This document shows, in pieces, positions 1 to 64,000 of a stretch of 64,000 nucleotides of DNA. The DNA is from Apostichopus japonicus (lineage: Eukaryota > Echinodermata > Holothuroidea > Aspidochirotida > Stichopodidae): positions 23,276,398 through 23,340,397 of the forward strand of contig NC_092577.1 of NCBI RefSeq assembly GCF_037975245.1, written 5' to 3'. The position numbers and the translations under genes were made by a program. Positions within the stretch are counted from its first letter, which is position 1, and the number at the start of each line of letters is the position of its first letter. Below the pieces are notes generated by a model, which had not been told where the DNA came from, did no database searches, and worked only from the letters and a program-made list of their open reading frames with translations.

Positions 1-6
1 AAATAA

Positions 7-126
7 AAGCCTACGGCACCCAGTATTCCCAGGCGGTCATCCATCCAAGTACTGACTGCGCTCTACGTTGCTTGACTTCGGTGATCGGACGAGAACCGGT
101 ATAGTCAACGTGATATGGCCGTAGAC
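7..126 (-). rRNA. 5S rRNA: 5S rRNA gene 1
   Basis: Class A with the TCATCC allele; short 5' spacer. Copied as gene 15. Confidence 0.95.
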
Positions 127-201
127 ATAACAAGAGGTCAATGTAGGCCATTTGAATTTTTCATCGTCTTGGCAACATAGTGTTATCAATTATGAAAATA
201 A

Positions 202-321
202 AAGCCTACGGCACCCAGTATTCCCAGGCGGTCACCCATCCAAGTACTGACTGCGCTCTACGTTGCTTGACTTCGGTGATCGGACGAGAACCGGTATAGT
301 CAACGTGATATGGCCGTAGAC
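202..321 (-). rRNA. 5S rRNA: 5S rRNA gene 2
   Basis: Class A, reference sequence; short 5' spacer. Confidence 0.95.
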
Positions 322-396
322 ATAACAAGAGGTCAATGGAGGCCATTTCAATTTCTCATCGTCGTGGCAACATAGTGTTATCAATTGTGAAAATAA

Positions 397-516
397 AAGC
401 CTACGGCACCCAGTATTCCCAGGCGGTCATCCATCCAAGTACTGACTGCGCTCTACGTTGCTTGACTTCGGTGATCGGACGAGAACCGGTATAGTCAACG
501 TGATGTGGCCGTAGAC
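397..516 (-). rRNA. 5S rRNA: 5S rRNA gene 3
   Basis: Class F; type I long 5' spacer. Confidence 0.94.
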
Positions 517-798
517 ATTACAAGAGGTGAAATGCAGGCTACTTGTGTGGTAGGTTATGATGAGTGGATTTAATATATATATTATACATGAATGGATTTA
601 ATATATATTATGTTAATCTAAATTTTACATATATATGTAGAAAATTCTAATACATAAAAACAAAGTAGTTATTTATTAATATATTCGATTTTCAAATCGC
701 TTTCCTTCTGTCAAGACACTTTCCTTGTGGCAAGACAATGTAGGCCATTTCAATTTCTCATCGTCGTGGCAACATAGTGTTATCAATTCTGAAAATAA

Positions 799-918
799 AA
801 GCCTACGGCACCCAGTATTCCCAGGCGGTCACCCATCCAAGTACTGACTGCGCTCTACGTTGCTTGACTTCGGTGATCGGACGAGAACCGGTATAGTCAA
901 CGTGATATGGCCGTAGAC
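799..918 (-). rRNA. 5S rRNA: 5S rRNA gene 4
   Basis: Class A; short 5' spacer with a GAGCTC variant. Confidence 0.95.
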
Positions 919-993
919 ATAACAAGAGCTCAATGCAGGCCATTTGAATTTTTCATCGTCGTGGCAACATAGTGTTATCAATTAGGAAAATAA

Positions 994-1113
994 AAGCCTA
1001 CGGCACCCAGTATTCCCAGGCGGTCATCCATCCAAGTACTGACTGCGCTCTACGTTGCTTGACTTCGGTGATCGGACGAGAACCGGTATAGTCAACGTGA
1101 TGTGGCCGTAGAC
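994..1113 (-). rRNA. 5S rRNA: 5S rRNA gene 5
   Basis: Class F, TCATCC allele; type I long 5' spacer. Confidence 0.94.
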
Positions 1114-1376
1114 ATTACAAGAGGTGAAATGCAGGCTACTTGTGTGGTAGGTTATGATGAGTGGATTTAATATATATATTATACATGAATGGATTTAATA
1201 TATATTATGTTAATCTAAATTTTACATATATATGTAGAAAATTCTAATACATAAAAACAAAGTAGTTATTTATTAATATATTCGATTTTCAAATCGCTTT
1301 CCTTGTGGCAAGACAATGTAGGCCATTTGAATTTCTCATCGTCGTGGCAACATAGTGTTATCAATTAGGAAAATAA

Positions 1377-1496
1377 AAGCCTACGGCACCCAGTATTTCC
1401 AGGCGGTCACCCATCCAAGTACTGACTGCGCTCTACGTTGCTTGACTTCGGTGATCGGACGAGAACCGGTATAGTCAACGTGATATGGCCGTAGAC
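1377..1496 (-). rRNA. 5S rRNA: 5S rRNA gene 6
   Basis: Class A with a private change in the CCTGGGAA box; short 5' spacer. Confidence 0.94.
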
Positions 1497-1571
1497 ATAA
1501 CAAGAGGTCAATGGAGGCCATTTGAATTTCTCATCGTCGTGGCAACATAGTGTTATCAATTAGGAAAATAA

Positions 1572-1691
1572 AAGCCTACGGCACCCAGTATTCCCAGGCG
1601 GTCACCCATCCAAGTACTGACTGCGCTCTACGTTGCTTGACTTCGGTGATCGGACGAGAACCGGTATAGTCAACGTGATATGGCCGTAGAC
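1572..1691 (-). rRNA. 5S rRNA: 5S rRNA gene 7
   Basis: Class A; short 5' spacer. Confidence 0.95.
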
Positions 1692-1766
1692 ATAACAAGA
1701 GGTCAATGAAGGCCATTTGAATTTTTCATCGTCGTGGCAACATAGTGTTATCAATTAGGAAAATAA

Positions 1767-1886
1767 AAGCCTACGGCACCCAGTATTCCCAGATGGTCAC
1801 CCATCCAAGTACTGACTGCGCTCTACGTTGCTTGACTTCGGTGATCGGACGAGAACCGGTATAGTCATCGTGATGTGGCCGTAGAC
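1767..1886 (-). rRNA. 5S rRNA: 5S rRNA gene 8
   Basis: Class D with cagatggtc in place of caggcggtc; type I long 5' spacer. Confidence 0.93.
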
Positions 1887-2149
1887 ATTCTAGGAGGTGA
1901 AATGTAGGCTACTTGTTTGGTAGGTTATGATGAGTGCACTTAATATATATATTATACATGAATGGATTTAATATATATTATGTTAATCTATATTTTACAT
2001 ATATATGTAGAAAATTCTAATACATAAAAACAAAGTAGTTATTTATTAATATATTCGATTTTCAAATCGCTTTCCTTGTGGCAAGACAATGTAGGCCATT
2101 TCAATTTCTCATCGTCGTGGCAACATAGTGTTATCAATTAGGAAAATAA

Positions 2150-2269
2150 AAGCCTACGGCACCCAGTATTTCCAGGCGGTCACCCATCCAAGTACTGACT
2201 GCGCTCTACGTTGCTTTACTTCGGTGATCGGACGAGAACCGGTATAGTCAACGTGATAGGGCCGTAGAC
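2150..2269 (-). rRNA. 5S rRNA: 5S rRNA gene 9
   Basis: Diverged class A: three private changes (tatttcc, gctttac, gatagggcc on the plus strand); possibly non-functional. Confidence 0.9.
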
Positions 2270-2344
2270 ATAACAACAGGTCAATGTAGGCCATTTCAAT
2301 TTCTCATCGTCGTGGCAACATAGTGTTATCAATTGTGAAAATAA

Positions 2345-2464
2345 AAGCCTACGGCACCCAGTATTCCCAGGCGGTCACCCATCCAAGTACTGACTGCGCT
2401 CTACTAGGCTTGACTTCGGTGATCGGACGAGAACCGGTATAGTCAACGTGATATGGCCGTAGAC
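2345..2464 (-). rRNA. 5S rRNA: 5S rRNA gene 10
   Basis: Class A with ctaggc replacing cgttgc in the middle of the gene; possibly non-functional. Confidence 0.9.
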
Positions 2465-2539
2465 ATAACAAGAGGTCAATGTAGGCCATTTCACTTTCTC
2501 ATCCGCGTGGCAACATAGTGTTATCAATTAGGAAAATAA

Positions 2540-2659
2540 AAGCCTACGACACCCAGTATTCCCAGGCAGTCACCCATCCAAGTACTGACTGCGCTCTACG
2601 TTGCTTGACTTCGGTGATCGGACGAGAACCGGTATAGTCAACGTGATATGGCCGTAGAC
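2540..2659 (-). rRNA. 5S rRNA: 5S rRNA gene 11
   Basis: Class A with changes at ctacgacac and ggcagtcac; short 5' spacer. Confidence 0.92.
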
Positions 2660-2734
2660 ATAACAAGAGGTCAATGAAGGCCATTTCAATTTTTCATCGT
2701 CGTGGCAACATAGTGTTATCAATTAGGAAAATAA

Positions 2735-2854
2735 AAGCCTACGGCACCCAGTATTCCCAGGCGGTCACCCATCCAAGTACTGACTGCGCTCTACGTTGCT
2801 TGACTTACCTGATCGGACGAGAACCGGTATAGTCATCGTGATGTGGCCGTAGAC
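2735..2854 (-). rRNA. 5S rRNA: 5S rRNA gene 12
   Basis: Class C; type III long 5' spacer carrying the retroposon-like insert. Confidence 0.92.
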
Positions 2855-2989
2855 ATTCTAGGAGGTGAAATGTAAGCTACTTGTTTGGTAGGTTATGATG
2901 AGTGCACTTAATATATATATTATACATGAATGGATTTAATATATATTATGTTAATCTATATTTTACATATATATGTATAAAATGATCAT

Positions 2990-3153
2990 TCATTCATTCA
3001 TTCATTTATTTGTTTTTTCACATAAATATTACAATGTGAATGGAAGTCTTCTGAAAAGCCTATGCTGGCTTAACAAAACAGAAGACTCCCATGAAGAAAA
3101 GATAGAAAATAGTGAAAGTAATGTTAATAAGAATACATAAACGCTTCAATATG
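2990..3153 (-). mobile_element. Retroposon-like insert in 5S spacer, copy 1
   Basis: A 164-bp insert between two TGATCAT copies (2,983-2,989 and 3,154-3,160). On the minus strand it ends in AATAAATGAATGAATGA, a short tandem tail of the kind seen on CR1/L2-type LINEs and their SINEs. It contains a small hairpin (gaagtcttctg / cagaagactcc). The parent family is not identified. Confidence 0.75.
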
Positions 3154-3307
3154 TGATCATATATAAAAACAATCGAGTTATTTACTAATATATTTGATTT
3201 TCAAATCGCTTTCCTTCTGTCAAGACACTTTCCTTGTGGCAAGACAATGTAGGCCATTTCAATTTCTCATCGTCGTGGCAACATAGTGTTATCAATTGTG
3301 AAAATAA

Positions 3308-3427
3308 AAGCCTATGGCACCCAGTATTCCCAGGCGGTCACCCATCCAAGTACTGACTGCGCTCTACGTTGCTTGACTTCGGTGATCGGACGAGAACCGG
3401 TATAGTCAACGTGATATGGCCGTAGAC
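3308..3427 (-). rRNA. 5S rRNA: 5S rRNA gene 13
   Basis: Class A with cctatggc in the terminal stem; short 5' spacer. Confidence 0.94.
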
Positions 3428-3502
3428 ATAACAAGAGGTCAATGTAGGCCATTTGAATTTTTCATCGTCGTGGCAACATAGTGTTATCAATTATGAAAAT
3501 AA

Positions 3503-3622
3503 AAGCCTACGGCACCCAGTATTCCCAGGCGGTCACCCATCCAAGTACTGACTGCGCTCTACGTTGCTTGACTTCGGTGATCGGACGAGAACCGGTATAG
3601 TCAACGTGATATGGCCGTAGAC
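3503..3622 (-). rRNA. 5S rRNA: 5S rRNA gene 14
   Basis: Class A; short 5' spacer. Confidence 0.95.
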
Positions 3623-3697
3623 ATAACAAGAGGTCAATGAAGGCCATTTGAATTTCTCATCGTCGTGGCAACATAGTGTTATCAATTGTGAAAATAA

Positions 3698-3817
3698 AAG
3701 CCTACGGCACCCAGTATTCCCAGGCGGTCATCCATCCAAGTACTGACTGCGCTCTACGTTGCTTGACTTCGGTGATCGGACGAGAACCGGTATAGTCAAC
3801 GTGATATGGCCGTAGAC
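3698..3817 (-). rRNA. 5S rRNA: 5S rRNA gene 15
   Basis: Class A, TCATCC allele; first gene of the second copy of the 3.69-kb duplication. Confidence 0.95.
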
Positions 3818-3892
3818 ATAACAAGAGGTCAATGTAGGCCATTTGAATTTTTCATCGTCTTGGCAACATAGTGTTATCAATTATGAAAATAA

Positions 3893-4012
3893 AAGCCTAC
3901 GGCACCCAGTATTCCCAGGCGGTCACCCATCCAAGTACTGACTGCGCTCTACGTTGCTTGACTTCGGTGATCGGACGAGAACCGGTATAGTCAACGTGAT
4001 ATGGCCGTAGAC
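3893..4012 (-). rRNA. 5S rRNA: 5S rRNA gene 16
   Basis: Class A; duplicate of gene 2. Confidence 0.95.
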
Positions 4013-4087
4013 ATAACAAGAGGTCAATGGAGGCCATTTCAATTTCTCATCGTCGTGGCAACATAGTGTTATCAATTGTGAAAATAA

Positions 4088-4207
4088 AAGCCTACGGCAC
4101 CCAGTATTCCCAGGCGGTCATCCATCCAAGTACTGACTGCGCTCTACGTTGCTTGACTTCGGTGATCGGACGAGAACCGGTATAGTCAACGTGATGTGGC
4201 CGTAGAC
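4088..4207 (-). rRNA. 5S rRNA: 5S rRNA gene 17
   Basis: Class F; type I long 5' spacer; duplicate of gene 3. Confidence 0.94.
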
Positions 4208-4489
4208 ATTACAAGAGGTGAAATGCAGGCTACTTGTGTGGTAGGTTATGATGAGTGGATTTAATATATATATTATACATGAATGGATTTAATATATATT
4301 ATGTTAATCTAAATTTTACATATATATGTAGAAAATTCTAATACATAAAAACAAAGTAGTTATTTATTAATATATTCGATTTTCAAATCGCTTTCCTTCT
4401 GTCAAGACACTTTCCTTGTGGCAAGACAATGTAGGCCATTTCAATTTCTCATCGTCGTGGCAACATAGTGTTATCAATTCTGAAAATAA

Positions 4490-4609
4490 AAGCCTACGGC
4501 ACCCAGTATTCCCAGGCGGTCACCCATCCAAGTACTGACTGCGCTCTACGTTGCTTGACTTCGGTGATCGGACGAGAACCGGTATAGTCAACGTGATATG
4601 GCCGTAGAC
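4490..4609 (-). rRNA. 5S rRNA: 5S rRNA gene 18
   Basis: Class A; duplicate of gene 4. Confidence 0.95.
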
Positions 4610-4684
4610 ATAACAAGAGCTCAATGCAGGCCATTTGAATTTTTCATCGTCGTGGCAACATAGTGTTATCAATTAGGAAAATAA

Positions 4685-4804
4685 AAGCCTACGGCACCCA
4701 GTATTCCCAGGCGGTCATCCATCCAAGTACTGACTGCGCTCTGCGTTGCTTGACTTCGGTGATCGGACGAGAACCGGTATAGTCAACGTGATGTGGCCGT
4801 AGAC
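4685..4804 (-). rRNA. 5S rRNA: 5S rRNA gene 19
   Basis: Class F with a private ctctgcg change; type I long 5' spacer; duplicate of gene 5. Confidence 0.93.
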
Positions 4805-5066
4805 ATTACAAGAGGTGAAATGCAGGCTACTTGTGTGGTAGGTTATGATGAGTGGATTTAATATATATATTATACATGAATGGATTTAATATATATTATG
4901 TTAATCTAAATTTTACATATATATGTAGAAAATTCTAATACATAAAAACAAAGTAGTTATTTATTAATATATTCGATTTCAAATCGCTTTCCTTGTGGCA
5001 AGACAATGTAGGCCATTTGAATTTCTCATCGTCGTGGCAACATAGTGTTATCAATTAGGAAAATAA

Positions 5067-5186
5067 AAGCCTACGGCACCCAGTATTTCCAGGCGGTCAC
5101 CCATCCAAGTACTGACTGCGCTCTACGTTGCTTGACTTCGGTGATCGGACGAGAACCGGTATAGTCAACGTGATATGGCCGTAGAC
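5067..5186 (-). rRNA. 5S rRNA: 5S rRNA gene 20
   Basis: Class A, shares the tatttcc change of gene 6. Confidence 0.94.
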
Positions 5187-5261
5187 ATAACAAGAGGTCA
5201 ATGGAGGCCATTTCAATTTCTCATCGTCGTGGCAACATAGTGTTATCAATTAGGAAAATAA

Positions 5262-5381
5262 AAGCCTACGGCACCCAGTATTCCCAGGCGGTCACCCATC
5301 CAAGTACTGACTGCGCTCTACGTTGCTTGACTTCGGTGATCGGACGAGAACCGGTATAGTCAACGTGATATGGCCGTAGAC
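5262..5381 (-). rRNA. 5S rRNA: 5S rRNA gene 21
   Basis: Class A; duplicate of gene 7. Confidence 0.95.
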
Positions 5382-5456
5382 ATAACAACAGGTCAATGAA
5401 GGCCATTTCAATTTTTCATCGTCGTGGCAAAATAGTGTTATCAATTAGGAAAATAA

Positions 5457-5576
5457 AAGCCTACGGCACCCAGTATTCCCAGATGGTCACCCATCCAAGT
5501 ACTGACTGCGCTCTACGTTGCTTGACTTCGGTGATCGGACGAGAACCGGTATAGTCATCGTGATGTGGCCGTAGAC
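5457..5576 (-). rRNA. 5S rRNA: 5S rRNA gene 22
   Basis: Class D, shares cagatggtc with gene 8, but its 5' spacer is type III, so the duplication ends here. Confidence 0.93.
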
Positions 5577-5711
5577 ATTCTAGGAGGTGAAATGTAGGCT
5601 ACTTGTTTGGTAGGTTATGATGAGTGCACTTAATATATATATTATACATGAATGGATTTAATATATATTATGTTAATCTATATTTTACATATATATGTAT
5701 AAAATGATCAT

Positions 5712-5875
5712 TCATTCATTCATTCATTTATTTGTTTTTTCACATAAATATTACAATGTGAATGGAAGTCTTCTGAAAAGCCTATGCTGGCTTAACAAAA
5801 CAGAAGACTCCCATGAAGAAAAGATAGAAAATAGTGAAAGTAATGTTAATAAGAATACATAAACGCTTCAATATG
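5712..5875 (-). mobile_element. Retroposon-like insert in 5S spacer, copy 2
   Basis: 164 bp, four-unit CATT tail, same TGATCAT flanks; upstream of gene 22. Confidence 0.75.
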
Positions 5876-6029
5876 TGATCATATATAAAAACAATCGAGT
5901 TATTTACTAATATATTTGATTTTCAAATCGCTTTCCTTCTGTCAAGACACTTTCCTTGTGGCAAGACAATGTAGGCCATTTCAATTTCTCATCGTCGTGG
6001 CAACATAGTGTTATCAATTGTGAAAATAG

Positions 6030-6149
6030 AAGCCTACGGCACCCAGTATTCCCAGGCGGTCACCCATCCAAGTAGTGACTGCGCTCTACGTTGCTTGACT
6101 ACGGTGATCGGACGAGAACCGGTATAGTCAACGTGATATGGCCGTAGAC
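6030..6149 (-). rRNA. 5S rRNA: 5S rRNA gene 23
   Basis: Class E; short 5' spacer; starts the 4,282-bp duplicated block. Confidence 0.93.
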
Positions 6150-6224
6150 ATAACAAGAGGTCAATGTAGGCCATTTCAATTTTTCATCGTCGTGGCAACA
6201 TAGTGTTATCAATTAGGAAAATAA

Positions 6225-6344
6225 AAGCCTACGGCACCCAGTATTCCCAGGCGGTCACCCATCCAAGTACTGACTGCGCTCTACGTTGCTTGACTTCGGT
6301 GATCGGACGAGAACCGGTATAGTCAACGTGATATGGCCGTAGAC
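6225..6344 (-). rRNA. 5S rRNA: 5S rRNA gene 24
   Basis: Class A; short 5' spacer. Confidence 0.95.
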
Positions 6345-6419
6345 ATAACAAGAGGTCAATGAAGGCCATTTGAATTTCTCATCGTCGTGGCAACATAGTG
6401 TTATCAATTATGAAAATAA

Positions 6420-6539
6420 AAGCCTACGGCACCCAGTATTCCCAGGCGGTCACCCATCCAAGTACTGACTGCGCTCTACGTTGCTTGACTTCGGTGATCG
6501 GACGAGAACCGGTATAGTCAACGTGATATGTCCGTAGAC
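6420..6539 (-). rRNA. 5S rRNA: 5S rRNA gene 25
   Basis: Class B; short 5' spacer. Confidence 0.94.
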
Positions 6540-6614
6540 ATAACAAGAGGTCAATGTAGGCCACTTCAATTTTTCATCGTCGTGGCAACATAGTGTTATC
6601 AATTAGGAAAATAA

Positions 6615-6734
6615 AAGCCTACGGCACCCAGTATTCCCAGGCGGTCACCCATCCAAGTACTGACTGCGCTCTACGTTGCTTGACTTCGGTGATCGGACGA
6701 GAACCGGTATAGTCAACGTGATATGTCCGTAGAC
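6615..6734 (-). rRNA. 5S rRNA: 5S rRNA gene 26
   Basis: Class B; near-identical neighbour of gene 25. Confidence 0.94.
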
Positions 6735-6809
6735 ATAACAAGAGGTCAATGTAGGCCACTTCAATTTTTCATCGTCGTGGCAACATAGTGTTATCAATTA
6801 GGAAAATAA

Positions 6810-6929
6810 AAGCCTACGGCACCCAGTATTCCCAGGCGGTCACCTATCCAAGTACTGACTGCGCTCTACGTTGCTTGACTTACCTGATCGGACGAGAACC
6901 GGTATAGTCATCGTGATGTGGCCGTAGAC
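6810..6929 (-). rRNA. 5S rRNA: 5S rRNA gene 27
   Basis: Class C with the CACCTATCC allele; type II long 5' spacer. Confidence 0.92.
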
Positions 6930-7211
6930 ATTCTAGGAGGTGAAATGTAGGCTACTTGTTTGGTAGGTTATGATGAGTGCACTTAATATATATATTATAC
7001 ATGAATGGATTTAATATATATTATGTTAATCTATATTTTACATATATATGTATAAAATGATCATATATAAAAACAATCGATTTATTTACTAATATATTTG
7101 ATTTTCAAATCGCTTTCCTTCTGTCAAGACACTTTCCTTGTGGCAAGACAATGTAGGCCATTTCAATTTCTCATCGTCGTGACAACATAGTGTTATCAAT
7201 TGTGAAAATAG

Positions 7212-7331
7212 AAGCCTACGGCACCCAGTATTCCCAGGCGGTCACCCATCCAAGTAGTGACTGCGCTCTACGTTGCTTGACTACGGTGATCGGACGAGAA
7301 CCGGTATAGTCAACGTGATATGGCCGTAGAC
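7212..7331 (-). rRNA. 5S rRNA: 5S rRNA gene 28
   Basis: Class E; short 5' spacer with GAGCTC variant. Confidence 0.93.
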
Positions 7332-7406
7332 ATAACAAGAGCTCAATGTACGCCATTTCAATTTTTCATCGTCGTGGCAACATAGTGCTATCAATTAGGA
7401 AAATAA

Positions 7407-7526
7407 AAGCCTACGGCACCCAGTATTCCCAGGCGGTCATCCATCCAAGTACTGACTGCGCTCTACGTTGCTTGACTTCGGTGATCGGACGAGAACCGGT
7501 ATAGTCAACGTGATATGGCCGTAGAC
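7407..7526 (-). rRNA. 5S rRNA: 5S rRNA gene 29
   Basis: Class A, TCATCC allele. Confidence 0.95.
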
Positions 7527-7601
7527 ATAACAAGAGGTCAATGGAGGCCATTTGAATTTCTCATCGTCGTGGCAACATAGTGTTATCAATTAGGAAAATA
7601 A

Positions 7602-7721
7602 AAGCCTACGGCACCCAGTATTCCCAGGCGGTCACCCATCCAAGCACTGACTGCGCTCTACGTTGCTTGACTTCGGTGATCGGACGAGAACCGGTATAGT
7701 CAACGTGATATGTCCGTAGAC
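7602..7721 (-). rRNA. 5S rRNA: 5S rRNA gene 30
   Basis: Class B with agcactg. Confidence 0.94.
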
Positions 7722-7796
7722 ATAACAAGAGGTCAATGTAGGCCACTTCAATTTTTCATCGTCGTGGCAACATAGTGTTATCAATTAGGAAAATAA

Positions 7797-7916
7797 AAGC
7801 CTACGGCACCCAGTATTCCCAGGCGGTCACCCATCCAAGTACTGACTGCGCTCTACGTTGCTTGACTTCGGTGATCGGACGAGAACCGGTATAGTCATCG
7901 TGATGTGGCCGTAGAC
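7797..7916 (-). rRNA. 5S rRNA: 5S rRNA gene 31
   Basis: Class D; type III long 5' spacer. Confidence 0.93.
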
Positions 7917-8051
7917 ATTCTAGGAGGTGAAATGTAGGCTACTTGTTTGGTAGGTTATGATGAGTGCACTTAATATATATATTATACATGAATGGATTTA
8001 ATATATATTATGTTAATCTATATTTTACATATATATGTATAAAATGATCAT

Positions 8052-8207
8052 TCATTCATTTATTTGTTTTTTCACATAAATATTACAATGTGAATGGAAG
8101 TCTTCTGAAAAGCCTATGCTGGCTTAACAAAACAGAAGACTCCCATGAAGAAAAGATAGAAAATAGTGAAAGTAATGTTAATAAGAATACATAAACGCTT
8201 CAATATG
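8052..8207 (-). mobile_element. Retroposon-like insert in 5S spacer, copy 3
   Basis: 156 bp; tail shorter by two units; upstream of gene 31. Confidence 0.75.
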
Positions 8208-8361
8208 TGATCATATATAAAAACAATCGAGTTATTTACTAATATATTTGATTTTCAAATCGCTTTCCTTCTGTCAAGACACTTTCCTTGTGGCAAGACA
8301 ATGTAGGCCATTTGAATTTCTCATCGTCGTGGCAACATAGTGTTATCAATTAGGAAAATAA

Positions 8362-8481
8362 AAGCCTACGGTACCCAGTATTCCCAGGCGGTCACCCATC
8401 CAAGTACTGACTGCGCTCTACGTTGCTTGACTTCGGTGATCGGACGAGAACCGGTATAGTCAACGTGATATGTCCGTAGAC
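8362..8481 (-). rRNA. 5S rRNA: 5S rRNA gene 32
   Basis: Class B with cggtaccc near the 3' end. Confidence 0.93.
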
Positions 8482-8556
8482 ATAACAAGAGGTCAATGTA
8501 GGCCACTTCAATTTTTCATCGTCGTGGCAACATAGTGTTATCAATTAGGAAAATAA

Positions 8557-8676
8557 AAGCCTACGGCACCCAGTATTCCCAGGCGGTCACCCATCCAAGT
8601 ACTGACTGCGCTCTACGTTGCTTGACTTCGGTGATCGGACGAGAACCGGTATAGTCAACGTGATATGTCCGTAGAC
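8557..8676 (-). rRNA. 5S rRNA: 5S rRNA gene 33
   Basis: Class B; short 5' spacer. Confidence 0.94.
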
Positions 8677-8751
8677 ATAACAAGAGGTCAATGTAGGCCA
8701 CTTCAATTTTTCATCGTCGTGGCAACATAGTGTTATCAATTAGGAAAATAA

Positions 8752-8871
8752 AAGCCTACGGCACCCAGTATTCCCAGGCGGTCACCTATCCAAGTACTGA
8801 CTGCGCTCTACGTTGCTTGACTTACCTGATCGGACGAGAACCGGTATAGTCATCGTGATGTGGCCGTAGAC
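8752..8871 (-). rRNA. 5S rRNA: 5S rRNA gene 34
   Basis: Class C, CACCTATCC allele; type II long 5' spacer. Confidence 0.92.
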
Positions 8872-9153
8872 ATTCTAGGAGGTGAAATGTAGGCTACTTG
8901 TTTGGTAGGTTATGATGAGTGCACTTAATATATATATTATACATGAATGGATTTAATATATATTATGTTAATCTATATTTTACATATATATGTATAAAAT
9001 GATCATATATAAAAACAATCGATTTATTTACTAATATATTTGATTTTCAAATCGCTTTCCTTCTGTCAAGACACTTTCCTTGTGGCAAGACAATGTAGGC
9101 CATTTCAATTTCTCATCGTCGTGGCAACATAGTGTTATCAATTGTGAAAATAG

Positions 9154-9273
9154 AAGCCTACGGCACCCAGTATTCCCAGGCGGTCACCCATCCAAGTAGT
9201 GACTGCGCTCTACGTTGCTTGACTACGGTGATCGGACGAGAACCGGTATAGTCAACGTGATATGGCCGTAGAC
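9154..9273 (-). rRNA. 5S rRNA: 5S rRNA gene 35
   Basis: Class E; short 5' spacer. Confidence 0.93.
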
Positions 9274-9348
9274 ATAACAAGAGGTCAATGTAGGCCATTT
9301 CAATTTTTCATCGTCGTGGCAACATAGTGTTATCAATTATGAAAATAA

Positions 9349-9468
9349 AAGCCTACGGCACCCAGTATTCCCAGGCGGTCATCCATCCAAGTACTGACTG
9401 CGCTCTACGTTGCTTGACTTCGGTGATCGGACGAGAACCGGTATAGTCAACGTGATATGGCCGTAGAC
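9349..9468 (-). rRNA. 5S rRNA: 5S rRNA gene 36
   Basis: Class A, TCATCC allele. Confidence 0.95.
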
Positions 9469-9543
9469 ATAACAAGAGGTCAATGGAGGCCATTTGAATT
9501 TCTCATCGTCGTGGCAACATAGTGTTATCAATTAGGAAAATAA

Positions 9544-9663
9544 AAGCCTACGGCACCCAGTATTCCCAGGCGGTCACCCATCCAAGCACTGACTGCGCTC
9601 TACGTTGCTTGACTTCGGTGATCGGACGAGAACCGGTATAGTCAACGTGATATGTCCGTAGAC
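9544..9663 (-). rRNA. 5S rRNA: 5S rRNA gene 37
   Basis: Class B with agcactg; lies 1,942 bp after its look-alike gene 30. Confidence 0.94.
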
Positions 9664-9738
9664 ATAACAAGAGGTCAATGTAGGCCACTTCAATTTTTCA
9701 TCGTCGTGGCAACATAGTGTTATCAATTAGGAAAATAA

Positions 9739-9858
9739 AAGCCTACGGCACCCAGTATTCCCAGGCGGTCACCCATCCAAGTACTGACTGCGCTCTACGT
9801 TGCTTGACTTCGGTGATCGGACGAGAACCGGTATAGTCATCGTGATGTGGCCGTAGAC
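9739..9858 (-). rRNA. 5S rRNA: 5S rRNA gene 38
   Basis: Class D; type III long 5' spacer. Confidence 0.93.
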
Positions 9859-9993
9859 ATTCTAGGAGGTGAAATGTAGGCTACTTGTTTGGTAGGTTAT
9901 GATGAGTGCACTTAATATATATATTATACATGAATGGATTTAATATATATTATGTTAATCTATATTTTACATATATATGTATAAAATGATCAT

Positions 9994-10157
9994 TCATTCA
10001 TTCATTCATTTATTTGTTTTTTCACATAAATATTACAATGTGAATGGAAGTCTTCTGAAAAGCCTATGCTGGCTTAACAAAACAGAAGACTCCCATGAAG
10101 AAAAGATAGAAAATAGTGAAAGTAATGTTAATAAGAATACATAAACGCTTCAATATG
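9994..10157 (-). mobile_element. Retroposon-like insert in 5S spacer, copy 4
   Basis: 164-bp form; upstream of gene 38. Confidence 0.75.
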
Positions 10158-10311
10158 TGATCATATATAAAAACAATCGAGTTATTTACTAATATATTTG
10201 ATTTTCAAATCGCTTTCCTTCTGTCAAGACACTTTCCTTGTGGCAAGACAATGTAGGCCATTTCAATTTCTCATCGTCGTGGCAACATAGTGTTATCAAT
10301 TGTGAAAATAG

Positions 10312-10431
10312 AAGCCTACGGCACCCAGTATTCCCAGGCGGTCACCCATCCAAGTAGTGACTGCGCTCTACGTTGCTTGACTACGGTGATCGGACGAGAA
10401 CCGGTATAGTCAACGTGATATGGCCGTAGAC
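10312..10431 (-). rRNA. 5S rRNA: 5S rRNA gene 39
   Basis: Class E; 4,282 bp after gene 23. Confidence 0.93.
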
Positions 10432-10506
10432 ATAACAAGAGGTCAATGTAGGCCATTTCAATTTTTCATCGTCGTGGCAACATAGTGTTATCAATTAGGA
10501 AAATAA

Positions 10507-10626
10507 AAGCCTACGGCACCCAGTATTCCCAGGCGGTCACCCATCCAAGTACTGACTGCGCTCTACGTTGCTTGACTTCGGTGATCGGACGAGAACCGGT
10601 ATAGTCAACGTGATATGGCCGTAGAC
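10507..10626 (-). rRNA. 5S rRNA: 5S rRNA gene 40
   Basis: Class A; counterpart of gene 24. Confidence 0.95.
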
Positions 10627-10701
10627 ATAACAAGAGGTCAATGAAGGCCATTTGAATTTCTCATCGTCGTGGCAACATAGTGTTATCAATTATGAAAATA
10701 A

Positions 10702-10821
10702 AAGCCTACGGCACCCAGTATTCCCAGGCGGTCACCCATCCAAGTACTGACTGCGCTCTACGTTGCTTGACTTCGGTGATCGGACGAGAACCGGTATAGT
10801 CAACGTGATATGTCCGTAGAC
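10702..10821 (-). rRNA. 5S rRNA: 5S rRNA gene 41
   Basis: Class B; counterpart of gene 25. Confidence 0.94.
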
Positions 10822-10896
10822 ATAACAAGAGGTCAATGTAGGCCACTTCAATTTTTCATCGTCGTGGCAACATAGTGTTATCAATTAGGAAAATAA

Positions 10897-11016
10897 AAGC
10901 CTACGGCACCCAGTATTCCCAGGCGGTCACCCATCCAAGTACTGACTGCGCTCTACGTTGCTTGACTTCGGTGATCGGACGAGAACCGGTATAGTCAACG
11001 TGATATGTCCGTAGAC
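10897..11016 (-). rRNA. 5S rRNA: 5S rRNA gene 42
   Basis: Class B; counterpart of gene 26. Confidence 0.94.
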
Positions 11017-11091
11017 ATAACAAGAGGTCAATGTAGGCCACTTCAATTTTTCATCGTCGTGGCAACATAGTGTTATCAATTAGGAAAATAA

Positions 11092-11211
11092 AAGCCTACG
11101 GCACCCAGTATTCCCAGGCGGTCACCTATCCAAGTACTGACTGCGCTCTACGTTGCTTGACTTACCTGATCGGACGAGAACCGGTATAGTCATCGTGATG
11201 TGGCCGTAGAC
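11092..11211 (-). rRNA. 5S rRNA: 5S rRNA gene 43
   Basis: Class C, CACCTATCC allele; type II long 5' spacer. Confidence 0.92.
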
Positions 11212-11493
11212 ATTCTAGGAGGTGAAATGTAGGCTACTTGTTTGGTAGGTTATGATGAGTGCACTTAATATATATATTATACATGAATGGATTTAATATA
11301 TATTATGTTAATCTATATTTTACATATATATGTATAAAATGATCATATATAAAAACAATCGATTTATTTACTAATATATTTGATTTTCAAATCGCTTTCC
11401 TTCTGTCAAGACACTTTCCTTGTGGCAAGACAATGTAGGCCATTTCAATTTCTCATCGTCGTGACAACATAGTGTTATCAATTGTGAAAATAG

Positions 11494-11613
11494 AAGCCTA
11501 CGGCACCCAGTATTCCCAGGCGGTCACCCATCCAAGTAGTGACTGCGCTCTACGTTGCTTGACTACGGTGATCGGACGAGAACCGGTATAGTCAACGTGA
11601 TATGGCCGTAGAC
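11494..11613 (-). rRNA. 5S rRNA: 5S rRNA gene 44
   Basis: Class E; counterpart of gene 28, sharing its GAGCTC spacer. Confidence 0.93.
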
Positions 11614-11688
11614 ATAACAAGAGCTCAATGTACGCCATTTCAATTTTTCATCGTCGTGGCAACATAGTGTTATCAATTAGGAAAATAA

Positions 11689-11808
11689 AAGCCTACGGCA
11701 CCCAGTATTCCCAGGCGGTCATCCATCCAAGTACTGACTGCGCTCTACGTTGCTTGACTTCGGTGATCGGACGAGAACCGGTATAGTCAACGTGATATGG
11801 CCGTAGAC
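11689..11808 (-). rRNA. 5S rRNA: 5S rRNA gene 45
   Basis: Class A, TCATCC allele; counterpart of gene 29. Confidence 0.95.
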
Positions 11809-11883
11809 ATAACAAGAGGTCAATGGAGGCCATTTGAATTTCTCATCGTCGTGGCAACATAGTGTTATCAATTAGGAAAATAA

Positions 11884-12003
11884 AAGCCTACGGCACCCAG
11901 TATTCCCAGGCGGTCACCCATCCAAGCACTGACTGCGCTCTACGTTGCTTGACTTCGGTGATCGGACGAGAACCGGTATAGTCAACGTGATATGTCCGTA
12001 GAC
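11884..12003 (-). rRNA. 5S rRNA: 5S rRNA gene 46
   Basis: Class B with agcactg; counterpart of gene 30. Confidence 0.94.
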
Positions 12004-12078
12004 ATAACAAGAGGTCAATGTAGGCCACTTCAATTTTTCATCGTCGTGGCAACATAGTGTTATCAATTAGGAAAATAA

Positions 12079-12198
12079 AAGCCTACGGCACCCAGTATTC
12101 CCAGGCGGTCACCCATCCAAGTACTGACTGCGCTCTACGTTGCTTGACTTCGGTGATCGGACGAGAACCGGTATAGTCATCGTGATGTGGCCGTAGAC
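12079..12198 (-). rRNA. 5S rRNA: 5S rRNA gene 47
   Basis: Class D; type III long 5' spacer. Confidence 0.93.
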
Positions 12199-12333
12199 AT
12201 TCTAGGAGGTGAAATGTAGGCTACTTGTTTGGTAGGTTATGATGAGTGCACTTAATATATATATTATACATGAATGGATTTAATATATATTATGTTAATC
12301 TATATTTTACATATATATGTATAAAATGATCAT

Positions 12334-12489
12334 TCATTCATTTATTTGTTTTTTCACATAAATATTACAATGTGAATGGAAGTCTTCTGAAAAGCCTATG
12401 CTGGCTTAACAAAACAGAAGACTCCCATGAAGAAAAGATAGAAAATAGTGAAAGTAATGTTAATAAGAATACATAAACGCTTCAATATG
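12334..12489 (-). mobile_element. Retroposon-like insert in 5S spacer, copy 5
   Basis: 156-bp form; upstream of gene 47, the counterpart of copy 3. Confidence 0.75.
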
Positions 12490-12643
12490 TGATCATATAT
12501 AAAAACAATCGAGTTATTTACTAATATATTTGATTTTCAAATCGCTTTCCTTCTGTCAAGACACTTTCCTTGTGGCAAGACAATGTAGGCCATTTGAATT
12601 TCTCATCGTCGTGGCAACATAGTGTTATCAATTAGGAAAATAA

Positions 12644-12763
12644 AAGCCTACGGTACCCAGTATTCCCAGGCGGTCACCCATCCAAGTACTGACTGCGCTC
12701 TACGTTGCTTGACTTCGGTGATCGGACGAGAACCGGTATAGTCAACGTGATATGGCCGTAGAC
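12644..12763 (-). rRNA. 5S rRNA: 5S rRNA gene 48
   Basis: Class A but with the cggtaccc mark of its counterpart gene 32 (class B): a sign of gene conversion at RNA position 9. Confidence 0.93.
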
Positions 12764-12838
12764 ATAACAAGAGGTCAATGTAGGCCACTTCAATTTTTCA
12801 TCGTCGTGGCAACATAGTGTTATCAATTAGGAAAATAA

Positions 12839-12958
12839 AAGCCTACGGCACCCAGTATTCCCAGGCGGTCACCCATCCAAGTACTGACTGCGCTCTACGT
12901 TGCTTGACTTCGGTGATCGGACGAGAACCGGTATAGTCAACGTGATATGTCCGTAGAC
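12839..12958 (-). rRNA. 5S rRNA: 5S rRNA gene 49
   Basis: Class B; counterpart of gene 33. Confidence 0.94.
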
Positions 12959-13033
12959 ATAACAAGAGGTCAATGTAGGCCACTTCAATTTTTCATCGTC
13001 GTGGCAACATAGTGTTATCAATTAGGAAAATAA

Positions 13034-13153
13034 AAGCCTACGGCACCCAGTATTCCCAGGCGGTCACCTATCCAAGTACTGACTGCGCTCTACGTTGCTT
13101 GACTTACCTGATCGGACGAGAACCGGTATAGTCATCGTGATGTGGCCGTAGAC
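13034..13153 (-). rRNA. 5S rRNA: 5S rRNA gene 50
   Basis: Class C, CACCTATCC allele; type II long 5' spacer. Confidence 0.92.
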
Positions 13154-13435
13154 ATTCTAGGAGGTGAAATGTAGGCTACTTGTTTGGTAGGTTATGATGA
13201 GTGCACTTAATATATATATTATACATGAATGGATTTAATATATATTATGTTAATCTATATTTTACATATATATGTATAAAATGATCATATATAAAAACAA
13301 TCGATTTATTTACTAATATATTTGATTTTCAAATCGCTTTCCTTCTGTCAAGACACTTTCCTTGTGGCAAGACAATGTAGGCCATTTCAATTTCTCATCG
13401 TCGTGGCAACATAGTGTTATCAATTGTGAAAATAA

Positions 13436-13555
13436 AAGCCTACGGCACCCAGTATTCCCAGGCGGTCACCCATCCAAGTAGTGACTGCGCTCTACGTTGC
13501 TTGACTTCGGTGATCGGACGAGAACCGGTATAGTCAACGTGATATGGCCGTAGAC
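13436..13555 (-). rRNA. 5S rRNA: 5S rRNA gene 51
   Basis: Mosaic: G75C of class E but position 49 as in class A. Confidence 0.93.
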
Positions 13556-13630
13556 ATAACAAGAGGTCAATGTAGGCCACTTCAATTTTTCATCGTCGTG
13601 GCAACATAGTGTTATCAATTAGGAAAATAA

Positions 13631-13750
13631 AAGCCTACGGCACCCAGTATTCCCAGGCGGTCACCCATCCAAGTACTGACTGCGCTCTACGTTGCTTGAC
13701 TTCGGTGATCGGACGAGAACCGGTATAGTCAACGTGATATGTCCGTAGAC
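13631..13750 (-). rRNA. 5S rRNA: 5S rRNA gene 52
   Basis: Class B; short 5' spacer. Confidence 0.94.
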
Positions 13751-13825
13751 ATAACAAGAGGTCAATGTAGGCCACTTCAATTTTTCATCGTCGTGGCAAC
13801 ATAGTGTTATCAATTAGGAAAATAA

Positions 13826-13945
13826 AAGCCTACGGCACCCAGTATTCCCAGGCGGTCACCTATCCAAGTACTGACTGCGCTCTACGTTGCTTGACTTACC
13901 TGATCGGACGAGAACCGGTATAGTCATCGTGATGTGGCCGTAGAC
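13826..13945 (-). rRNA. 5S rRNA: 5S rRNA gene 53
   Basis: Class C, CACCTATCC allele; type II long 5' spacer. Confidence 0.92.
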
Positions 13946-14227
13946 ATTCTAGGAGGTGAAATGTAGGCTACTTGTTTGGTAGGTTATGATGAGTGCACTT
14001 AATATATATATTATACATGAATGGATTTAATATATATTATGTTAATCTATATTTTACATATATATGTATAAAATGATCATATATAAAAACAATCGATTTA
14101 TTTACTAATATATTTGATTTTCAAATCGCTTTCCTTCTGTCAAGACACTTTCCTTGTGGCAAGACAATGTAGGCCATTTCAATTTCTCATCGTCGTGGCA
14201 ACATAGTGTTATCAATTGTGAAAATAG

Positions 14228-14347
14228 AAGCCTACGGCACCCAGTATTCCCAGGCGGTCACCCATCCAAGTAGTGACTGCGCTCTACGTTGCTTGACTAC
14301 GGTGATCGGACGAGAACCGGTATAGTCAACGTGATATGGCCGTAGAC
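14228..14347 (-). rRNA. 5S rRNA: 5S rRNA gene 54
   Basis: Class E; short 5' spacer. Confidence 0.93.
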
Positions 14348-14422
14348 ATAACAAGAGGTCAATGTAGGCCATTTCAATTTTTCATCGTCGTGGCAACATA
14401 GTGTTATCAATTATGAAAATAA

Positions 14423-14542
14423 AAGCCTACGGCACCCAGTATTCCCAGGCGGTCATCCATCCAAGCACTGACTGCGCTCTACGTTGCTTGACTTCGGTGA
14501 TCGGACGAGAACCGGTATAGTCAACGTGATATGGCCGTAGAC
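14423..14542 (-). rRNA. 5S rRNA: 5S rRNA gene 55
   Basis: Class A combining TCATCC and agcactg alleles. Confidence 0.94.
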
Positions 14543-14617
14543 ATAACAAGAGGTCAATGGAGGCCATTTGAATTTCTCATCGTCGTGGCAACATAGTGTT
14601 ATCAATTAGGAAAATAA

Positions 14618-14737
14618 AAGCCTACGGCACCCAGTATTCCCAGGCGGTCACCCATCCAAGCACTGACTGCGCTCTACGTTGCTTGACTTCGGTGATCGGA
14701 CGAGAACCGGTATAGTCAACGTGATATGTCCGTAGAC
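14618..14737 (-). rRNA. 5S rRNA: 5S rRNA gene 56
   Basis: Class B with agcactg. Confidence 0.94.
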
Positions 14738-14812
14738 ATAACAAGAGGTCAATGTAGGCCACTTCAATTTTTCATCGTCGTGGCAACATAGTGTTATCAA
14801 TTAGGAAAATAA

Positions 14813-14932
14813 AAGCCTACGGCACCCAGTATTCCCAGGCGGTCACCCATCCAAGTACTGACTGCGCTCTACGTTGCTTGACTTCGGTGATCGGACGAGA
14901 ACCGGTATAGTCAACGTGATATGTCCGTAGAC
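14813..14932 (-). rRNA. 5S rRNA: 5S rRNA gene 57
   Basis: Class B; short 5' spacer. Confidence 0.94.
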
Positions 14933-15007
14933 ATAACAAGAGGTCAATGTAGGCCACTTCAATTTTTCATCGTCGTGGCAACATAGTGTTATCAATTAGG
15001 AAAATAA

Positions 15008-15127
15008 AAGCCTACGGCACCCAGTATTCCCAGGCGGTCACCTATCCAAGTACTGACTGCGCTCTACGTTGCTTGACTTACCTGATCGGACGAGAACCGG
15101 TATAGTCATCGTGATGTGGCCGTAGAC
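15008..15127 (-). rRNA. 5S rRNA: 5S rRNA gene 58
   Basis: Class C, CACCTATCC allele; type III long 5' spacer. Confidence 0.92.
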
Positions 15128-15262
15128 ATTCTAGGAGGTGAAATGTAGGCTACTTGTTTGGTAGGTTATGATGAGTGCACTTAATATATATATTATACAT
15201 GAATGGATTTAATATATATTATGTTAATCTATATTTTACATATATATGTATAAAATGATCAT

Positions 15263-15418
15263 TCATTCATTTATTTGTTTTTTCACATAAATATTACAAT
15301 GTGAATGGAAGTCTTCTGAAAAGCCTATGCTGGCTTAACAAAACAGTAGACTCCCATGAAGAAAAGATAGAAAATAGTGAAAGTAATGTTAATAAGAATA
15401 CATAAACGCTTCAATATG
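15263..15418 (-). mobile_element. Retroposon-like insert in 5S spacer, copy 6
   Basis: 156-bp form with one private base change (cagtagactcc); upstream of gene 58. Confidence 0.75.
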
Positions 15419-15572
15419 TGATCATATATAAAAACAATCGAGTTATTTACTAATATATTTGATTTTCAAATCGCTTTCCTTCTGTCAAGACACTTTCCTT
15501 GTGGCAAGACAATGTAGGCCATTTCAATTTCTCATCGTCGTGGCAACATAGTGTTATCAATTGTGAAAATAA

Positions 15573-15692
15573 AAGCCTACGGCACCCAGTATTCCCAGGC
15601 GGTCACCCATCCAAGTACTGACTGCGCTCTACGTTGCTTGACTTCGGTGATCGGACGAGAACCGGTATAGTCAACGTGATATGTCCGTAGAC
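15573..15692 (-). rRNA. 5S rRNA: 5S rRNA gene 59
   Basis: Class B; short 5' spacer. Confidence 0.94.
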
Positions 15693-15767
15693 ATAACAAG
15701 AGGTCAATGTAGGCCACTTCAATTTTTCATCGTCGTGGCAACATAGTGTTATCAATTAGGAAAATAA

Positions 15768-15887
15768 AGGCCTACGGCACCCAGTATTCCCAGGCGGTCA
15801 CCTATCCAAGTACTGACTGCGCTCTACGTTGCTTGACTTACCTGATCGGACGAGAACCGGTATAGTCATCGTGATGTGGCCGTAGAC
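15768..15887 (-). rRNA. 5S rRNA: 5S rRNA gene 60
   Basis: Class C; ends GGCCT rather than GGCTT; type II long 5' spacer. Confidence 0.91.
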
Positions 15888-16169
15888 ATTCTAGGAGGTG
15901 AAATGTAGGCTACTTGTTTGGTAGGTTATGATGAGTGCACTTAATATATATATTATACATGAATGGATTTAATATATATTATGTTAATCTATATTTTACA
16001 TATATATGTATAAAATGATCATATATAAAAACAATCGATTTATTTACTAATATATTTGATTTTCAAATCGCTTTCCTTCTGTCAAGACACATTCCTTGTG
16101 GCAAGACAATGTAGGCCATTTCAATTTCTCATCGTCGTGGCAACATAGTGTTATCAATTGTGAAAATAG

Positions 16170-16289
16170 AAGCCTACGGCACCCAGTATTCCCAGGCGGT
16201 CACCCATCCAAGTAGTGACTGCGCTCTACGTTGCTTGACTACGGTGATCGGACGAGAACCGGTATAGTCAACGTGATATGGCCGTAGAC
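16170..16289 (-). rRNA. 5S rRNA: 5S rRNA gene 61
   Basis: Class E; short 5' spacer. Confidence 0.93.
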
Positions 16290-16364
16290 ATAACAAGAGG
16301 TCAATGTAGGCCATTTCAATTTTTCATCGTCGTGGCAACATAGTGTTATCAATTAGGAAAATAA

Positions 16365-16484
16365 AAGCCTACGGCACCCAGTATTCCCAGGCGGTCATCC
16401 ATCCAAGTACTGACTGCGCTCTACGTTGCTTGACTTCGGTGATCGGACGAGAACCGGTATAGTCAACGTGATATGGCCGTAGAC
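16365..16484 (-). rRNA. 5S rRNA: 5S rRNA gene 62
   Basis: Class A, TCATCC allele. Confidence 0.95.
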
Positions 16485-16559
16485 ATAACAAGAGGTCAAT
16501 GGAGGCCATTTGAATTTCTCATCGTCGTGGCAACATAGTGTTATCAATTAGGAAAATAA

Positions 16560-16679
16560 AAGCCTACGGCACCCAGTATTCCCAGGCGGTCACCCATCCA
16601 AGCACTGACTGCGCTCTACGTTGCTTGACTTCGGTGATCGGACGAGAACCGGTATAGTCAACGTGATATGTCCGTAGAC
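16560..16679 (-). rRNA. 5S rRNA: 5S rRNA gene 63
   Basis: Class B with agcactg. Confidence 0.94.
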
Positions 16680-16754
16680 ATAACAAGAGGTCAATGTAGG
16701 CCACTTCAATTTTTCATCGTCGTGGCAACATAGTGTTATCAATTAGGAAAATAA

Positions 16755-16874
16755 AAGCCTACGGCACCCAGTATTCCCAGGCGGTCACCCATCCAAGTAC
16801 TGACTGCGCTCTACGTTGCTTGACTTCGGTGATCGGACGAGAACCGGTATAGTCATCGTGATGTGGCCGTAGAC
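16755..16874 (-). rRNA. 5S rRNA: 5S rRNA gene 64
   Basis: Class D; type III long 5' spacer. Genes 61-64 repeat the E-A-B-D order of genes 28-31. Confidence 0.93.
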
Positions 16875-17009
16875 ATTCTAGGAGGTGAAATGTAGGCTAC
16901 TTGTTTGGTAGGTTATGATGAGTGCACTTAATATATATATTATACATGAATGGATTTAATATATATTATGTTAATCTATATTTTACATATATATGTATAA
17001 AATGATCAT

Positions 17010-17165
17010 TCATTCATTTATTTGTTTTTTCACATAAATATTACAATGTGAATGGAAGTCTTCTGAAAAGCCTATGCTGGCTTAACAAAACAGAAGACTC
17101 CCATGAAGAAAAGATAGAAAATAGTGAAAGTAATGTTAATAAGAATACATAAACGCTTCAATATG
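17010..17165 (-). mobile_element. Retroposon-like insert in 5S spacer, copy 7
   Basis: 156-bp form; upstream of gene 64. Confidence 0.75.
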
Positions 17166-17319
17166 TGATCATATATAAAAACAATCGAGTTATTTACTAA
17201 TATATTTGATTTTCAAATCGCTTTCCTTCTGTCAAGACACTTTCCTTGTGGCAAGACAATGTAGGCCATTTCAATTTCTCATCGTCGTGGCAACATAGTG
17301 TTATCAATTGTGAAAATAA

Positions 17320-17439
17320 AAGCCTACGGCACCCAGTATTCCCAGGCGGTCACCCATCCAAGTACTGACTGCGCTCTACGTTGCTTGACTTCGGTGATCG
17401 GACGAGAACCGGTATAGTCAACGTGATATGGCCGTAGAC
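17320..17439 (-). rRNA. 5S rRNA: 5S rRNA gene 65
   Basis: Class A; spacer like that of gene 4. Confidence 0.95.
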
Positions 17440-17514
17440 ATAACAAGAGCTCAATGCAGGCCATTTGAATTTTTCATCGTCGTGGCAACATAGTGTTATC
17501 AATTAGGAAAATAA

Positions 17515-17634
17515 AAGCCTACGGCACCCAGTATTCCCAGGCGGTCATCCATCCAAGTACTGACTGCGCTCTACGTTGCTTGACTTCGGTGATCGGACGA
17601 GAACCGGTATAGTCAACGTGATGTGGCCGTAGAC
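17515..17634 (-). rRNA. 5S rRNA: 5S rRNA gene 66
   Basis: Class F, TCATCC allele; type I long 5' spacer. Confidence 0.94.
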
Positions 17635-17896
17635 ATTACAAGAGGTGAAATGCAGGCTACTTGTGTGGTAGGTTATGATGAGTGGATTTAATATATATAT
17701 TATACATGAATGGATTTAATATATATTATGTTAATCTAAATTTTACATATATATGTAGAAAATTCTAATACATAAAAACAAAGTAGTTATTTATTAATAT
17801 ATTCGATTTCAAATCGCTTTCCTTGTGGCAAGACAATGTAGGCCATTTGAATTTCTCATCGTCGTGGCAACATAGTGTTATCAATTAGGAAAATAA

Positions 17897-18016
17897 AAGC
17901 CTACGGCACCCAGTATTCCCAGGCGGTCACCCATCCAAGTACTGACTGCGCTCTACGTTGCTTGACTTCGGTGATCGGACGAGAACCGGTATAGTCAACG
18001 TGATATGGCCGTAGAC
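17897..18016 (-). rRNA. 5S rRNA: 5S rRNA gene 67
   Basis: Class A; short 5' spacer with the aacaacagg variant. Confidence 0.95.
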
Positions 18017-18091
18017 ATAACAACAGGTCAATGAAGGCCATTTCAATTTTTCATCGTCGTGGCAACATAGTGTTATCAATTAGGAAAATAA

Positions 18092-18211
18092 AAGCCTACG
18101 GCACCCAGTATTCCCAGGCGGTCACCCATCCAAGTACTGACTGCGCTCTACGTTGCTTGACTTACCTGATCGGACGAGAACCGGTATAGTCATCGTGATG
18201 TGGCCGTAGAC
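18092..18211 (-). rRNA. 5S rRNA: 5S rRNA gene 68
   Basis: Class C with the common CACCCATCC allele; type III long 5' spacer. Confidence 0.92.
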
Positions 18212-18346
18212 ATTCTAGGAGGTGAAATGTAGGCTACTTGTTTGGTAGGTTATGATGAGTGCACTTAATATATATATTATACATGAATGGATTTAATATA
18301 TATTATGTTAATCTATATTTTACATATATATGTATAAAATGATCAT

Positions 18347-18510
18347 TCATTCATTCATTCATTTATTTGTTTTTTCACATAAATATTACAATGTGAATGG
18401 AAGTCTTCTGAAAAGCCTATGCTGGCTTAACAAAACAGAAGACTCCCATGAAGAAAAGATAGAAAATAGTGAAAGTAATGTTAATAAGAATACATAAACG
18501 CTTCAATATG
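18347..18510 (-). mobile_element. Retroposon-like insert in 5S spacer, copy 8
   Basis: 164-bp form; upstream of gene 68. Confidence 0.75.
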
Positions 18511-18664
18511 TGATCATATATAAAAACAATCGAGTTATTTACTAATATATTTGATTTTCAAATCGCTTTCCTTCTGTCAAGACACTTTCCTTGTGGCAAG
18601 ACAATGTAGGCCATTTCAATTTCTCATCGTCGTGGCAACATAGTGTTATCAATTGTGAAAATAA

Positions 18665-18784
18665 AAGCCTACGGCACCCAGTATTCCCAGGCGGTCACCC
18701 ATCCAAGTACTGACTGCGCTCTACGTTGCTTGACTACGGTGATCGGACGAGAACCGGTATAGTCAACGTGATATGGCCGTAGAC
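18665..18784 (-). rRNA. 5S rRNA: 5S rRNA gene 69
   Basis: Mosaic: position 49 as in class E, position 75 as in class A. Confidence 0.93.
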
Positions 18785-18859
18785 ATAACAAGAGGTCAAT
18801 GTAGGCCACTTCAATTTTTCATCGTCGTGGCAACATAGTGTTATCAATTAGGAAAATAA

Positions 18860-18979
18860 AAGCCTACGGCACCCAGTATTCCCAGGCGGTCACCCATCCA
18901 AGTACTGACTGCGCTCTACGTTGCTTGACTTCGGTGATCGGACGAGAACCGGTATAGTCATCGTGATGTGGCCGTAGAC
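18860..18979 (-). rRNA. 5S rRNA: 5S rRNA gene 70
   Basis: Class D with a type II long 5' spacer, the only D gene with the empty site. Confidence 0.93.
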
Positions 18980-19261
18980 ATTCTAGGAGGTGAAATGTAG
19001 GCTACTTGTTTGGTAGGTTATGATGAGTGCACTTAATATATATATTATACATGAATGGATTTAATATATATTATGTTAATCTATATTTTACATATATATG
19101 TATAAAATGATCATATATAAAAACAATCGATTTATTTACTAATATATTTGATTTTCAAATCGCTTTCCTTCTGTCAAGACACTTTCCTTGTGGTAAGACA
19201 ATGTAGGCCATTTCAATTTCTCATCGTCGTGGCAACATAGTGTTATCAATTGTGAAAATAG

Positions 19262-19358
19262 AAGCCTACGGCACCCAGTATTCCCAGGCGGTCACCCATC
19301 CAAGTACTGACTGCGCTCTACGTTGCTTGACTACGGTGATCGGACGAGAACCGGTATA
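19262..19358 (-). pseudogene. 5S rRNA: 5S rRNA gene 71, 3' part, split by the giant element
   Basis: Ninety-seven nt of 5S gene up to and including the TATA at 19,355-19,358, where the sequence switches to AAGAGACTAGG. The missing 23 nt of the RNA 5' end are at 50,475-50,497, after a second TATA. 97 + 23 = 120, so nothing was lost in the insertion. It carries the class E base at position 49. Confidence 0.96.
19355..19358. repeat. Target site duplication TATA, left
   Basis: Part of the 5S gene sequence ccggTATAgt; repeated at 50,471-50,474. Because TATA is palindromic, a 2-bp TA duplication with slightly longer termini cannot be fully excluded. Confidence 0.85.
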
Positions 19359-19390
19359 AAGAGACTAGGAAACATTTGGGTTATTAAGGA
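19359..19390 (+). repeat. Left terminal inverted repeat
   Basis: About 24-32 bp, AAGAGACTAGGAAACATTTG then weaker similarity. It differs from the right copy at position 6 and near position 20. Confidence 0.9.
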
Positions 19391-19978
19391 AATATGACTT
19401 TTCACTTTTTCTCCAAGTAAAAGCTGAAAAATGAAAGATGTACGAGTGAATTTAACTCTTTTACGTTGAAATTTGGTCTGTTAAGCAACACCTGGTTTTT
19501 GCATTGTATAAGTACATGAAAAATATGACATTTGAAATATGTTGCGTATTTTCTCATTTATTTGCATGTAACATTTCTTATTTGTAAAATTCTGTAAATA
19601 TAGATTTATTCAGAAATGCAGGATACATAGCCATTTACATGGAATAATTTACACAACAGTGTTACCTTGTTAATTCATAGTAAAACGAGCAGACATAAAC
19701 ATTTCATCTCTATTCTGGTGGATTAGATGTCTTAAAAGAGTTTGCTGATTCAGATACTAACAAATTAAGCAATTTAGCCATAACATTCACTGAATTTTTA
19801 ATCAACCATCACTTACTAACAAAAGCAAAGATTTTTATCAATCAAGTTGACAAAATATAGCAACAATTTAATATATGATTATTTTTGGTATGATTTTCCC
19901 AAAGCGAACATAAAATACAAGTATTTTTGGAGAAATAGTCATTTTGGGGCAAAATGGATATATCGTAAAAATTTTTGG
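19391..19978. other. AT-rich stretch without a gene
   Basis: Between the left TIR and the motif cluster. The two short opposed ORFs at 19,842-20,041 overlap each other and the repeat and look accidental. Nothing else seen. Confidence 0.6.
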
Positions 19979-20451
19979 TATCTCTGGGGCGTTCCAATAC
20001 ACCCCTACCAGTTAAGTGTAGCAATACACCTCTACTTGTAATAAGTTGTATCTTTGGGGCGAACCAGTACGCCCCAAACAGTTAAGTGTAGCAATGCACC
20101 TCTACTTGTAATAAGTTGTATCTTTGGGGCGAACCAGTACGCCCCAAACAGTTAAGTGTAGCAATACACCACTATGATAAATTGTATATATCTTTGGGGC
20201 GTACCAGTACGCCCAACCAGTTAAGTGTAGCAATACACCACTATGATTAATTGTATATATCTTTGGGGCGTACCAGTACGCCCCAACCAGTTAAGTGTTG
20301 AAATATACCACTATGATAAATTGTATATATCTTTGGGGCGTACCAGTACGCCCCAACCAGTTAAGTGTAGCTATACACCACTATGATAAATTGTATATCT
20401 TTGGGGCGTACCAGTACGCCCCAACCAGTTAAGTGTAGCAATACACCACAG
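19979..20451 (+). repeat. Left subterminal repeat cluster with palindromic 20-bp motif
   Basis: Seven units of about 60-70 bp. Each has the core GGGGCGTACCAGTACGCCCC (9-bp arms around CA) followed by aaccagttaagtgtagcaat. Cores lie at 19,986, 20,056, 20,116, 20,196, 20,265, 20,335 and 20,403; the outermost is the most decayed. The layout, repeated short palindromes just inside the TIR, is typical of transposase-binding subterminal repeats in large DNA transposons. The function is inferred. Confidence 0.85.
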
Positions 20452-20790
20452 AGAAAATTATGTGTGTTTCTCAAAACTACATATCTTCTTTTACACAAGT
20501 TGTTTCAAGAAAATAAGAGTACACACTGCCCAATCAATAATATGTGTAAAACATAAGGTTTCCTAGTTATTCAGCTCAAATTCTTTATCTATAGCTGCAT
20601 ATCTTTCTTTCAAGTCACAGACTTCCCTCTTTGGAAGGCGATTTTATGGGTTAAATTAAAGTCCCAGAACATTAAGGAATGGAAAGAAACTGATGATGTG
20701 TATGGCTGCTTATTTCTTCCTTGGCCAGTCTAGCAGTTTCCAGTCTCCAGTCCAGGATCCCTTCATCCAATGTAAAATAACCTGATCCTT

Positions 20791-21174
20791 TTAAATTTTA
20801 GTGACTTCTCCTAAGTATGGTCGCGTGCTTGAATCAATGAGGTTTACGGCTGCTATATTCCCAACTTGAATATAGTCAGATACTTCAATAACTTCTTTAG
20901 CAAAGTTATAACATATATATATATCACCACTCTGAAGATCTTCAACTCTAAAAGCCAGGAGCAGAAGGGCAGAAGGACAGAAGATAGCGGTTCTTATTCT
21001 CCCTGTAACAATTATCCATTTGCAAAAACAGATCCTTCCCAAGAGTATCCTTGTGCTTCACTAGTGTCCACAAATTGCATGTAATGGTCATGTTTGAATC
21101 ATGTTGGATATGCTTCAGATCAGTCATAACATATACAAACTTGTCACATGGACCTTTAGTGTGAATTAGGACAC
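20791..21174 (-). pseudogene. Transposase exon with DNCYRENKNR motif
   Basis: Acceptor cttttcag at 21,175-21,182. The frame gives VLIHTKGPCDKFVYVMTDLK, HIQHDSNMTITCNLW, then DLFLQMDNCYRENKNRYLL, a stop caused by a one-base shift, and in the next frame LLLLAFRVEDLQSGD ending GNIAAVNLIDSSTRPYLGEV. The expected HTHED segment between these is missing, suggesting an internal deletion. Decayed C-terminal coding continues to about 20,571 (REVCDLKERYAAIDKEFEL). Confidence 0.7.
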
Positions 21175-21189
21175 CTGAAAAGAAAGAGA

Positions 21190-21660
21190 AGAATGAATAT
21201 ACTACTTCATTGACATGTATGATAAAGAGGTTGTTATGAATTGTTTTTTGCTTTTAAATTAAGTTTGATAATTAACCTACTACGTGCTTTAACAACAAAA
21301 AAACAGTCACATAATATTTAATGGATACCAAGGCCATTATCTTTATCAGAACAACAAAATAAAGAACAGAATTGATTTCACCTCAACCAAAACAATAGGA
21401 ACACTAGACTTCTTGTTACCTTAGGTGTCCATCCTTATACTATTTATAAAGATAATCAAGCTTCCCCTCTTCAGACATTGTGTTGAAAAACAAGGCATCA
21501 TACAAACAAACACCCTGTATGCACACCCACACACACATACTGCTCAAGCACATACATAATGTACTATACACCAACATGACATCACAATTTCATACTGTAG
21601 GATTACAATTTCTTGGAAACAAGAAAATGTGATGTTTACACTTATAATGACATAAACACT
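21190..21660. other. Intron-like sequence of the transposase gene
   Basis: AT-rich, with a short CA-rich run near 21,525-21,540. No coding similarity seen. Confidence 0.5.
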
Positions 21661-21689
21661 TTCCGTGTTGTGCACTCTTAGGTCACTTC

Positions 21690-21889
21690 ATAATACCATG
21701 GAACTATTATAGCTCCATGATAATACTGATCTGTTATGTTGACGTGGATGTTTAACATCCTTATCACTCTGGACAAAATGTGGCAGATCAGTCTTTGATT
21801 GGTCCATTCCATCCACTACAAGGGTATTCAGTTCCAAAGAAACCTGGCACACCTTAGTGCGGGCAAGATGTTACTGCTCTCCTTTTGAC
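21690..21889 (-). pseudogene. Transposase exon with first catalytic-type motif DGMDQ
   Basis: An AG acceptor precedes 21,889. One frame reads LELNTLVVDGMDQSKTDLPH and then FVQSDKDVKH; stops lie upstream in that frame and downstream. DGMDQ..K..(I/L)PHF is the signature I associate with DUF7869-type proteins, the D being a likely metal ligand. The donor is not clear. Confidence 0.65.
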
Positions 21890-22693
21890 CTAGTAAAAAT
21901 AGAACATACTATGATACAACTCTTAACTGATACAGGGTTAACGATATCAGATAAGAAATATTGATTTGAGTTTTGATCCGATATCATTTGAAAAATAATA
22001 TAAATGATATATGAAAAAGAATGCTACAATATCCCAGTATTTTTGGCTATTTTCAGGAAACTTTTTGCAATATACCAATAATAAAAACTTCATATCAACA
22101 GAACTCTAACTGAAATACATCATATTACATCATATTAATCCATATTACATGTAAGAATATCGTAGGACGGGTTTAGACCAAATCTCCAAGATTTTTGTCA
22201 CCAGAGTGCTGGCAAAGAAAGCACAATATATTGAGTGTTTATACTACATGAATAATTATAAGTGATGGAACCATTTTGCTAAATATAAATAATTAAGTGT
22301 CCCCAACCCCCAAAAAAAAAAAATTCACCCCCCCACCTGTCCCTCCCTAAATCTTCAAGGCTGGCACCACCACTTTTCTTGCATGACTTTACAGCAAATT
22401 CATGGTATTTGCATTTTTTTACCCTTCATATATGAAGCTGTGTTAAGTTTCCTTGCCTGCCCCATTACCCCCTTGTGCTGACTTCAAATGAACTCTGACC
22501 TCCATAAACCAATACTAGGAAACAACTAAATGTGGCTTTTGTCTGAAACAAAGTTAAAAGTTTGAACAATGGTTACATGTTGACATATGGTGATCCCAAG
22601 TTATTCATACTATTGTGTGAGAGATGTTGAACACAACTGAATTTTTACCCACATGCATTAGCTGTAACTACACACCATCTAGGCTATCCACAT

Positions 22694-22709
22694 AAATATC
22701 AAGTTGGCA
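22694..22709. repeat. LINE target site duplication, left copy
   Basis: AAATATCAAGTTGGCA, repeated exactly at 27,630-27,645. Confidence 0.92.
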
Positions 22710-22920
22710 GTTGGCTTTCGTGGAGTGCGGACGTGTTTTGGCTCTCGCTCTTCATCTGTTACAGCTGTTTTTGTACTGTGCTGTGCTATACTTCCCGCCA
22801 GGCGGGTGTGATAGCTTGTGTTCGTGTGTTTTCCTCAGTTCGTATATCGTTTGTTGTTTCACTATCCGGTCTTTTGTTTGTTTTGTGTTACTCCCCTGTG
22901 GCCTAGCCACCTTCGGTATC

Positions 22921-24060
22921 ATGGCATCGCGCCGTGATTCTCGGATAGTTAAGTTGTCGTTCACCGGTGAACAAGCTGTTCCACCGGTGCAAGTTTTTAG
23001 TATTTTGAAGAGCAAGGGTGTTGTTGTGCCTGGAGAGGTTGATGCTTTGCAAGCTCTCCAGGGTCGTAATACGTACGATTTACGTTTTACCAGTGACGTG
23101 GCCCGTCAGAAAGGGGTCACGTTGCTGAGTAACGTCGAGGGGATGACAGTTACTCCATACGAGCGATCCGTATGGGTAACTATCATCCACGTAGGACTAG
23201 AGGTGCGGCAGGAACTTGTCGTAACGGTTTTGGGTCGGTTCGGGGCTGTCAAGGCTGCCAAAATGTGCTCCTATGCACAAGCCCCTGGGGTGTTGAACGG
23301 GCACCGACAGGTTCGGATCGACCTGAAACAGGACATTCCCTCCTTCCTGTTTATAGCAGGGCACAAAGCCCACGTGCGGTATCCCGGTCAGCCCCGTACC
23401 TGCTTCAGGTGTGGGGAGACCGGGCACGAAGCCAAGGGCTGCCCAAACAAGAAATGTGGGCGCTGCCTTCGTCTTGGGCATGATAGCACCGCTTGCCCAA
23501 ACGAGGTTGTGTGTTCACTATGTGGGAAGGAGGGACATGTCTTTCGAGCTTGTCCCTCCTCTTATGTCTCTAGGACTAAGAGTGGGGGTAAGTCAAGTTC
23601 CGACGCACCTAGTACTTCACGAGAGGGGGAATCTGGTGGGATTTTACCCTCCCCTGCACCTGGTTCACCCTCCCCCGTCGTTGCAGACCCCAACCCCGTG
23701 CCCGCACCGAGAAAGTCTCCACCAGCTTCCCCCATCAACTCGTCCAGTTCCGTCCCCAGTCCGCCGCCGGTATCGCCAGATCCGGAGGCTTTGTCTGACG
23801 GAGAATCGGTGGTCATCGATTCTCCGGAGGTTCTGTCCGACGGCGACTCCGGGGACTCGGTGGTCATCGGGTCTCCGGAGGCTCTGTCTGACAGCGACTC
23901 CGGGGGCTCGGTGATCGTCGAGCCAAAACGTGCCACTGGGACGAGCTGGTACGACGAGATGGGGGAACCCTCTCTAAAAAGGTCGGCCTCAAGTGACGAC
24001 TCGGACGACGATATGTCGTCTAGAGCGCGCTTGAAGCTTACAGAATCGTCGTCGGCGTAG
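22921..24060 (+). CDS. LINE ORF1 protein (gag-like, three CCHC zinc knuckles)
   Basis: 379 aa from ATG at 22,921, chosen because the related copy also starts MA(S/A)RRDS(R/K)IV; an upstream in-frame ATG (22,711) only translates 5' UTR. RNA-binding/chaperone protein of the retrotransposition particle. Residues 1-150 contain a conserved fold (VPGEVDALQ, DLRFTS, SVWVTI). CCHC knuckles start at residues 161, 179 and 198 (CFRCGETGHEAKGC, CGRCLRLGHDSTAC, CSLCGKEGHVFRAC). The C-terminal third is Pro/Ser-rich, then acidic, with three imperfect copies of EALSDGxSxxSVVI(D/G)SP. Open throughout, ending 20 bp before the ORF2 start. Confidence 0.88.
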   Translation: MASRRDSRIVKLSFTGEQAVPPVQVFSILKSKGVVVPGEVDALQALQGRNTYDLRFTSDVARQKGVTLLSNVEGMTVTPYERSVWVTIIHVGLEVRQELVVTVLGRFGAVKAAKMCSYAQAPGVLNGHRQVRIDLKQDIPSFLFIAGHKAHVRYPGQPRTCFRCGETGHEAKGCPNKKCGRCLRLGHDSTACPNEVVCSLCGKEGHVFRACPSSYVSRTKSGGKSSSDAPSTSREGESGGILPSPAPGSPSPVVADPNPVPAPRKSPPASPINSSSSVPSPPPVSPDPEALSDGESVVIDSPEVLSDGDSGDSVVIGSPEALSDSDSGGSVIVEPKRATGTSWYDEMGEPSLKRSASSDDSDDDMSSRARLKLTESSSA

Positions 24061-24080
24061 TTTTGCCCCATTGCCCTCTC

Positions 24081-27000
24081 ATGGCCCATACATTTTCAGT
24101 TGCCACTTTGAACGTGAATGGCATGAGGGATCATCGCAAGCGCAGTCGCATTTTCCAATATTGTATTTCAATGGAGGTCGACTGCGTTTGCCTGCAAGAA
24201 ACACATATTTTGGAAGAAGATGTCCCTCTATGGGCTTATGAGTGGGGTGGTGGGCTGCATGCTTCGTTTGGTTCGTCTTCATCCTGTGGCACTGTCATCC
24301 TTCTGTCACCTCGTCAGGCGGGTTGTGCCACTAGGGTGGAGACGGATCACGAGGGCCGATTGGTTTGCATTCTTTTCAAGTATCCACAGGGTAACATCTC
24401 CCTCTGCAATGTGTATGCTCCCAATCGGCCTTCTGCTAGACGAGAATTTTTTAACACGCTGCCTTCCTTTGTTCCTGGTAGTGCACCATGTGTCATGGTC
24501 GGAGACTTTAACTGTGTCCCAGACTCGGTCTTGACAGACTCGGGGCTTCTGTGTCTGCTAGTCCTGACGCTGGGATCACAGAATTGGAAAGATTCACTTC
24601 GGCACACCTTTTAGCCGATGTCTGGAGGCATATGCACCCGTGTAGTACGGTGTATACGTGGGTGAGGCCTAACGGAGAAGATGCCTCCAGGATAGATCGA
24701 GTGTATGCGCCCGTAAGTTTTACATTTTCGGGTTGCGAGACGCTCAGCTGTCCGCTCTCTGACCATGACACTGTGGTAGCACGTTTTGTTTTGCCTTCCA
24801 TTTTCCCCATCGGGCGGGGCCTATGGAAGCTTAACTGTCGGATTCTTGGCGAGGCAGACTTCCGCCAGGGTTTCGAGACCAGGTACAAAGGACGGCAAAC
24901 ATTGAAGCCGGCCTTTGCTTCTACATCCCAATGGTGGGATGATGTCAAGTTGCGCATCAAACGCTACGCAATTCAGTATTGCGTGACCCGCGCACGGCGT
25001 CGAAGAGAAATTCTCGAAGCTGTGCGCGGAGGTGAAGTTTGGCGACCCTTCGGCTGTCATCGCTTTGCAGACTTATCTCGATGAAAAGTACCACGGTGCC
25101 CGCGTCAGGGCCCGTGTGGAAGCGGTGGAAGCCGAGGAGCGCCCTTGACTGAGGTTTTACCAGTCCGTTAGCTCATCGGCAGGTGACAGACGCGTCCCGT
25201 CTGTGCGCGCTACTGATGGGACCGTGGTTAGTGACCCTCACGGCATTGTCCGCGTATATAAAGAGTATTATTCGAGTTTGTTTACGCGTGGCAATGTCGA
25301 CTTGTCGGCACAGGCTAAATTATTGAGGGGAATCTCAAAAACCGTTCCCCACGATGTCAATGATATTTTGGGGGGCGGAATAACCACTGTTGAGCTTTGG
25401 AAGGCGCTTTCGAAGATGAAGAATGGCAAGTCCCCGGGTTCGGACGGGCTTCCGAGGGAGTTCTACCGAACCTTCTGGGCAATAATAGGACCCGACATCA
25501 GAGCCGTCTTCGAGGACGCCTTCCAAAACGGACTGTTAAACCAAAGTCAACGTATGGGCATGATTACTTTGCTGCCCAAGTCTGGGGACTCCTTGGATCC
25601 CCGTAACAAGCGTCCGATCACCTTGTTAAATGTGGACCACAAGTTGCTGGCTAAGGCTTTGTGCAACCGCCTTGCACTGGTTATGCCGCATCTTGTGGGT
25701 GATCTCCAGACTTGTGCAGTGAAGGGTCATTGCATCCAGCAGAACTTGTGGTTGATGCGCGACTTGACCGACTTTGTTATTGAGCGTGATCTGCCATGTG
25801 CATTGGTGTCTCTGGACCAGCAGAAGGCCTTTGACATGGTGGATCGCGGTTTTTTAATGAACGTATTGGAGACGTTTCAGTTGCACCCAAATTTTCGTAA
25901 ATGGATTTCTGTTTTGTATGAACAAAGTTTCAGTTCTGTTATCGTAAATGGGTTTTGTTCGGAGGTTTTTAACGTAGAGAGGGGGGTGCGCCAGGGGTGC
26001 CCTCTGTCTCCATTACTTTATGTTTTGTTTAGCGAATCCCTCTCTCGTCTTTTGGAAAGGGACTCCAGACTTGTTCCATTCGTTGTGCCAGGGGGTGCCA
26101 AAGTGAAATGCGCTCAATATGCAGATGACGTGACATGTGTTGTTTCGAGTCTGGGCTCCTTTCGCGCACTCTCGCAGGATTTATCTATTTTTGAGAGAGC
26201 TACCGGGGCGAAGTTGAATCCAGAAAAGACAAAGGGCCTTCGTCTTGGTAGCTGGAGATACAGAGACTTACCATTCGGTGCGTCGTGGTCGGATCAGAAT
26301 ATCAAAATTAATGGTATATGGTTCGGCTACGATGCACCTGGTGATGTCACCTGGAGCGAGAGGGCTGAGGTATTTGAGAGCAGGCTCGAAACCTTTGGCA
26401 CCCGCTGGCTTTCGATCCTAGGGAAAGTCACCGTAGTTAATCGTTTTGTTTCGCCCATCTTGTGGTACCCGGGCGCGGTGTATCCAATTCCGCGTCGCGT
26501 CCTGGTGCGGTTGGAGAGAGCGATATTTTCATTTATTTGGTCGGGTGGTACAGAGCTTGTCAAAAGGGCGGTAATGTACCAAAAACTGGAGAAGGGTGGG
26601 TTAGGGGTGGTTCATCTGGGAAGTTAACTTGCTTGTTATTTAAGCAGTTGTTTGTAGCGGTAACTGACCCAGGGTTGCCTTGTTCATATTTTGTACGTTT
26701 TTGGGGCGGTTTGCACCTGCGTCGATGGGTCCCGGCGCTGTTTAGCAACAGAGAACCACATAGTAGTACTCCAAACAGGGCGGTGCGTGTCATTTGCTCC
26801 GCTCTGATTGAGTTGCCCCCTGTTGACCTGTCACAGCCGGCCCTCGTTCACAGTTCGTTGCGGGATAGGGCCTTGAATGCAATTTTTGTACAGGGACGTC
26901 ATCCTGTCGAAGTATGGCGTTCGGTGCATTCAAGGCTGAATGGTTGCAGGCTCCGTGACCTTGCATGGAGAATTGCACACGGTGCCTTGGTGACCAATCT

Positions 27001-27466
27001 GAAAAGGTATCACTGGCGATTGGGTGATGGACTGTGCCCGAGGACCGGCTGTGACAGCTTAGAGAGTACTGCCCATGTTTTTTGGCATTGCCCCTTTGTT
27101 TTGAACTTGTGGGAGTGGTTTCAGTCCTGGACCGACCGTTTAACGGGAGACCGTTCCTGGTCGGTAGGACAGGGTTTTGTTTTGTATGGATTAGATCCTC
27201 CAGTTTGTTCCGTTGCTGTGTTGCAGCGTATTATTTATGTTTGTTCTGTTGTAAAAAAACTTATTTGGAGGAATAGATGTGATGTTGTTTTTAGGGGGAA
27301 TTTTGCCAGTTGGCAGGCAGTCCTGGAGGCGGTGAAGTCTGACATTCGCCTTCATGTTGAAGGCGATTTTCGCCGTCTATCTAGGGCTGCCTTTTTTGGA
27401 CGGTGGTGTGCTGGGGAAGGGTGTTTTGTTTCGCTGCGTGCTGGTCGTCCTTTTGTAGTTTTTTAA
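24081..27466 (+). pseudogene. LINE ORF2 (AP endonuclease + reverse transcriptase), frameshifted
   Basis: Would nick target DNA and copy the element RNA at the nick. Endonuclease motifs: TLNVNGMRD, CLQETH, VGDFNCV, SDHDTV. RT motifs: LPKSGD, FDMVD (with VSLDQQKAF), GVRQGCPLSPLLYV, QYADDVTCV with YADD at 26,118-26,129. C-terminal CPRTGCDSLESTAHVFWHC is the Cys/His motif of L1-group ORF2. Frame breaks near 24,550, 25,035 and 26,620 and a TGA near 25,147 inactivate it. Start ATG at 24,081 (MAHTFSVATLN) follows ORF1 closely; an in-frame ATG at 24,063 is possible. Confidence 0.88.
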
Positions 27467-27629
27467 TATTTCAGTGGGGGGTTGGGCGTTTTGTCTCTGC
27501 AGGTCGGTGAGCGTATGTACTTTTTTTGGCTCGCTTGACCTGAGGTTCGTTTGTAAGAATGGGATGGTTTGGTAGTGCCGTTTGGCCGTGACGTTTTGTA
27601 TCCCGTATGACGGGTCACGTAAAAAGCAC
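27467..27629 (+). other. LINE 3' UTR
   Basis: GT-rich, ending with ...gtcacgtaaaaagca. The terminal cacgtaaaaagca is shared with the copy ending at 53,929 and is probably what the reverse transcriptase recognises. Confidence 0.7.
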
Positions 27630-27645
27630 AAATATCAAGTTGGCA
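27630..27645. repeat. LINE target site duplication, right copy
   Basis: Exact match to 22,694-22,709; the empty site would read ...cataAATATCAAGTTGGCAattcaag. Confidence 0.92.
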
Positions 27646-27946
27646 ATTCAAGCAAATTTTGCAACTTGAGATATCATGAATACAAGGTTTTTTATATTTG
27701 GCCTCTGTTGATCCAATGACCTTTCTCTGAACTATACGGTTTATCATCTTAGTTAGGGCTACTTAATATCCAATTTGTAGTTCAAGCAAGTTCTACTTTT
27801 TGAAAGAGATAAGTGTTAAGAAGGAGCATCACTGACACACCCACACATATAGATAGTTTATCTATTCCTTTTGACTTCTGCAAGGATTCAAAAAGGAAAG
27901 CAGACATAAACTTTTAATTCTAAATTAGTAACATATTTTGACTTAC

Positions 27947-28059
27947 TTAACATGATTAAGATGAACTTCTTGCAATTGTTGGCATTCTTCATTTTCCTTT
28001 CCAGTTCTCGCTCTTTCCGCTACCTCTTTCAAGGACTGATAAGTACCACACACAGTAAA
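27947..28059 (-). pseudogene. Transposase internal exon (FTVCGTYQSL...)
   Basis: Open through its length: FTVCGTYQSLKEVAERARTG, then KENEECQQLQEVHLNHVK. Bounded by an AG acceptor at 28,060-28,061 and a consensus GTAAGT donor at 27,941-27,946. The CxxC/xxL..E..R...H pattern usually precedes the first catalytic aspartate in this family (one cysteine here is Tyr/Thr context). It is the best preserved exon. Confidence 0.65.
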
Positions 28060-28061
28060 CT

Positions 28062-29900
28062 CAGTTGTGTAGAAAAATATAATGTTGAAATACTTTAATT
28101 AAGCATTTAAAGTATAAGTTAGACTTCACACAATAGTGTTAAATTGAACTGCTTAACTTAATCAAGAGAAAGTTAGGTAGTGATTAATAAACAGTTTTAT
28201 TGTGTCAATTTGAAACATGTTGTTTTAATGACTACCCATAGAATAATGCAATGGGCATGCTGGATTTTTTTTTTAACAATTATAACTCAAGCTAAGGATT
28301 CTTTTAGGTACTCTAGAAAATTCCTTTAAAGGAGTATAGGGTGTTGAGAGTAGCTATTGAGAAAAGAACAAGTAAAGCTGTACAACATCTTCTCATGTTA
28401 TTTAATAGACCAATTGATAGGGATGTTTGGAAATAAGACCCTAATTTGAGAGAAAGGTAGTGTCCTGCTGGCATTCATTTCACTCATATATCATCCGCAC
28501 CTAAGGAAAATTGGAATAAAACCTGATATTTCCATAGTCTGTATAGGCCCCACATTATAGCACGCTACTGCATAATTGCTATACGTTTTCAAAAAGTACT
28601 TTCCTGGAGGTCTTTACTCTGCTCAGTCATTCTGAATGAACACACATGGTAATCATTTGTCCCAGACAGTTAAGGTAAATGTCCTCATAGGTGGAAATGA
28701 AAACAGTTAAAGAAGTTTGATGAAAGGTGAGCATTTAATTTCTGGCATATTTGGGACAATACTTCACACCTTTAAGGAACTTTCTGAAAATGTCAACATC
28801 TAAAGGAGTTGTTTATTGACATTTCAGCAAAAAGCACTTTTCTTCCTGATTTGAGGGGAGGTTACAATGAAAGTTATGTAACATGTTCTTTAAAACTCTT
28901 TTAAATCAACTTTTTTGACAATAATTCTAACGTTTTTAAGGAATGATAATGCAGCTGTAGTGGTACACTAGCTGCGAGGTGTATTCTCTCCAGTATGTAC
29001 AGTACAGTCTTTGTGCTTGCTGAAGCTAACAATAGAGACACATGAATTTTTATGAAGAAATTTTTAATGGACTGCACTTGTAGTTAACTGAACAGATTAA
29101 ATGTCACTGGATTGTATGGAGTTAAAGCCTCCATAGTCAGCAAAGATAATAGGATGCAATGCCTGTGGTTTTGACACCCCTGGCTGTGAAACCCACCAAC
29201 TGTGATTGATCAGCAGACCATCTGTAATGTACACAGAGCTTGTTAGTGTGTAAAAGTAAGTTCAATCCTAGCAGGACAAGTAACAGTAACAAATGGGACA
29301 AAAACATGCACAGAATACAGACAGGTCAATGAGCACATGGTGAACACAATGAGATAACAGGGAGTTGTTGGATACATGTAAGGAGATTAGTAGACAAGGG
29401 ATGGAAGGAAGAAAGCAACAGGGGAAGAGGAGGGGTAGGAGATAAACAGTGGAGGGACAAAGAGAGGATTAAAGGAACAGGGTAGGGAATAAACTGGAGA
29501 AGGACAAAGACAGAAAGGTGTGGAGAGAAAAAAAAAAAAGAAAAGGGGGTGGAAGAGGGCTGTGAGAAGAGGAGTGAAGGAGGGGGTGGGGAACAAGGGA
29601 AGGAAGGGGACAGAAGAAATGTTTGTCATGTCCTTCCTGAATGTTGAGCCCATGAGGTTGAATGGTGCGAAGGCGTTGCATCCACATTGCTATTGTTAGT
29701 GTGAAATTGAATTCTGGCAAAATAGTCTTACAACAGCACTTTGGACCTCACAAGTTTCAGTATACTTTATCAATGACTTCATGCTAGTTAATTAATTTAA
29801 AGCTACTAGCTATGAAATTGTATTCCATTTTCCCATGTAACTGTCATAAATCCAATAATGCACATTCACAAGATAAAATACCTTAGGAATCTTGAACTTT
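28062..29900. other. Intron of the transposase gene, no gene seen
   Basis: AT-rich, with no recognisable coding or repeat except the purine tract listed separately. Confidence 0.5.
29388..29606 (+). repeat. Polypurine (GGA/GAA) tract
   Basis: About 220 bp of almost pure A/G on the plus strand (ggaaggaagaaag, gggaagaggagggg, aaaaaaaaaagaaaag). Could form triplex DNA. Opposite-strand ORFs here are low-complexity translations of the tract. Confidence 0.8.
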
Positions 29901-29904
29901 TATT

Positions 29905-30620
29905 AATATTTACTCCAGCTTTCCATAAAGTATTCTTTGGAAATGATGCTTTGATGTTCACCAATGCCCATTTCTATAATTTCCTTCTTCATGCGTGCAT
30001 AAAGAGAAGTATTTGTGTATGACACTGCAAGGTGCACTTATGTTTTGTGGGGCATGCAATCCCCAATACGTTCGAATAAACACCTCATCCAAGCTAGTGC
30101 AGATGTAATTTTGTTCTCATCCTTTTCTTGCCTAAGAGTTATTGCCATGAATTGCATTTTTCTTGTCAGCTTGAAATGATTTCAGACAATCTTTGAATAA
30201 CTTGCTACTAATACCAAAAAACATACAAAATGCTTTCTCACATACAATCTTCCCACAAATTACACAAATAGAACAAGATTTGTATCTGGTGTGACGTGAT
30301 CTTTCCTAATGAATCCTAATATTGTCCACAGTGAATTGCTTTAGCTCAGATTCCCTTACTTCACTAACCTCAAGAAAAGACTGTTCTAGGTCATCGTAAA
30401 CAAGCGATTTGATACAGCTACGATCACAGCAATCAGATTCGAACATAGGCAGTGGATCAAATGCTTGATTGCGTCTCCTTCGTTTTTTCTCACTCCTGGT
30501 GAAAGAAAGGTTTTGATCACATGAAGAAGTTGATGCAGAAAATTCCCTGGCAATACCAAAGCTACTGCTGCTACAGTACTTCCATTTGAACTTATACAAG
30601 GTAGAGCCGCAGCGAATCAT
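29905..30620 (-). pseudogene. Transposase pseudogene, 5' block
   Basis: Starts in a Ser-rich region with KKRRRR (likely nuclear signal), then CCDRSCIKSLVYDDLEQSF, an in-frame TAG at 30,306-30,308, then CVICGKIVCEKAF and FFGISSKLFKDCLKSF. After a stop and shift near 30,130, another frame gives SALAWMRCLFERIGDCMPHK and SYTNTSLYARMKKEIIEMG. The conserved order (CGK..VC..AF, P.K, L..SY) suits the family's N-terminal half. An upstream exon may lie at 30,663-30,986, but I cannot match it. Confidence 0.65.
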
Positions 30621-30989
30621 TTGTTGTAGCTGGAGAAATAGTACTAAATTGTTGATTGTTACTTATGTTGTTGTGACTGCCCCCTTCAAACGACAGTGAA
30701 AGTTTGGTTTAAATGTGATTATACAAAGTTGGTTCCGCTTCCAAAATTTATATTTCATTATCCATGCTAACGTGCATTCTAAGTGTATTAGGTAGGGATG
30801 TATTTCCCTTGCTTTTGTGTGGAGATAAGAGAAGAGTTGGCACAACGTCCAAGTTGTCAGGATCATCCTCTTCACATTCTGACAGAAAACTGGTAATTTT
30901 TGAAAATTTGTAAGTTCCTTCACACATTTTGTTTCCCATCTAAGTGAAGCAAAATGACAACTAAATTCTCCTTTACTCAGCTGCACACC

Positions 30990-32577
30990 ACAATAATATG
31001 AGCCATGAATATGAAACTGTATCCAAGGGCATGCATTGAAAGATTAAGTCCTCAGAGCATGACCACTGCTCAACAGTTTTACTCCCTTTCTGTGGTTAAC
31101 CTGCTTTTGAACACTGTATATATTCACTGATGGTTGCTGCAGTATAAACTGCCTTACACTGTGATATGAACTGGCTAGGTGTCATATGATCCTTTATTGA
31201 CACAGTTTGACCACAACCAAATACCATGGAACTATAAACAGATAGCTCCATGCAAATACTAAGGGACACAATTTTCAGGTTATATTTCCTCAATGGAGTT
31301 GCAATCAGGCAAGACAATATTGTTGTAATTGATTGCTTCTGAGGTTAGTACTTTATGCAAACTGTGTAGCCCTGTTATGAAATCTTGCACATCTGTGAGG
31401 TACGGTATGTGGATGTATGGAGGGAGAGGACTTCTCCAATGTCAGTATCAATGCTGCAATGTTGAAAAGTGAATTTCTAGTTGACAATATTTAACTTTGA
31501 TAGTTTGTCAAAATGGTACTCTTCTGCCAAACTTCAGTACAACTTGTAACAAAGGACAAAACTCATTAACTTCAATAAAATAGCCTGACCTTCAAAACTT
31601 TCCTAGTCACGTCCTGGGGGCACAGTCCTTATTTTCCACAATCACACAGAGTGAGAGCAAGATATGTGAGTAAAAATCTGCACACTGGACCATGCAGGGA
31701 CATAGCCTATATGTATGCCCAAACTGGTTTTTGTTTTGTTATTTTTTTTGGGGGGGGGGGGGATATGTTTGTAAGTGGAAAGCCTGAAATAAACTATAGA
31801 AATATGCAGCATGTACAGTATGCAATAGAGAAGAATATGAACATATTTGTTGCTATAAAGATTAAATTTGCAAATTAGCACTTACCTGAGCTCTTAAATC
31901 TGTTCTTGGACTTGTGCTATTATACTAGATCCAGATCAGATCCTCTGATTTTATCAGACGATCATCTCTCCACAGGGTTAACTGTTGCATTGACCCAGTC
32001 GCATTTGCACTTGAGCCGTAATCTGGATCTGATCCTCGCCCGGGCAGGTAAAAAAATTCGGATTGGAAATGTGTCATTCTCAGCCGGAAATCGCGTAGTA
32101 CATATGCTTCAAAAGTTTCGTTTTCAAGGTTCATAGCCCTAGAGTGACAATGCTCCGTTAGATTCATAGGTCAGTTATGATATTTATATTGCACCGAGGA
32201 TGATCAGGAATTCAGGATGCAAGCTTTTTACGGAAAACACCCGATTTCGGAGAAGAGTTGACGATAAAAATCGTGTATTGACGCTACTCACGCTAGCAAC
32301 AAGTGTAGAATTCAAAACGATAGGCTCAATATTCGGAGTTAGGGAGTACAACATATGTGTACCAGATAGTTGTAATGAGTTGCGGCACAGCTGATCTGTC
32401 AATCACTTCAAACTAGTACGGGTTAAACAAAGGTCATTCAGCGGTTAGCATAATAATAATCAGGGTTACCAGCGACAAGTGACAAAATCGTCAGATTTGG
32501 CCAAATAAAACCCCAGAAAACGCTAGATAATCAGTTTCACTCGCTTGTGTATTCGTTGACTGTTCGTTGCACACTGA
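30990..32577. other. Upstream region of the transposase gene, no firm gene
   Basis: A 73-codon minus-strand reading frame at 31,096-31,317 could be a leading exon but matches nothing I recognise. A 14-base G run lies near 31,751. The promoter would be expected here; no convincing TATA box was found. Confidence 0.4.
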
Positions 32578-32585
32578 TTCGTATC

Positions 32586-33915
32586 AGGGGCGTATCCAGG
32601 ATTTTCTAACCGGGGGGGGGGCGAATTACTATCTAAGCGGAGCGCCACCATCGGTTGGCGCGTAGCGTAAAAGAAAATTTCTGGTTTTGATATCCCCCAG
32701 ATCACCGGAAATGGCACTTCTCGGGCTTCAAAATGACCAACCAGATGTACACTTTTTGCCTGAGAACCAAGTATTTCCCAATAATTTTTTCCCCATCCAT
32801 AACCTTTTTGAAGATTTTCACCAGTCACACATCATGTTCGACCTCATCGCATGTCCTGTGGATCATTGCTTTTGTAGGTAATACGTAACGGCCCACAATA
32901 CCCGACAGCCCCACTTTTGAAGTTTTCAAGCCCATTATTTGTTCAGAATTTGAAAATTCATATTTCTCGTGAATAAACTCACTTCAAAACATACCCTTAA
33001 TGTTACACAAAATTTCAACCAATATAGAAAAACCTCCTTCAACCCCTAACAGAGCGGTCAAAATTGCACGAGTAGAGGGAAGTGTGATGAAGAATGTTGG
33101 TCAGGAAATTTTCGATAATTCAGATACAGTTCATTTATTGGTGTACAAATATTAAAACTTCTATTGTAAAACTTTGTTGAAGGAAATGAAAAAATAGCAG
33201 ATATTTCCGAAACCGAACACTACACACATAGGCGTAGGAGGCGGGGGCGGGGGCTGCAGAGTGCCGCCCCTAATTCGCCATTACTAATGTCAAAGAGAGT
33301 TATGACATAATTGGACCTCCATGCTTTTTCTCCATCTGCATATAAGACATTTCGTTGTTTACATTAGCATCCCGCGGTATACTGCGCAACTTTCACGGAC
33401 TGTACGGTACAAGATGGCATGCGATGTAATAACCGATGCTTGCTTATATGATATTGACATTTAGATATAGAACGCGTGCGGAGCGCGCGAAAACTTTGGT
33501 TATATCTTTCGGGAAAGTCGGCCAGTTTTGAGGCTGTTCATCCTGGCACGCCATTTTCATGCTCACTGGTATATGATGTGATAACTGCTGTTTGCTTGAA
33601 ATGGAAATGGAAACGTCAAAAATGGAGTTGTCGGTGTAAGGGGTAGGGTGAGGCACACGCCCCTTCCGAAATCATTGATCCGTCACTGGCTACCCTGTGT
33701 ATATAATAGGGATCAGCGCTGTAATGATGTCACTGTTCCTTTTTCTCTTCCCGGTGTCTTGGCGTTTTTCTTTTACTCACTCCCTTTCTCTTCTCCTCTC
33801 CTCTCCTCTTTTCTTTTCATTTCTCCTCTTTTTTCCCTTTTTCTTCTCTTTTTTTTCTCTCCTCTTTTTCTTACCCGGAGGGCGCGCGCCCCCAACGCCC
33901 CTCTGGATACGCGCC
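32586..33915. mobile_element. hAT-like non-autonomous element (1.33 kb)
   Basis: Ends are inverted: AGGGGCGTATCCAGGATTTT at the left, and AGGCGCGTATCCAGAGGGGC as reverse complement of the right. Flanked by 8-bp duplications TTCGTATC (32,578-32,585) and TTCATATC (33,916-33,923), one mismatch. An 8-bp duplication and CAGGGG-type ends fit hAT. No transposase. A second pair of gcgtagg/ccgtcac-type repeats near 33,230-33,690 may be a nested element. Ends in a CT-rich tract (33,730-33,870). Confidence 0.75.
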
Positions 33916-34020
33916 TTCATATCATAGGCAGTCTAGTGATTATTTTAACAAGTTAAAACGGTTCATAACAATCAGGAAATAATGAAAGAAAATAAACTGT
34001 GGATTTAAAAAAACAAAAAT

Positions 34021-36031
34021 TTGCGAAATACATACATGGTTAACTTCAAAAATTCATTTTAGACATATTTATATATATGTAAATATGGTTACACATATAT
34101 ATTCCCTGTAAACTATATTTATTCATTTAAAGTATATATTTATATATTTTCCATGCGTACAGAAATGATTTTCTTAATAGGCCTAACTAATATGTATTCT
34201 GAAGCAAAATATATATTCTCTTACAGCAAATATTCTGTAAAAAAAATATGTATTCTCTAACACAAATTTTTTTTTTCTTTAGACCACTTTATATTTATCC
34301 TGTTAAAGACAAATATATATTATCTTACACAATAAATATTCTGTAAAGAAATATATTAATTCTCTAAGAGAAAATAAATAAATATTCTCTAAGAGAAAAT
34401 ATATATATTGTCTAAAAATATAAACATTTGAGTGAAAATGCGCCCTGCACCACTGCTGTAACAATTTACTTGCCTTGGACATTTTAATAGGCACTCGCGG
34501 TAGATCGCAGGAAATTTGAGCTGTGCAAGTGACTTTCCCACGTTCGTTTCCTTTGCAAGGCTCGACAAATTGATTACGTAACACACCGGCTAACGTTCCA
34601 AACAAATAACCTTGAAATGTGAAGAAGTGAGCAGTGGCCAAAATGGACGACAGGTTTACTACAGGGCGTATTTTCAAGTGTTGAAATTCTGGTAGAGGAT
34701 TTTTTTTTTCTCAAACAAATTATATAAATTCTGTTACAGAAATTATATATATTCTACAGAATAAATGATATTCTATGCAAAAATATATTTGTATTGTGTG
34801 TACGGAAAACATATATATTCTCTAACATTAGGGCTCTATTCTGTGCGAAAAATATATCCTGTACGAAAAATATATTCTGTACGAAAAATATATATGCTAA
34901 AGTACGGAGCTCTGTAAGTGCCAACTGAGATGTTGGTGTTTCAGTAACTTCAGTGAACAGCTTATGCATTATATTGGCCATAAATGTGCAAGTACAATGT
35001 AGGCTACTTCCTTGCTCAGAACCGAAATGCAGTAAAAAGTTAGTGGTTTTGCGACATCACATTGCACATGATATTACGACGATACAATTGACAGAAAAGC
35101 CAACTGTATCTAGCCGGCTTAACAGTCCCATTAACATATCGTATAACCAGGGAGCTGGTTAAAATAGCAGCTCCCTGGTGTAACATAGGTAACATACGTA
35201 TAGCAGCATTACTGCAATCATAGTGTCCAGATATAGCGTGTTAGTAGGATAGTTGGTAGTGTGATGTTAACGTTAGAGTACTCTAAACAGCATACTTATT
35301 ACTTACACTAGGCTAAGACTTAGCATATAATCCACTATATGCTCTTCTCTAACCACAGTCATTCATTTAATTTGTTGCATTTCTGCAAGGACTCAATACA
35401 TCAACGGAAAGAAAGTGGATGTGAAGAAAACAGCAATATAATGAATAAGCTGGTCACTGAAGTTACTGAACAATAAAACATCTCAGTTGGTACTTTCAGA
35501 GCACCGTACTTTGTTTAGCATATATATTTTTCTTACAGAATATATTTTTTTGCACAGAATAGAACTTTGTTGTTATAGAGAATATATATTATTTCCTACA
35601 AAAAATAAAAGAAATATTTTTGCACAGACAAAAAGTTTTTCTATAGAATATATCTATTTTCTGTCACAGAATTTATATATTTTGTTAGAGAAAAATATTT
35701 GTCGGTCACAGAATTGACATACTTTTTAAAAAGGATATATATATTTCTTTAGAGAATACATTTTTTTCTCTGAGAGAATAAATATATTCTTGGCAGAGAA
35801 AAAAATTGTGTTAGAGAATATATATTTTTGAAAGAATATTTACTGTAAGAGAATATATACTTTTGCACAAAATACATATTTGTTATTAAGAAAATACTCT
35901 CTGTACGCCTGGAGAATATATAAATATATACCTTAAGGGAATAAATATAATTTTCAGGGAATATATATGTGTAAACATATACATAAAAATGTGTAAAATG
36001 TATTTTTTGAAGTTAACCATGTATTTCGCAA
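34021..36031. mobile_element. Foldback element, about 2 kb, made of ATATATTCT repeats
   Basis: The left end TTGCGAAATACATACATGGT is repeated inverted at 36,021-36,031 and inward (ttgcgaaatacatggttaac). Similarity continues through long arms made of atatattctctaacag-like units up to about 34,970 and 35,440, where acttcagtgaacagctta faces its inverted partner, leaving a loop of about 470 bp. The left arm has an extra ~260-bp non-repeat insert (34,430-34,690). No coding capacity; the small ORFs inside are repeat translations. Confidence 0.75.
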
Positions 36032-36304
36032 GTACAGCATATTTGTCCGTAATATATCCCGCTTTCTATCGCCATACAACATACACAAAAACAGTTCGTG
36101 CTAACCGCTCAATGACTTGTACACTGATTTGAAATAATCTGTATCAGTGAACAACACTTGCCTCGATCTCTATCTCCACACAGCCACAGCGAACTACACA
36201 GACTTTTGTGAAGATCGATCATAGTTTCTGTTCTACTGTTATGTAGCGGGAGAAAAAACAGACTGAGCTACACTCTGGCCTGATCACAGTTCATGCACCA
36301 GGTC

Positions 36305-38040
36305 CAATGCGGGGGGGGGGGGGGGACTGCCCCGGAACTGAGACTGGGATCGTGTTGCTGTAGAGATATTCAATATTGAAATGAAATCCTTAATTCAAAT
36401 TTGAATATATTTCGAATTATGGACATATCTAATTCAAATTTGGATATCTCTTATTCAACTCATCATTTATTCAATTTTGGATATCTTTAACGTTTTTTAT
36501 ATAATTTTTGATATCTGGAAATGATTCGAGATATCTGTCATGAATTTGTGATATCCGAAACTGAATTATATATTTCTGTATTTATTGAACAAATGTTCAA
36601 ATGGCGTACCATAAAACGCACCGTATACTTCTATTGCAATATCAACACAACAAACTGAGGAAAAACCGTTAAGGTAACGTCGCTAACATTGAATGATATG
36701 CCCCAGCGTCAACATCGTTCGTACTTAAAGTTAACAACTTTTAACGCACAACGACGCGCCGATACCGTGTATGATATGTCTGGCTTGAAGTAATTTTGGA
36801 CCAATATGTTCTGTAGAAAAAATATAAGCACTATGCGGAGTTATCATCAGTACTACTTGTCAAACACACATGCATGCCTGTAGTCTTATTTGTGTTAGGT
36901 TAGCCTTTCTGTGCAAGTATTCATATGTGGTTTACAGGAATACATTTGGAAAAGGTCACTTTCACTTGTTTGTAAACAGTAGCGGCGCCACGGTGTGGGA
37001 ATTGGGGCAGGGGCATGGCGATCTGCCCCACATCGATGCTGCCCCCAGCTCCCAACTACGTTGCTGATCCTATATAAGGAACGGTCGACCTGACCATCCC
37101 CCCCCCCACCCCAAAAAAAGCTGCATGCTTGTAAGATAAATTATGGTATAGTTTTTTTCAACCAGCTTGTGATCATAAAATTAAAATTACTTGCTATAAA
37201 GAATATCATTATAAGCCCCCTTCCCCTCCCCCATACACAAACACATACACATTTCTGTTGCCACTAGTCCATTACAATATAGTCCTAGCTACGGCACTCA
37301 ATCCTCAACATTGACAATATATTTGCAGCCTCTTAATGTGGCAAAATGCATCAAACTTCCATGATAATTTTGAAAAACAGTAAAATGCTTGTGTCTTGAT
37401 AGGGTTATTTTAATTTTGTTTGAATTGTCTAAAATTAATCAGACATGGAAAAGAATTAACACAAATTTACTCTGTGCATTGTGATCAACTCCTAGCTGAC
37501 TCATGTTACTATATAAAGGAAAATACCTAGTCTCCAACTAAAGAGGAAACAAAAACAACACATTTTAGCAACAAAATGGAATAGAGGGCGTACTTTTTGC
37601 GAAATGAAAAACACACATATCTCTTGATCTAAAGGTGTTACGAAATCCTCCTTTACATATGTGATTGTCATTAACACAATTGAAAAGATAGGTAAAATTG
37701 AAGGTCATATGTATCAATTCGAGAAAAATATCATGTATACATTTTACAACCAAAAATGTTTAGGCCTATTCGCCGACTCTATGCATATACTATTGATTTA
37801 TTGATTAATATTTTCGGAAATAAGATTGGACACTGATATGGAGAAGTTTTACACAAAATCTATCACATTTAGGGTTCAGGATCTCGCCACCACCCAGTGA
37901 TGTATTGAATTCGTATAGAATATGCCCGCACGTCATTGGGGTTTAAACTTTGTAATTTTTGTGAAATAATATGTGATACGGAAAAAAACATGTACTTCGG
38001 ATTCTTCATCCATCATTACTGGGGGTCAGCCCGAACTCAT
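36305..38040. other. Repeat-rich stretch without genes
   Basis: Starts with a 17-base G run (about 36,309), then 36,370-36,570 rich in aattcaaatttgaatat / gatatctg units akin to those at 38.9 kb, then G/C-rich blocks (36,985-37,060) and AT-rich DNA. No gene recognised. Confidence 0.5.
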
Positions 38041-38045
38041 AAGAA

Positions 38046-38545
38046 CGAATTCATAAGAACCATTATTCATAAGGGTCATTGTTCATAAGGTTCGATATGC
38101 ATAACGTGCATTATTTCGAGAAAAAAAAAGGTTCGTTATCCATAATCGGAAAAAAAGGTTCGTTATTCATAAAAAGGGGTCATTGTTCATAGTGTCCGTT
38201 ATTCATAATCGGGAAAAAGGTGCGATATTCATAATAGCCAAAAAGGTCTGTTATTCATCTGAAAAAAAGGTTCGATATTCATAATAACCAAAAAAGGTCC
38301 GTTATTCATAATCTGAAAAAAAGGTTCCATATTCAAAATAGGGAAAAAGGTCCGTTTTTCATAATCGGAAAAAAGGTTCGATATTCATAATAGGAAAAAA
38401 GGTCCGTTATTCATAGTCGGAAAAAAGGGTTCGTTATTCATAATAGCAAAAAAGGTTCGTTTTACATCATTGAATAAAAGGTTCGATGTTCTTAATAGCA
38501 AAAAAAGTCCCTTTTTCATAATCGGAAAAAGATCCAGTATTCATA
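38046..38545 (+). repeat. Minisatellite of ttcataat...aaaaaggtccg units
   Basis: About 20 imperfect units of 20-28 bp built on GGTTCGTTATTCATAATCGG and an A-run. Units vary in A-run length and in gttcga/gtccgt. Confidence 0.85.
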
Positions 38546-38913
38546 TAGTAATAATATAGCACAACAAAAAAGCAGGGCGGAGCGACCCTCCCCCTCCTCA
38601 CTTGCCCCCAAAAAGGTAATGAAAAAATTCTCCTGTGCATGGGAAAATATCTTGATCCGTCAATTACGGGTCCTTAGATGCAATCTGGTGCTATATTTAG
38701 CAACTTGAAGTAATTTTCGGGCTTAATCTGTCCGATATAGATGTTTTTAATATCTGAGGGGGAGGGGCACCTGGAAGGGGAACGATTTTTTTCAGGCTCA
38801 GCCCACCCCTTGGCGACGCCACTGATGGGTACGTCAATGGTACTTAATGATAACGGGTTTCTTACTATCATAACTGAGAAGTTCAATATGGTATTGCAGG
38901 ACACTGCGAGTTT

Positions 38914-39388
38914 CGCCCTATGGAAAAGCCGTTTTAACATTTAATAAGGAATTTCAGATATCTTGAAATAATTTCAGATATCTCCAATTTATTTCAGATA
39001 TCTGAAATTGAATTCAAGATATCTCGAATTCATTTTCAGATATCTCGATTTCAATTTCAGATATCTCGAATTGAATTTCAAATATCTGAAATAGAATTTC
39101 AGATATCTGAAATTTAATTCGAGATAACTCGAATTCAATTTCAGATATCTGAAATAAAATTTCAGATATCTCGAATTAATTTTCAGACATCTCGAATTCA
39201 ATTTCAGATATCTCGAATTTAATTTCAGATATCTGAAGTAAAATTTCAGATATCTCGAATTCAATTTCAGATATCTCGCATTTAATTTTAGATATCTGAA
39301 ATATAATTTTAGATATCTAAAATAAGAAACAATTTAAGATATCTCAAATTCCCGATTAAATGTTAAAATGGCTTTCCATACGCCCGTG
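38914..39388. mobile_element. Small TIR element filled with GATATCTGAAATT repeats
   Basis: The left end ccctatggaaaagccgtttt and right end (reverse complement cgtatggaaagccatttt) form ~30-bp inverted repeats that both continue into aacatttaat. Between them are ~18 units of 20-21 bp based on tttcagatatctcgaatt, each with the GATATC palindrome. The minus-strand 91-codon frame (RYLK repeats) is a by-product. Confidence 0.7.
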
Positions 39389-39394
39389 TATTAT

Positions 39395-40117
39395 TCGACG
39401 TGTCGTGTGTATATAGGTACACTCACTTTAAAATTGCAAGGGACAACCTAAATACTACAATCCTGTTGAATACTGAAAATATCCTAGTGGAATGTATGAT
39501 ATAGTGAGTTATGATGTAAAATGTGCTGTACTCAAGTAGTAATGACGATGGTCCAGGACACTTTCTTTGTTATGCAAATGAGGCTATTGTTTTGAGGGAT
39601 TATATTTTTATTAATATTTTTGGAAAAAAAAGATGGCCGCCTCCAGGTAAACACGCGCACGGGAATGCACTCCCTAATCGTCTGATTTCTAGCAGAACAA
39701 CCTCCATTTGGTCGATCCAAAGTAGACCCGACTATGAATAAGCATGAGGTTAACAATACCGTCATATTCATAACACTTTTACCCACGTTGCTACGCTGTA
39801 TTCGGTGCAGTCAATAGCCATCGGCAAACAAAATGGCCGCCTCCATATAGACTAAACATTCGATACCTGCTCAGAAGTTGATTGAAGTTTCTCTGTGATT
39901 ATTCAACAAAGTGATCCCTTTGTTTTGGGACAAATTTGGACTGCGGTGAAACGTAATATCACTGTTTGGTTCCTCCGAAAGTTGGTGCTACGAAAAAGAT
40001 TTCCTAAGGAGGTTTTTCTACCGTCGAACAGTAAGTGTTTCTGTACTTTACTACTGGCCTATATCGTGCATCCATTACCTGCACAATTTAAGGTTCAGAT
40101 GCTAGTCCGAATGTAAG
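39395..40117 (+). other. Probable 5' UTR of the L1-like LINE
   Basis: Two aagatggccgcctcca/aaatggccgcctcca copies (39,630 and 39,830), reminiscent of YY1-like motifs in L1 promoters (AAnATGGCGGC). No duplication marking the 5' end was found. Confidence 0.4.
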
Positions 40118-40855
40118 ATGGCAACAAGGCATGCAACGATAGATAAGAAGTTGGACACTATCATGGAAAAACTGGCCAATTTGGAAGGAATTCCGACCCA
40201 ACTGGCAGATATTCAGTCCGAATTTAAAACACTGAAATCTGCAATGGTGGAGATTAACGAGTCTGTTGAGTTCATGGAGAAAGAGGTGGTCGAATTGAAA
40301 GAAGTTATGAAATGCAAAGCTACGAGAGAGGAATTTGAAGGGTTAGGAAGTAAGCTAGCCAACATTGAGGAATCCACACAAAAGAGGCTGGATGATTTGG
40401 AGAACCGGTCGAGAAGGCAAAATTTAATCATCTTTGGAGTCTCTGAATCAAATAACGAATCGTGTGAGACAATCGTAAAAGATGATATTTTACACGGGTT
40501 GATGGGCTTCACAAATATCAACCTTGAACGGGTTCACCGTACACCTGGGGGACCGAGGAACCCATCACAGGAGAAACCGAGGCCGATCCACGTCCGTTTC
40601 CGTGACCTTAGTGACAGGGATAAATTACTCCAAGCAGCTCCAGGCAAACTGAAGGACAAGCCATATCGGGGGGCAAAGATTTTTATCAGCGATGATATTT
40701 GTCCAGCAATTCGAAATGCTAGGACAGCTCTTCGGGCGAAACTACCAGAAGTTAGGCAAGGGGCCGGAGTCAGATACGCCTATGTTCCGCGATCCGTACA
40801 AGCCTGTATAGTCATGGTGAAGACCGATGGGAGTAGACATAAAATATATAAATGA
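40118..40855 (+). CDS. L1-type ORF1p (coiled coil, RRM, C-terminal domain)
   Basis: 245 aa, intact, from ATG at 40,118. Residues ~5-90 form heptads typical of a trimerising coiled coil (LDTIMEKLANLEGI, LKEVMKCKA), then LENRSRRQNLIIFGV (start of the RRM, about residue 95), a basic GPRNPSQEKPRPIHVRFRD segment, and a C-terminal domain with AKIFISDDICPAIRNAR. Known L1 ORF1p binds element RNA as a trimer and acts as a nucleic acid chaperone. Shorter than human ORF1p (338 aa). Confidence 0.85.
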   Translation: MATRHATIDKKLDTIMEKLANLEGIPTQLADIQSEFKTLKSAMVEINESVEFMEKEVVELKEVMKCKATREEFEGLGSKLANIEESTQKRLDDLENRSRRQNLIIFGVSESNNESCETIVKDDILHGLMGFTNINLERVHRTPGGPRNPSQEKPRPIHVRFRDLSDRDKLLQAAPGKLKDKPYRGAKIFISDDICPAIRNARTALRAKLPEVRQGAGVRYAYVPRSVQACIVMVKTDGSRHKIYK

Positions 40856-41115
40856 GAGTCATGGACCCAGACGGAAGTGTCCACATGTATCTGTTTTGAA
40901 TCATGGAGGATTCGATAGAAGTAACTGCTATAGTGGGATGTGTGTTCCTGGTTGGATGATCGTGCTATCTTTTTTCGTATGTGTTTCTTTGTTTTTCAGC
41001 ACCGTATCGGTGCTTTGTTCTGTGTTGTTCTTTGTTTTTTATGTTTGTATCTTTGTTATAAAAAATCTCTTGCATGATGTGTTGCTTCTTGAAGTGGTGA
41101 ATATGAAGTATTCTT

Positions 41116-44100
41116 ATGGCTAATAGTTTCAACATTTCGTCCCTCAATTGCCAGGGGCTTAATAGTAAAAATAAAAGACAGGATGTTTTGGACTACTTGA
41201 CACAGGTGAAAAGTGACATTTATTGTTTACAAGACGTTCATTGGGATGAACACTTGGTTGATAGTATTCTCTCAGAATGGGATGGAGATTGTTATATTTC
41301 ACCTGGGACGACTAATTCAAGGGGGGTCGCTGTTTGTATAAAGTCAACAGGAAATGTTACTGTTTGTAGACATCATTCTGATAATGAGGGTAATTATATT
41401 GCATTAATCATTGAGACTGCAGGACTTACATTCACTCTCGTGGTCCTTTATGGGCCTAATAACGATACTCCAATTTTTTATAACAACATTCAGGAGGTTA
41501 TTGAGGATTTTAATACCCCTCATATTATTATTGTTGGGGACTGGAATCTCGTTGTTCCTGAAGTTGATACTTATAATTATCTTCATATTAATAATCCCAA
41601 AGCTAGACAGGCAGTATTAAACATGCAGAGTGATTTAGAATTGTTTGATGTGTGGAGAGTTTTGCATCCTAATGAGAGAAGGTTTACTTGGCGTCAAAGA
41701 AATCCAGTCAAGCAAAGTCGATTAGATTTGTTCCTAATCTCTTCTGGTTTACTCAACATGGTGTTGAAGTCATATATCACAACAGGTTATAGAACTGATC
41801 ATTCTTTAATTACTACATCTTTTAACTTCAATGTAATTAGGATGGGTAGGGGCATTTGGAAGTTCAATAATTCTTTGCTTGATGATGAAGGTTACTTGAA
41901 GAAAGTCAATGATGTGATTGACTCAACGATTGATCAGTATGTATGCTTCCCATATATTCGCTCTAATTTAAATACAATTCCAAGAAAGGAAATTCAGTTT
42001 GTTATTGATGATCAGCTTCTCTTTGAAATGCTGCTGTTGAATATTAGGGGAGCATCAATTTCTTATTCCTCCTATAAGAAGAAGGTCCAAAACAGTAGAG
42101 AAAAATATCTTATTGAGGAAATTAATCGTATTGAGCCTTTTCATAATGAGAGTGAGGACACAAAGAATTATATCGATCAGTTGAATCGTGAGTTGGAGAA
42201 GTTACGTGAAAAAAGACTTCATGGGTGTATGGTAAGAGCTAGGGTTGATTGGCTGGAATATGGAGAGAAGCCTTCTTAGTTTTTTTCTCAATTTAGAGAA
42301 GAGAAATAAGGTCAGTAAAACTATTACTCACTTAAAAGATGCAGATGACCATGATATTTACGACCAGGATCAAATTCAAAAGGATGTGCTCCATTTTTAT
42401 CGCCAACTTTATAGATGTCATGATGCTTTTTTAAGAAATGAAGATCTCCATGAGAAGTTCTCAGATAAAATTGTGAAATTATCTACTGATCAGTCAAGTG
42501 ATCTGGAAGGGCATCTGACATATGGGGAAATTACAGGAGTTTTGAGGAATATGAAGAATAATAAGTCGCCAGGTTCTGATGGTTTCTCCGTTGAATTTTT
42601 CAAATGTTTTTGGGACGATATAGGTCCCTTGTTATTACGGTCACTGTCACTTTCTGTGACACAAAAGCATGGTGTAATTACCCTAATTCCGAAAGGTGGC
42701 AAACCACGTTATTACTTAAATAATTGGAGACCAATATCTCTGTTGAATGTTCCCTATAAAATTGCATCTTCATGTATTGCTAATCGTATGAAAAAAGTAT
42801 TGCCCAATATTATTTCTCCTGACCAGAGTGGCTTTCTTGGTGGTAGGTACATTGGTGACAGTATTCGCACAGTGTATGATATTATCCATTCCCTGGAGTT
42901 AGATAATACACCAGGTATTTTGTTTGGGGTTGATTTTGAAAAGGCCTTTGACAGTATATCAGTTACTTTCATTAGAAAAGTTCTTAATCTCTTTAACTTT
43001 GGGCCGTCTATTATTAGATGGTTTGATACTTTCTATAGTGATAATTACTCATCAGTGTTGGTAAATGGTTTTCTGTCAGAAAAATTTCCCATTGAGCGTG
43101 GTTGTAGGCAGGGTGACCCTCTGTCCCCTTATTTATTTATTCTTTCTGCTGAACTTTTGAATAGCCTCGTTAACAGTGATGATTCTATTCGTGGTATTGA
43201 TATTGGGGGACAGGTTTTCAAAACTGTTCAATACGCAGACGATACAACCTTTTTCATGCATGGTGACAGTACTTCGTTCAATAGGGTTATGGTACAACTT
43301 GACTATTTCAGAGATTTGTCTGGTCTCAAATTGAATTTGGACAAGTCCCTTTTAGTGGGACTGGGTAGTTTGAGAGGGCTTTCCATTCCACTTGATAAGA
43401 AGTATGCTATTCGTTGGAACACAGGTGAAGATTTCACTCTTTTAGGAATTGTTTTCAATACAGATTTGGGGGGCATGGTTAAAAAAAATTACGATAAAGC
43501 ATTGAATAAAGTTTCAAATGTGATAAAATTGTGGGAAAAGCGTTATCTTACAGCGCTTGGTCGTATTACAATTGTTAAGTCTCTCATGTTACCATGTTTC
43601 AACTATTATATCATGTCACTTCCGCTGCCTGACTTGGAGTATAGAAATAGGGTAAATTCTCTATTTTTCCGTTTCGTATGGAAAAATAAACCAGACCGTA
43701 TAAGCCGTAAAGAATTAAAGCTCAGTTATGCAGATGGAGGGTTGAATATGATAGATTTTTCTAAACGCTGTGAGGCACTCAAAATAAGCACTTTTGGTCG
43801 TCTTCTGAAGAGTGATCATTTCAGCTTCAGCTCTTGTTATTTACGTAAATATAACATTTGCACCGACATGTTTTTTACCAATGGGGATTTCTATATCAAA
43901 TTAGCTAGTTTGAGATCTGCTAACCCCTTTTGGAGAAATCTCTTCGAAATAACATATATATTTATTCGAGATGAGCTATCTACCATTAATAATGATGCGA
44001 CCATTTTAACTTTGCCTCTCTGGAATAATGGGCTGATCGGAATTGCTAACAGTCCAGTGTATTACAAGCGCTGGTATGACAAAGGTATCCGTTTTTTGGG

Positions 44101-44610
44101 CGATTTTGTCAGTTGATGGCAGGTTTTATAGTTTTGACAATTTGATCCGAAAGTATCTTGTTTCCACGAATTTTGTAGAATATTATGGTATTATTAACTC
44201 CATTAAAACTTTTTGGAATGGACCTGCTCTGGATGGGAATATGGGTATTGCTTTTCCAAACAATTGCTACTTTAACAAAATGCTTTACAATGGTATGTTC
44301 CGTTCGAAAGTTATTTACAACAAGTTACTACAGGAATCGAAGTTGATTCAGAAATCCTATACGAAATGGTGTGGTACCCTCGATATTACTGAGGAAGTGT
44401 TCTAGTGATGTTAATTTGAGGTGGTTTCAGTATAGGCTGCTTCAGAGGATTATCCCGTCCAATAAGTACTTGCATTTAATAAAAGCAATTACTCATGACA
44501 CTTGTACTTTTTGTCATACGTATGTTGAGACAATTGAACATTTCTTCTATTATTGCCCACTCTCAGTTGGACATTGCCAGAGAGCTGAATTTGATTATAA
44601 TTTTAGTTAA
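41116..44610 (+). pseudogene. L1-type ORF2 (endonuclease-reverse transcriptase), frameshifted
   Basis: Endonuclease: ISSLNCQGLNSK, YCLQDVH, VGDWNLV, SRLDLFLIS, TDHSLI. The usual catalytic Glu in LQETH is Asp (LQDVH). RT: LIPKGGKPRY, WRPISLLN, GVDFEKAFDSI, GCRQGDPLSPYLFIL, VQYADDTTFF with YADD at 43,232-43,243. C-terminus: CTFCHTYVETIEHFFYYC. Breaks: near 42,270 (after EYGEKPS, where KFFLNLEKRNK would follow), near 44,110 and near 44,400. Otherwise long frames (387 and 623 codons) show moderate age. Confidence 0.88.
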
Positions 44611-44859
44611 GAAATTCATTTTCAACTGCAAAGTACGGAAAGAAATTCCACTGCAGAATAAGTTACTATTGTTTCTGAGGGACTATTTTCTATTACAAAA
44701 AACATTTTGAGTAATATGAAAAGCAGTGTTTGGAGGAAATATTGGTACCCTTGGTATAATTTTTTACAACTTCAGAATGTATTAAGATAAATACTTTTTA
44801 GTTTTTTCTAGGAATTTTCACTAAGTCACCATTAGAGTGCTATATTATGTTAATTTATA

Positions 44860-46410
44860 GTTGCAAGAGAAATAAAAAAGGAGAAAAAAAATAAGAAATT
44901 TTTATTCATATTTTTTATGAATTTTGATATGAATTTTGATATATGATTTTGTATTTTTTCATTATTATTAATATTCTTTTTTATAAAAAGAATATGGTGT
45001 CTCATTAATAAATGGGTTCTATTTGACCCTACCAGAGATAACAATACATTGCCCATGTTTTCATTGAAATATCCCCCCCCCCCCCCCCTTTGCAATCCAT
45101 CTGTCCTGCTGCACCTATGGTCACAAGATACAATCCTTTTTCAAAAGTGGAGAATGGAGAGGCGGGGTGTGCGACGTCATGCATTAATTGAAAGGGATTT
45201 GAGCCCAAAATTTAAAATTATACACGGTACAATAGAGTACAGTGGTAGTCACAAGCCTCCTCCTCCTGTAAATTAATCATTTAGCTCATTTGTTAAACAC
45301 TTGTTGGTGGCTGTTTACTCTTGAGAATTGTGCCCCTTGCCATAAAGCGAGAGATCTTGGTATTTTGTTATTAAACAGAACAATTAGTTTATCTGCAATG
45401 TGGCAGGCAGTACCACCAGAACATACAGTAGGGACTTCAGAACAACTAGTAATTATTGTTAGGTAAAAAATATGTCACCCCAACTTAAACTCTTATGATA
45501 AGCAAAGTGCTTTTTCCTGTAGGTCTATACAAACGGTCTTACAAGCCATAAAGACTAAAAACTGACCTGGCACATGGAACTAGGCTTAGCCTAGTCAGAG
45601 CCTAGAGTTTACAAGGATGGATGCATTCATTTTGTGCATGCATCAAAACGGCATTGGCCCTATATATGCCATATATTCAAATATGGACACCTTTGGTCAA
45701 TTTACCTCAGCTCTAGACATCAGTCACTGTGATGGTTCATTGATAATAACTGAGAACAATTGGAAAGTACCGGATTTTAAGTGAATACTGATTTTAATTA
45801 GACTCCACCTTGGCTAGGTCACGGCTAGTAAGACCCGGCCTAGCCTCGTAAGTTTAGATAAGTTATATTTTTGTTTAACTTGTAATAAACTAATAATACA
45901 AGAAAAGAAAGCATCAGGAGGGACAGTCAAATACACATCAATGACCCTATGGCAGAGAAAAAACCTGAAGGCACAAAGATCAGAACCGATTATAATGCTT
46001 AAAGTATATATATACTTGTCCAAACATTGTTTAACTCATTCACACTACTTGTAGTTCTAGACTAAGCTTGTACTGTAGTTCTTGCAATACAACTACAAGT
46101 AGGCCTCGGCTAGTGTTCTCAGTAGTATAACTATTAGTATTATGCTAGGCCTAAGTTTAGATTAGGCTAGGCCTATGCTATAATACACCAAAAAATACTG
46201 TGATGCGCATGGCTACAAATTTCGCGGATGCAAAACATAAACAAAGGCATAGAACCTAGCCTATATGTAAGCTTCCTTAGCATTTGAATCGTTTAGGCCT
46301 AACATTTTCGATAATCTTAACTAACGTTTCGACTACGCTTCGCCTAGTATTAGTAAGTTTGTCAAACCTGAAACGAAACAAGGATTGGAGTGATGTGATT
46401 GTGATACAGG
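44860..46410. other. No gene seen
   Basis: AT-rich, then a 17-base C run near 45,072. From about 45,590 to 46,360 many ctaggcct/aggccta words occur. Short ORFs show no coding features. Confidence 0.5.
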
Positions 46411-46413
46411 GCA

Positions 46414-46520
46414 AGCCTAGGCCACAGGCACTCGTAACGTTATGTAGGTGTATAGTATATAATCTCCGTGTTTATATACTATACACCTACATAACGTTAC
46501 GAGTGCCTGTGGCCTAGGCT
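46414..46520. repeat. Perfect 48-bp inverted repeat (hairpin)
   Basis: Arms 46,414-46,461 and 46,473-46,520 are exact reverse complements, starting agcctaggccacaggcactc, with an 11-nt loop (atctccgtgtt). The arm core cactcgtaacgttat also occurs around 59,170-59,300. Confidence 0.95.
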
Positions 46521-47009
46521 AGATAGCGTAGCATAGTTCTAACTAGAAGTTCTAGGCTACATAGCGTAGTACTCACCTCTTCAATCAAAGTCTTTTCTGT
46601 ACCATTCTACTTGATCAAAGGGCCGAGACACAAATAAGGGCATTTAATTCCAATTTTAACTTGATAGCGACCAAATCTTTAGACCAAGGCAAAGTGTTTA
46701 CAACGCTGTAGTGCATCAGATTCACGATCGCCGGGTTTCGCTGGTCGCGCCGGAACTGAAATACGCGGGTTTTTCTTCTAGGGAGGGTGCACGCTGAGAG
46801 ATCGGCACAATTTGAACGTTTAGATCAGAATTTAACTTCTCAAACTGACCTATTTTGATGAATACTGCATCAAATTGGTTAATTCGACCACTAAATATGG
46901 TATAAATGATCCAGCTAAGGCTCTTAAAATATTTAAACAATCATCAAACGTAAAAATTATGTTTAATTTGCGTGCATGGCTAAGGTGAATCACGCTACTT
47001 GAGAGGGAA

Positions 47010-47125
47010 ATAGTTACGTAATACACAAGCTCACTTTCCAAACTAATAACCTTGAATGGTGCAGAGACGGCCAGTGTCCATCAGTGAACGTCCGTGCTAC
47101 TAAAGGGCGGATTCTCACATGCACA
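47010..47125. repeat. Segment repeated at 34,570-34,680
   Basis: About 110 bp, roughly 70% alike by eye (gttacgtaatacaca, ccaaac(a/t)aataaccttgaa, ctac(a/t)..agggcg). Same orientation; lies in the foldback's extra insert and here. Nature unknown. Confidence 0.5.
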
Positions 47126-47531
47126 ATCAGCCTGTAAGGAGCTGATGGAGAAAAATCCAGACAAGAATGTGTTCGCTTCCCGTCTCTGTATAATTTACAG
47201 TAGGTCTCTGTCTAAAGATGCAAACTTTGGTTAGCAAACAAGCACAACAAAAAAGGGGAAACCTGGCATCAGTTGAGCATTAAGGTAAAGGTGACTACTG
47301 TGAATGTAACATTGTTTTTATGGAAGAATTTCTGCCGAGCAGTCATTCTTCTCATTCCTCCATATTGTATATTCAGGTTGCAATGACCAACGCATTATGA
47401 CATTGAAAGTGTGCATGGAAAGTCCTTGTCTATACATAACACATAACTTTGTGTTGTGCACACTGCACACAGAATAGCTCTGTTACAGTATGTGAATTTT
47501 CAAATGATTGTTATCTAATCACTCTCATTGG

Positions 47532-48591
47532 CAGGGGCGTAGCGAGCGGGGGTGTGACATCCCCCCAATAATTTGGTCGCTGTCTGCAAATTTTGTGTCT
47601 GTGGGCAAATTTTGGGTCTGTCGGCAAAAGGACAAAAGGTGAAGAGAGCGGAAGGGGAAGAAAGAAGGAAAGCTGAATTGAGAAAAGGAGAACGGGAGCT
47701 TCTTTATCGGTTATTTTGATTTTCCAGTTCTTCATCTGATAAACTCATTCACCAATCCAATCACCCGACGCATGCAAGTTAAAAACCTCTCGGCAAATAA
47801 CCGATAATGTCACGGCCGTCAGTATAGCTATTGTAGCCAGGCTCAGCCAGAATCGCCGGCAACTCAGTGAAAGAGAAAAGTGGTATTGCTCCAACTAAAA
47901 ATATTGATGAAAAGGTATACATACTCATTGCGATGGTTTGAGCCAGAGAGGCGTAGGCAAAGCCTAATTACATTCACCAATGTTCAGCAATCAGAATCTG
48001 ACTTCCTAATTTCAAGCTGCGATTTGTATAATCTTCTTTCCAATATCAGGTACCGGTATGCAATTTTTCTTTGTTATCAAATTAATTCTTCTTCTGCCGA
48101 CTGCCATAAAAGTAATATCGAAATGGAAATTTTACGGTGCCAAATTTGACTTAAAATATGCACCAGCTGACAGGCGCGTAGCCAAGGGGTGGCAAGGGGG
48201 CAGCTGCCCTCCCCCCCCCCCCGCCTTGAACATATTATTTTATGATATCGCTAGTAATTTCAAAAGAGAAAATGCTAAGATACAAGGCCTGGGAAGTGCC
48301 ATTTCCAGCGATCTGGGAGGCATTTTTGCCCAAATTTTCTTGTGCGCTACGCTTTGATAGTTTGCAATACCGTATCTACCGCTCTCATAGTTTGCCGACA
48401 TTTTCGCCCTCCCTTAGCAAATTCCTGGCTACGTGCCTGGCACCAGATTGCATCTATGGACGTTTCAAAACTAAAAATTTTCACACCCCCTCCCCTTAGA
48501 CCCCTCACCAATTTCAGTCACCACTTCCAGATCCGTCGGCAAATCAAATTCTCCACACCCCCCCAACAAAAAAACCTTCGCTACGCTCCTG
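47532..48591. mobile_element. hAT-like non-autonomous element (1.06 kb)
   Basis: Left end CAGGGGCGTAGCGAGCGGGG; reverse complement of the right end CAGGAGCGTAGCGAAGG. Flanked by CTCATTGG (47,524-47,531) and CTCATAGG (48,592-48,599), 8 bp with one mismatch. A similar pair of ends (ggcgcgtagccaagg near 48,172 and gctacgtgcctgg near 48,427) suggests a second, nested MITE. No transposase. Confidence 0.78.
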
Positions 48592-48599
48592 CTCATAGG

Positions 48600-49196
48600 G
48601 AGGATTAGGTACAATACTGCCAGTTGGACCATTAACAGTAACACGCAAACAGTTGCCATGGTAGTGGTTCGTTTTCCCGGTAGTGGTTGGGTTGATTTTC
48701 TTAAAACTTGGTATGAAGGTGTCCTAGGGTAAACTTCTATGTTTAGCAGACATCTGAAACATGGGTCAAATGTCACATCAAATTAAATTCAATATTTGAA
48801 TTCAGTATTACTCCAAGGGAAAACATTACATTCAAATGAAATCTTCACTTGTATAATGGGAACAACATGTAGGCCACTAATACAGGCAGAAACATGTCCT
48901 TCTTCATAGTATTACTCAGATTGTAGAGGACAGCAGAGTGATAGCACTTCAATCATATGACAGTATAGTCCTGCTAACTTATCATATCCAAAAACATTTG
49001 CAGCCTTTGTTCATTTCTTTTTTTACTATCAATGCGACAGATAAAAAAATTAATTAAAATGGTAAGACTGTCAGGGTAGAATAAAGTTTTATTTCTCTCT
49101 TTTTTTCTGAAGATGACACAGAAATGCTCACACAGTCTGTTTGGTCTGGCCATTGCGTTTAAGGGGAAAACCATTGCAAGGAAACTCTGAGGGGAT
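48600..49196. other. No gene seen
   Basis: AT-rich unique sequence between the MITE and the right-arm ORF. Confidence 0.5.
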
Positions 49197-49424
49197 GATG
49201 GCACAGATCTTAATGTGCTAACTGTTGCTAGAGATGATCCTCTGACCACAGAGGATGAAAAAAGGTGTATAGCACTGATTAAAAGAAGCGTATTGATTTT
49301 GGTGAAATTCAAAGATCATTTGGGGACAACAGGGAGGTTAATTGTCCTGAAGGGTATATGTGTTCATATTCAGGAAGTGGCAACACTGAAACAGCCACGT
49401 GGTCTACTCCTCTGCAAATCCTAA
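49197..49424 (+). CDS. Possible second gene (last exon) of the giant element
   Basis: An open frame of about 75 codons, GDDGTDLNVLTVARDDPLTT then EDEKRCIALIKRSVLILVKF, ending LKQPRGLLLCKS, about 220 bp before the right repeat cluster. It points outward to the right, mirroring the transposase gene which ends beside the left cluster. Composition looks coding rather than random, but I recognise no family. The first ATG is at 49,215; the frame is open upstream, so a spliced exon is possible. Could be chance. Confidence 0.3.
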   Translation, partial: DGTDLNVLTVARDDPLTTEDEKRCIALIKRSVLILVKFKDHLGTTGRLIVLKGICVHIQEVATLKQPRGLLLCKS

Positions 49425-49639
49425 AATGCTTGTTTTAAGTGTGAATAAGATAAAAAAAAAGGAGAGGTGGTTAAGGTTACAGTGACTTCTCCTATCATTG
49501 CATTTTCTTGGTGAAAAATAATTATTATGGGTATCAGTTTGCCCATTAGCAATCTGCAGGGTCTGAATACATCCTTCAGAACTGCATTGTAAGCCACTTA
49601 CTGTTGTTATTAATGATGTAATTTCTTATTGCTAAATGA

Positions 49640-50055
49640 CACTCCGAGCAGTAGGGGGTGTATTGGTACAGACTTCAGAACTGCATTCTTAGCCACTTGA
49701 TGGTGTTATTATGTTATTTCAGAACTAATGTTGTAACTCCTTGGTGCTAAATAACACTCCAACCATTAGCGGGCGTATTGGTACGCCCCTTAGAACTGTA
49801 TTGTAAGCCAATAAATGTTGTTACTTCTTAGGGTAAAATAACACTCCAACCATTAGCGGGGCGTATTGGTACGCCCCTTAGAACTGTATTGCAAGCCACT
49901 AAATGTTGTTACTTCTTGGTGCTAAATGACACTCCAACCATTAGCGGAGCGTATTGGTACGCCCCTCAGAGCTGTATTGTAAGCCATTTAATTGTGTTTC
50001 TTCTTGGTGCTAAATGACACTCCCATGCAGTTGTGGGGTGTATTGGTTTCACTGA
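49640..50055 (-). repeat. Right subterminal repeat cluster with the same palindromic motif
   Basis: About five units with the core GGGGCGTATTGGTACGCCCC or decayed forms, at about 49,655, 49,771, 49,858, 49,946 and 50,035. Each is preceded by gctaaatgacactccaacc and followed by gaactgtattgtaagcc. The core is the left core read on the other strand (TTGG for CTGG), so the clusters are mutually inverted, as expected for the two ends of one element. The outer units are degenerate. Confidence 0.85.
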
Positions 50056-50438
50056 TTAACTTTTTTACAGGGAAAAGAGATATTTAACTTCCTTTTAATT
50101 CCTGTAAGATATTAACCTACTCAATTTCAGTTTATGGTCATGTAGATAAAATATAACATGAAATACATAAGTTGGTACAAAGAAAGAATAATTTTCTCAT
50201 TGTGTTATTTTTTGTCTCAAATTTATATATCTGCAGTATGATTACAATGCATTTGCCTTTTTAACTCACATTCTGAAGGTTTATAGACAATGACAGTCAT
50301 AGCGTAGATTTTTCCCTTATATATACCATATTTTTATACCCGAGTGCAAACGTCATTAAAAGCAATATAATTTCTGGAAAATTTATCAATGTTGAACAAA
50401 TTATTTTTTTTCTTGGATAAAAGTCAGGTTTAAATAGT

Positions 50439-50470
50439 TCCTAGAAACCCTAAATGTTTCCTAGCCTCTT
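50439..50470 (-). repeat. Right terminal inverted repeat
   Basis: Reverse complement reads AAGAGGCTAGGAAACATTTA, matching the left end over about 24 bp with two mismatches. Confidence 0.9.
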
Positions 50471-50474
50471 TATA
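50471..50474. repeat. Target site duplication TATA, right
   Basis: Follows the element end CCTAGCCTCTT and continues into the 5S gene (gtgaacgtgatatgg). Confidence 0.85.
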
Positions 50475-50497
50475 GTGAACGTGATATGGCCGTAGAC
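50475..50497 (-). pseudogene. 5S rRNA: 5S rRNA gene 71, 5' part
   Basis: The 23 nt that complete the split gene (plus strand gtgaacgtgatatggccgtagac); one base differs from the array consensus (gtgaac for gtcaac). Confidence 0.95.
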
Positions 50498-50699
50498 GTA
50501 AGAAGAGGTCGATGTAGGCCATTTCAATTTCTCATCGTCGTGGCAACATAGGCTTTTATTTTCCTAATTGATAACACTATGTTAATCTATATTTCACATA
50601 TATATGTATAATATATAAAAACAATCCAGTTATTTATTAATATATTCGATTTTAAAATCGCTTTCCTTGTGGCAACACAGTGTTCTAGTTAAGAAAAGA
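50498..50699. repeat. Rearranged 5S spacer with an inverted piece
   Basis: Normal spacer up to gtggcaacatag (about 50,551), then about 35 bp of the same spacer in reverse orientation (ggcttttattttcctaattg to about 50,582), then ttaatctatatt long-spacer sequence. Long-spacer AT parts are much shortened. Confidence 0.85.
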
Positions 50700-50819
50700 A
50701 GGCCTACGGCACCCAGTATTCCCAGGCGGTCGCCCATCCAAGTACTGACTGCGCTCTACGTTGCTTGAATACGGTGATCGGACGAGAACCGGTATAGTCA
50801 AGGTGATATGGCCGTAGAC
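50700..50819 (-). rRNA. 5S rRNA: 5S rRNA gene 72, right of the giant element
   Basis: Full 120 nt, but with several private changes (GGCCT end, ggtcgccc, ttgaatacgg, tcaaggtg), more diverged than array members. Probably an edge copy escaping homogenisation. Confidence 0.9.
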
Positions 50820-50868
50820 ATAAGAATGTAGGCCATTTCAATTTCTCATCGTCTTGACCTCTTCCAAT

Positions 50869-50905
50869 GTCTAGGACCATATCATGTTGACCATACCGGT
50901 TCTCG
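50869..50905 (+). pseudogene. 5S rRNA: Inverted 37-nt fragment of a 5S gene
   Basis: The RNA 5' end (gtctaggaccatatcatgtt...ggttctcg) on the plus strand, about 85% alike. Preceded by an inverted spacer bit (ttgacctctt). It ends at ttctcg, where the LINE fragment begins. Confidence 0.85.
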
Positions 50906-50910
50906 AGCTT

Positions 50911-51275
50911 CTCCAGTAGAGCTTCCTAACAAAACAAGGAGCCTCCCATATGCACTTACATTTGGGGACATTCATCTCCGCATAAAACACAATGGTGAAA
51001 CACGTGTTTGCAACAGATGCCTCAGTGAAGAGCACCTAATGCGTTACTGTCCCAAATACTCATGTAAAGTCTGCGACACCCAAGGACACTCAGAGAGCAG
51101 ATGTCCAAACGTGCAATGCTATCGATGCCACGAATATGGCCCCAAAAGTTTCTTGTGCCCTGAGAATCAACGCAATGGCCAACAGGAGAACACTCAAGAA
51201 TCGAACCAAGAGGAGGGAATGTATGTACCAAAACAGAACGAAAATGATCAACCAGGAAACGAAAGCAACGAATAA
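50911..51275 (+). pseudogene. LINE ORF1 fragment with CCHC knuckles
   Basis: Frame open from about 50,911: VELPNKTRSLPYALTFGDIH then CNRCLSEEHLMRYCPKYSCK, CDTQGHSESRCPNVQC, CHEYGPKSFLC, then a Gln/Glu/Asn-rich tail. Cysteine spacing is that of three zinc knuckles, each slightly altered. It resembles Tx1-type ORF1 C-termini rather than the coiled-coil ORF1 at 40.1 kb. The N-terminal half is missing. Confidence 0.7.
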
Positions 51276-52041
51276 AACGATACGGAAGGAAGTAAGAATG
51301 CGAAACAAACTCAACGACCAGAAAACCGGGAGACAGAAACAGTGACGACAGAAACAGTGACCGACAACCCAAACATACCAAAAACAACACCGCATCTCTC
51401 AGGAAAAACATCCTCGACCGACCCTTCCGGAACCAAACGAACCGCCTGTACTCGTGACATAAAACAAACTTCGATTTTTGGATTGCCAACTCGTGTTTAT
51501 TGTGTGACTCCTGCACTTTCGACTTAAGGCTCAACAAAAAGCCTTGTAACACAGTTCACTATAAAAAGAGAAGAAATAAATCCTAGAAATGTCAGGTAAA
51601 AACTCTTAATGTAATTATCATCAAAACAATAATTAAATCAGACCTATGAACAACGATACCTGTATACCCAGAACTCAACATAGCTTAAGTAACTTAGGCC
51701 CATGACATGACTGCCCCAACTGCACACTGACAGCAGGCTATCCGTGTCGTAAATCCACAGTAGCCTACGCTTAAGCGTCCCAATGGAAATGCACAGAAGG
51801 CTACAACAAATGCAACACATGGCCTGATATGAATGTGACATTTCTTAACCTATAATTGATAAACATTTTCGGTCCCATGGCCCCGCCCCCATCAATGAAT
51901 TTAACATCACTTACCAACTGTACCCGAATAATCAAATTACCGTGCTGATATGTAAAGTGAAGGAAAACCGCCGCTCGATGTACAACAACACAAGAAACTC
52001 CAATAGCTACGACGCTACACCGCTTCGAGTGACGAGGAATT

Positions 52042-52052
52042 AAAAAAGAAAG
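52042..52052. repeat. Target duplication of the ORF1-only LINE, left
   Basis: AAAAAAGAAAG, repeated at 53,930-53,940. A-rich, so less decisive than a complex duplication. Confidence 0.65.
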
Positions 52053-53929
52053 TTCAGTTCAGTTCAGTTCAGTTCTCGTGGAGTGCGGACGTGTTTTCGG
52101 CTGCTCTCCACCTTTCGTTAAACACACATTTATTGTGTTTTTACGTTGGCCCTTCATTAGTTTACAGTTTGTTTTAGTGAAGTTTGTGTGTTTTGGGTTT
52201 GTTTCGTTTTGGTTTGTGTATAGGTGCGTGGCTTTGCCACACCCCTAGCTGTCATGGCGGCTCGCCGTGACAGCAAAATCGTATTGTTGAGTTTTTCGGG
52301 GGAGGCTAAGGTCGTCCCCGTACAAGTTTTTTCAGTTTTGCGTTCTGTTGGTTTAAAGGTCCCTGGAGAGGTTGACGCGCTTCAGCGTAAACCTCTCCGG
52401 GGTATGAATTGTTTTGATGTACGGTTTACCTCGGAGGCTGCCCGCGTCCGAGGCGTCCATGTTGGAGGGAGTTGAGGGACTGAAGGTCACACCGTATGAC
52501 AGTTCGGTGTGGGTGACAGTCCTCCATCTCCCTCTGGACATGTCTGAACAGGTTGTTGTGCGGACACTGGGGCGTTTTGAGAAAGTCACCGGCTACGAGG
52601 AGCCGGAATTCCTTGAATGTAAAGGTGTCAAGACCGGGACTAGACGAGTTAGGATCGAACTCCGATCGAACTCCGAATCGAAGTCCGATATCCCCTCTAC
52701 CTTGTGGGCTAATGGGCACAGGGCCCACATTGCATACCCGGGCCAGCCTCGCACTTGTTGGAGGTGTGGGCTGGAAGGGCATGAGGCCAGGTTGTGCCCG
52801 AACAAGCGGTGTAGCCGCTGTTTACAGGTTGGGCATACCCTGGCCGAGTGTAAAGGGGATATCGTTTGCAACTCGTGTGGGAAAACGGTCCATCTCGCCC
52901 GTTTATGCCCAGACCGCTCATACGCCGCGAGAGTGGCTACGGGCGTGGTTGCAGCGGTCCCTGTCCCGGCCTCTGACACCGTACCACATTATGATCCTGT
53001 CATCGCCCCAGTGTCCAACACTAGCGCCCCGATGGAGACTTTGTTCCCCCTTTCGTGTCCGACCTCTCCCCTGATCGAACTTGCCGAGACTGCCAGCCTG
53101 CCCACTGAGGCAGAGCAGGACAAAACGGCGGAGATGGTACTAGCGGAGTGACACGCGGCGCAGGATGCCGCTTGTACTGGTTCACCGGTAGCTACGCCCG
53201 CTATCGGTGATACTAGTCGGGCCCCGAGTCAACCGGCCCAAGAGACATTAAGTGGCCCAGATTCTGACTCGCCAATGGAGGACTGCACTACAGCCTTATT
53301 AGTTGTGGCTAAGGAGTCCTCCGATTGGTTTGATGAGACAAAACAGGCCACTGATCTCATTGACTCGAGTGGCCCTTCCACCCTACCCGCAGCCGCTTCC
53401 GCTATACCGGACACGATGGTCGCTAGTGGACCTCCTGTTCCTGACAGGGAGGTCCACTCGATCAAGGTTGACGAGGAGTTAAGAACTCTGCTCCCTGGTA
53501 AGAAAAGGGGGAATACTGTTAGGGGCTTGAAAAGACCCGTATTGGGAAAATTTCGCAGGTAATGCGCAAGCCTGTCGTCTGCTATCGGGACGGCGTACCC
53601 CGGATGAATTTTGGAGTTAGTTAGTTGTTTGTGTGGGGTGGGGGGTTTGTGTGGTCCTTACATAATATGGGTTGGGGGTTTTCTGTTTGTGGTTTGGTGT
53701 TGGGTTTTTGGGGCTGGTTTGTGGAGATTTATTGTTTTGGTTCTGTTAGCCTTTGGGTCCGTGTCCTTTTCACGTCACGTTAAACGCTATATTTTATACA
53801 TTTGTGGGTAAGTGAGAGATTTCTGTTTGTGGGTTTTCAGTTGGGTTTTTGGTGGTTGTTAAACAGACTGGGATTGTTTTTGGTTTTGTTGACCTTTGGT
53901 CCGTGTCCGTTTCTTTGCACGTAAAAAGC
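52053..53929 (+). mobile_element. Non-autonomous ORF1-only LINE (HAL1-like)
   Basis: Same family as the 22.7-kb LINE: 5' UTR starts ctcgtggagtgcggacgtgt, ORF1 starts MAARRDSKIV, the 3' end is cacgtaaaaagca. Between ORF1 and the 3' end there is only ~370 bp of GT-rich UTR and no trace of ORF2. It begins with a (ttcag)n run at 52,053-52,074 and is bounded by the A-rich duplication. Mammalian HAL1 elements have the same layout, ORF1 kept and ORF2 lost. Confidence 0.75.
52254..53562 (+). pseudogene. LINE ORF1 protein, one frameshift and one stop
   Basis: Homologue of the ORF1 at 22,921: VPGEVDALQ, FDVRFTSEAAR, EGLKVTPYDSSVWVTVLHLP, RVRIEL, YPGQPRTCWRCGLEGHEARL, then two more knuckles (CSRCLQVGHTLAEC, CNSCGKTVHLARLC). 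The frame shifts once near 52,440-52,470 and meets a TGA at 53,149, after which the same frame stays open to 53,562 with a Pro/Ser/acidic tail. About 435 aa if whole, longer than its relative's 379. Confidence 0.8.
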
Positions 53930-53940
53930 AAAAAAGAAAG
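53930..53940. repeat. Target duplication of the ORF1-only LINE, right
   Basis: AAAAAAGAAAG following the terminal ...cacgtaaaaagc. Confidence 0.65.
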
Positions 53941-54033
53941 AAAAACAGTTCGGGCGAAAGAAACGTAACGTAGATACAACACAACGCCGAACCTGTCTTC
54001 AGCGATGACTTTTACACGTAAAGAAAAGCAAAA

Positions 54034-56360
54034 TTGAACCTGACACACATTTTAATCATGCTCCTTTTGACATCATTGAACTGTAACGGTCTTCGCAATG
54101 TAGACAAGAGAAGAGAACTTTTCAGCATACTCCGCCAAAAGAAATATGAAACAATTAGTTTACAACAAACCTTTTGGGCCGCAAAGTGTCACGAAAACGC
54201 CAGACAAGAATGGGGGGGATGAATTTTCTTCATCCAACTACAAGGAATATAACCGTCGAGGAGTCACGTGACTGATCAAGAAAGACAGTGATATTATTGA
54301 TAAAAGTATTACGGACGATAACGGTCGAATCCTCCAATTAGACCTAAACGTAGACGATCATTCAATAACGCTTTTTGGAATATACGCACCAAACGTATTC
54401 AGCGAAAGAAGAAAATCTGGATTTACAAAAACCACTACGAGAAATTACGAAACCAGTGATTGTAGCAGGCGACTATAACAATATACTTAATATATATTAC
54501 GATAAATACCCTATCAAACCAAATCCCGACGTTACTCGGAAATTATGACAGGAAATGAAATGATGAATTGGAGGGACAGAAACCCAAAGAAAGCTTCTTT
54601 TACATGTATTCGTAACGCCATTGATGGGCGCACGTCATCTATAATTCACAGGAATCTTATATCGAAGAGCTTAAAGTACAATTCGACTGACTGCAAAATT
54701 CATATTTATCCCCGTTCCGATCCCGACTACGTCGATTTGACCCTATACCTCTCACTTGCTCCGAGACGTAGCGGTTACTGGGTTTTTAACAATTCGCTAC
54801 TCAGAGACGACATATTCACGTAAAAAATAGAGGAACTCATAAAACACGAGAAAGTTCAACCCGACTACCACACGAACTTCCTCCAGTGGTATGAAAGCCT
54901 GAAATTTAAGATAAAAGATGCATCAATTAAATATGGTAAGAAAACTCAACGAAGTCTACGACGAAGAAAGAGAAATTTACCAACAAAAAAACAAGCACAT
55001 TACGAAAGACAGAAGGCACAACGATTTAACAACTACGACACGAGCAGATTGGTATCCATAGAGGAATAACTTACCATTTTAATAACAAAGGAGGTCGAAG
55101 CCAGTGCTATTAGATCTAAAATACAATGGCTTGAAGAGGGCGAGAAATCCACTAATTTTTTATCAATCTAGAGAAAGGCCGACAGAAAAACAAAGTCCTC
55201 AAAACTCTCTTAACCGAGACAGGCCATATTATTAAAAATGCCAACGAAATTATTTCGGAACAAATTCGTTTCTATTCTAAATTATACAAATCGGAGAATA
55301 TATGGACGAAAGCTGTTTCCAACTTCTTTTAAACGAAATATCAAGAAATCTATCACAAAGGACGGAAATTTTTGAGAAAACGAAATAACCGAGGAAGAGA
55401 TGAAGAACGCCTTTTTTTCCATCGAGCCAAACAAGAGTCCAGGACTTTTTGGCTTGACTCCGCTGTTCTTTAAAACTGTTTGCTCGGATTTTATGGTCAT
55501 TTTTTAGAAAGTTACCAAAAAAATTTTAATGCTAACGAATTATGTACTTCGATGAGAACAGGTGCTTTAACTGTTATTACTAAGAAAGGAGATTTGCGGC
55601 GTCTCACAAATTGGACACCTATTAGTATTCTTAATAGGGACTAAAAAAATAGAAGTAAAACACTGACAAAACGAATTTCGACTGTTGTGGGTTCTTTCAT
55701 TTCTGAAGACCAGACTTGTTTTATTCCGGGTAGAGACATAACTGAAAATGTTATAATGATGCAAAATATTATTGATTATGTAAATAATAATAACGGGAAA
55801 GGCGTTGCCCTGAAAGTCGACCAGTACAAAGGTTTTCATCGAGTCGAACATAAGTACCTTTATGAAGTAATTAATAGGATGGGCTTCGGTCCCAACTTTC
55901 AGAAATGGATCAGAATTCGTTACAGTAATATTCAAAGTTGTATCAAACACAATGGTTTTATTTCCGACGTGCTTCCTATTAGTAGAGGGGTACGTCAGGG
56001 TTGGCCAATTTCGACAATTTTATATGTTGTTAGTGCCGAACCCTTTCATGAGGCTATTGTTCATAATTCCCAGATCACCAGTATCAAATTTTGTGACATT
56101 GAAGCAAACATGTTTCAACATGCCGACGATACTACCTTCTTCGTTTCTAACATTGCCAGTACCTTTGTATTCAAAATGTTATCCAAATTTACGAAAGAGC
56201 CTCCGGGTGAAAGTGCAATATGGATAAAACTGAACTACTCGTAATTGGTAAAAGCCACATACATGTGCACGACTTCAAATATCCTCTAAGGGAGGACTAC
56301 ATTACCATACTTGGAATAGACATACACTGTAAACATGACTTCGTCATGCCCATACCAAAT
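54034..56360 (+). pseudogene. Heavily decayed LINE ORF2
   Basis: Endonuclease start MLLLTSLNCNGLRN and SLQQTFW (for LQETHW), later WRDRNPKKASFTC and SGYWVFNNSLLRDDIF. RT region 55,687-56,244: FISEDQTCFIPGRDITENV, LKVDQYKGFHRVE (for D..KAFDRV), GVRQGWPIST (for GDPLSP), FQHADDTTFF (for YADD), then LGIDIHCKHDF near 56,310. Key residues are replaced, and at least eight frame breaks or stops are visible. The C-terminus is missing. Confidence 0.8.
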
Positions 56361-56715
56361 TCTAGTCCTTGTGACTAATTTATTTCGTCGGGTCCTTTTT
56401 CGGCCGCGTCTGACGAAGCTCTATAGAACATATGATCTGATCGACGAAGTGAAGTTAGTCAGGCCAAGTTGATAACTTCGTCCTCCATGTGCACACAGGT
56501 ACATATACCAGCTGGACGAAATGAGCTTGTCAAACATCAACTTTCGTACGTCTGTGCGCATGCGTTGGATTCCCGCACAGTAGTTGAGAAACTCGCGAAC
56601 GGCGTCATCGAAGAACCAAACTGCGCTCAAAGAAATCATCAAGAAACTGTCACATTCATTAGTGAAATACATCCCTTTAGGAGAATACGAAACTAACAAG
56701 AGCCCAAGGGCACTG
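56361..56715. other. No gene seen
   Basis: Contains several gacgaa-type words (56,390-56,600) but no recognisable ORF. Confidence 0.4.
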
Positions 56716-58948
56716 TGGTTCCTTGCTTGGGGTATATGACAATACACATAATATTATCAAGCAAGATTGGGCTGAAAAAGTCCAAGTAATTGTGGTCCTA
56801 CATGTTCCCATAAAGTAACCAACACTATAGCCAACACTTTTGTGATCACAAAATGTGATCGGATTTTTTATCAAAAGGCACTTTTGAGATCTAAATATGG
56901 CGTCGAAAATGTAAGAAATATAAGAGACCTACAAGCGTGTCAACAGATATGATAACAATGGTGACCTCAGATGACATGACCTTTAAGTTTCAAAATGTTC
57001 CACCACCCCATTCACAACTTGTCCCAAAATATCAACCATGTCACACCTTGGCATTGAGTTTTAATTGCATTAAATGTCAAAAAATTTACTTTGAACTTGT
57101 ATGTAACTTAAAACACAAAGGTCACCCTGAGGTCAACATGTTGACATTTTTGATCGGTGAGACGTGAATATAGCATCAAACTATAAAAATTTCAAACATT
57201 TTTTCTTTGCCCATTTTCTCCCCCCATAATACTACTTTTTTAACATTAGCTGACCTTTGGTGACCTTGGATGACATGACCGTTTAGTTTGAAAATATTCC
57301 CCTATACCATTTGCAACTTGTCCAAAAAAATCAACCTTGTCACACCTTGGCACTGGGAGTTATTGCATTAAATGCGTGAAAATTAACTTTGACCTCAAAT
57401 AACTTTGCACACGAAGGTCAAATGGGGGTCAACCCATTGACACTTATGATCAGAAGGTACCTTTAACATTTGAAAATAGCATCGAAACTGTAAAAATCCA
57501 CAAAACACGAAAAGGTCACCAGAGGTCAAATTGAGGTCAAGGGTCACCCAGATGCGGGTCGACAATTGGATTACATTGAAGCAACTCCCAACCCTAACGG
57601 ACAATTTGTTCTCAAGTTATCGCAAAAATACTAGTTTTTATCATTAATTGACCTTTGGTGACCTCGGATCACATGACCGTTAAGTTTGAAAATATTCGCC
57701 TATACCATTTGCAACTTGTCTCAAAATATCAACTGTGTAACACCTTGGCACTGGGAGTTATTACACTAAATGTCTGAAAATTAACTTTGACCTCATATAA
57801 CTTAACGTACAAAGGTCACCTTGGGTCAACTTATTGACATTTTTGATTGATGAGACCTAAATTAGAGCATCAAACTAATTCAAACATTTTTTCTTTGCCC
57901 ATTTTCTACCCCAAAAATACTAGTTTTTTGACATTAATTGACCTTTGGTGACCTCGGATCACATGACCGTTAAGTTTGAAAATATTCCCCTATACCATTT
58001 GCAACTTGTCCAAAAATATCAACCATGTCACACCTTGGAACTGGGAGTTATTGCATTAAATGTCTGAAAATTAACTTTGACCTCGTATAACTTCGCACAC
58101 GAAGGTCACACGGGTGTCAACCAATTGATATTTTTGATCGGAAGGTACCTTTGATATCCAAATCTAGCATCAAAACCAAACATTTTCTTTTTTGCTCGTT
58201 TCCTCCCAAAATAAGCACATTTTTTCTAATGTGACCTTTGACCTTGGTTTCAGATGTAGTTTAATCTCCTGATTCCAAAAAACAAAACGAAAAGTCTGTA
58301 CAACCATCCTAACTCCGAGCGAAAAACTTTGACCCCATACAACTTCGCACATAAAGGTCACACGGGGTCAACCTATTGACATTTATGATCAGAAGGTACC
58401 TTTGACATCTGAAAATAGCATCGAAACTGTAAAAATCCCAAAAACACGAAAAGGTCACCAGAGGTCAAATTGAGGTCAAGGGTCACCAAGATGCGGGTCG
58501 ACAATTGGATGACATTGAGGCAACTCCCAACCCAAACGGACAATTCGTTCTGAAGTTATCGCAAAAATACTAGTTTTTTATCATTAATTGACCTTTGGTG
58601 ACCTTGGATCACATGACCATTAAGTTTGAAAATGTTCCCCTAACCAGTTCACAACTTGTCCCAAAATATCAACCTTGTCACACATTGGCACTGGGAGTTA
58701 TTGCAGTTTTAATATTTTCTGTTTTTGGACCCTAACTGACCTTTGGTGACCTTTGTGAGCACCAAAAACAATAGGGCACACCTTCTCCATATGGCGGATC
58801 TATAATCCAAGTTTGGCCTAAATCCAACATTCCCCTATTGAGATAGAGCGTACCCAAGCAAGTGTCACAGACACACACACACACATACATACACACACAC
58901 ACACGCCAACCTGACTGCATAGGTTCCTTTTGCTAAAGCAAGGAACCA
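56716..58948. mobile_element. TIR-like repeat element carrying ~300-bp internal repeats
   Basis: TGGTTCCTTGCTT opens it at 56,716 and its inverted copy closes it at 58,948, where a hairpin ggttccttttgctaaagcaaggaacc forms. No flanking duplication seen. Inside, a unit recurs about five times (starts 57,250, 57,648, 57,938, 58,588, 58,737) with tgacctttggtgacct, gatcacatgaccgttaagtt, and caacttgtcc...cttggcactgggagttatt. A CA/TA microsatellite lies at 58,868-58,905. Confidence 0.6.
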
Positions 58949-59009
58949 AAAATGACTTCTCAATTTCGGTAGTTAATTAATTGCTTGAACTTTGTCGATA
59001 TTTACCTTT

Positions 59010-59345
59010 CGAGTGTACCAATTTAGCGCGGTTCAACCTAATGTTAACACGTTTCTACGTTAGGTTGAATGTTAGGTTAGCGTAGGGCTTTGTGCCATTG
59101 AAATTACGTGTAGGCTAAATTTACCAATCAGTAGGCCCAATGAAGTAGGCCTAAAATAGATCACCTGCACACGTAACGTTATCTATCCGCACTTATATAA
59201 CGTTACGAGTGTTACTATACTATACAAATAGACAGCGTTACAACGAGTGCCTGCGAGTTAGACGCCAATCGGTAAGCCCACATGCACTCGTAACGTACAG
59301 TGTATGTGTAGCCCTTACACAACATAGTCCTATACACATAATCTT
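59010..59345. repeat. Cluster of cactcgtaacgttat inverted words
   Basis: gcacacgtaacgttat (about 59,167) faces ataacgttacgagtg (about 59,200); further cactcgtaacgt at 59,286 and related words. The same core forms the perfect hairpin at 46.4 kb. Confidence 0.6.
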
Positions 59346-59424
59346 ATGAGTGCCTGAGGAGTGTGTGTAAGTTTAGGCTAAGTCCAGGCTACTGTAGCCT
59401 AGCCTATGCAGTATAAATCGGAGG

Positions 59425-59580
59425 ATGGCTGTGTCTCCAGATAGATTACACCAATTTGAAGCAGAAGGGCAATTGCCTAAATTTCTGAGATTGATTGAGG
59501 TCATTCTGTTTTTGAGGTCTACGAGTAGAGACTATGAGACAGGCCTTTTGTTGGTGGTGTCTGGCCAAAGCCCTAGATAA
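59425..59580 (+). CDS. Small ORF of 51 codons, doubtful
   Basis: MAVSPDRLHQFEAEGQLPKF then LRLIEVILFLRSTSRDYETG, ending SGQSPR. A TATAAAT lies 14 bp upstream. Amino acid usage looks protein-like, but no family is recognised; could be a first exon or chance. Confidence 0.25.
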   Translation: MAVSPDRLHQFEAEGQLPKFLRLIEVILFLRSTSRDYETGLLLVVSGQSPR

Positions 59581-59976
59581 TGATTGAACTATGTAAGTAG
59601 ACACTACAGCAAGGCACTGGCTTAATTAAAAAACAAGTTCGTGGTTACTGCAGTGTACAGTATGTTCTTAAAACCCCTCTAATTTATAAAAAAAGAGAAT
59701 GTGGGGTGTTTACTGTGAGTGTGACATGGCTTCTGGAAGTATTTATCCAGCTACTATTGATCAGTATGTGGTAACGTCAATATGGTGTTGTTGTTTTTTT
59801 AAGATTTTCTTACAGGTCTATTTTTGTGAAGTGACTGTAAGTGCTTAAGTCAGGATAAAAAATCTAAAAAAATAGGCTTGGGCCAATCCAAGATTTGCAA
59901 CATATTGTTTTCACAAATATCTCCCAATATTTTCTGCCTGAATTTGATTTCGGTAGTACGTAAAGTAAGCATTATA

Positions 59977-61532
59977 CACTTGTCAATTGAATGACTCACC
60001 CCACTAATCCCGGACATGGTCAATCATTGACCCAATGTGAGTCAGCAATCGCGTAAATTGACGCACCAATCAGTCACATTTACAACTAACATCTCATGTA
60101 AGATGACGCACCCGTCGGTCACAATGTTGACACAAAATTTATGTTTTTTTATTGTTTATCTCAGCTAAAATGACCCACCCCTGAGTATCGGAATGATACT
60201 TCTGCCCCCCCCCCCATATTTTTCAACAGGCCCCCGGTTCCTACGCCATTGGAGTGAAGCCACATGCCTAGCCTGTCGTTTTCACCCTACTTGATTTTTT
60301 CAATCATGGCGACCCATGCTTAAAATGTTACTGTTCATGGACACAATGGTCTGTTTTAATCTGGAATAATAGTCAGCAGCTACAGCACTATACTTCTCCT
60401 CAATTGTCCTACTCAAATGGTACTAAAATATTGAAATTCATGGGAAATTTATGAAAATATCGTTGCAATAATGTTGGGAACGTTATGAAAATCCAGAAAA
60501 AAATGTGCAGTATAGGCTCCAGTTTGCATATGCTACAGTGTGTTAGGATAATAGTTTTTATCCATCTGCAGGTTGGATATGCATCGGTAATGAAAAACAT
60601 GCGAATGACGGATCAAATGATACAGTAACGCTGTTGTTAGAAATTCACGGAAATTGAGAGGTGTAAATTTCGGAGGTAGAAAAGAAATCAAGGAAATCCG
60701 CGCAGAAAGCATGCCTTCATATATTACCGTGGTAACAATCATACTAACTGCGAAGCAAGATCACTTGTGTTGCATACATCCTATGTATTGCCTTGACAAA
60801 TGGTTTCTCGAACCCGCGCAATATCACATTAATATAAATTAATTGGAAATTTCGCGCCATTGTGTAACAAGACAGACTGCATGGTCGTTACTACGACGCA
60901 AAACTTTTCCCTCTTGCCTTTTAGGTATATAAGGAAAATATCGCAGGAGCTGTAAATATTAGCTCTTTCCACAGTACCGTGCTACACAACACATAGCTAG
61001 GAGGAAAAAAATAGAAATACACGGGTGTGCGAAAATGATCACGCGACGAAAAGATATTTATTTAGCTAGCTAGGTGGTTGACTATTGAGTGTAGGTTTTC
61101 ATATTGTGTTGTTGACTGGGCTGTATTAATTCGTGTGTGAGCGAACGTACCAAGCTGTTATAACAAAAAGAATCGACTCTCAGGGTTTTTTCAGTGATTT
61201 ATTTCACAGTGTTGTGTCATTTTAAACGTGCGGCGCCCGTTGACTGAGCAGTACATGCAAATAACTGATAGTTACGTTAAATTGGGAGGCTGGACAGCCA
61301 TTTCTTGGCGTCTCAAAAGCCGTCCTACTCAAATTCGGCCGTCTTTCATTTTGATCTAGCCGTCTCAAAGACGGCAAGACGCATCGCTAGCTAAGACCCT
61401 GCGGGCCCAGAGTCACTCCTGTGCAAAATTTTCATAAAGTGACGCACATGTGAGTCACTTTTTTCAGTGTCAATTACCCACATTTGACCGACCCTGTCCG
61501 GGGTTAATGGAGTGAGTCATTCAATTGACAAG
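59977..61532. mobile_element. TIR DNA element, 1.56 kb, non-autonomous
   Basis: Left CTTGTCAATTGAATGACTCA and right end (reverse complement identical over that stretch) continue with cccggaca(t/g)ggtc for about 50 bp. Further inside both ends hold gtgac/gacgcac words. Both sides are flanked by TATA (59,973-59,976; 61,533-61,536); the left has two extra bases (CA), so the duplication could be TA. No transposase. A TATATAAGG box at about 60,926 and AGCCGTCT repeats (61,300-61,380) lie inside. Confidence 0.75.
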
Positions 61533-61872
61533 TATATGAATTAATCTTGTGGTTTTTGCTTTAAAATGTCTTTTATATCTGTTTTGATATTTTACAATAC
61601 TTTTCACAATACATTCCATATTCCCTTTTCTCTTTTTGTGCAGTACAGGTTTCTGCAAGTTATATTGCTTTAACTAACGGCACCTCATCTCCATTTTGAC
61701 ATTTATTCATCAATAGTTTTTTCACTTGCAAAAAAAAAGAGTGAGTTTTACCTTGTCGGAAAAGGTTACTCACATTGAAGAAAATATATATAGAAAATCA
61801 AAAGTGGAGTGTGGGGAATATGGTGCAGTGTTACATAGTACACTTTTACAGAGTTAACAACATTATAGGTAT

Positions 61873-62865
61873 ATGCACAAGGCTCCTAATTGTAGAATAG
61901 TCTGTAATGTTGAAGGTTGCTACCGCACATTTAGCTCTGCAAGAACTTTCCAAAGGCATGTCAGTAAGAAACAGTGAATTTTTGGCAAAATACGGCATTC
62001 GAAGGGCAGGTGAATCACAATATCAATGAGGAAGAAGACGATTTACAGGATCCAGGAGATGCTCAAGAATTTTAGAATGATGGTGATGAATTTCAAGAAA
62101 ATGATGATCTTCAGTGTATTGAAATAGACCCTGCTTATCAAGTTGCGAGTTTCCTTATAGGTTTGCGTGAAAAGTTCAAGGTACCACATTCAGCGTGTAA
62201 CTTGCTGATGTTGATCCTGCAAATGTTAATCTGAATGATGCTTTTTCTCATTGCTTATGGCAAAATGCATTTGATTACTACAGTGATGCAAGACATGTCA
62301 ATCAGTTCTGTGCAGTACAGTTTGATTTTGTAGAGCCTGTTGAATATGTTTTGGGGAGAACCTGAAGTGGAAAAGATAAGTCAATGCAATATGTCAATGT
62401 ACTATCTTATTTGAAGGCACTCCTTAAAAAAGATGAAGTCTTTGCTGAAGTTTCAAATGGTCATTCCAGTGAAGATGAATCACTTTTGGATTTTGTGATG
62501 GTAGTCATTCCAAAAACAATGCTTTGCTCTCGAATCCTCAAAGTTTGCAAATTCAGCTCTATAATGATGACTTTTGTGTGGCAAATCCTCTTGGCAACAA
62601 AGCTAAAACAATGAAATTCTCGGCCTTTTACTTCTTGCTTGGAAATATATCACCAAAGTATCGATCCAAGTTAAGTATGATCCAGCTTGCCTGTCTTTGC
62701 CCAACCAAATATGTAAAGGAATATGGATTACAGCAGGTTTTAGCCCCTCTTCTGTTTGACCTTAGAGTTGTAGAAAATTCAGGTGTAACAATTGAAAAAG
62801 ATGCTGTACAGCACTCTTTTACTGGAATCCTTTCAATGGTTGTTGCTGATTATCAAGCGTCTTAG
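61873..62865 (+). pseudogene. Broken zinc-finger/transposon-type protein gene
   Basis: Begins MHKAPNCRIVCNVEGCYRTF then SSARTFQRHVSKK, a C2H2 finger (C-x4-C-x12-H) whose last His is lost at a one-base shift. In the next frames: SEFLAKYGIRRAGESQYQ, an acidic linker (NEEEDDLQDPGD), ASFLIGLREKFKVPHSACNL, NVLSYLKALLKKDEVFAEVS, and LQIQLYNDDFCVANPLGNKA, KFSAFYFLLGNISPKYRSKL, YGLQQVLAPLLFDLR. I know this finger + acidic linker + ANPLGxxxxxHK-like order from large repeat-borne protein families in fish and marine invertebrates, probably mobile-element proteins. About four breaks. It stops at 62,865 where the opposing OTU frame begins. Confidence 0.65.
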
Positions 62866-63312
62866 GATATGATGATTATTTTCAGACTTTGTTATTATAA
62901 ATGACAAAGATCTAAAGAAACAATTCCCATCACCTACTATTCTCCAAATATTACATGGTCTTGCAGTATTAGTATACAATATTGGACTGCAAATATTTGG
63001 GAAATTTGGATAAGAACTGGTATGAATTTGTTCGTTTTTGTCTGTTATTAACTGCTTTAATATAGCAATCTTTCCATCACGCCATAAGTCATCTGGAGGG
63101 AAGAAAGTAAACGTGTCATGAGTGTGTATACTTTGCAAGTTAATATCAGTAATGTTTGATTGACCAACTGAATGTTGCTCTATTGCTTTTTCAGAGAGAG
63201 TTTTATTAGCATATGTTTGTGACTGGCATGTTTGGTTTGATGTTATATTTTGCTTTGATTCTCTTCTTGTCTTGTTTCGCTGTCTGTAACTCAATTTTTT
63301 TGTTCGTGGCAT
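62833..63312 (-). CDS. N-terminal part of an OTU-family cysteine protease gene
   Basis: 159 codons from ATG at 63,312: a basic start MPRTKKLSYRQRNKTRRESK, a Thr/Gln-rich linker, PPDDLWRDGKIAILKQL, then RPCNIWRIVGDGNCFFRSLS. GDGNCFFRSLS matches the OTU catalytic D-x-x-C motif (Cys nucleophile). The rest of the OTU domain, including the C-terminal His, is missing because the frame ends at the junction with the plus-strand pseudogene. OTU proteases cleave ubiquitin chains; they are also carried by several DNA transposons. Alternatively a spliced first exon. Confidence 0.6.
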   Translation of the reverse strand: MPRTKKLSYRQRNKTRRESKQNITSNQTCQSQTYANKTLSEKAIEQHSVGQSNITDINLQSIHTHDTFTFFPPDDLWRDGKIAILKQLITDKNEQIHTSSYPNFPNICSPILYTNTARPCNIWRIVGDGNCFFRSLSFIITKSENNHHILRRLIISNNH

Positions 63313-63560
63313 GACAGAATATTGTGGACAATCTCCTTTCAGACAACAGTTTCTGTGGGATAGCAGTGCATATAGTGAGTGATTGTGCTTTACATATGCT
63401 TTGTTAGTAATTTGTAGCAGTTCTTTTGCTTTATTAGTACTTTTGATATTTTTAGCTTTTTTCAGTGCTTGTCAGCAATTTTTAGACATCAAGTTTGGAT
63501 AATATTTGGCCTGATAAACTGCTGGTTTGATTGACCAAGTAAACTGTATAGTTATCTTAA
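63313..63560. other. Upstream region of the OTU gene, no gene seen
   Basis: T-rich; nothing recognised. Confidence 0.4.
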
Positions 63561-63569
63561 CATAAAGTT

Positions 63570-63985
63570 ATAGCTAATAATTATCAACTTTAAACCACTA
63601 CTGTAAGCCCTGGGATGGCTTTATAGTTATCAACTTTCAACCAGTACTGTAAGCCCTGGGATGGCTTTATAGTTATCAACTTTAAACCAGTACTGTAAGC
63701 CCTGGGATGGCTTTATAGTTATCAACTTTAAACCAGTACTGTAAGCCCTGGGATGGCTTTATAGTTACCAACTTTAAACCAGTACTGTAAGCCCTGGGAT
63801 GGCTTTATAGTTATCAACTTTGAACCAGTATTGTAAGCCCTGGGATGGCTTAATAAATATCAACTTTGAACCAGTATTGTAAGCCCTGGGATGACTTAAT
63901 GAAAATCAAGTTTGAACCAGTATTGTAAGCCCTGGGATGGCTTTTAATAAGATGGAACTTACACAGAACTTCAAGCCCTTGGGTG
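63570..63985 (+). repeat. 46-bp tandem repeat, about nine units
   Basis: Unit built on aaccagtactgtaagccctg then ggatggctttatagttatcaacttt, period exactly 46 bp for the central copies (aagccctggg at 63,605, 63,651, 63,697, 63,743, 63,789, 63,835, 63,881, 63,927), decaying at the right. Words (a)accag and tattgtaagcc also occur in the giant element's subterminal clusters. Confidence 0.92.
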
Positions 63986-64000
63986 TTGAACTGGTATAGC

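Follow-up and report, generated by a model that had tools for sequence, protein, structure and literature searches.

Within a 64,000-nucleotide stretch of Apostichopus japonicus DNA (the window), one 5S rRNA gene is split by more than 31 kb of sequence, which raises three questions: what kind of element did this, did it choose the gene, and how could a unit of such length move? Reading of both junctions places a terminal-inverted-repeat (TIR) element at 19359-50470 (31,112 bp), with TATA on both sides. On the left, ...ACCGG TATA is followed by AAGAGACTAGGAAACATTT, the element starting at 19359; on the right, AAATGTTTCCTAGCCTCTT is followed by TATA GTGAAC, the element ending at 50470. Of the 19 bases at each end, 18 are identical between the two. 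The 5S gene, on the minus strand, is cut into 19263-19358 and 50475-50497, and 96 + 23 = 119 nt is also the length of the intact 5S copies of the window. An earlier sequence-only reading had stated that the two parts add up to an intact gene, which holds, with sizes of 97 and 23 nt (120 in total) that do not. The empty site is present in the window as well: among 73 plus-strand occurrences of GAGAACCGG, 71 continue into TATAGTCA, one into the junction word TATAAAGA and one into another word. The junction features are:

19263-19358, minus strand: 3' part of the interrupted 5S rRNA gene, 96 nt including the left TATA (5S match reported at 19263-19370, 51.8 bits, extending into the element)
19355-19358, no strand: left TATA target-site duplication (junction read; pre-insertion sequence 71 times in the window)
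19359-19377, plus strand: left terminal inverted repeat, AAGAGA type (junction and genome end search)
50452-50470, minus strand: right terminal inverted repeat, AAGAGG type (junction and genome end search)
50471-50474, no strand: right TATA target-site duplication (junction read)
50475-50497, minus strand: 5' part of the interrupted 5S gene, 23 nt (placed by eye against the intact 5S copy at 50701-50819)

The same ends recur across the genome (671.6 Mb), where the end pattern gave 119 matches at up to two mismatches, against 41 for the reversed control. At least 38 head-to-head pairs were formed among the matches listed (the best 100 of the 119), using the 89 with zero or one mismatch (75 + 14), of which 76 fall in the 38 pairs and 13 stay unpaired; matches with two mismatches were left out of pairing, and eight of the unpaired ends, fetched as 36-nt stretches, were left out of the duplication count. 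Every one of the 38 listed pairs joins one AAGAGA-type to one AAGAGG-type end. A perfect 4-bp duplication flanks 34 of them, against 20 of 1406 mismatched pairings taken as control; with three copies of identical flanks collapsed, the count becomes 32 of 36 listed independent sites. The four remaining listed pairs match at 3, 3, 3 and 1 of the 4 positions. Inverted ends with a duplication of fixed length at many independent sites (34 of the 38 listed pairs) are a feature of cut-and-paste transposition. Because the genome holds so many independent copies, an assembly artefact is a very unlikely source of the element, and both junctions and the genomic family bear out the earlier claim that a genuine TIR DNA transposon of very large size sits in a 5S gene, flanked by a 4-bp duplication. 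Contig C16 is enriched in copies, with 13 of the 38 listed pairs (11 of 36 with the triplet collapsed, binomial p 1.9e-5); local hopping is one possible source.

Whether the family seeks out 5S genes is a separate matter. The sequence-only reading had proposed such a preference, which would fall if further copies sat at random sites with differing duplications, and this is what the listed pairs display. Their duplicated words vary (GTTA, CAAC, GCTG, TAAT, CCAG and others), with A/T at both central positions in 23 of 34 perfect duplications as judged by eye, and the flanks of 37 of the 38 listed pairs (30 nt for most, up to 1500 nt per side) have no 14-mer in common with the 5S array of the window. 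A 5S preference is therefore unsupported. That a transposase would recognise TATA within 5S genes agrees with the position of the window copy and with TATA as its exact duplicated word, but given these flanks, the differing words and the 71 intact occurrences of the same 5S site in the window, we regard it as highly improbable. The 5S insertion of the window is probably a single chance event, in a family without sign of favouring 5S genes.

The window copy is also a poor guide to the length of the family. Only 10,670 of its 31,112 bp align to the fetched family copies (six whole and part of a seventh), so 31.1 kb, which the earlier reading rightly gave as the span of this copy, does not represent the mobile unit of the family; the remainder includes two LINEs, and the common form is a non-autonomous element of ~23-24.6 kb, two points that the earlier reading missed. 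The window copy is an old, heavily interrupted member, older than the ~23-kb copies. Its internal features are:

19359-22013, no strand: left segment homologous to the family, with 92-93% identity to the reference copy (alignment)
19979-20449, no strand: left subterminal array, 70-bp period, 7 palindromes GGGGCGTA..TACGCCCC at up to 2 mismatches (repeat search)
20969-21175, minus strand: relic of an exon carrying DUF7869 (LFLQMDNCYRENKNRYLLSFC), its frame open in the window copy (Pfam and exon search)
21748-21870, minus strand: exon relic of the probable transposase (VVDGMDQSKTDLPHF) (exon search)
22014-27709, plus strand: stretch unaligned to the family copies read, with a LINE that has zinc knuckles, an endonuclease and a reverse transcriptase (domain search and alignment)
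27710-39531, no strand: interior of the family in decayed form, at about 86-93% identity over the aligned parts, interrupted by unaligned stretches (alignment)
29909-30130, minus strand: N-terminal exon of the probable transposase, decayed, with an in-frame stop (exon search)
39532-47212, plus strand: stretch unaligned to the family copies read, with a second LINE, endonuclease 41107-42279 and reverse transcriptase 42236-44116 (domain search and alignment)
47213-50470, no strand: right-hand portion of the element, with family sequence at 47213-47535 and from 48684 on, the ~1.1 kb between mostly unaligned (alignment)
49770-49965, no strand: right subterminal array, 88-bp period, 3 palindromes (repeat search)

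The six copies read whole measure 23.4-24.6 kb, each at an unrelated site, and 16 of the 38 listed pairs are 22-26.7 kb long. Pairwise identity among the six is 95.5-99.6% (aligned pieces of at least 1.5 kb), and the reference copy is covered by the other five at 96-100% per 1-kb bin, the exception being one bin at 73% in two copies on C17. Near-identical copies at unrelated sites indicate that ~23-kb units moved fairly recently. Segmental or assembly duplication could also yield near-identical copies, and three copies on C16 (15.96, 16.59 and 16.98 Mb) do have identical 20-nt flanks; as a general account it is very hard to credit, since the remaining listed sites have unrelated flanks, most with a perfect duplication of their own. 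Transposition carried the ~23-kb units to separate sites.

These units share dense subterminal arrays of a 20-bp palindrome. In the reference copy they form two clusters, 15 palindromes within 0.63-1.64 kb and 11 within 22.04-22.87 kb, with none between. The palindrome has 919 exact sites genome-wide, against 0 for the reversed control; the arrays are limited to the element ends, and palindrome number differs between copies.

Exon peptides of a candidate enzyme were searched for in the window and 58 fetched sequences, with matches inspected for 20 chosen sequences. Joined intact exons B-D match Pfam DUF7869 at 2.1e-49 and 7.4e-48, and comparison of the exon peptides reveals conserved acidic residues within the family; the protein is probably a DDE-type transposase. 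A PDB sequence search returned one match at E 1.1, which is not meaningful; a single-sequence AlphaFold2 model of 414 residues of a distant single-ORF DUF7869 relative was discarded at pLDDT 32.8; the viral contigs searched held no relative; and the literature searched contained no paper on DUF7869. In favour of selection on the gene, synonymous sites of exons B-D are saturated between the C22 copy and the C16 lineage, with dN at 0.385. From that lineage, the two further exon-like peptides exA29_C and exN2 have no match in the family copies shown. The close pair C22/C12 differs by 4 synonymous and 7 nonsynonymous changes (dS 0.038, dN 0.018), with 0 against 3 in exon B alone, too few to show selection.

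In the common form this gene is broken: its upstream DUF7869 exons are disrupted and the last catalytic exons are missing. Could the 23-kb copies nevertheless be autonomous, with DUF7869 spliced to an active short form or the enzyme supplied by another, unrecognised gene? The N-terminal exon is open in most copies, and several near-identical copies exist. Against this, exon C is divided between frames in all seven copies of the 23-kb type shown, the exon peptide search found no match to exon D (HTHEDVDQ) or exon E in the reference copy, and four DUF7869 matches contain a stop codon, three of them from the triplicated C16 locus. Nor does any ORF show clear purifying selection: among ORFs of the reference copy with at least 40 aa and at least 6 changes, the best p for a synonymous excess is 0.022, uncorrected. 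The DUF7869 exon alone passed the Pfam cut-off among the 37 distinct ORF peptides scanned from that copy, out of 55 distinct listed ORFs with a length of 70 aa or more. Coding capacity was judged on single ORFs, which short spliced exons of another gene could slip past. We consider autonomy of the 23-kb copies unlikely.

The C-terminal exons of the gene are scarce. The N-terminal exon has 46 matches genome-wide, one within a 380-aa open frame (C22:19555028), while exons D and E have 10 matches at only five loci (C8, C12, C22 and the divergent pair C16/C17). All tested exons are open in one family copy only, 37 kb long, on C22 (19530270-19567292). Its exons and ends (~3.3 kb of the copy read) make it a candidate helper that may supply the transposase.

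Taken globally, the most probable picture, in which we place good though not full confidence, is a giant non-autonomous cut-and-paste family with 19-bp TIRs, 4-bp duplications and palindrome arrays, moved in trans, of which the window holds an old interrupted copy placed in a 5S gene by chance. Mechanistically, the DUF7869 protein, a predicted DDE-type transposase, would bind the palindrome arrays, pair the two element ends and make 4-bp staggered cuts at loosely AT-centred targets. The enzyme would come in trans from rare gene-keeping copies, the 37-kb copy on C22 being one candidate. A ~23-kb TIR element without working transposase, found at many independent sites, suggests that such units can be moved in trans in an animal in nature. 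More tentatively, and with doubt prevailing, these elements could represent a DNA-transposon group with a DUF7869 transposase and dense end arrays, adapted to carrying very long cargo and possibly an undescribed superfamily. In it, a rare and large helper copy would act in trans on non-autonomous units of ~23 kb (possibly 30-45 kb), bringing their two ends together and mobilising them. If true, nature would here depart from the view that eukaryotic DNA transposition drops steeply past a few kilobases. The end-limited, number-variable palindrome arrays offer a handle on the pairing of distant ends, and the family hints that DUF7869, a Pfam domain of unknown function, may act as a transposase.

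Among known systems, Polinton/Maverick elements resemble the family in size and inverted repeats, and one might suspect a decayed Polinton/Maverick, or another self-synthesising element resembling a virus. Polinton duplications, however, are about 6 bp rather than 4, and no match to PolB, retroviral-type integrase or capsid genes came from the 37 distinct ORF peptides scanned in the 23-kb reference copy, in line with the earlier remark that Polinton genes are not visible; the recognisable gene is DUF7869. Such an origin is extremely unlikely. CACTA/En-Spm (CMC) elements share the trait of subterminal repeats, but their termini begin with CAC, and the AAGAG start of the family ends tells against them. 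The published systems below are compared through excerpts of the cited papers. The enlarged En/Spm (CACTA) elements of Chondrus crispus are likewise oversized DDE transposons, at 16-20 kb, but carry 4-5 ORFs (PMC6431247), whereas the common form here is without a recognisable intact gene.

Dada elements are similar in their intron-containing transposase, and 5S genes are among the insertion sites of some of their families (PMC8869645). However, they make 6-7 bp duplications, with strict small-RNA-gene targets, complete elements of 4,666-10,979 bp and a DxxH/CxxH motif (PMC3706591). The family has 4-bp duplications and ~23 kb or more; against the small-RNA-gene insertion of many, not all, Dada families, one of its 38 listed pairs lies in 5S, as judged from flanks checked for 5S. 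The 4-bp duplication, the lack of a 5S preference in these flanks and the ~23-kb size speak against Dada; inspection of exon peptides C and D by eye showed no such motif after the second D.

Sola elements come closer, with a 4-bp duplication and short TIRs; Sola2 has TIRs of 12-21 bp and AT-rich 4-bp duplications (PMC3627910). That paper also describes an AWWT duplication pattern in one Sola2 set, which is not known to define all Sola; one of the 34 listed family duplications (ATAT) fits it. Curated bivalve elements, among the longest of which Sola1 averages 5.4 kb (PMC10294476), are far smaller than ~23 kb. Compared with Sola by description, the superfamily would be Sola-like or undescribed, a choice that the excerpts of PMC4455052 and PMC12730594 do not decide. 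Finally, Pack-MULEs and other non-autonomous cargo carriers are likewise moved in trans through their TIRs, but these are mostly 1-2 kb, and in the set that PMC6431247 cites none exceeds the 7-kb full-length element, whereas the unit mobilised here is ~23 kb.

The window element is bounded exactly as the sequence-only reading had described: its left end, AAGAGACTAGGAAACATTT, starts at 19359 directly after TATA, and its right end, AAGAGGCTAGGAAACATTT on the opposite strand, stops at 50470 with TATA next. That the element splits a 5S rRNA gene also holds, with corrected lengths: the parts measure 96 + 23 nt, not 97 + 23, and their total of 119 nt, rather than 120, equals that of the intact copies (Rfam). 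The window has 71 occurrences of the uninterrupted site, GAGAACCGG followed by TATAGTCA; these show the pre-insertion state, which makes a genuine 4-bp target-site duplication the best reading of TATA. The insertion in the 5S gene is real. The 5S genes of window 1-19000 form a dense tandem array on the minus strand, often spaced at 195 bp, with a few copies scoring far lower (75-80 bits).

A search of the genome (671.6 Mb, 35 contigs) with the end pattern, allowing up to 2 mismatches, returned 119 matches against 41 for the reversed control. The census drew on 100 of these, 89 of which had 0-1 mismatch; 76 of the 89 fall into 38 head-to-head pairs and 13 are unpaired. Among the matches listed, each of the 38 pairs joins an AAGAGA-type end to an AAGAGG-type end, which makes the two ends distinct and fixed. 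The pairs span 2.7 to 124.5 kb, and 16 of the 38 fall within 22-26.7 kb. The 124.5-kb pair (C1:3183886-3308397, ends in loci L001 and L002) has a perfect GTTA duplication and reflects either extreme growth by nesting or the mobilisation of a very large unit. On contig C22, two family ends (17151469 and 17182692; L112, L113) point the same way and are flanked by GATA-type repeats on opposite strands, which suggests an inversion within one copy.

The flanks of all 38 pairs were tabulated. A perfect 4-bp duplication is present in 34 of them, compared with 20 of 1406 mismatched left/right flank pairings; in the remaining four, 3, 3, 3 and 1 of the 4 positions agree. Three copies on C16 (15.96, 16.59 and 16.98 Mb; L090-L095) share the same 20-nt flanks, apparently one locus triplicated within ~1 Mb along with its element. 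Collapsing this triplet leaves 36 independent sites, 32 with a perfect duplication. Contig C16 (46 Mb) holds 13 of the 38 pairs, or 11 of 36 after collapsing (p 1.9e-5).

The preference for 5S genes, which had been proposed from this single insertion, is not supported. The duplicated words are highly varied, 23 of 34 having A/T in the two middle positions by a count made by eye, and no 14-mer is common to the 5S array of the window and the flanks of 37 of the 38 pairs (30 nt per side for most, up to 1500 for others), which counts against targeting; the exception is the window copy itself.

To define the unit of movement, six full copies (C16, two on C17, C22, C9 and C10) were assembled from overlapping pieces, and measure 23.4-24.6 kb. 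The C16 reference copy is covered at 96-100% per 1-kb bin by the other five, except that a single bin drops to 73% in the two C17 copies, and pairwise identity is 95.5-99.6% (over aligned pieces 1.5 kb or longer). Their flanks are unrelated, with a perfect duplication in four and 3 of 4 positions matching in two. Being near-identical yet set in unrelated flanks, they represent separate and fairly recent insertions of the whole unit. By the same kind of comparison the window copy is older: it is 87-93% identical per 1-kb bin where aligned, and only 10,670 of its 31,112 bp align to the family copies compared with it (six whole, part of a seventh). The unaligned remainder includes two stretches:

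22014-27709, LINE-bearing
39532-47212, LINE-bearing

Just beyond the element, a zinc-knuckle ORF (52408-53151) resembles the first ORF of the LINE at 22.7 kb. Elsewhere in the window, an ORF at 62833-63471 has a weak otubain-like (Peptidase_C65) match, under the curated cut-off.

Near both ends of the reference copy lie arrays of a 20-bp palindrome, GGGGCGTA-NNNN-TACGCCCC, which at up to 2 mismatches is absent from the interior:

0.63-1.64 kb, 15 copies, 70-bp period
22.04-22.87 kb, 11 copies, 88/66-bp period

Numbers vary between copies (18 + 16 for C22:1.56 Mb, 7 + 3 for the window copy). The exact palindrome occurs 919 times in the genome against 0 for the reversed control, and the matches listed (100 rows, 50 sites) all lie within two family copies on C1. 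On C14, a copy of 2.7 kb amounts to little more than the two ends, 84-90% identical to those of the reference, and their arrays; its CCAG duplication is perfect. The arrays would likely serve to bind the transposase and pair the ends.

The left part of the reference copy contains, on the minus strand, an exon that matches Pfam DUF7869 (E 3.3e-17). Across the genome this domain has 53 exon matches, with none in 14 control genomes; in 23-kb-type copies the match usually spans profile positions 23-82 of 192. Later exons of the gene gave 10 matches at five loci:

C8, in a 16.6-kb family end pair, perfect duplication CGTG
C12, in a 15.2-kb family end pair, perfect duplication TCTT
C22, in a 37.0-kb family end pair, perfect duplication GTAT
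C16 and C17, a more divergent pair, not assigned to family end pairs

The exon search did not find exon D (HTHEDVDQ) in the reference copy, and exon C is broken across frames in all seven 23-kb-type copies displayed. The N-terminal exon has 46 matches, mostly within open frames of ~91 aa, and sits in a 380-aa open frame in the C22 copy at 19.53 Mb. Since this exon has a stop in the C12 copy and no match listed within the C8 copy, C22 is the only copy with family ends that keeps every tested exon (N, B, C, D, E). Two further exon-like peptides of the C16 lineage have no match in the family copies displayed, so the gene model is incomplete.

Across exons B, C and D, synonymous change between the C22 and C16 lineages is saturated with dN at 0.385, i.e. 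a pattern indicative of purifying selection; between the close C22 and C12 copies the differences, 4 synonymous and 7 nonsynonymous, do not suffice to judge selection. Its location inside the family and the conserved acidic residues (conserved words IVDGMDQSK, LFLQLDNCYRENKNR and VGHTHEDVDQMFS) make the product a putative DDE-type transposase; a PDB sequence search gave nothing significant. The divergent genes at C16:42323830 and C17:24708225 (L029, L030) are open, with equal scores and equal translations in the parts seen, and at 44-76% identity by exon to the family gene possibly represent a second related family. A single-exon 862-aa protein on C20 (L059:306-2894), which matches DUF7869 distantly (28 bits), would be a different, probably related transposase.

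The 23-kb form yielded no other convincing gene. Among 37 distinct ORF peptides scanned against Pfam, drawn from 55 distinct ORFs 70 aa or longer, a set that short spliced exons could escape, the DUF7869 exon alone passed the cut-off. A test for excess synonymous change, run against the C17a, C17b and window copies on reference-copy ORFs that have 6 or more changed positions and measure at least 40 aa, reached an uncorrected p of 0.022 at best, which is unconvincing (30 best listed).

Compared with known systems, the family differs from Dada, which in the portions of the sources available makes 6-7 bp duplications in small-RNA genes and measures 4.7-11 kb (PMC3706591, PMC8869645), in duplication length, targets and element length alike. 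Polinton genes are absent among the scanned ORFs of the 23-kb reference copy. Sola2 shares the 4-bp duplication, but the AWWT form given for one set of Sola2 elements (PMC3627910) fits 1 of the 34 words here, a comparison by duplication. As to size, the accessible text of a giant-transposon review describes enlarged En/Spm elements of 16-20 kb with 4-5 ORFs and cites Pack-MULEs of up to 7 kb (PMC6431247), while the longest DDE families of a curated bivalve set average near 5.5 kb, in the part available (PMC10294476). Relative to this literature, a non-autonomous family of ~23 kb is therefore beyond the usual range, and what sets it apart is its size as a transposon family that, in its common form, moves with no working enzyme of its own.
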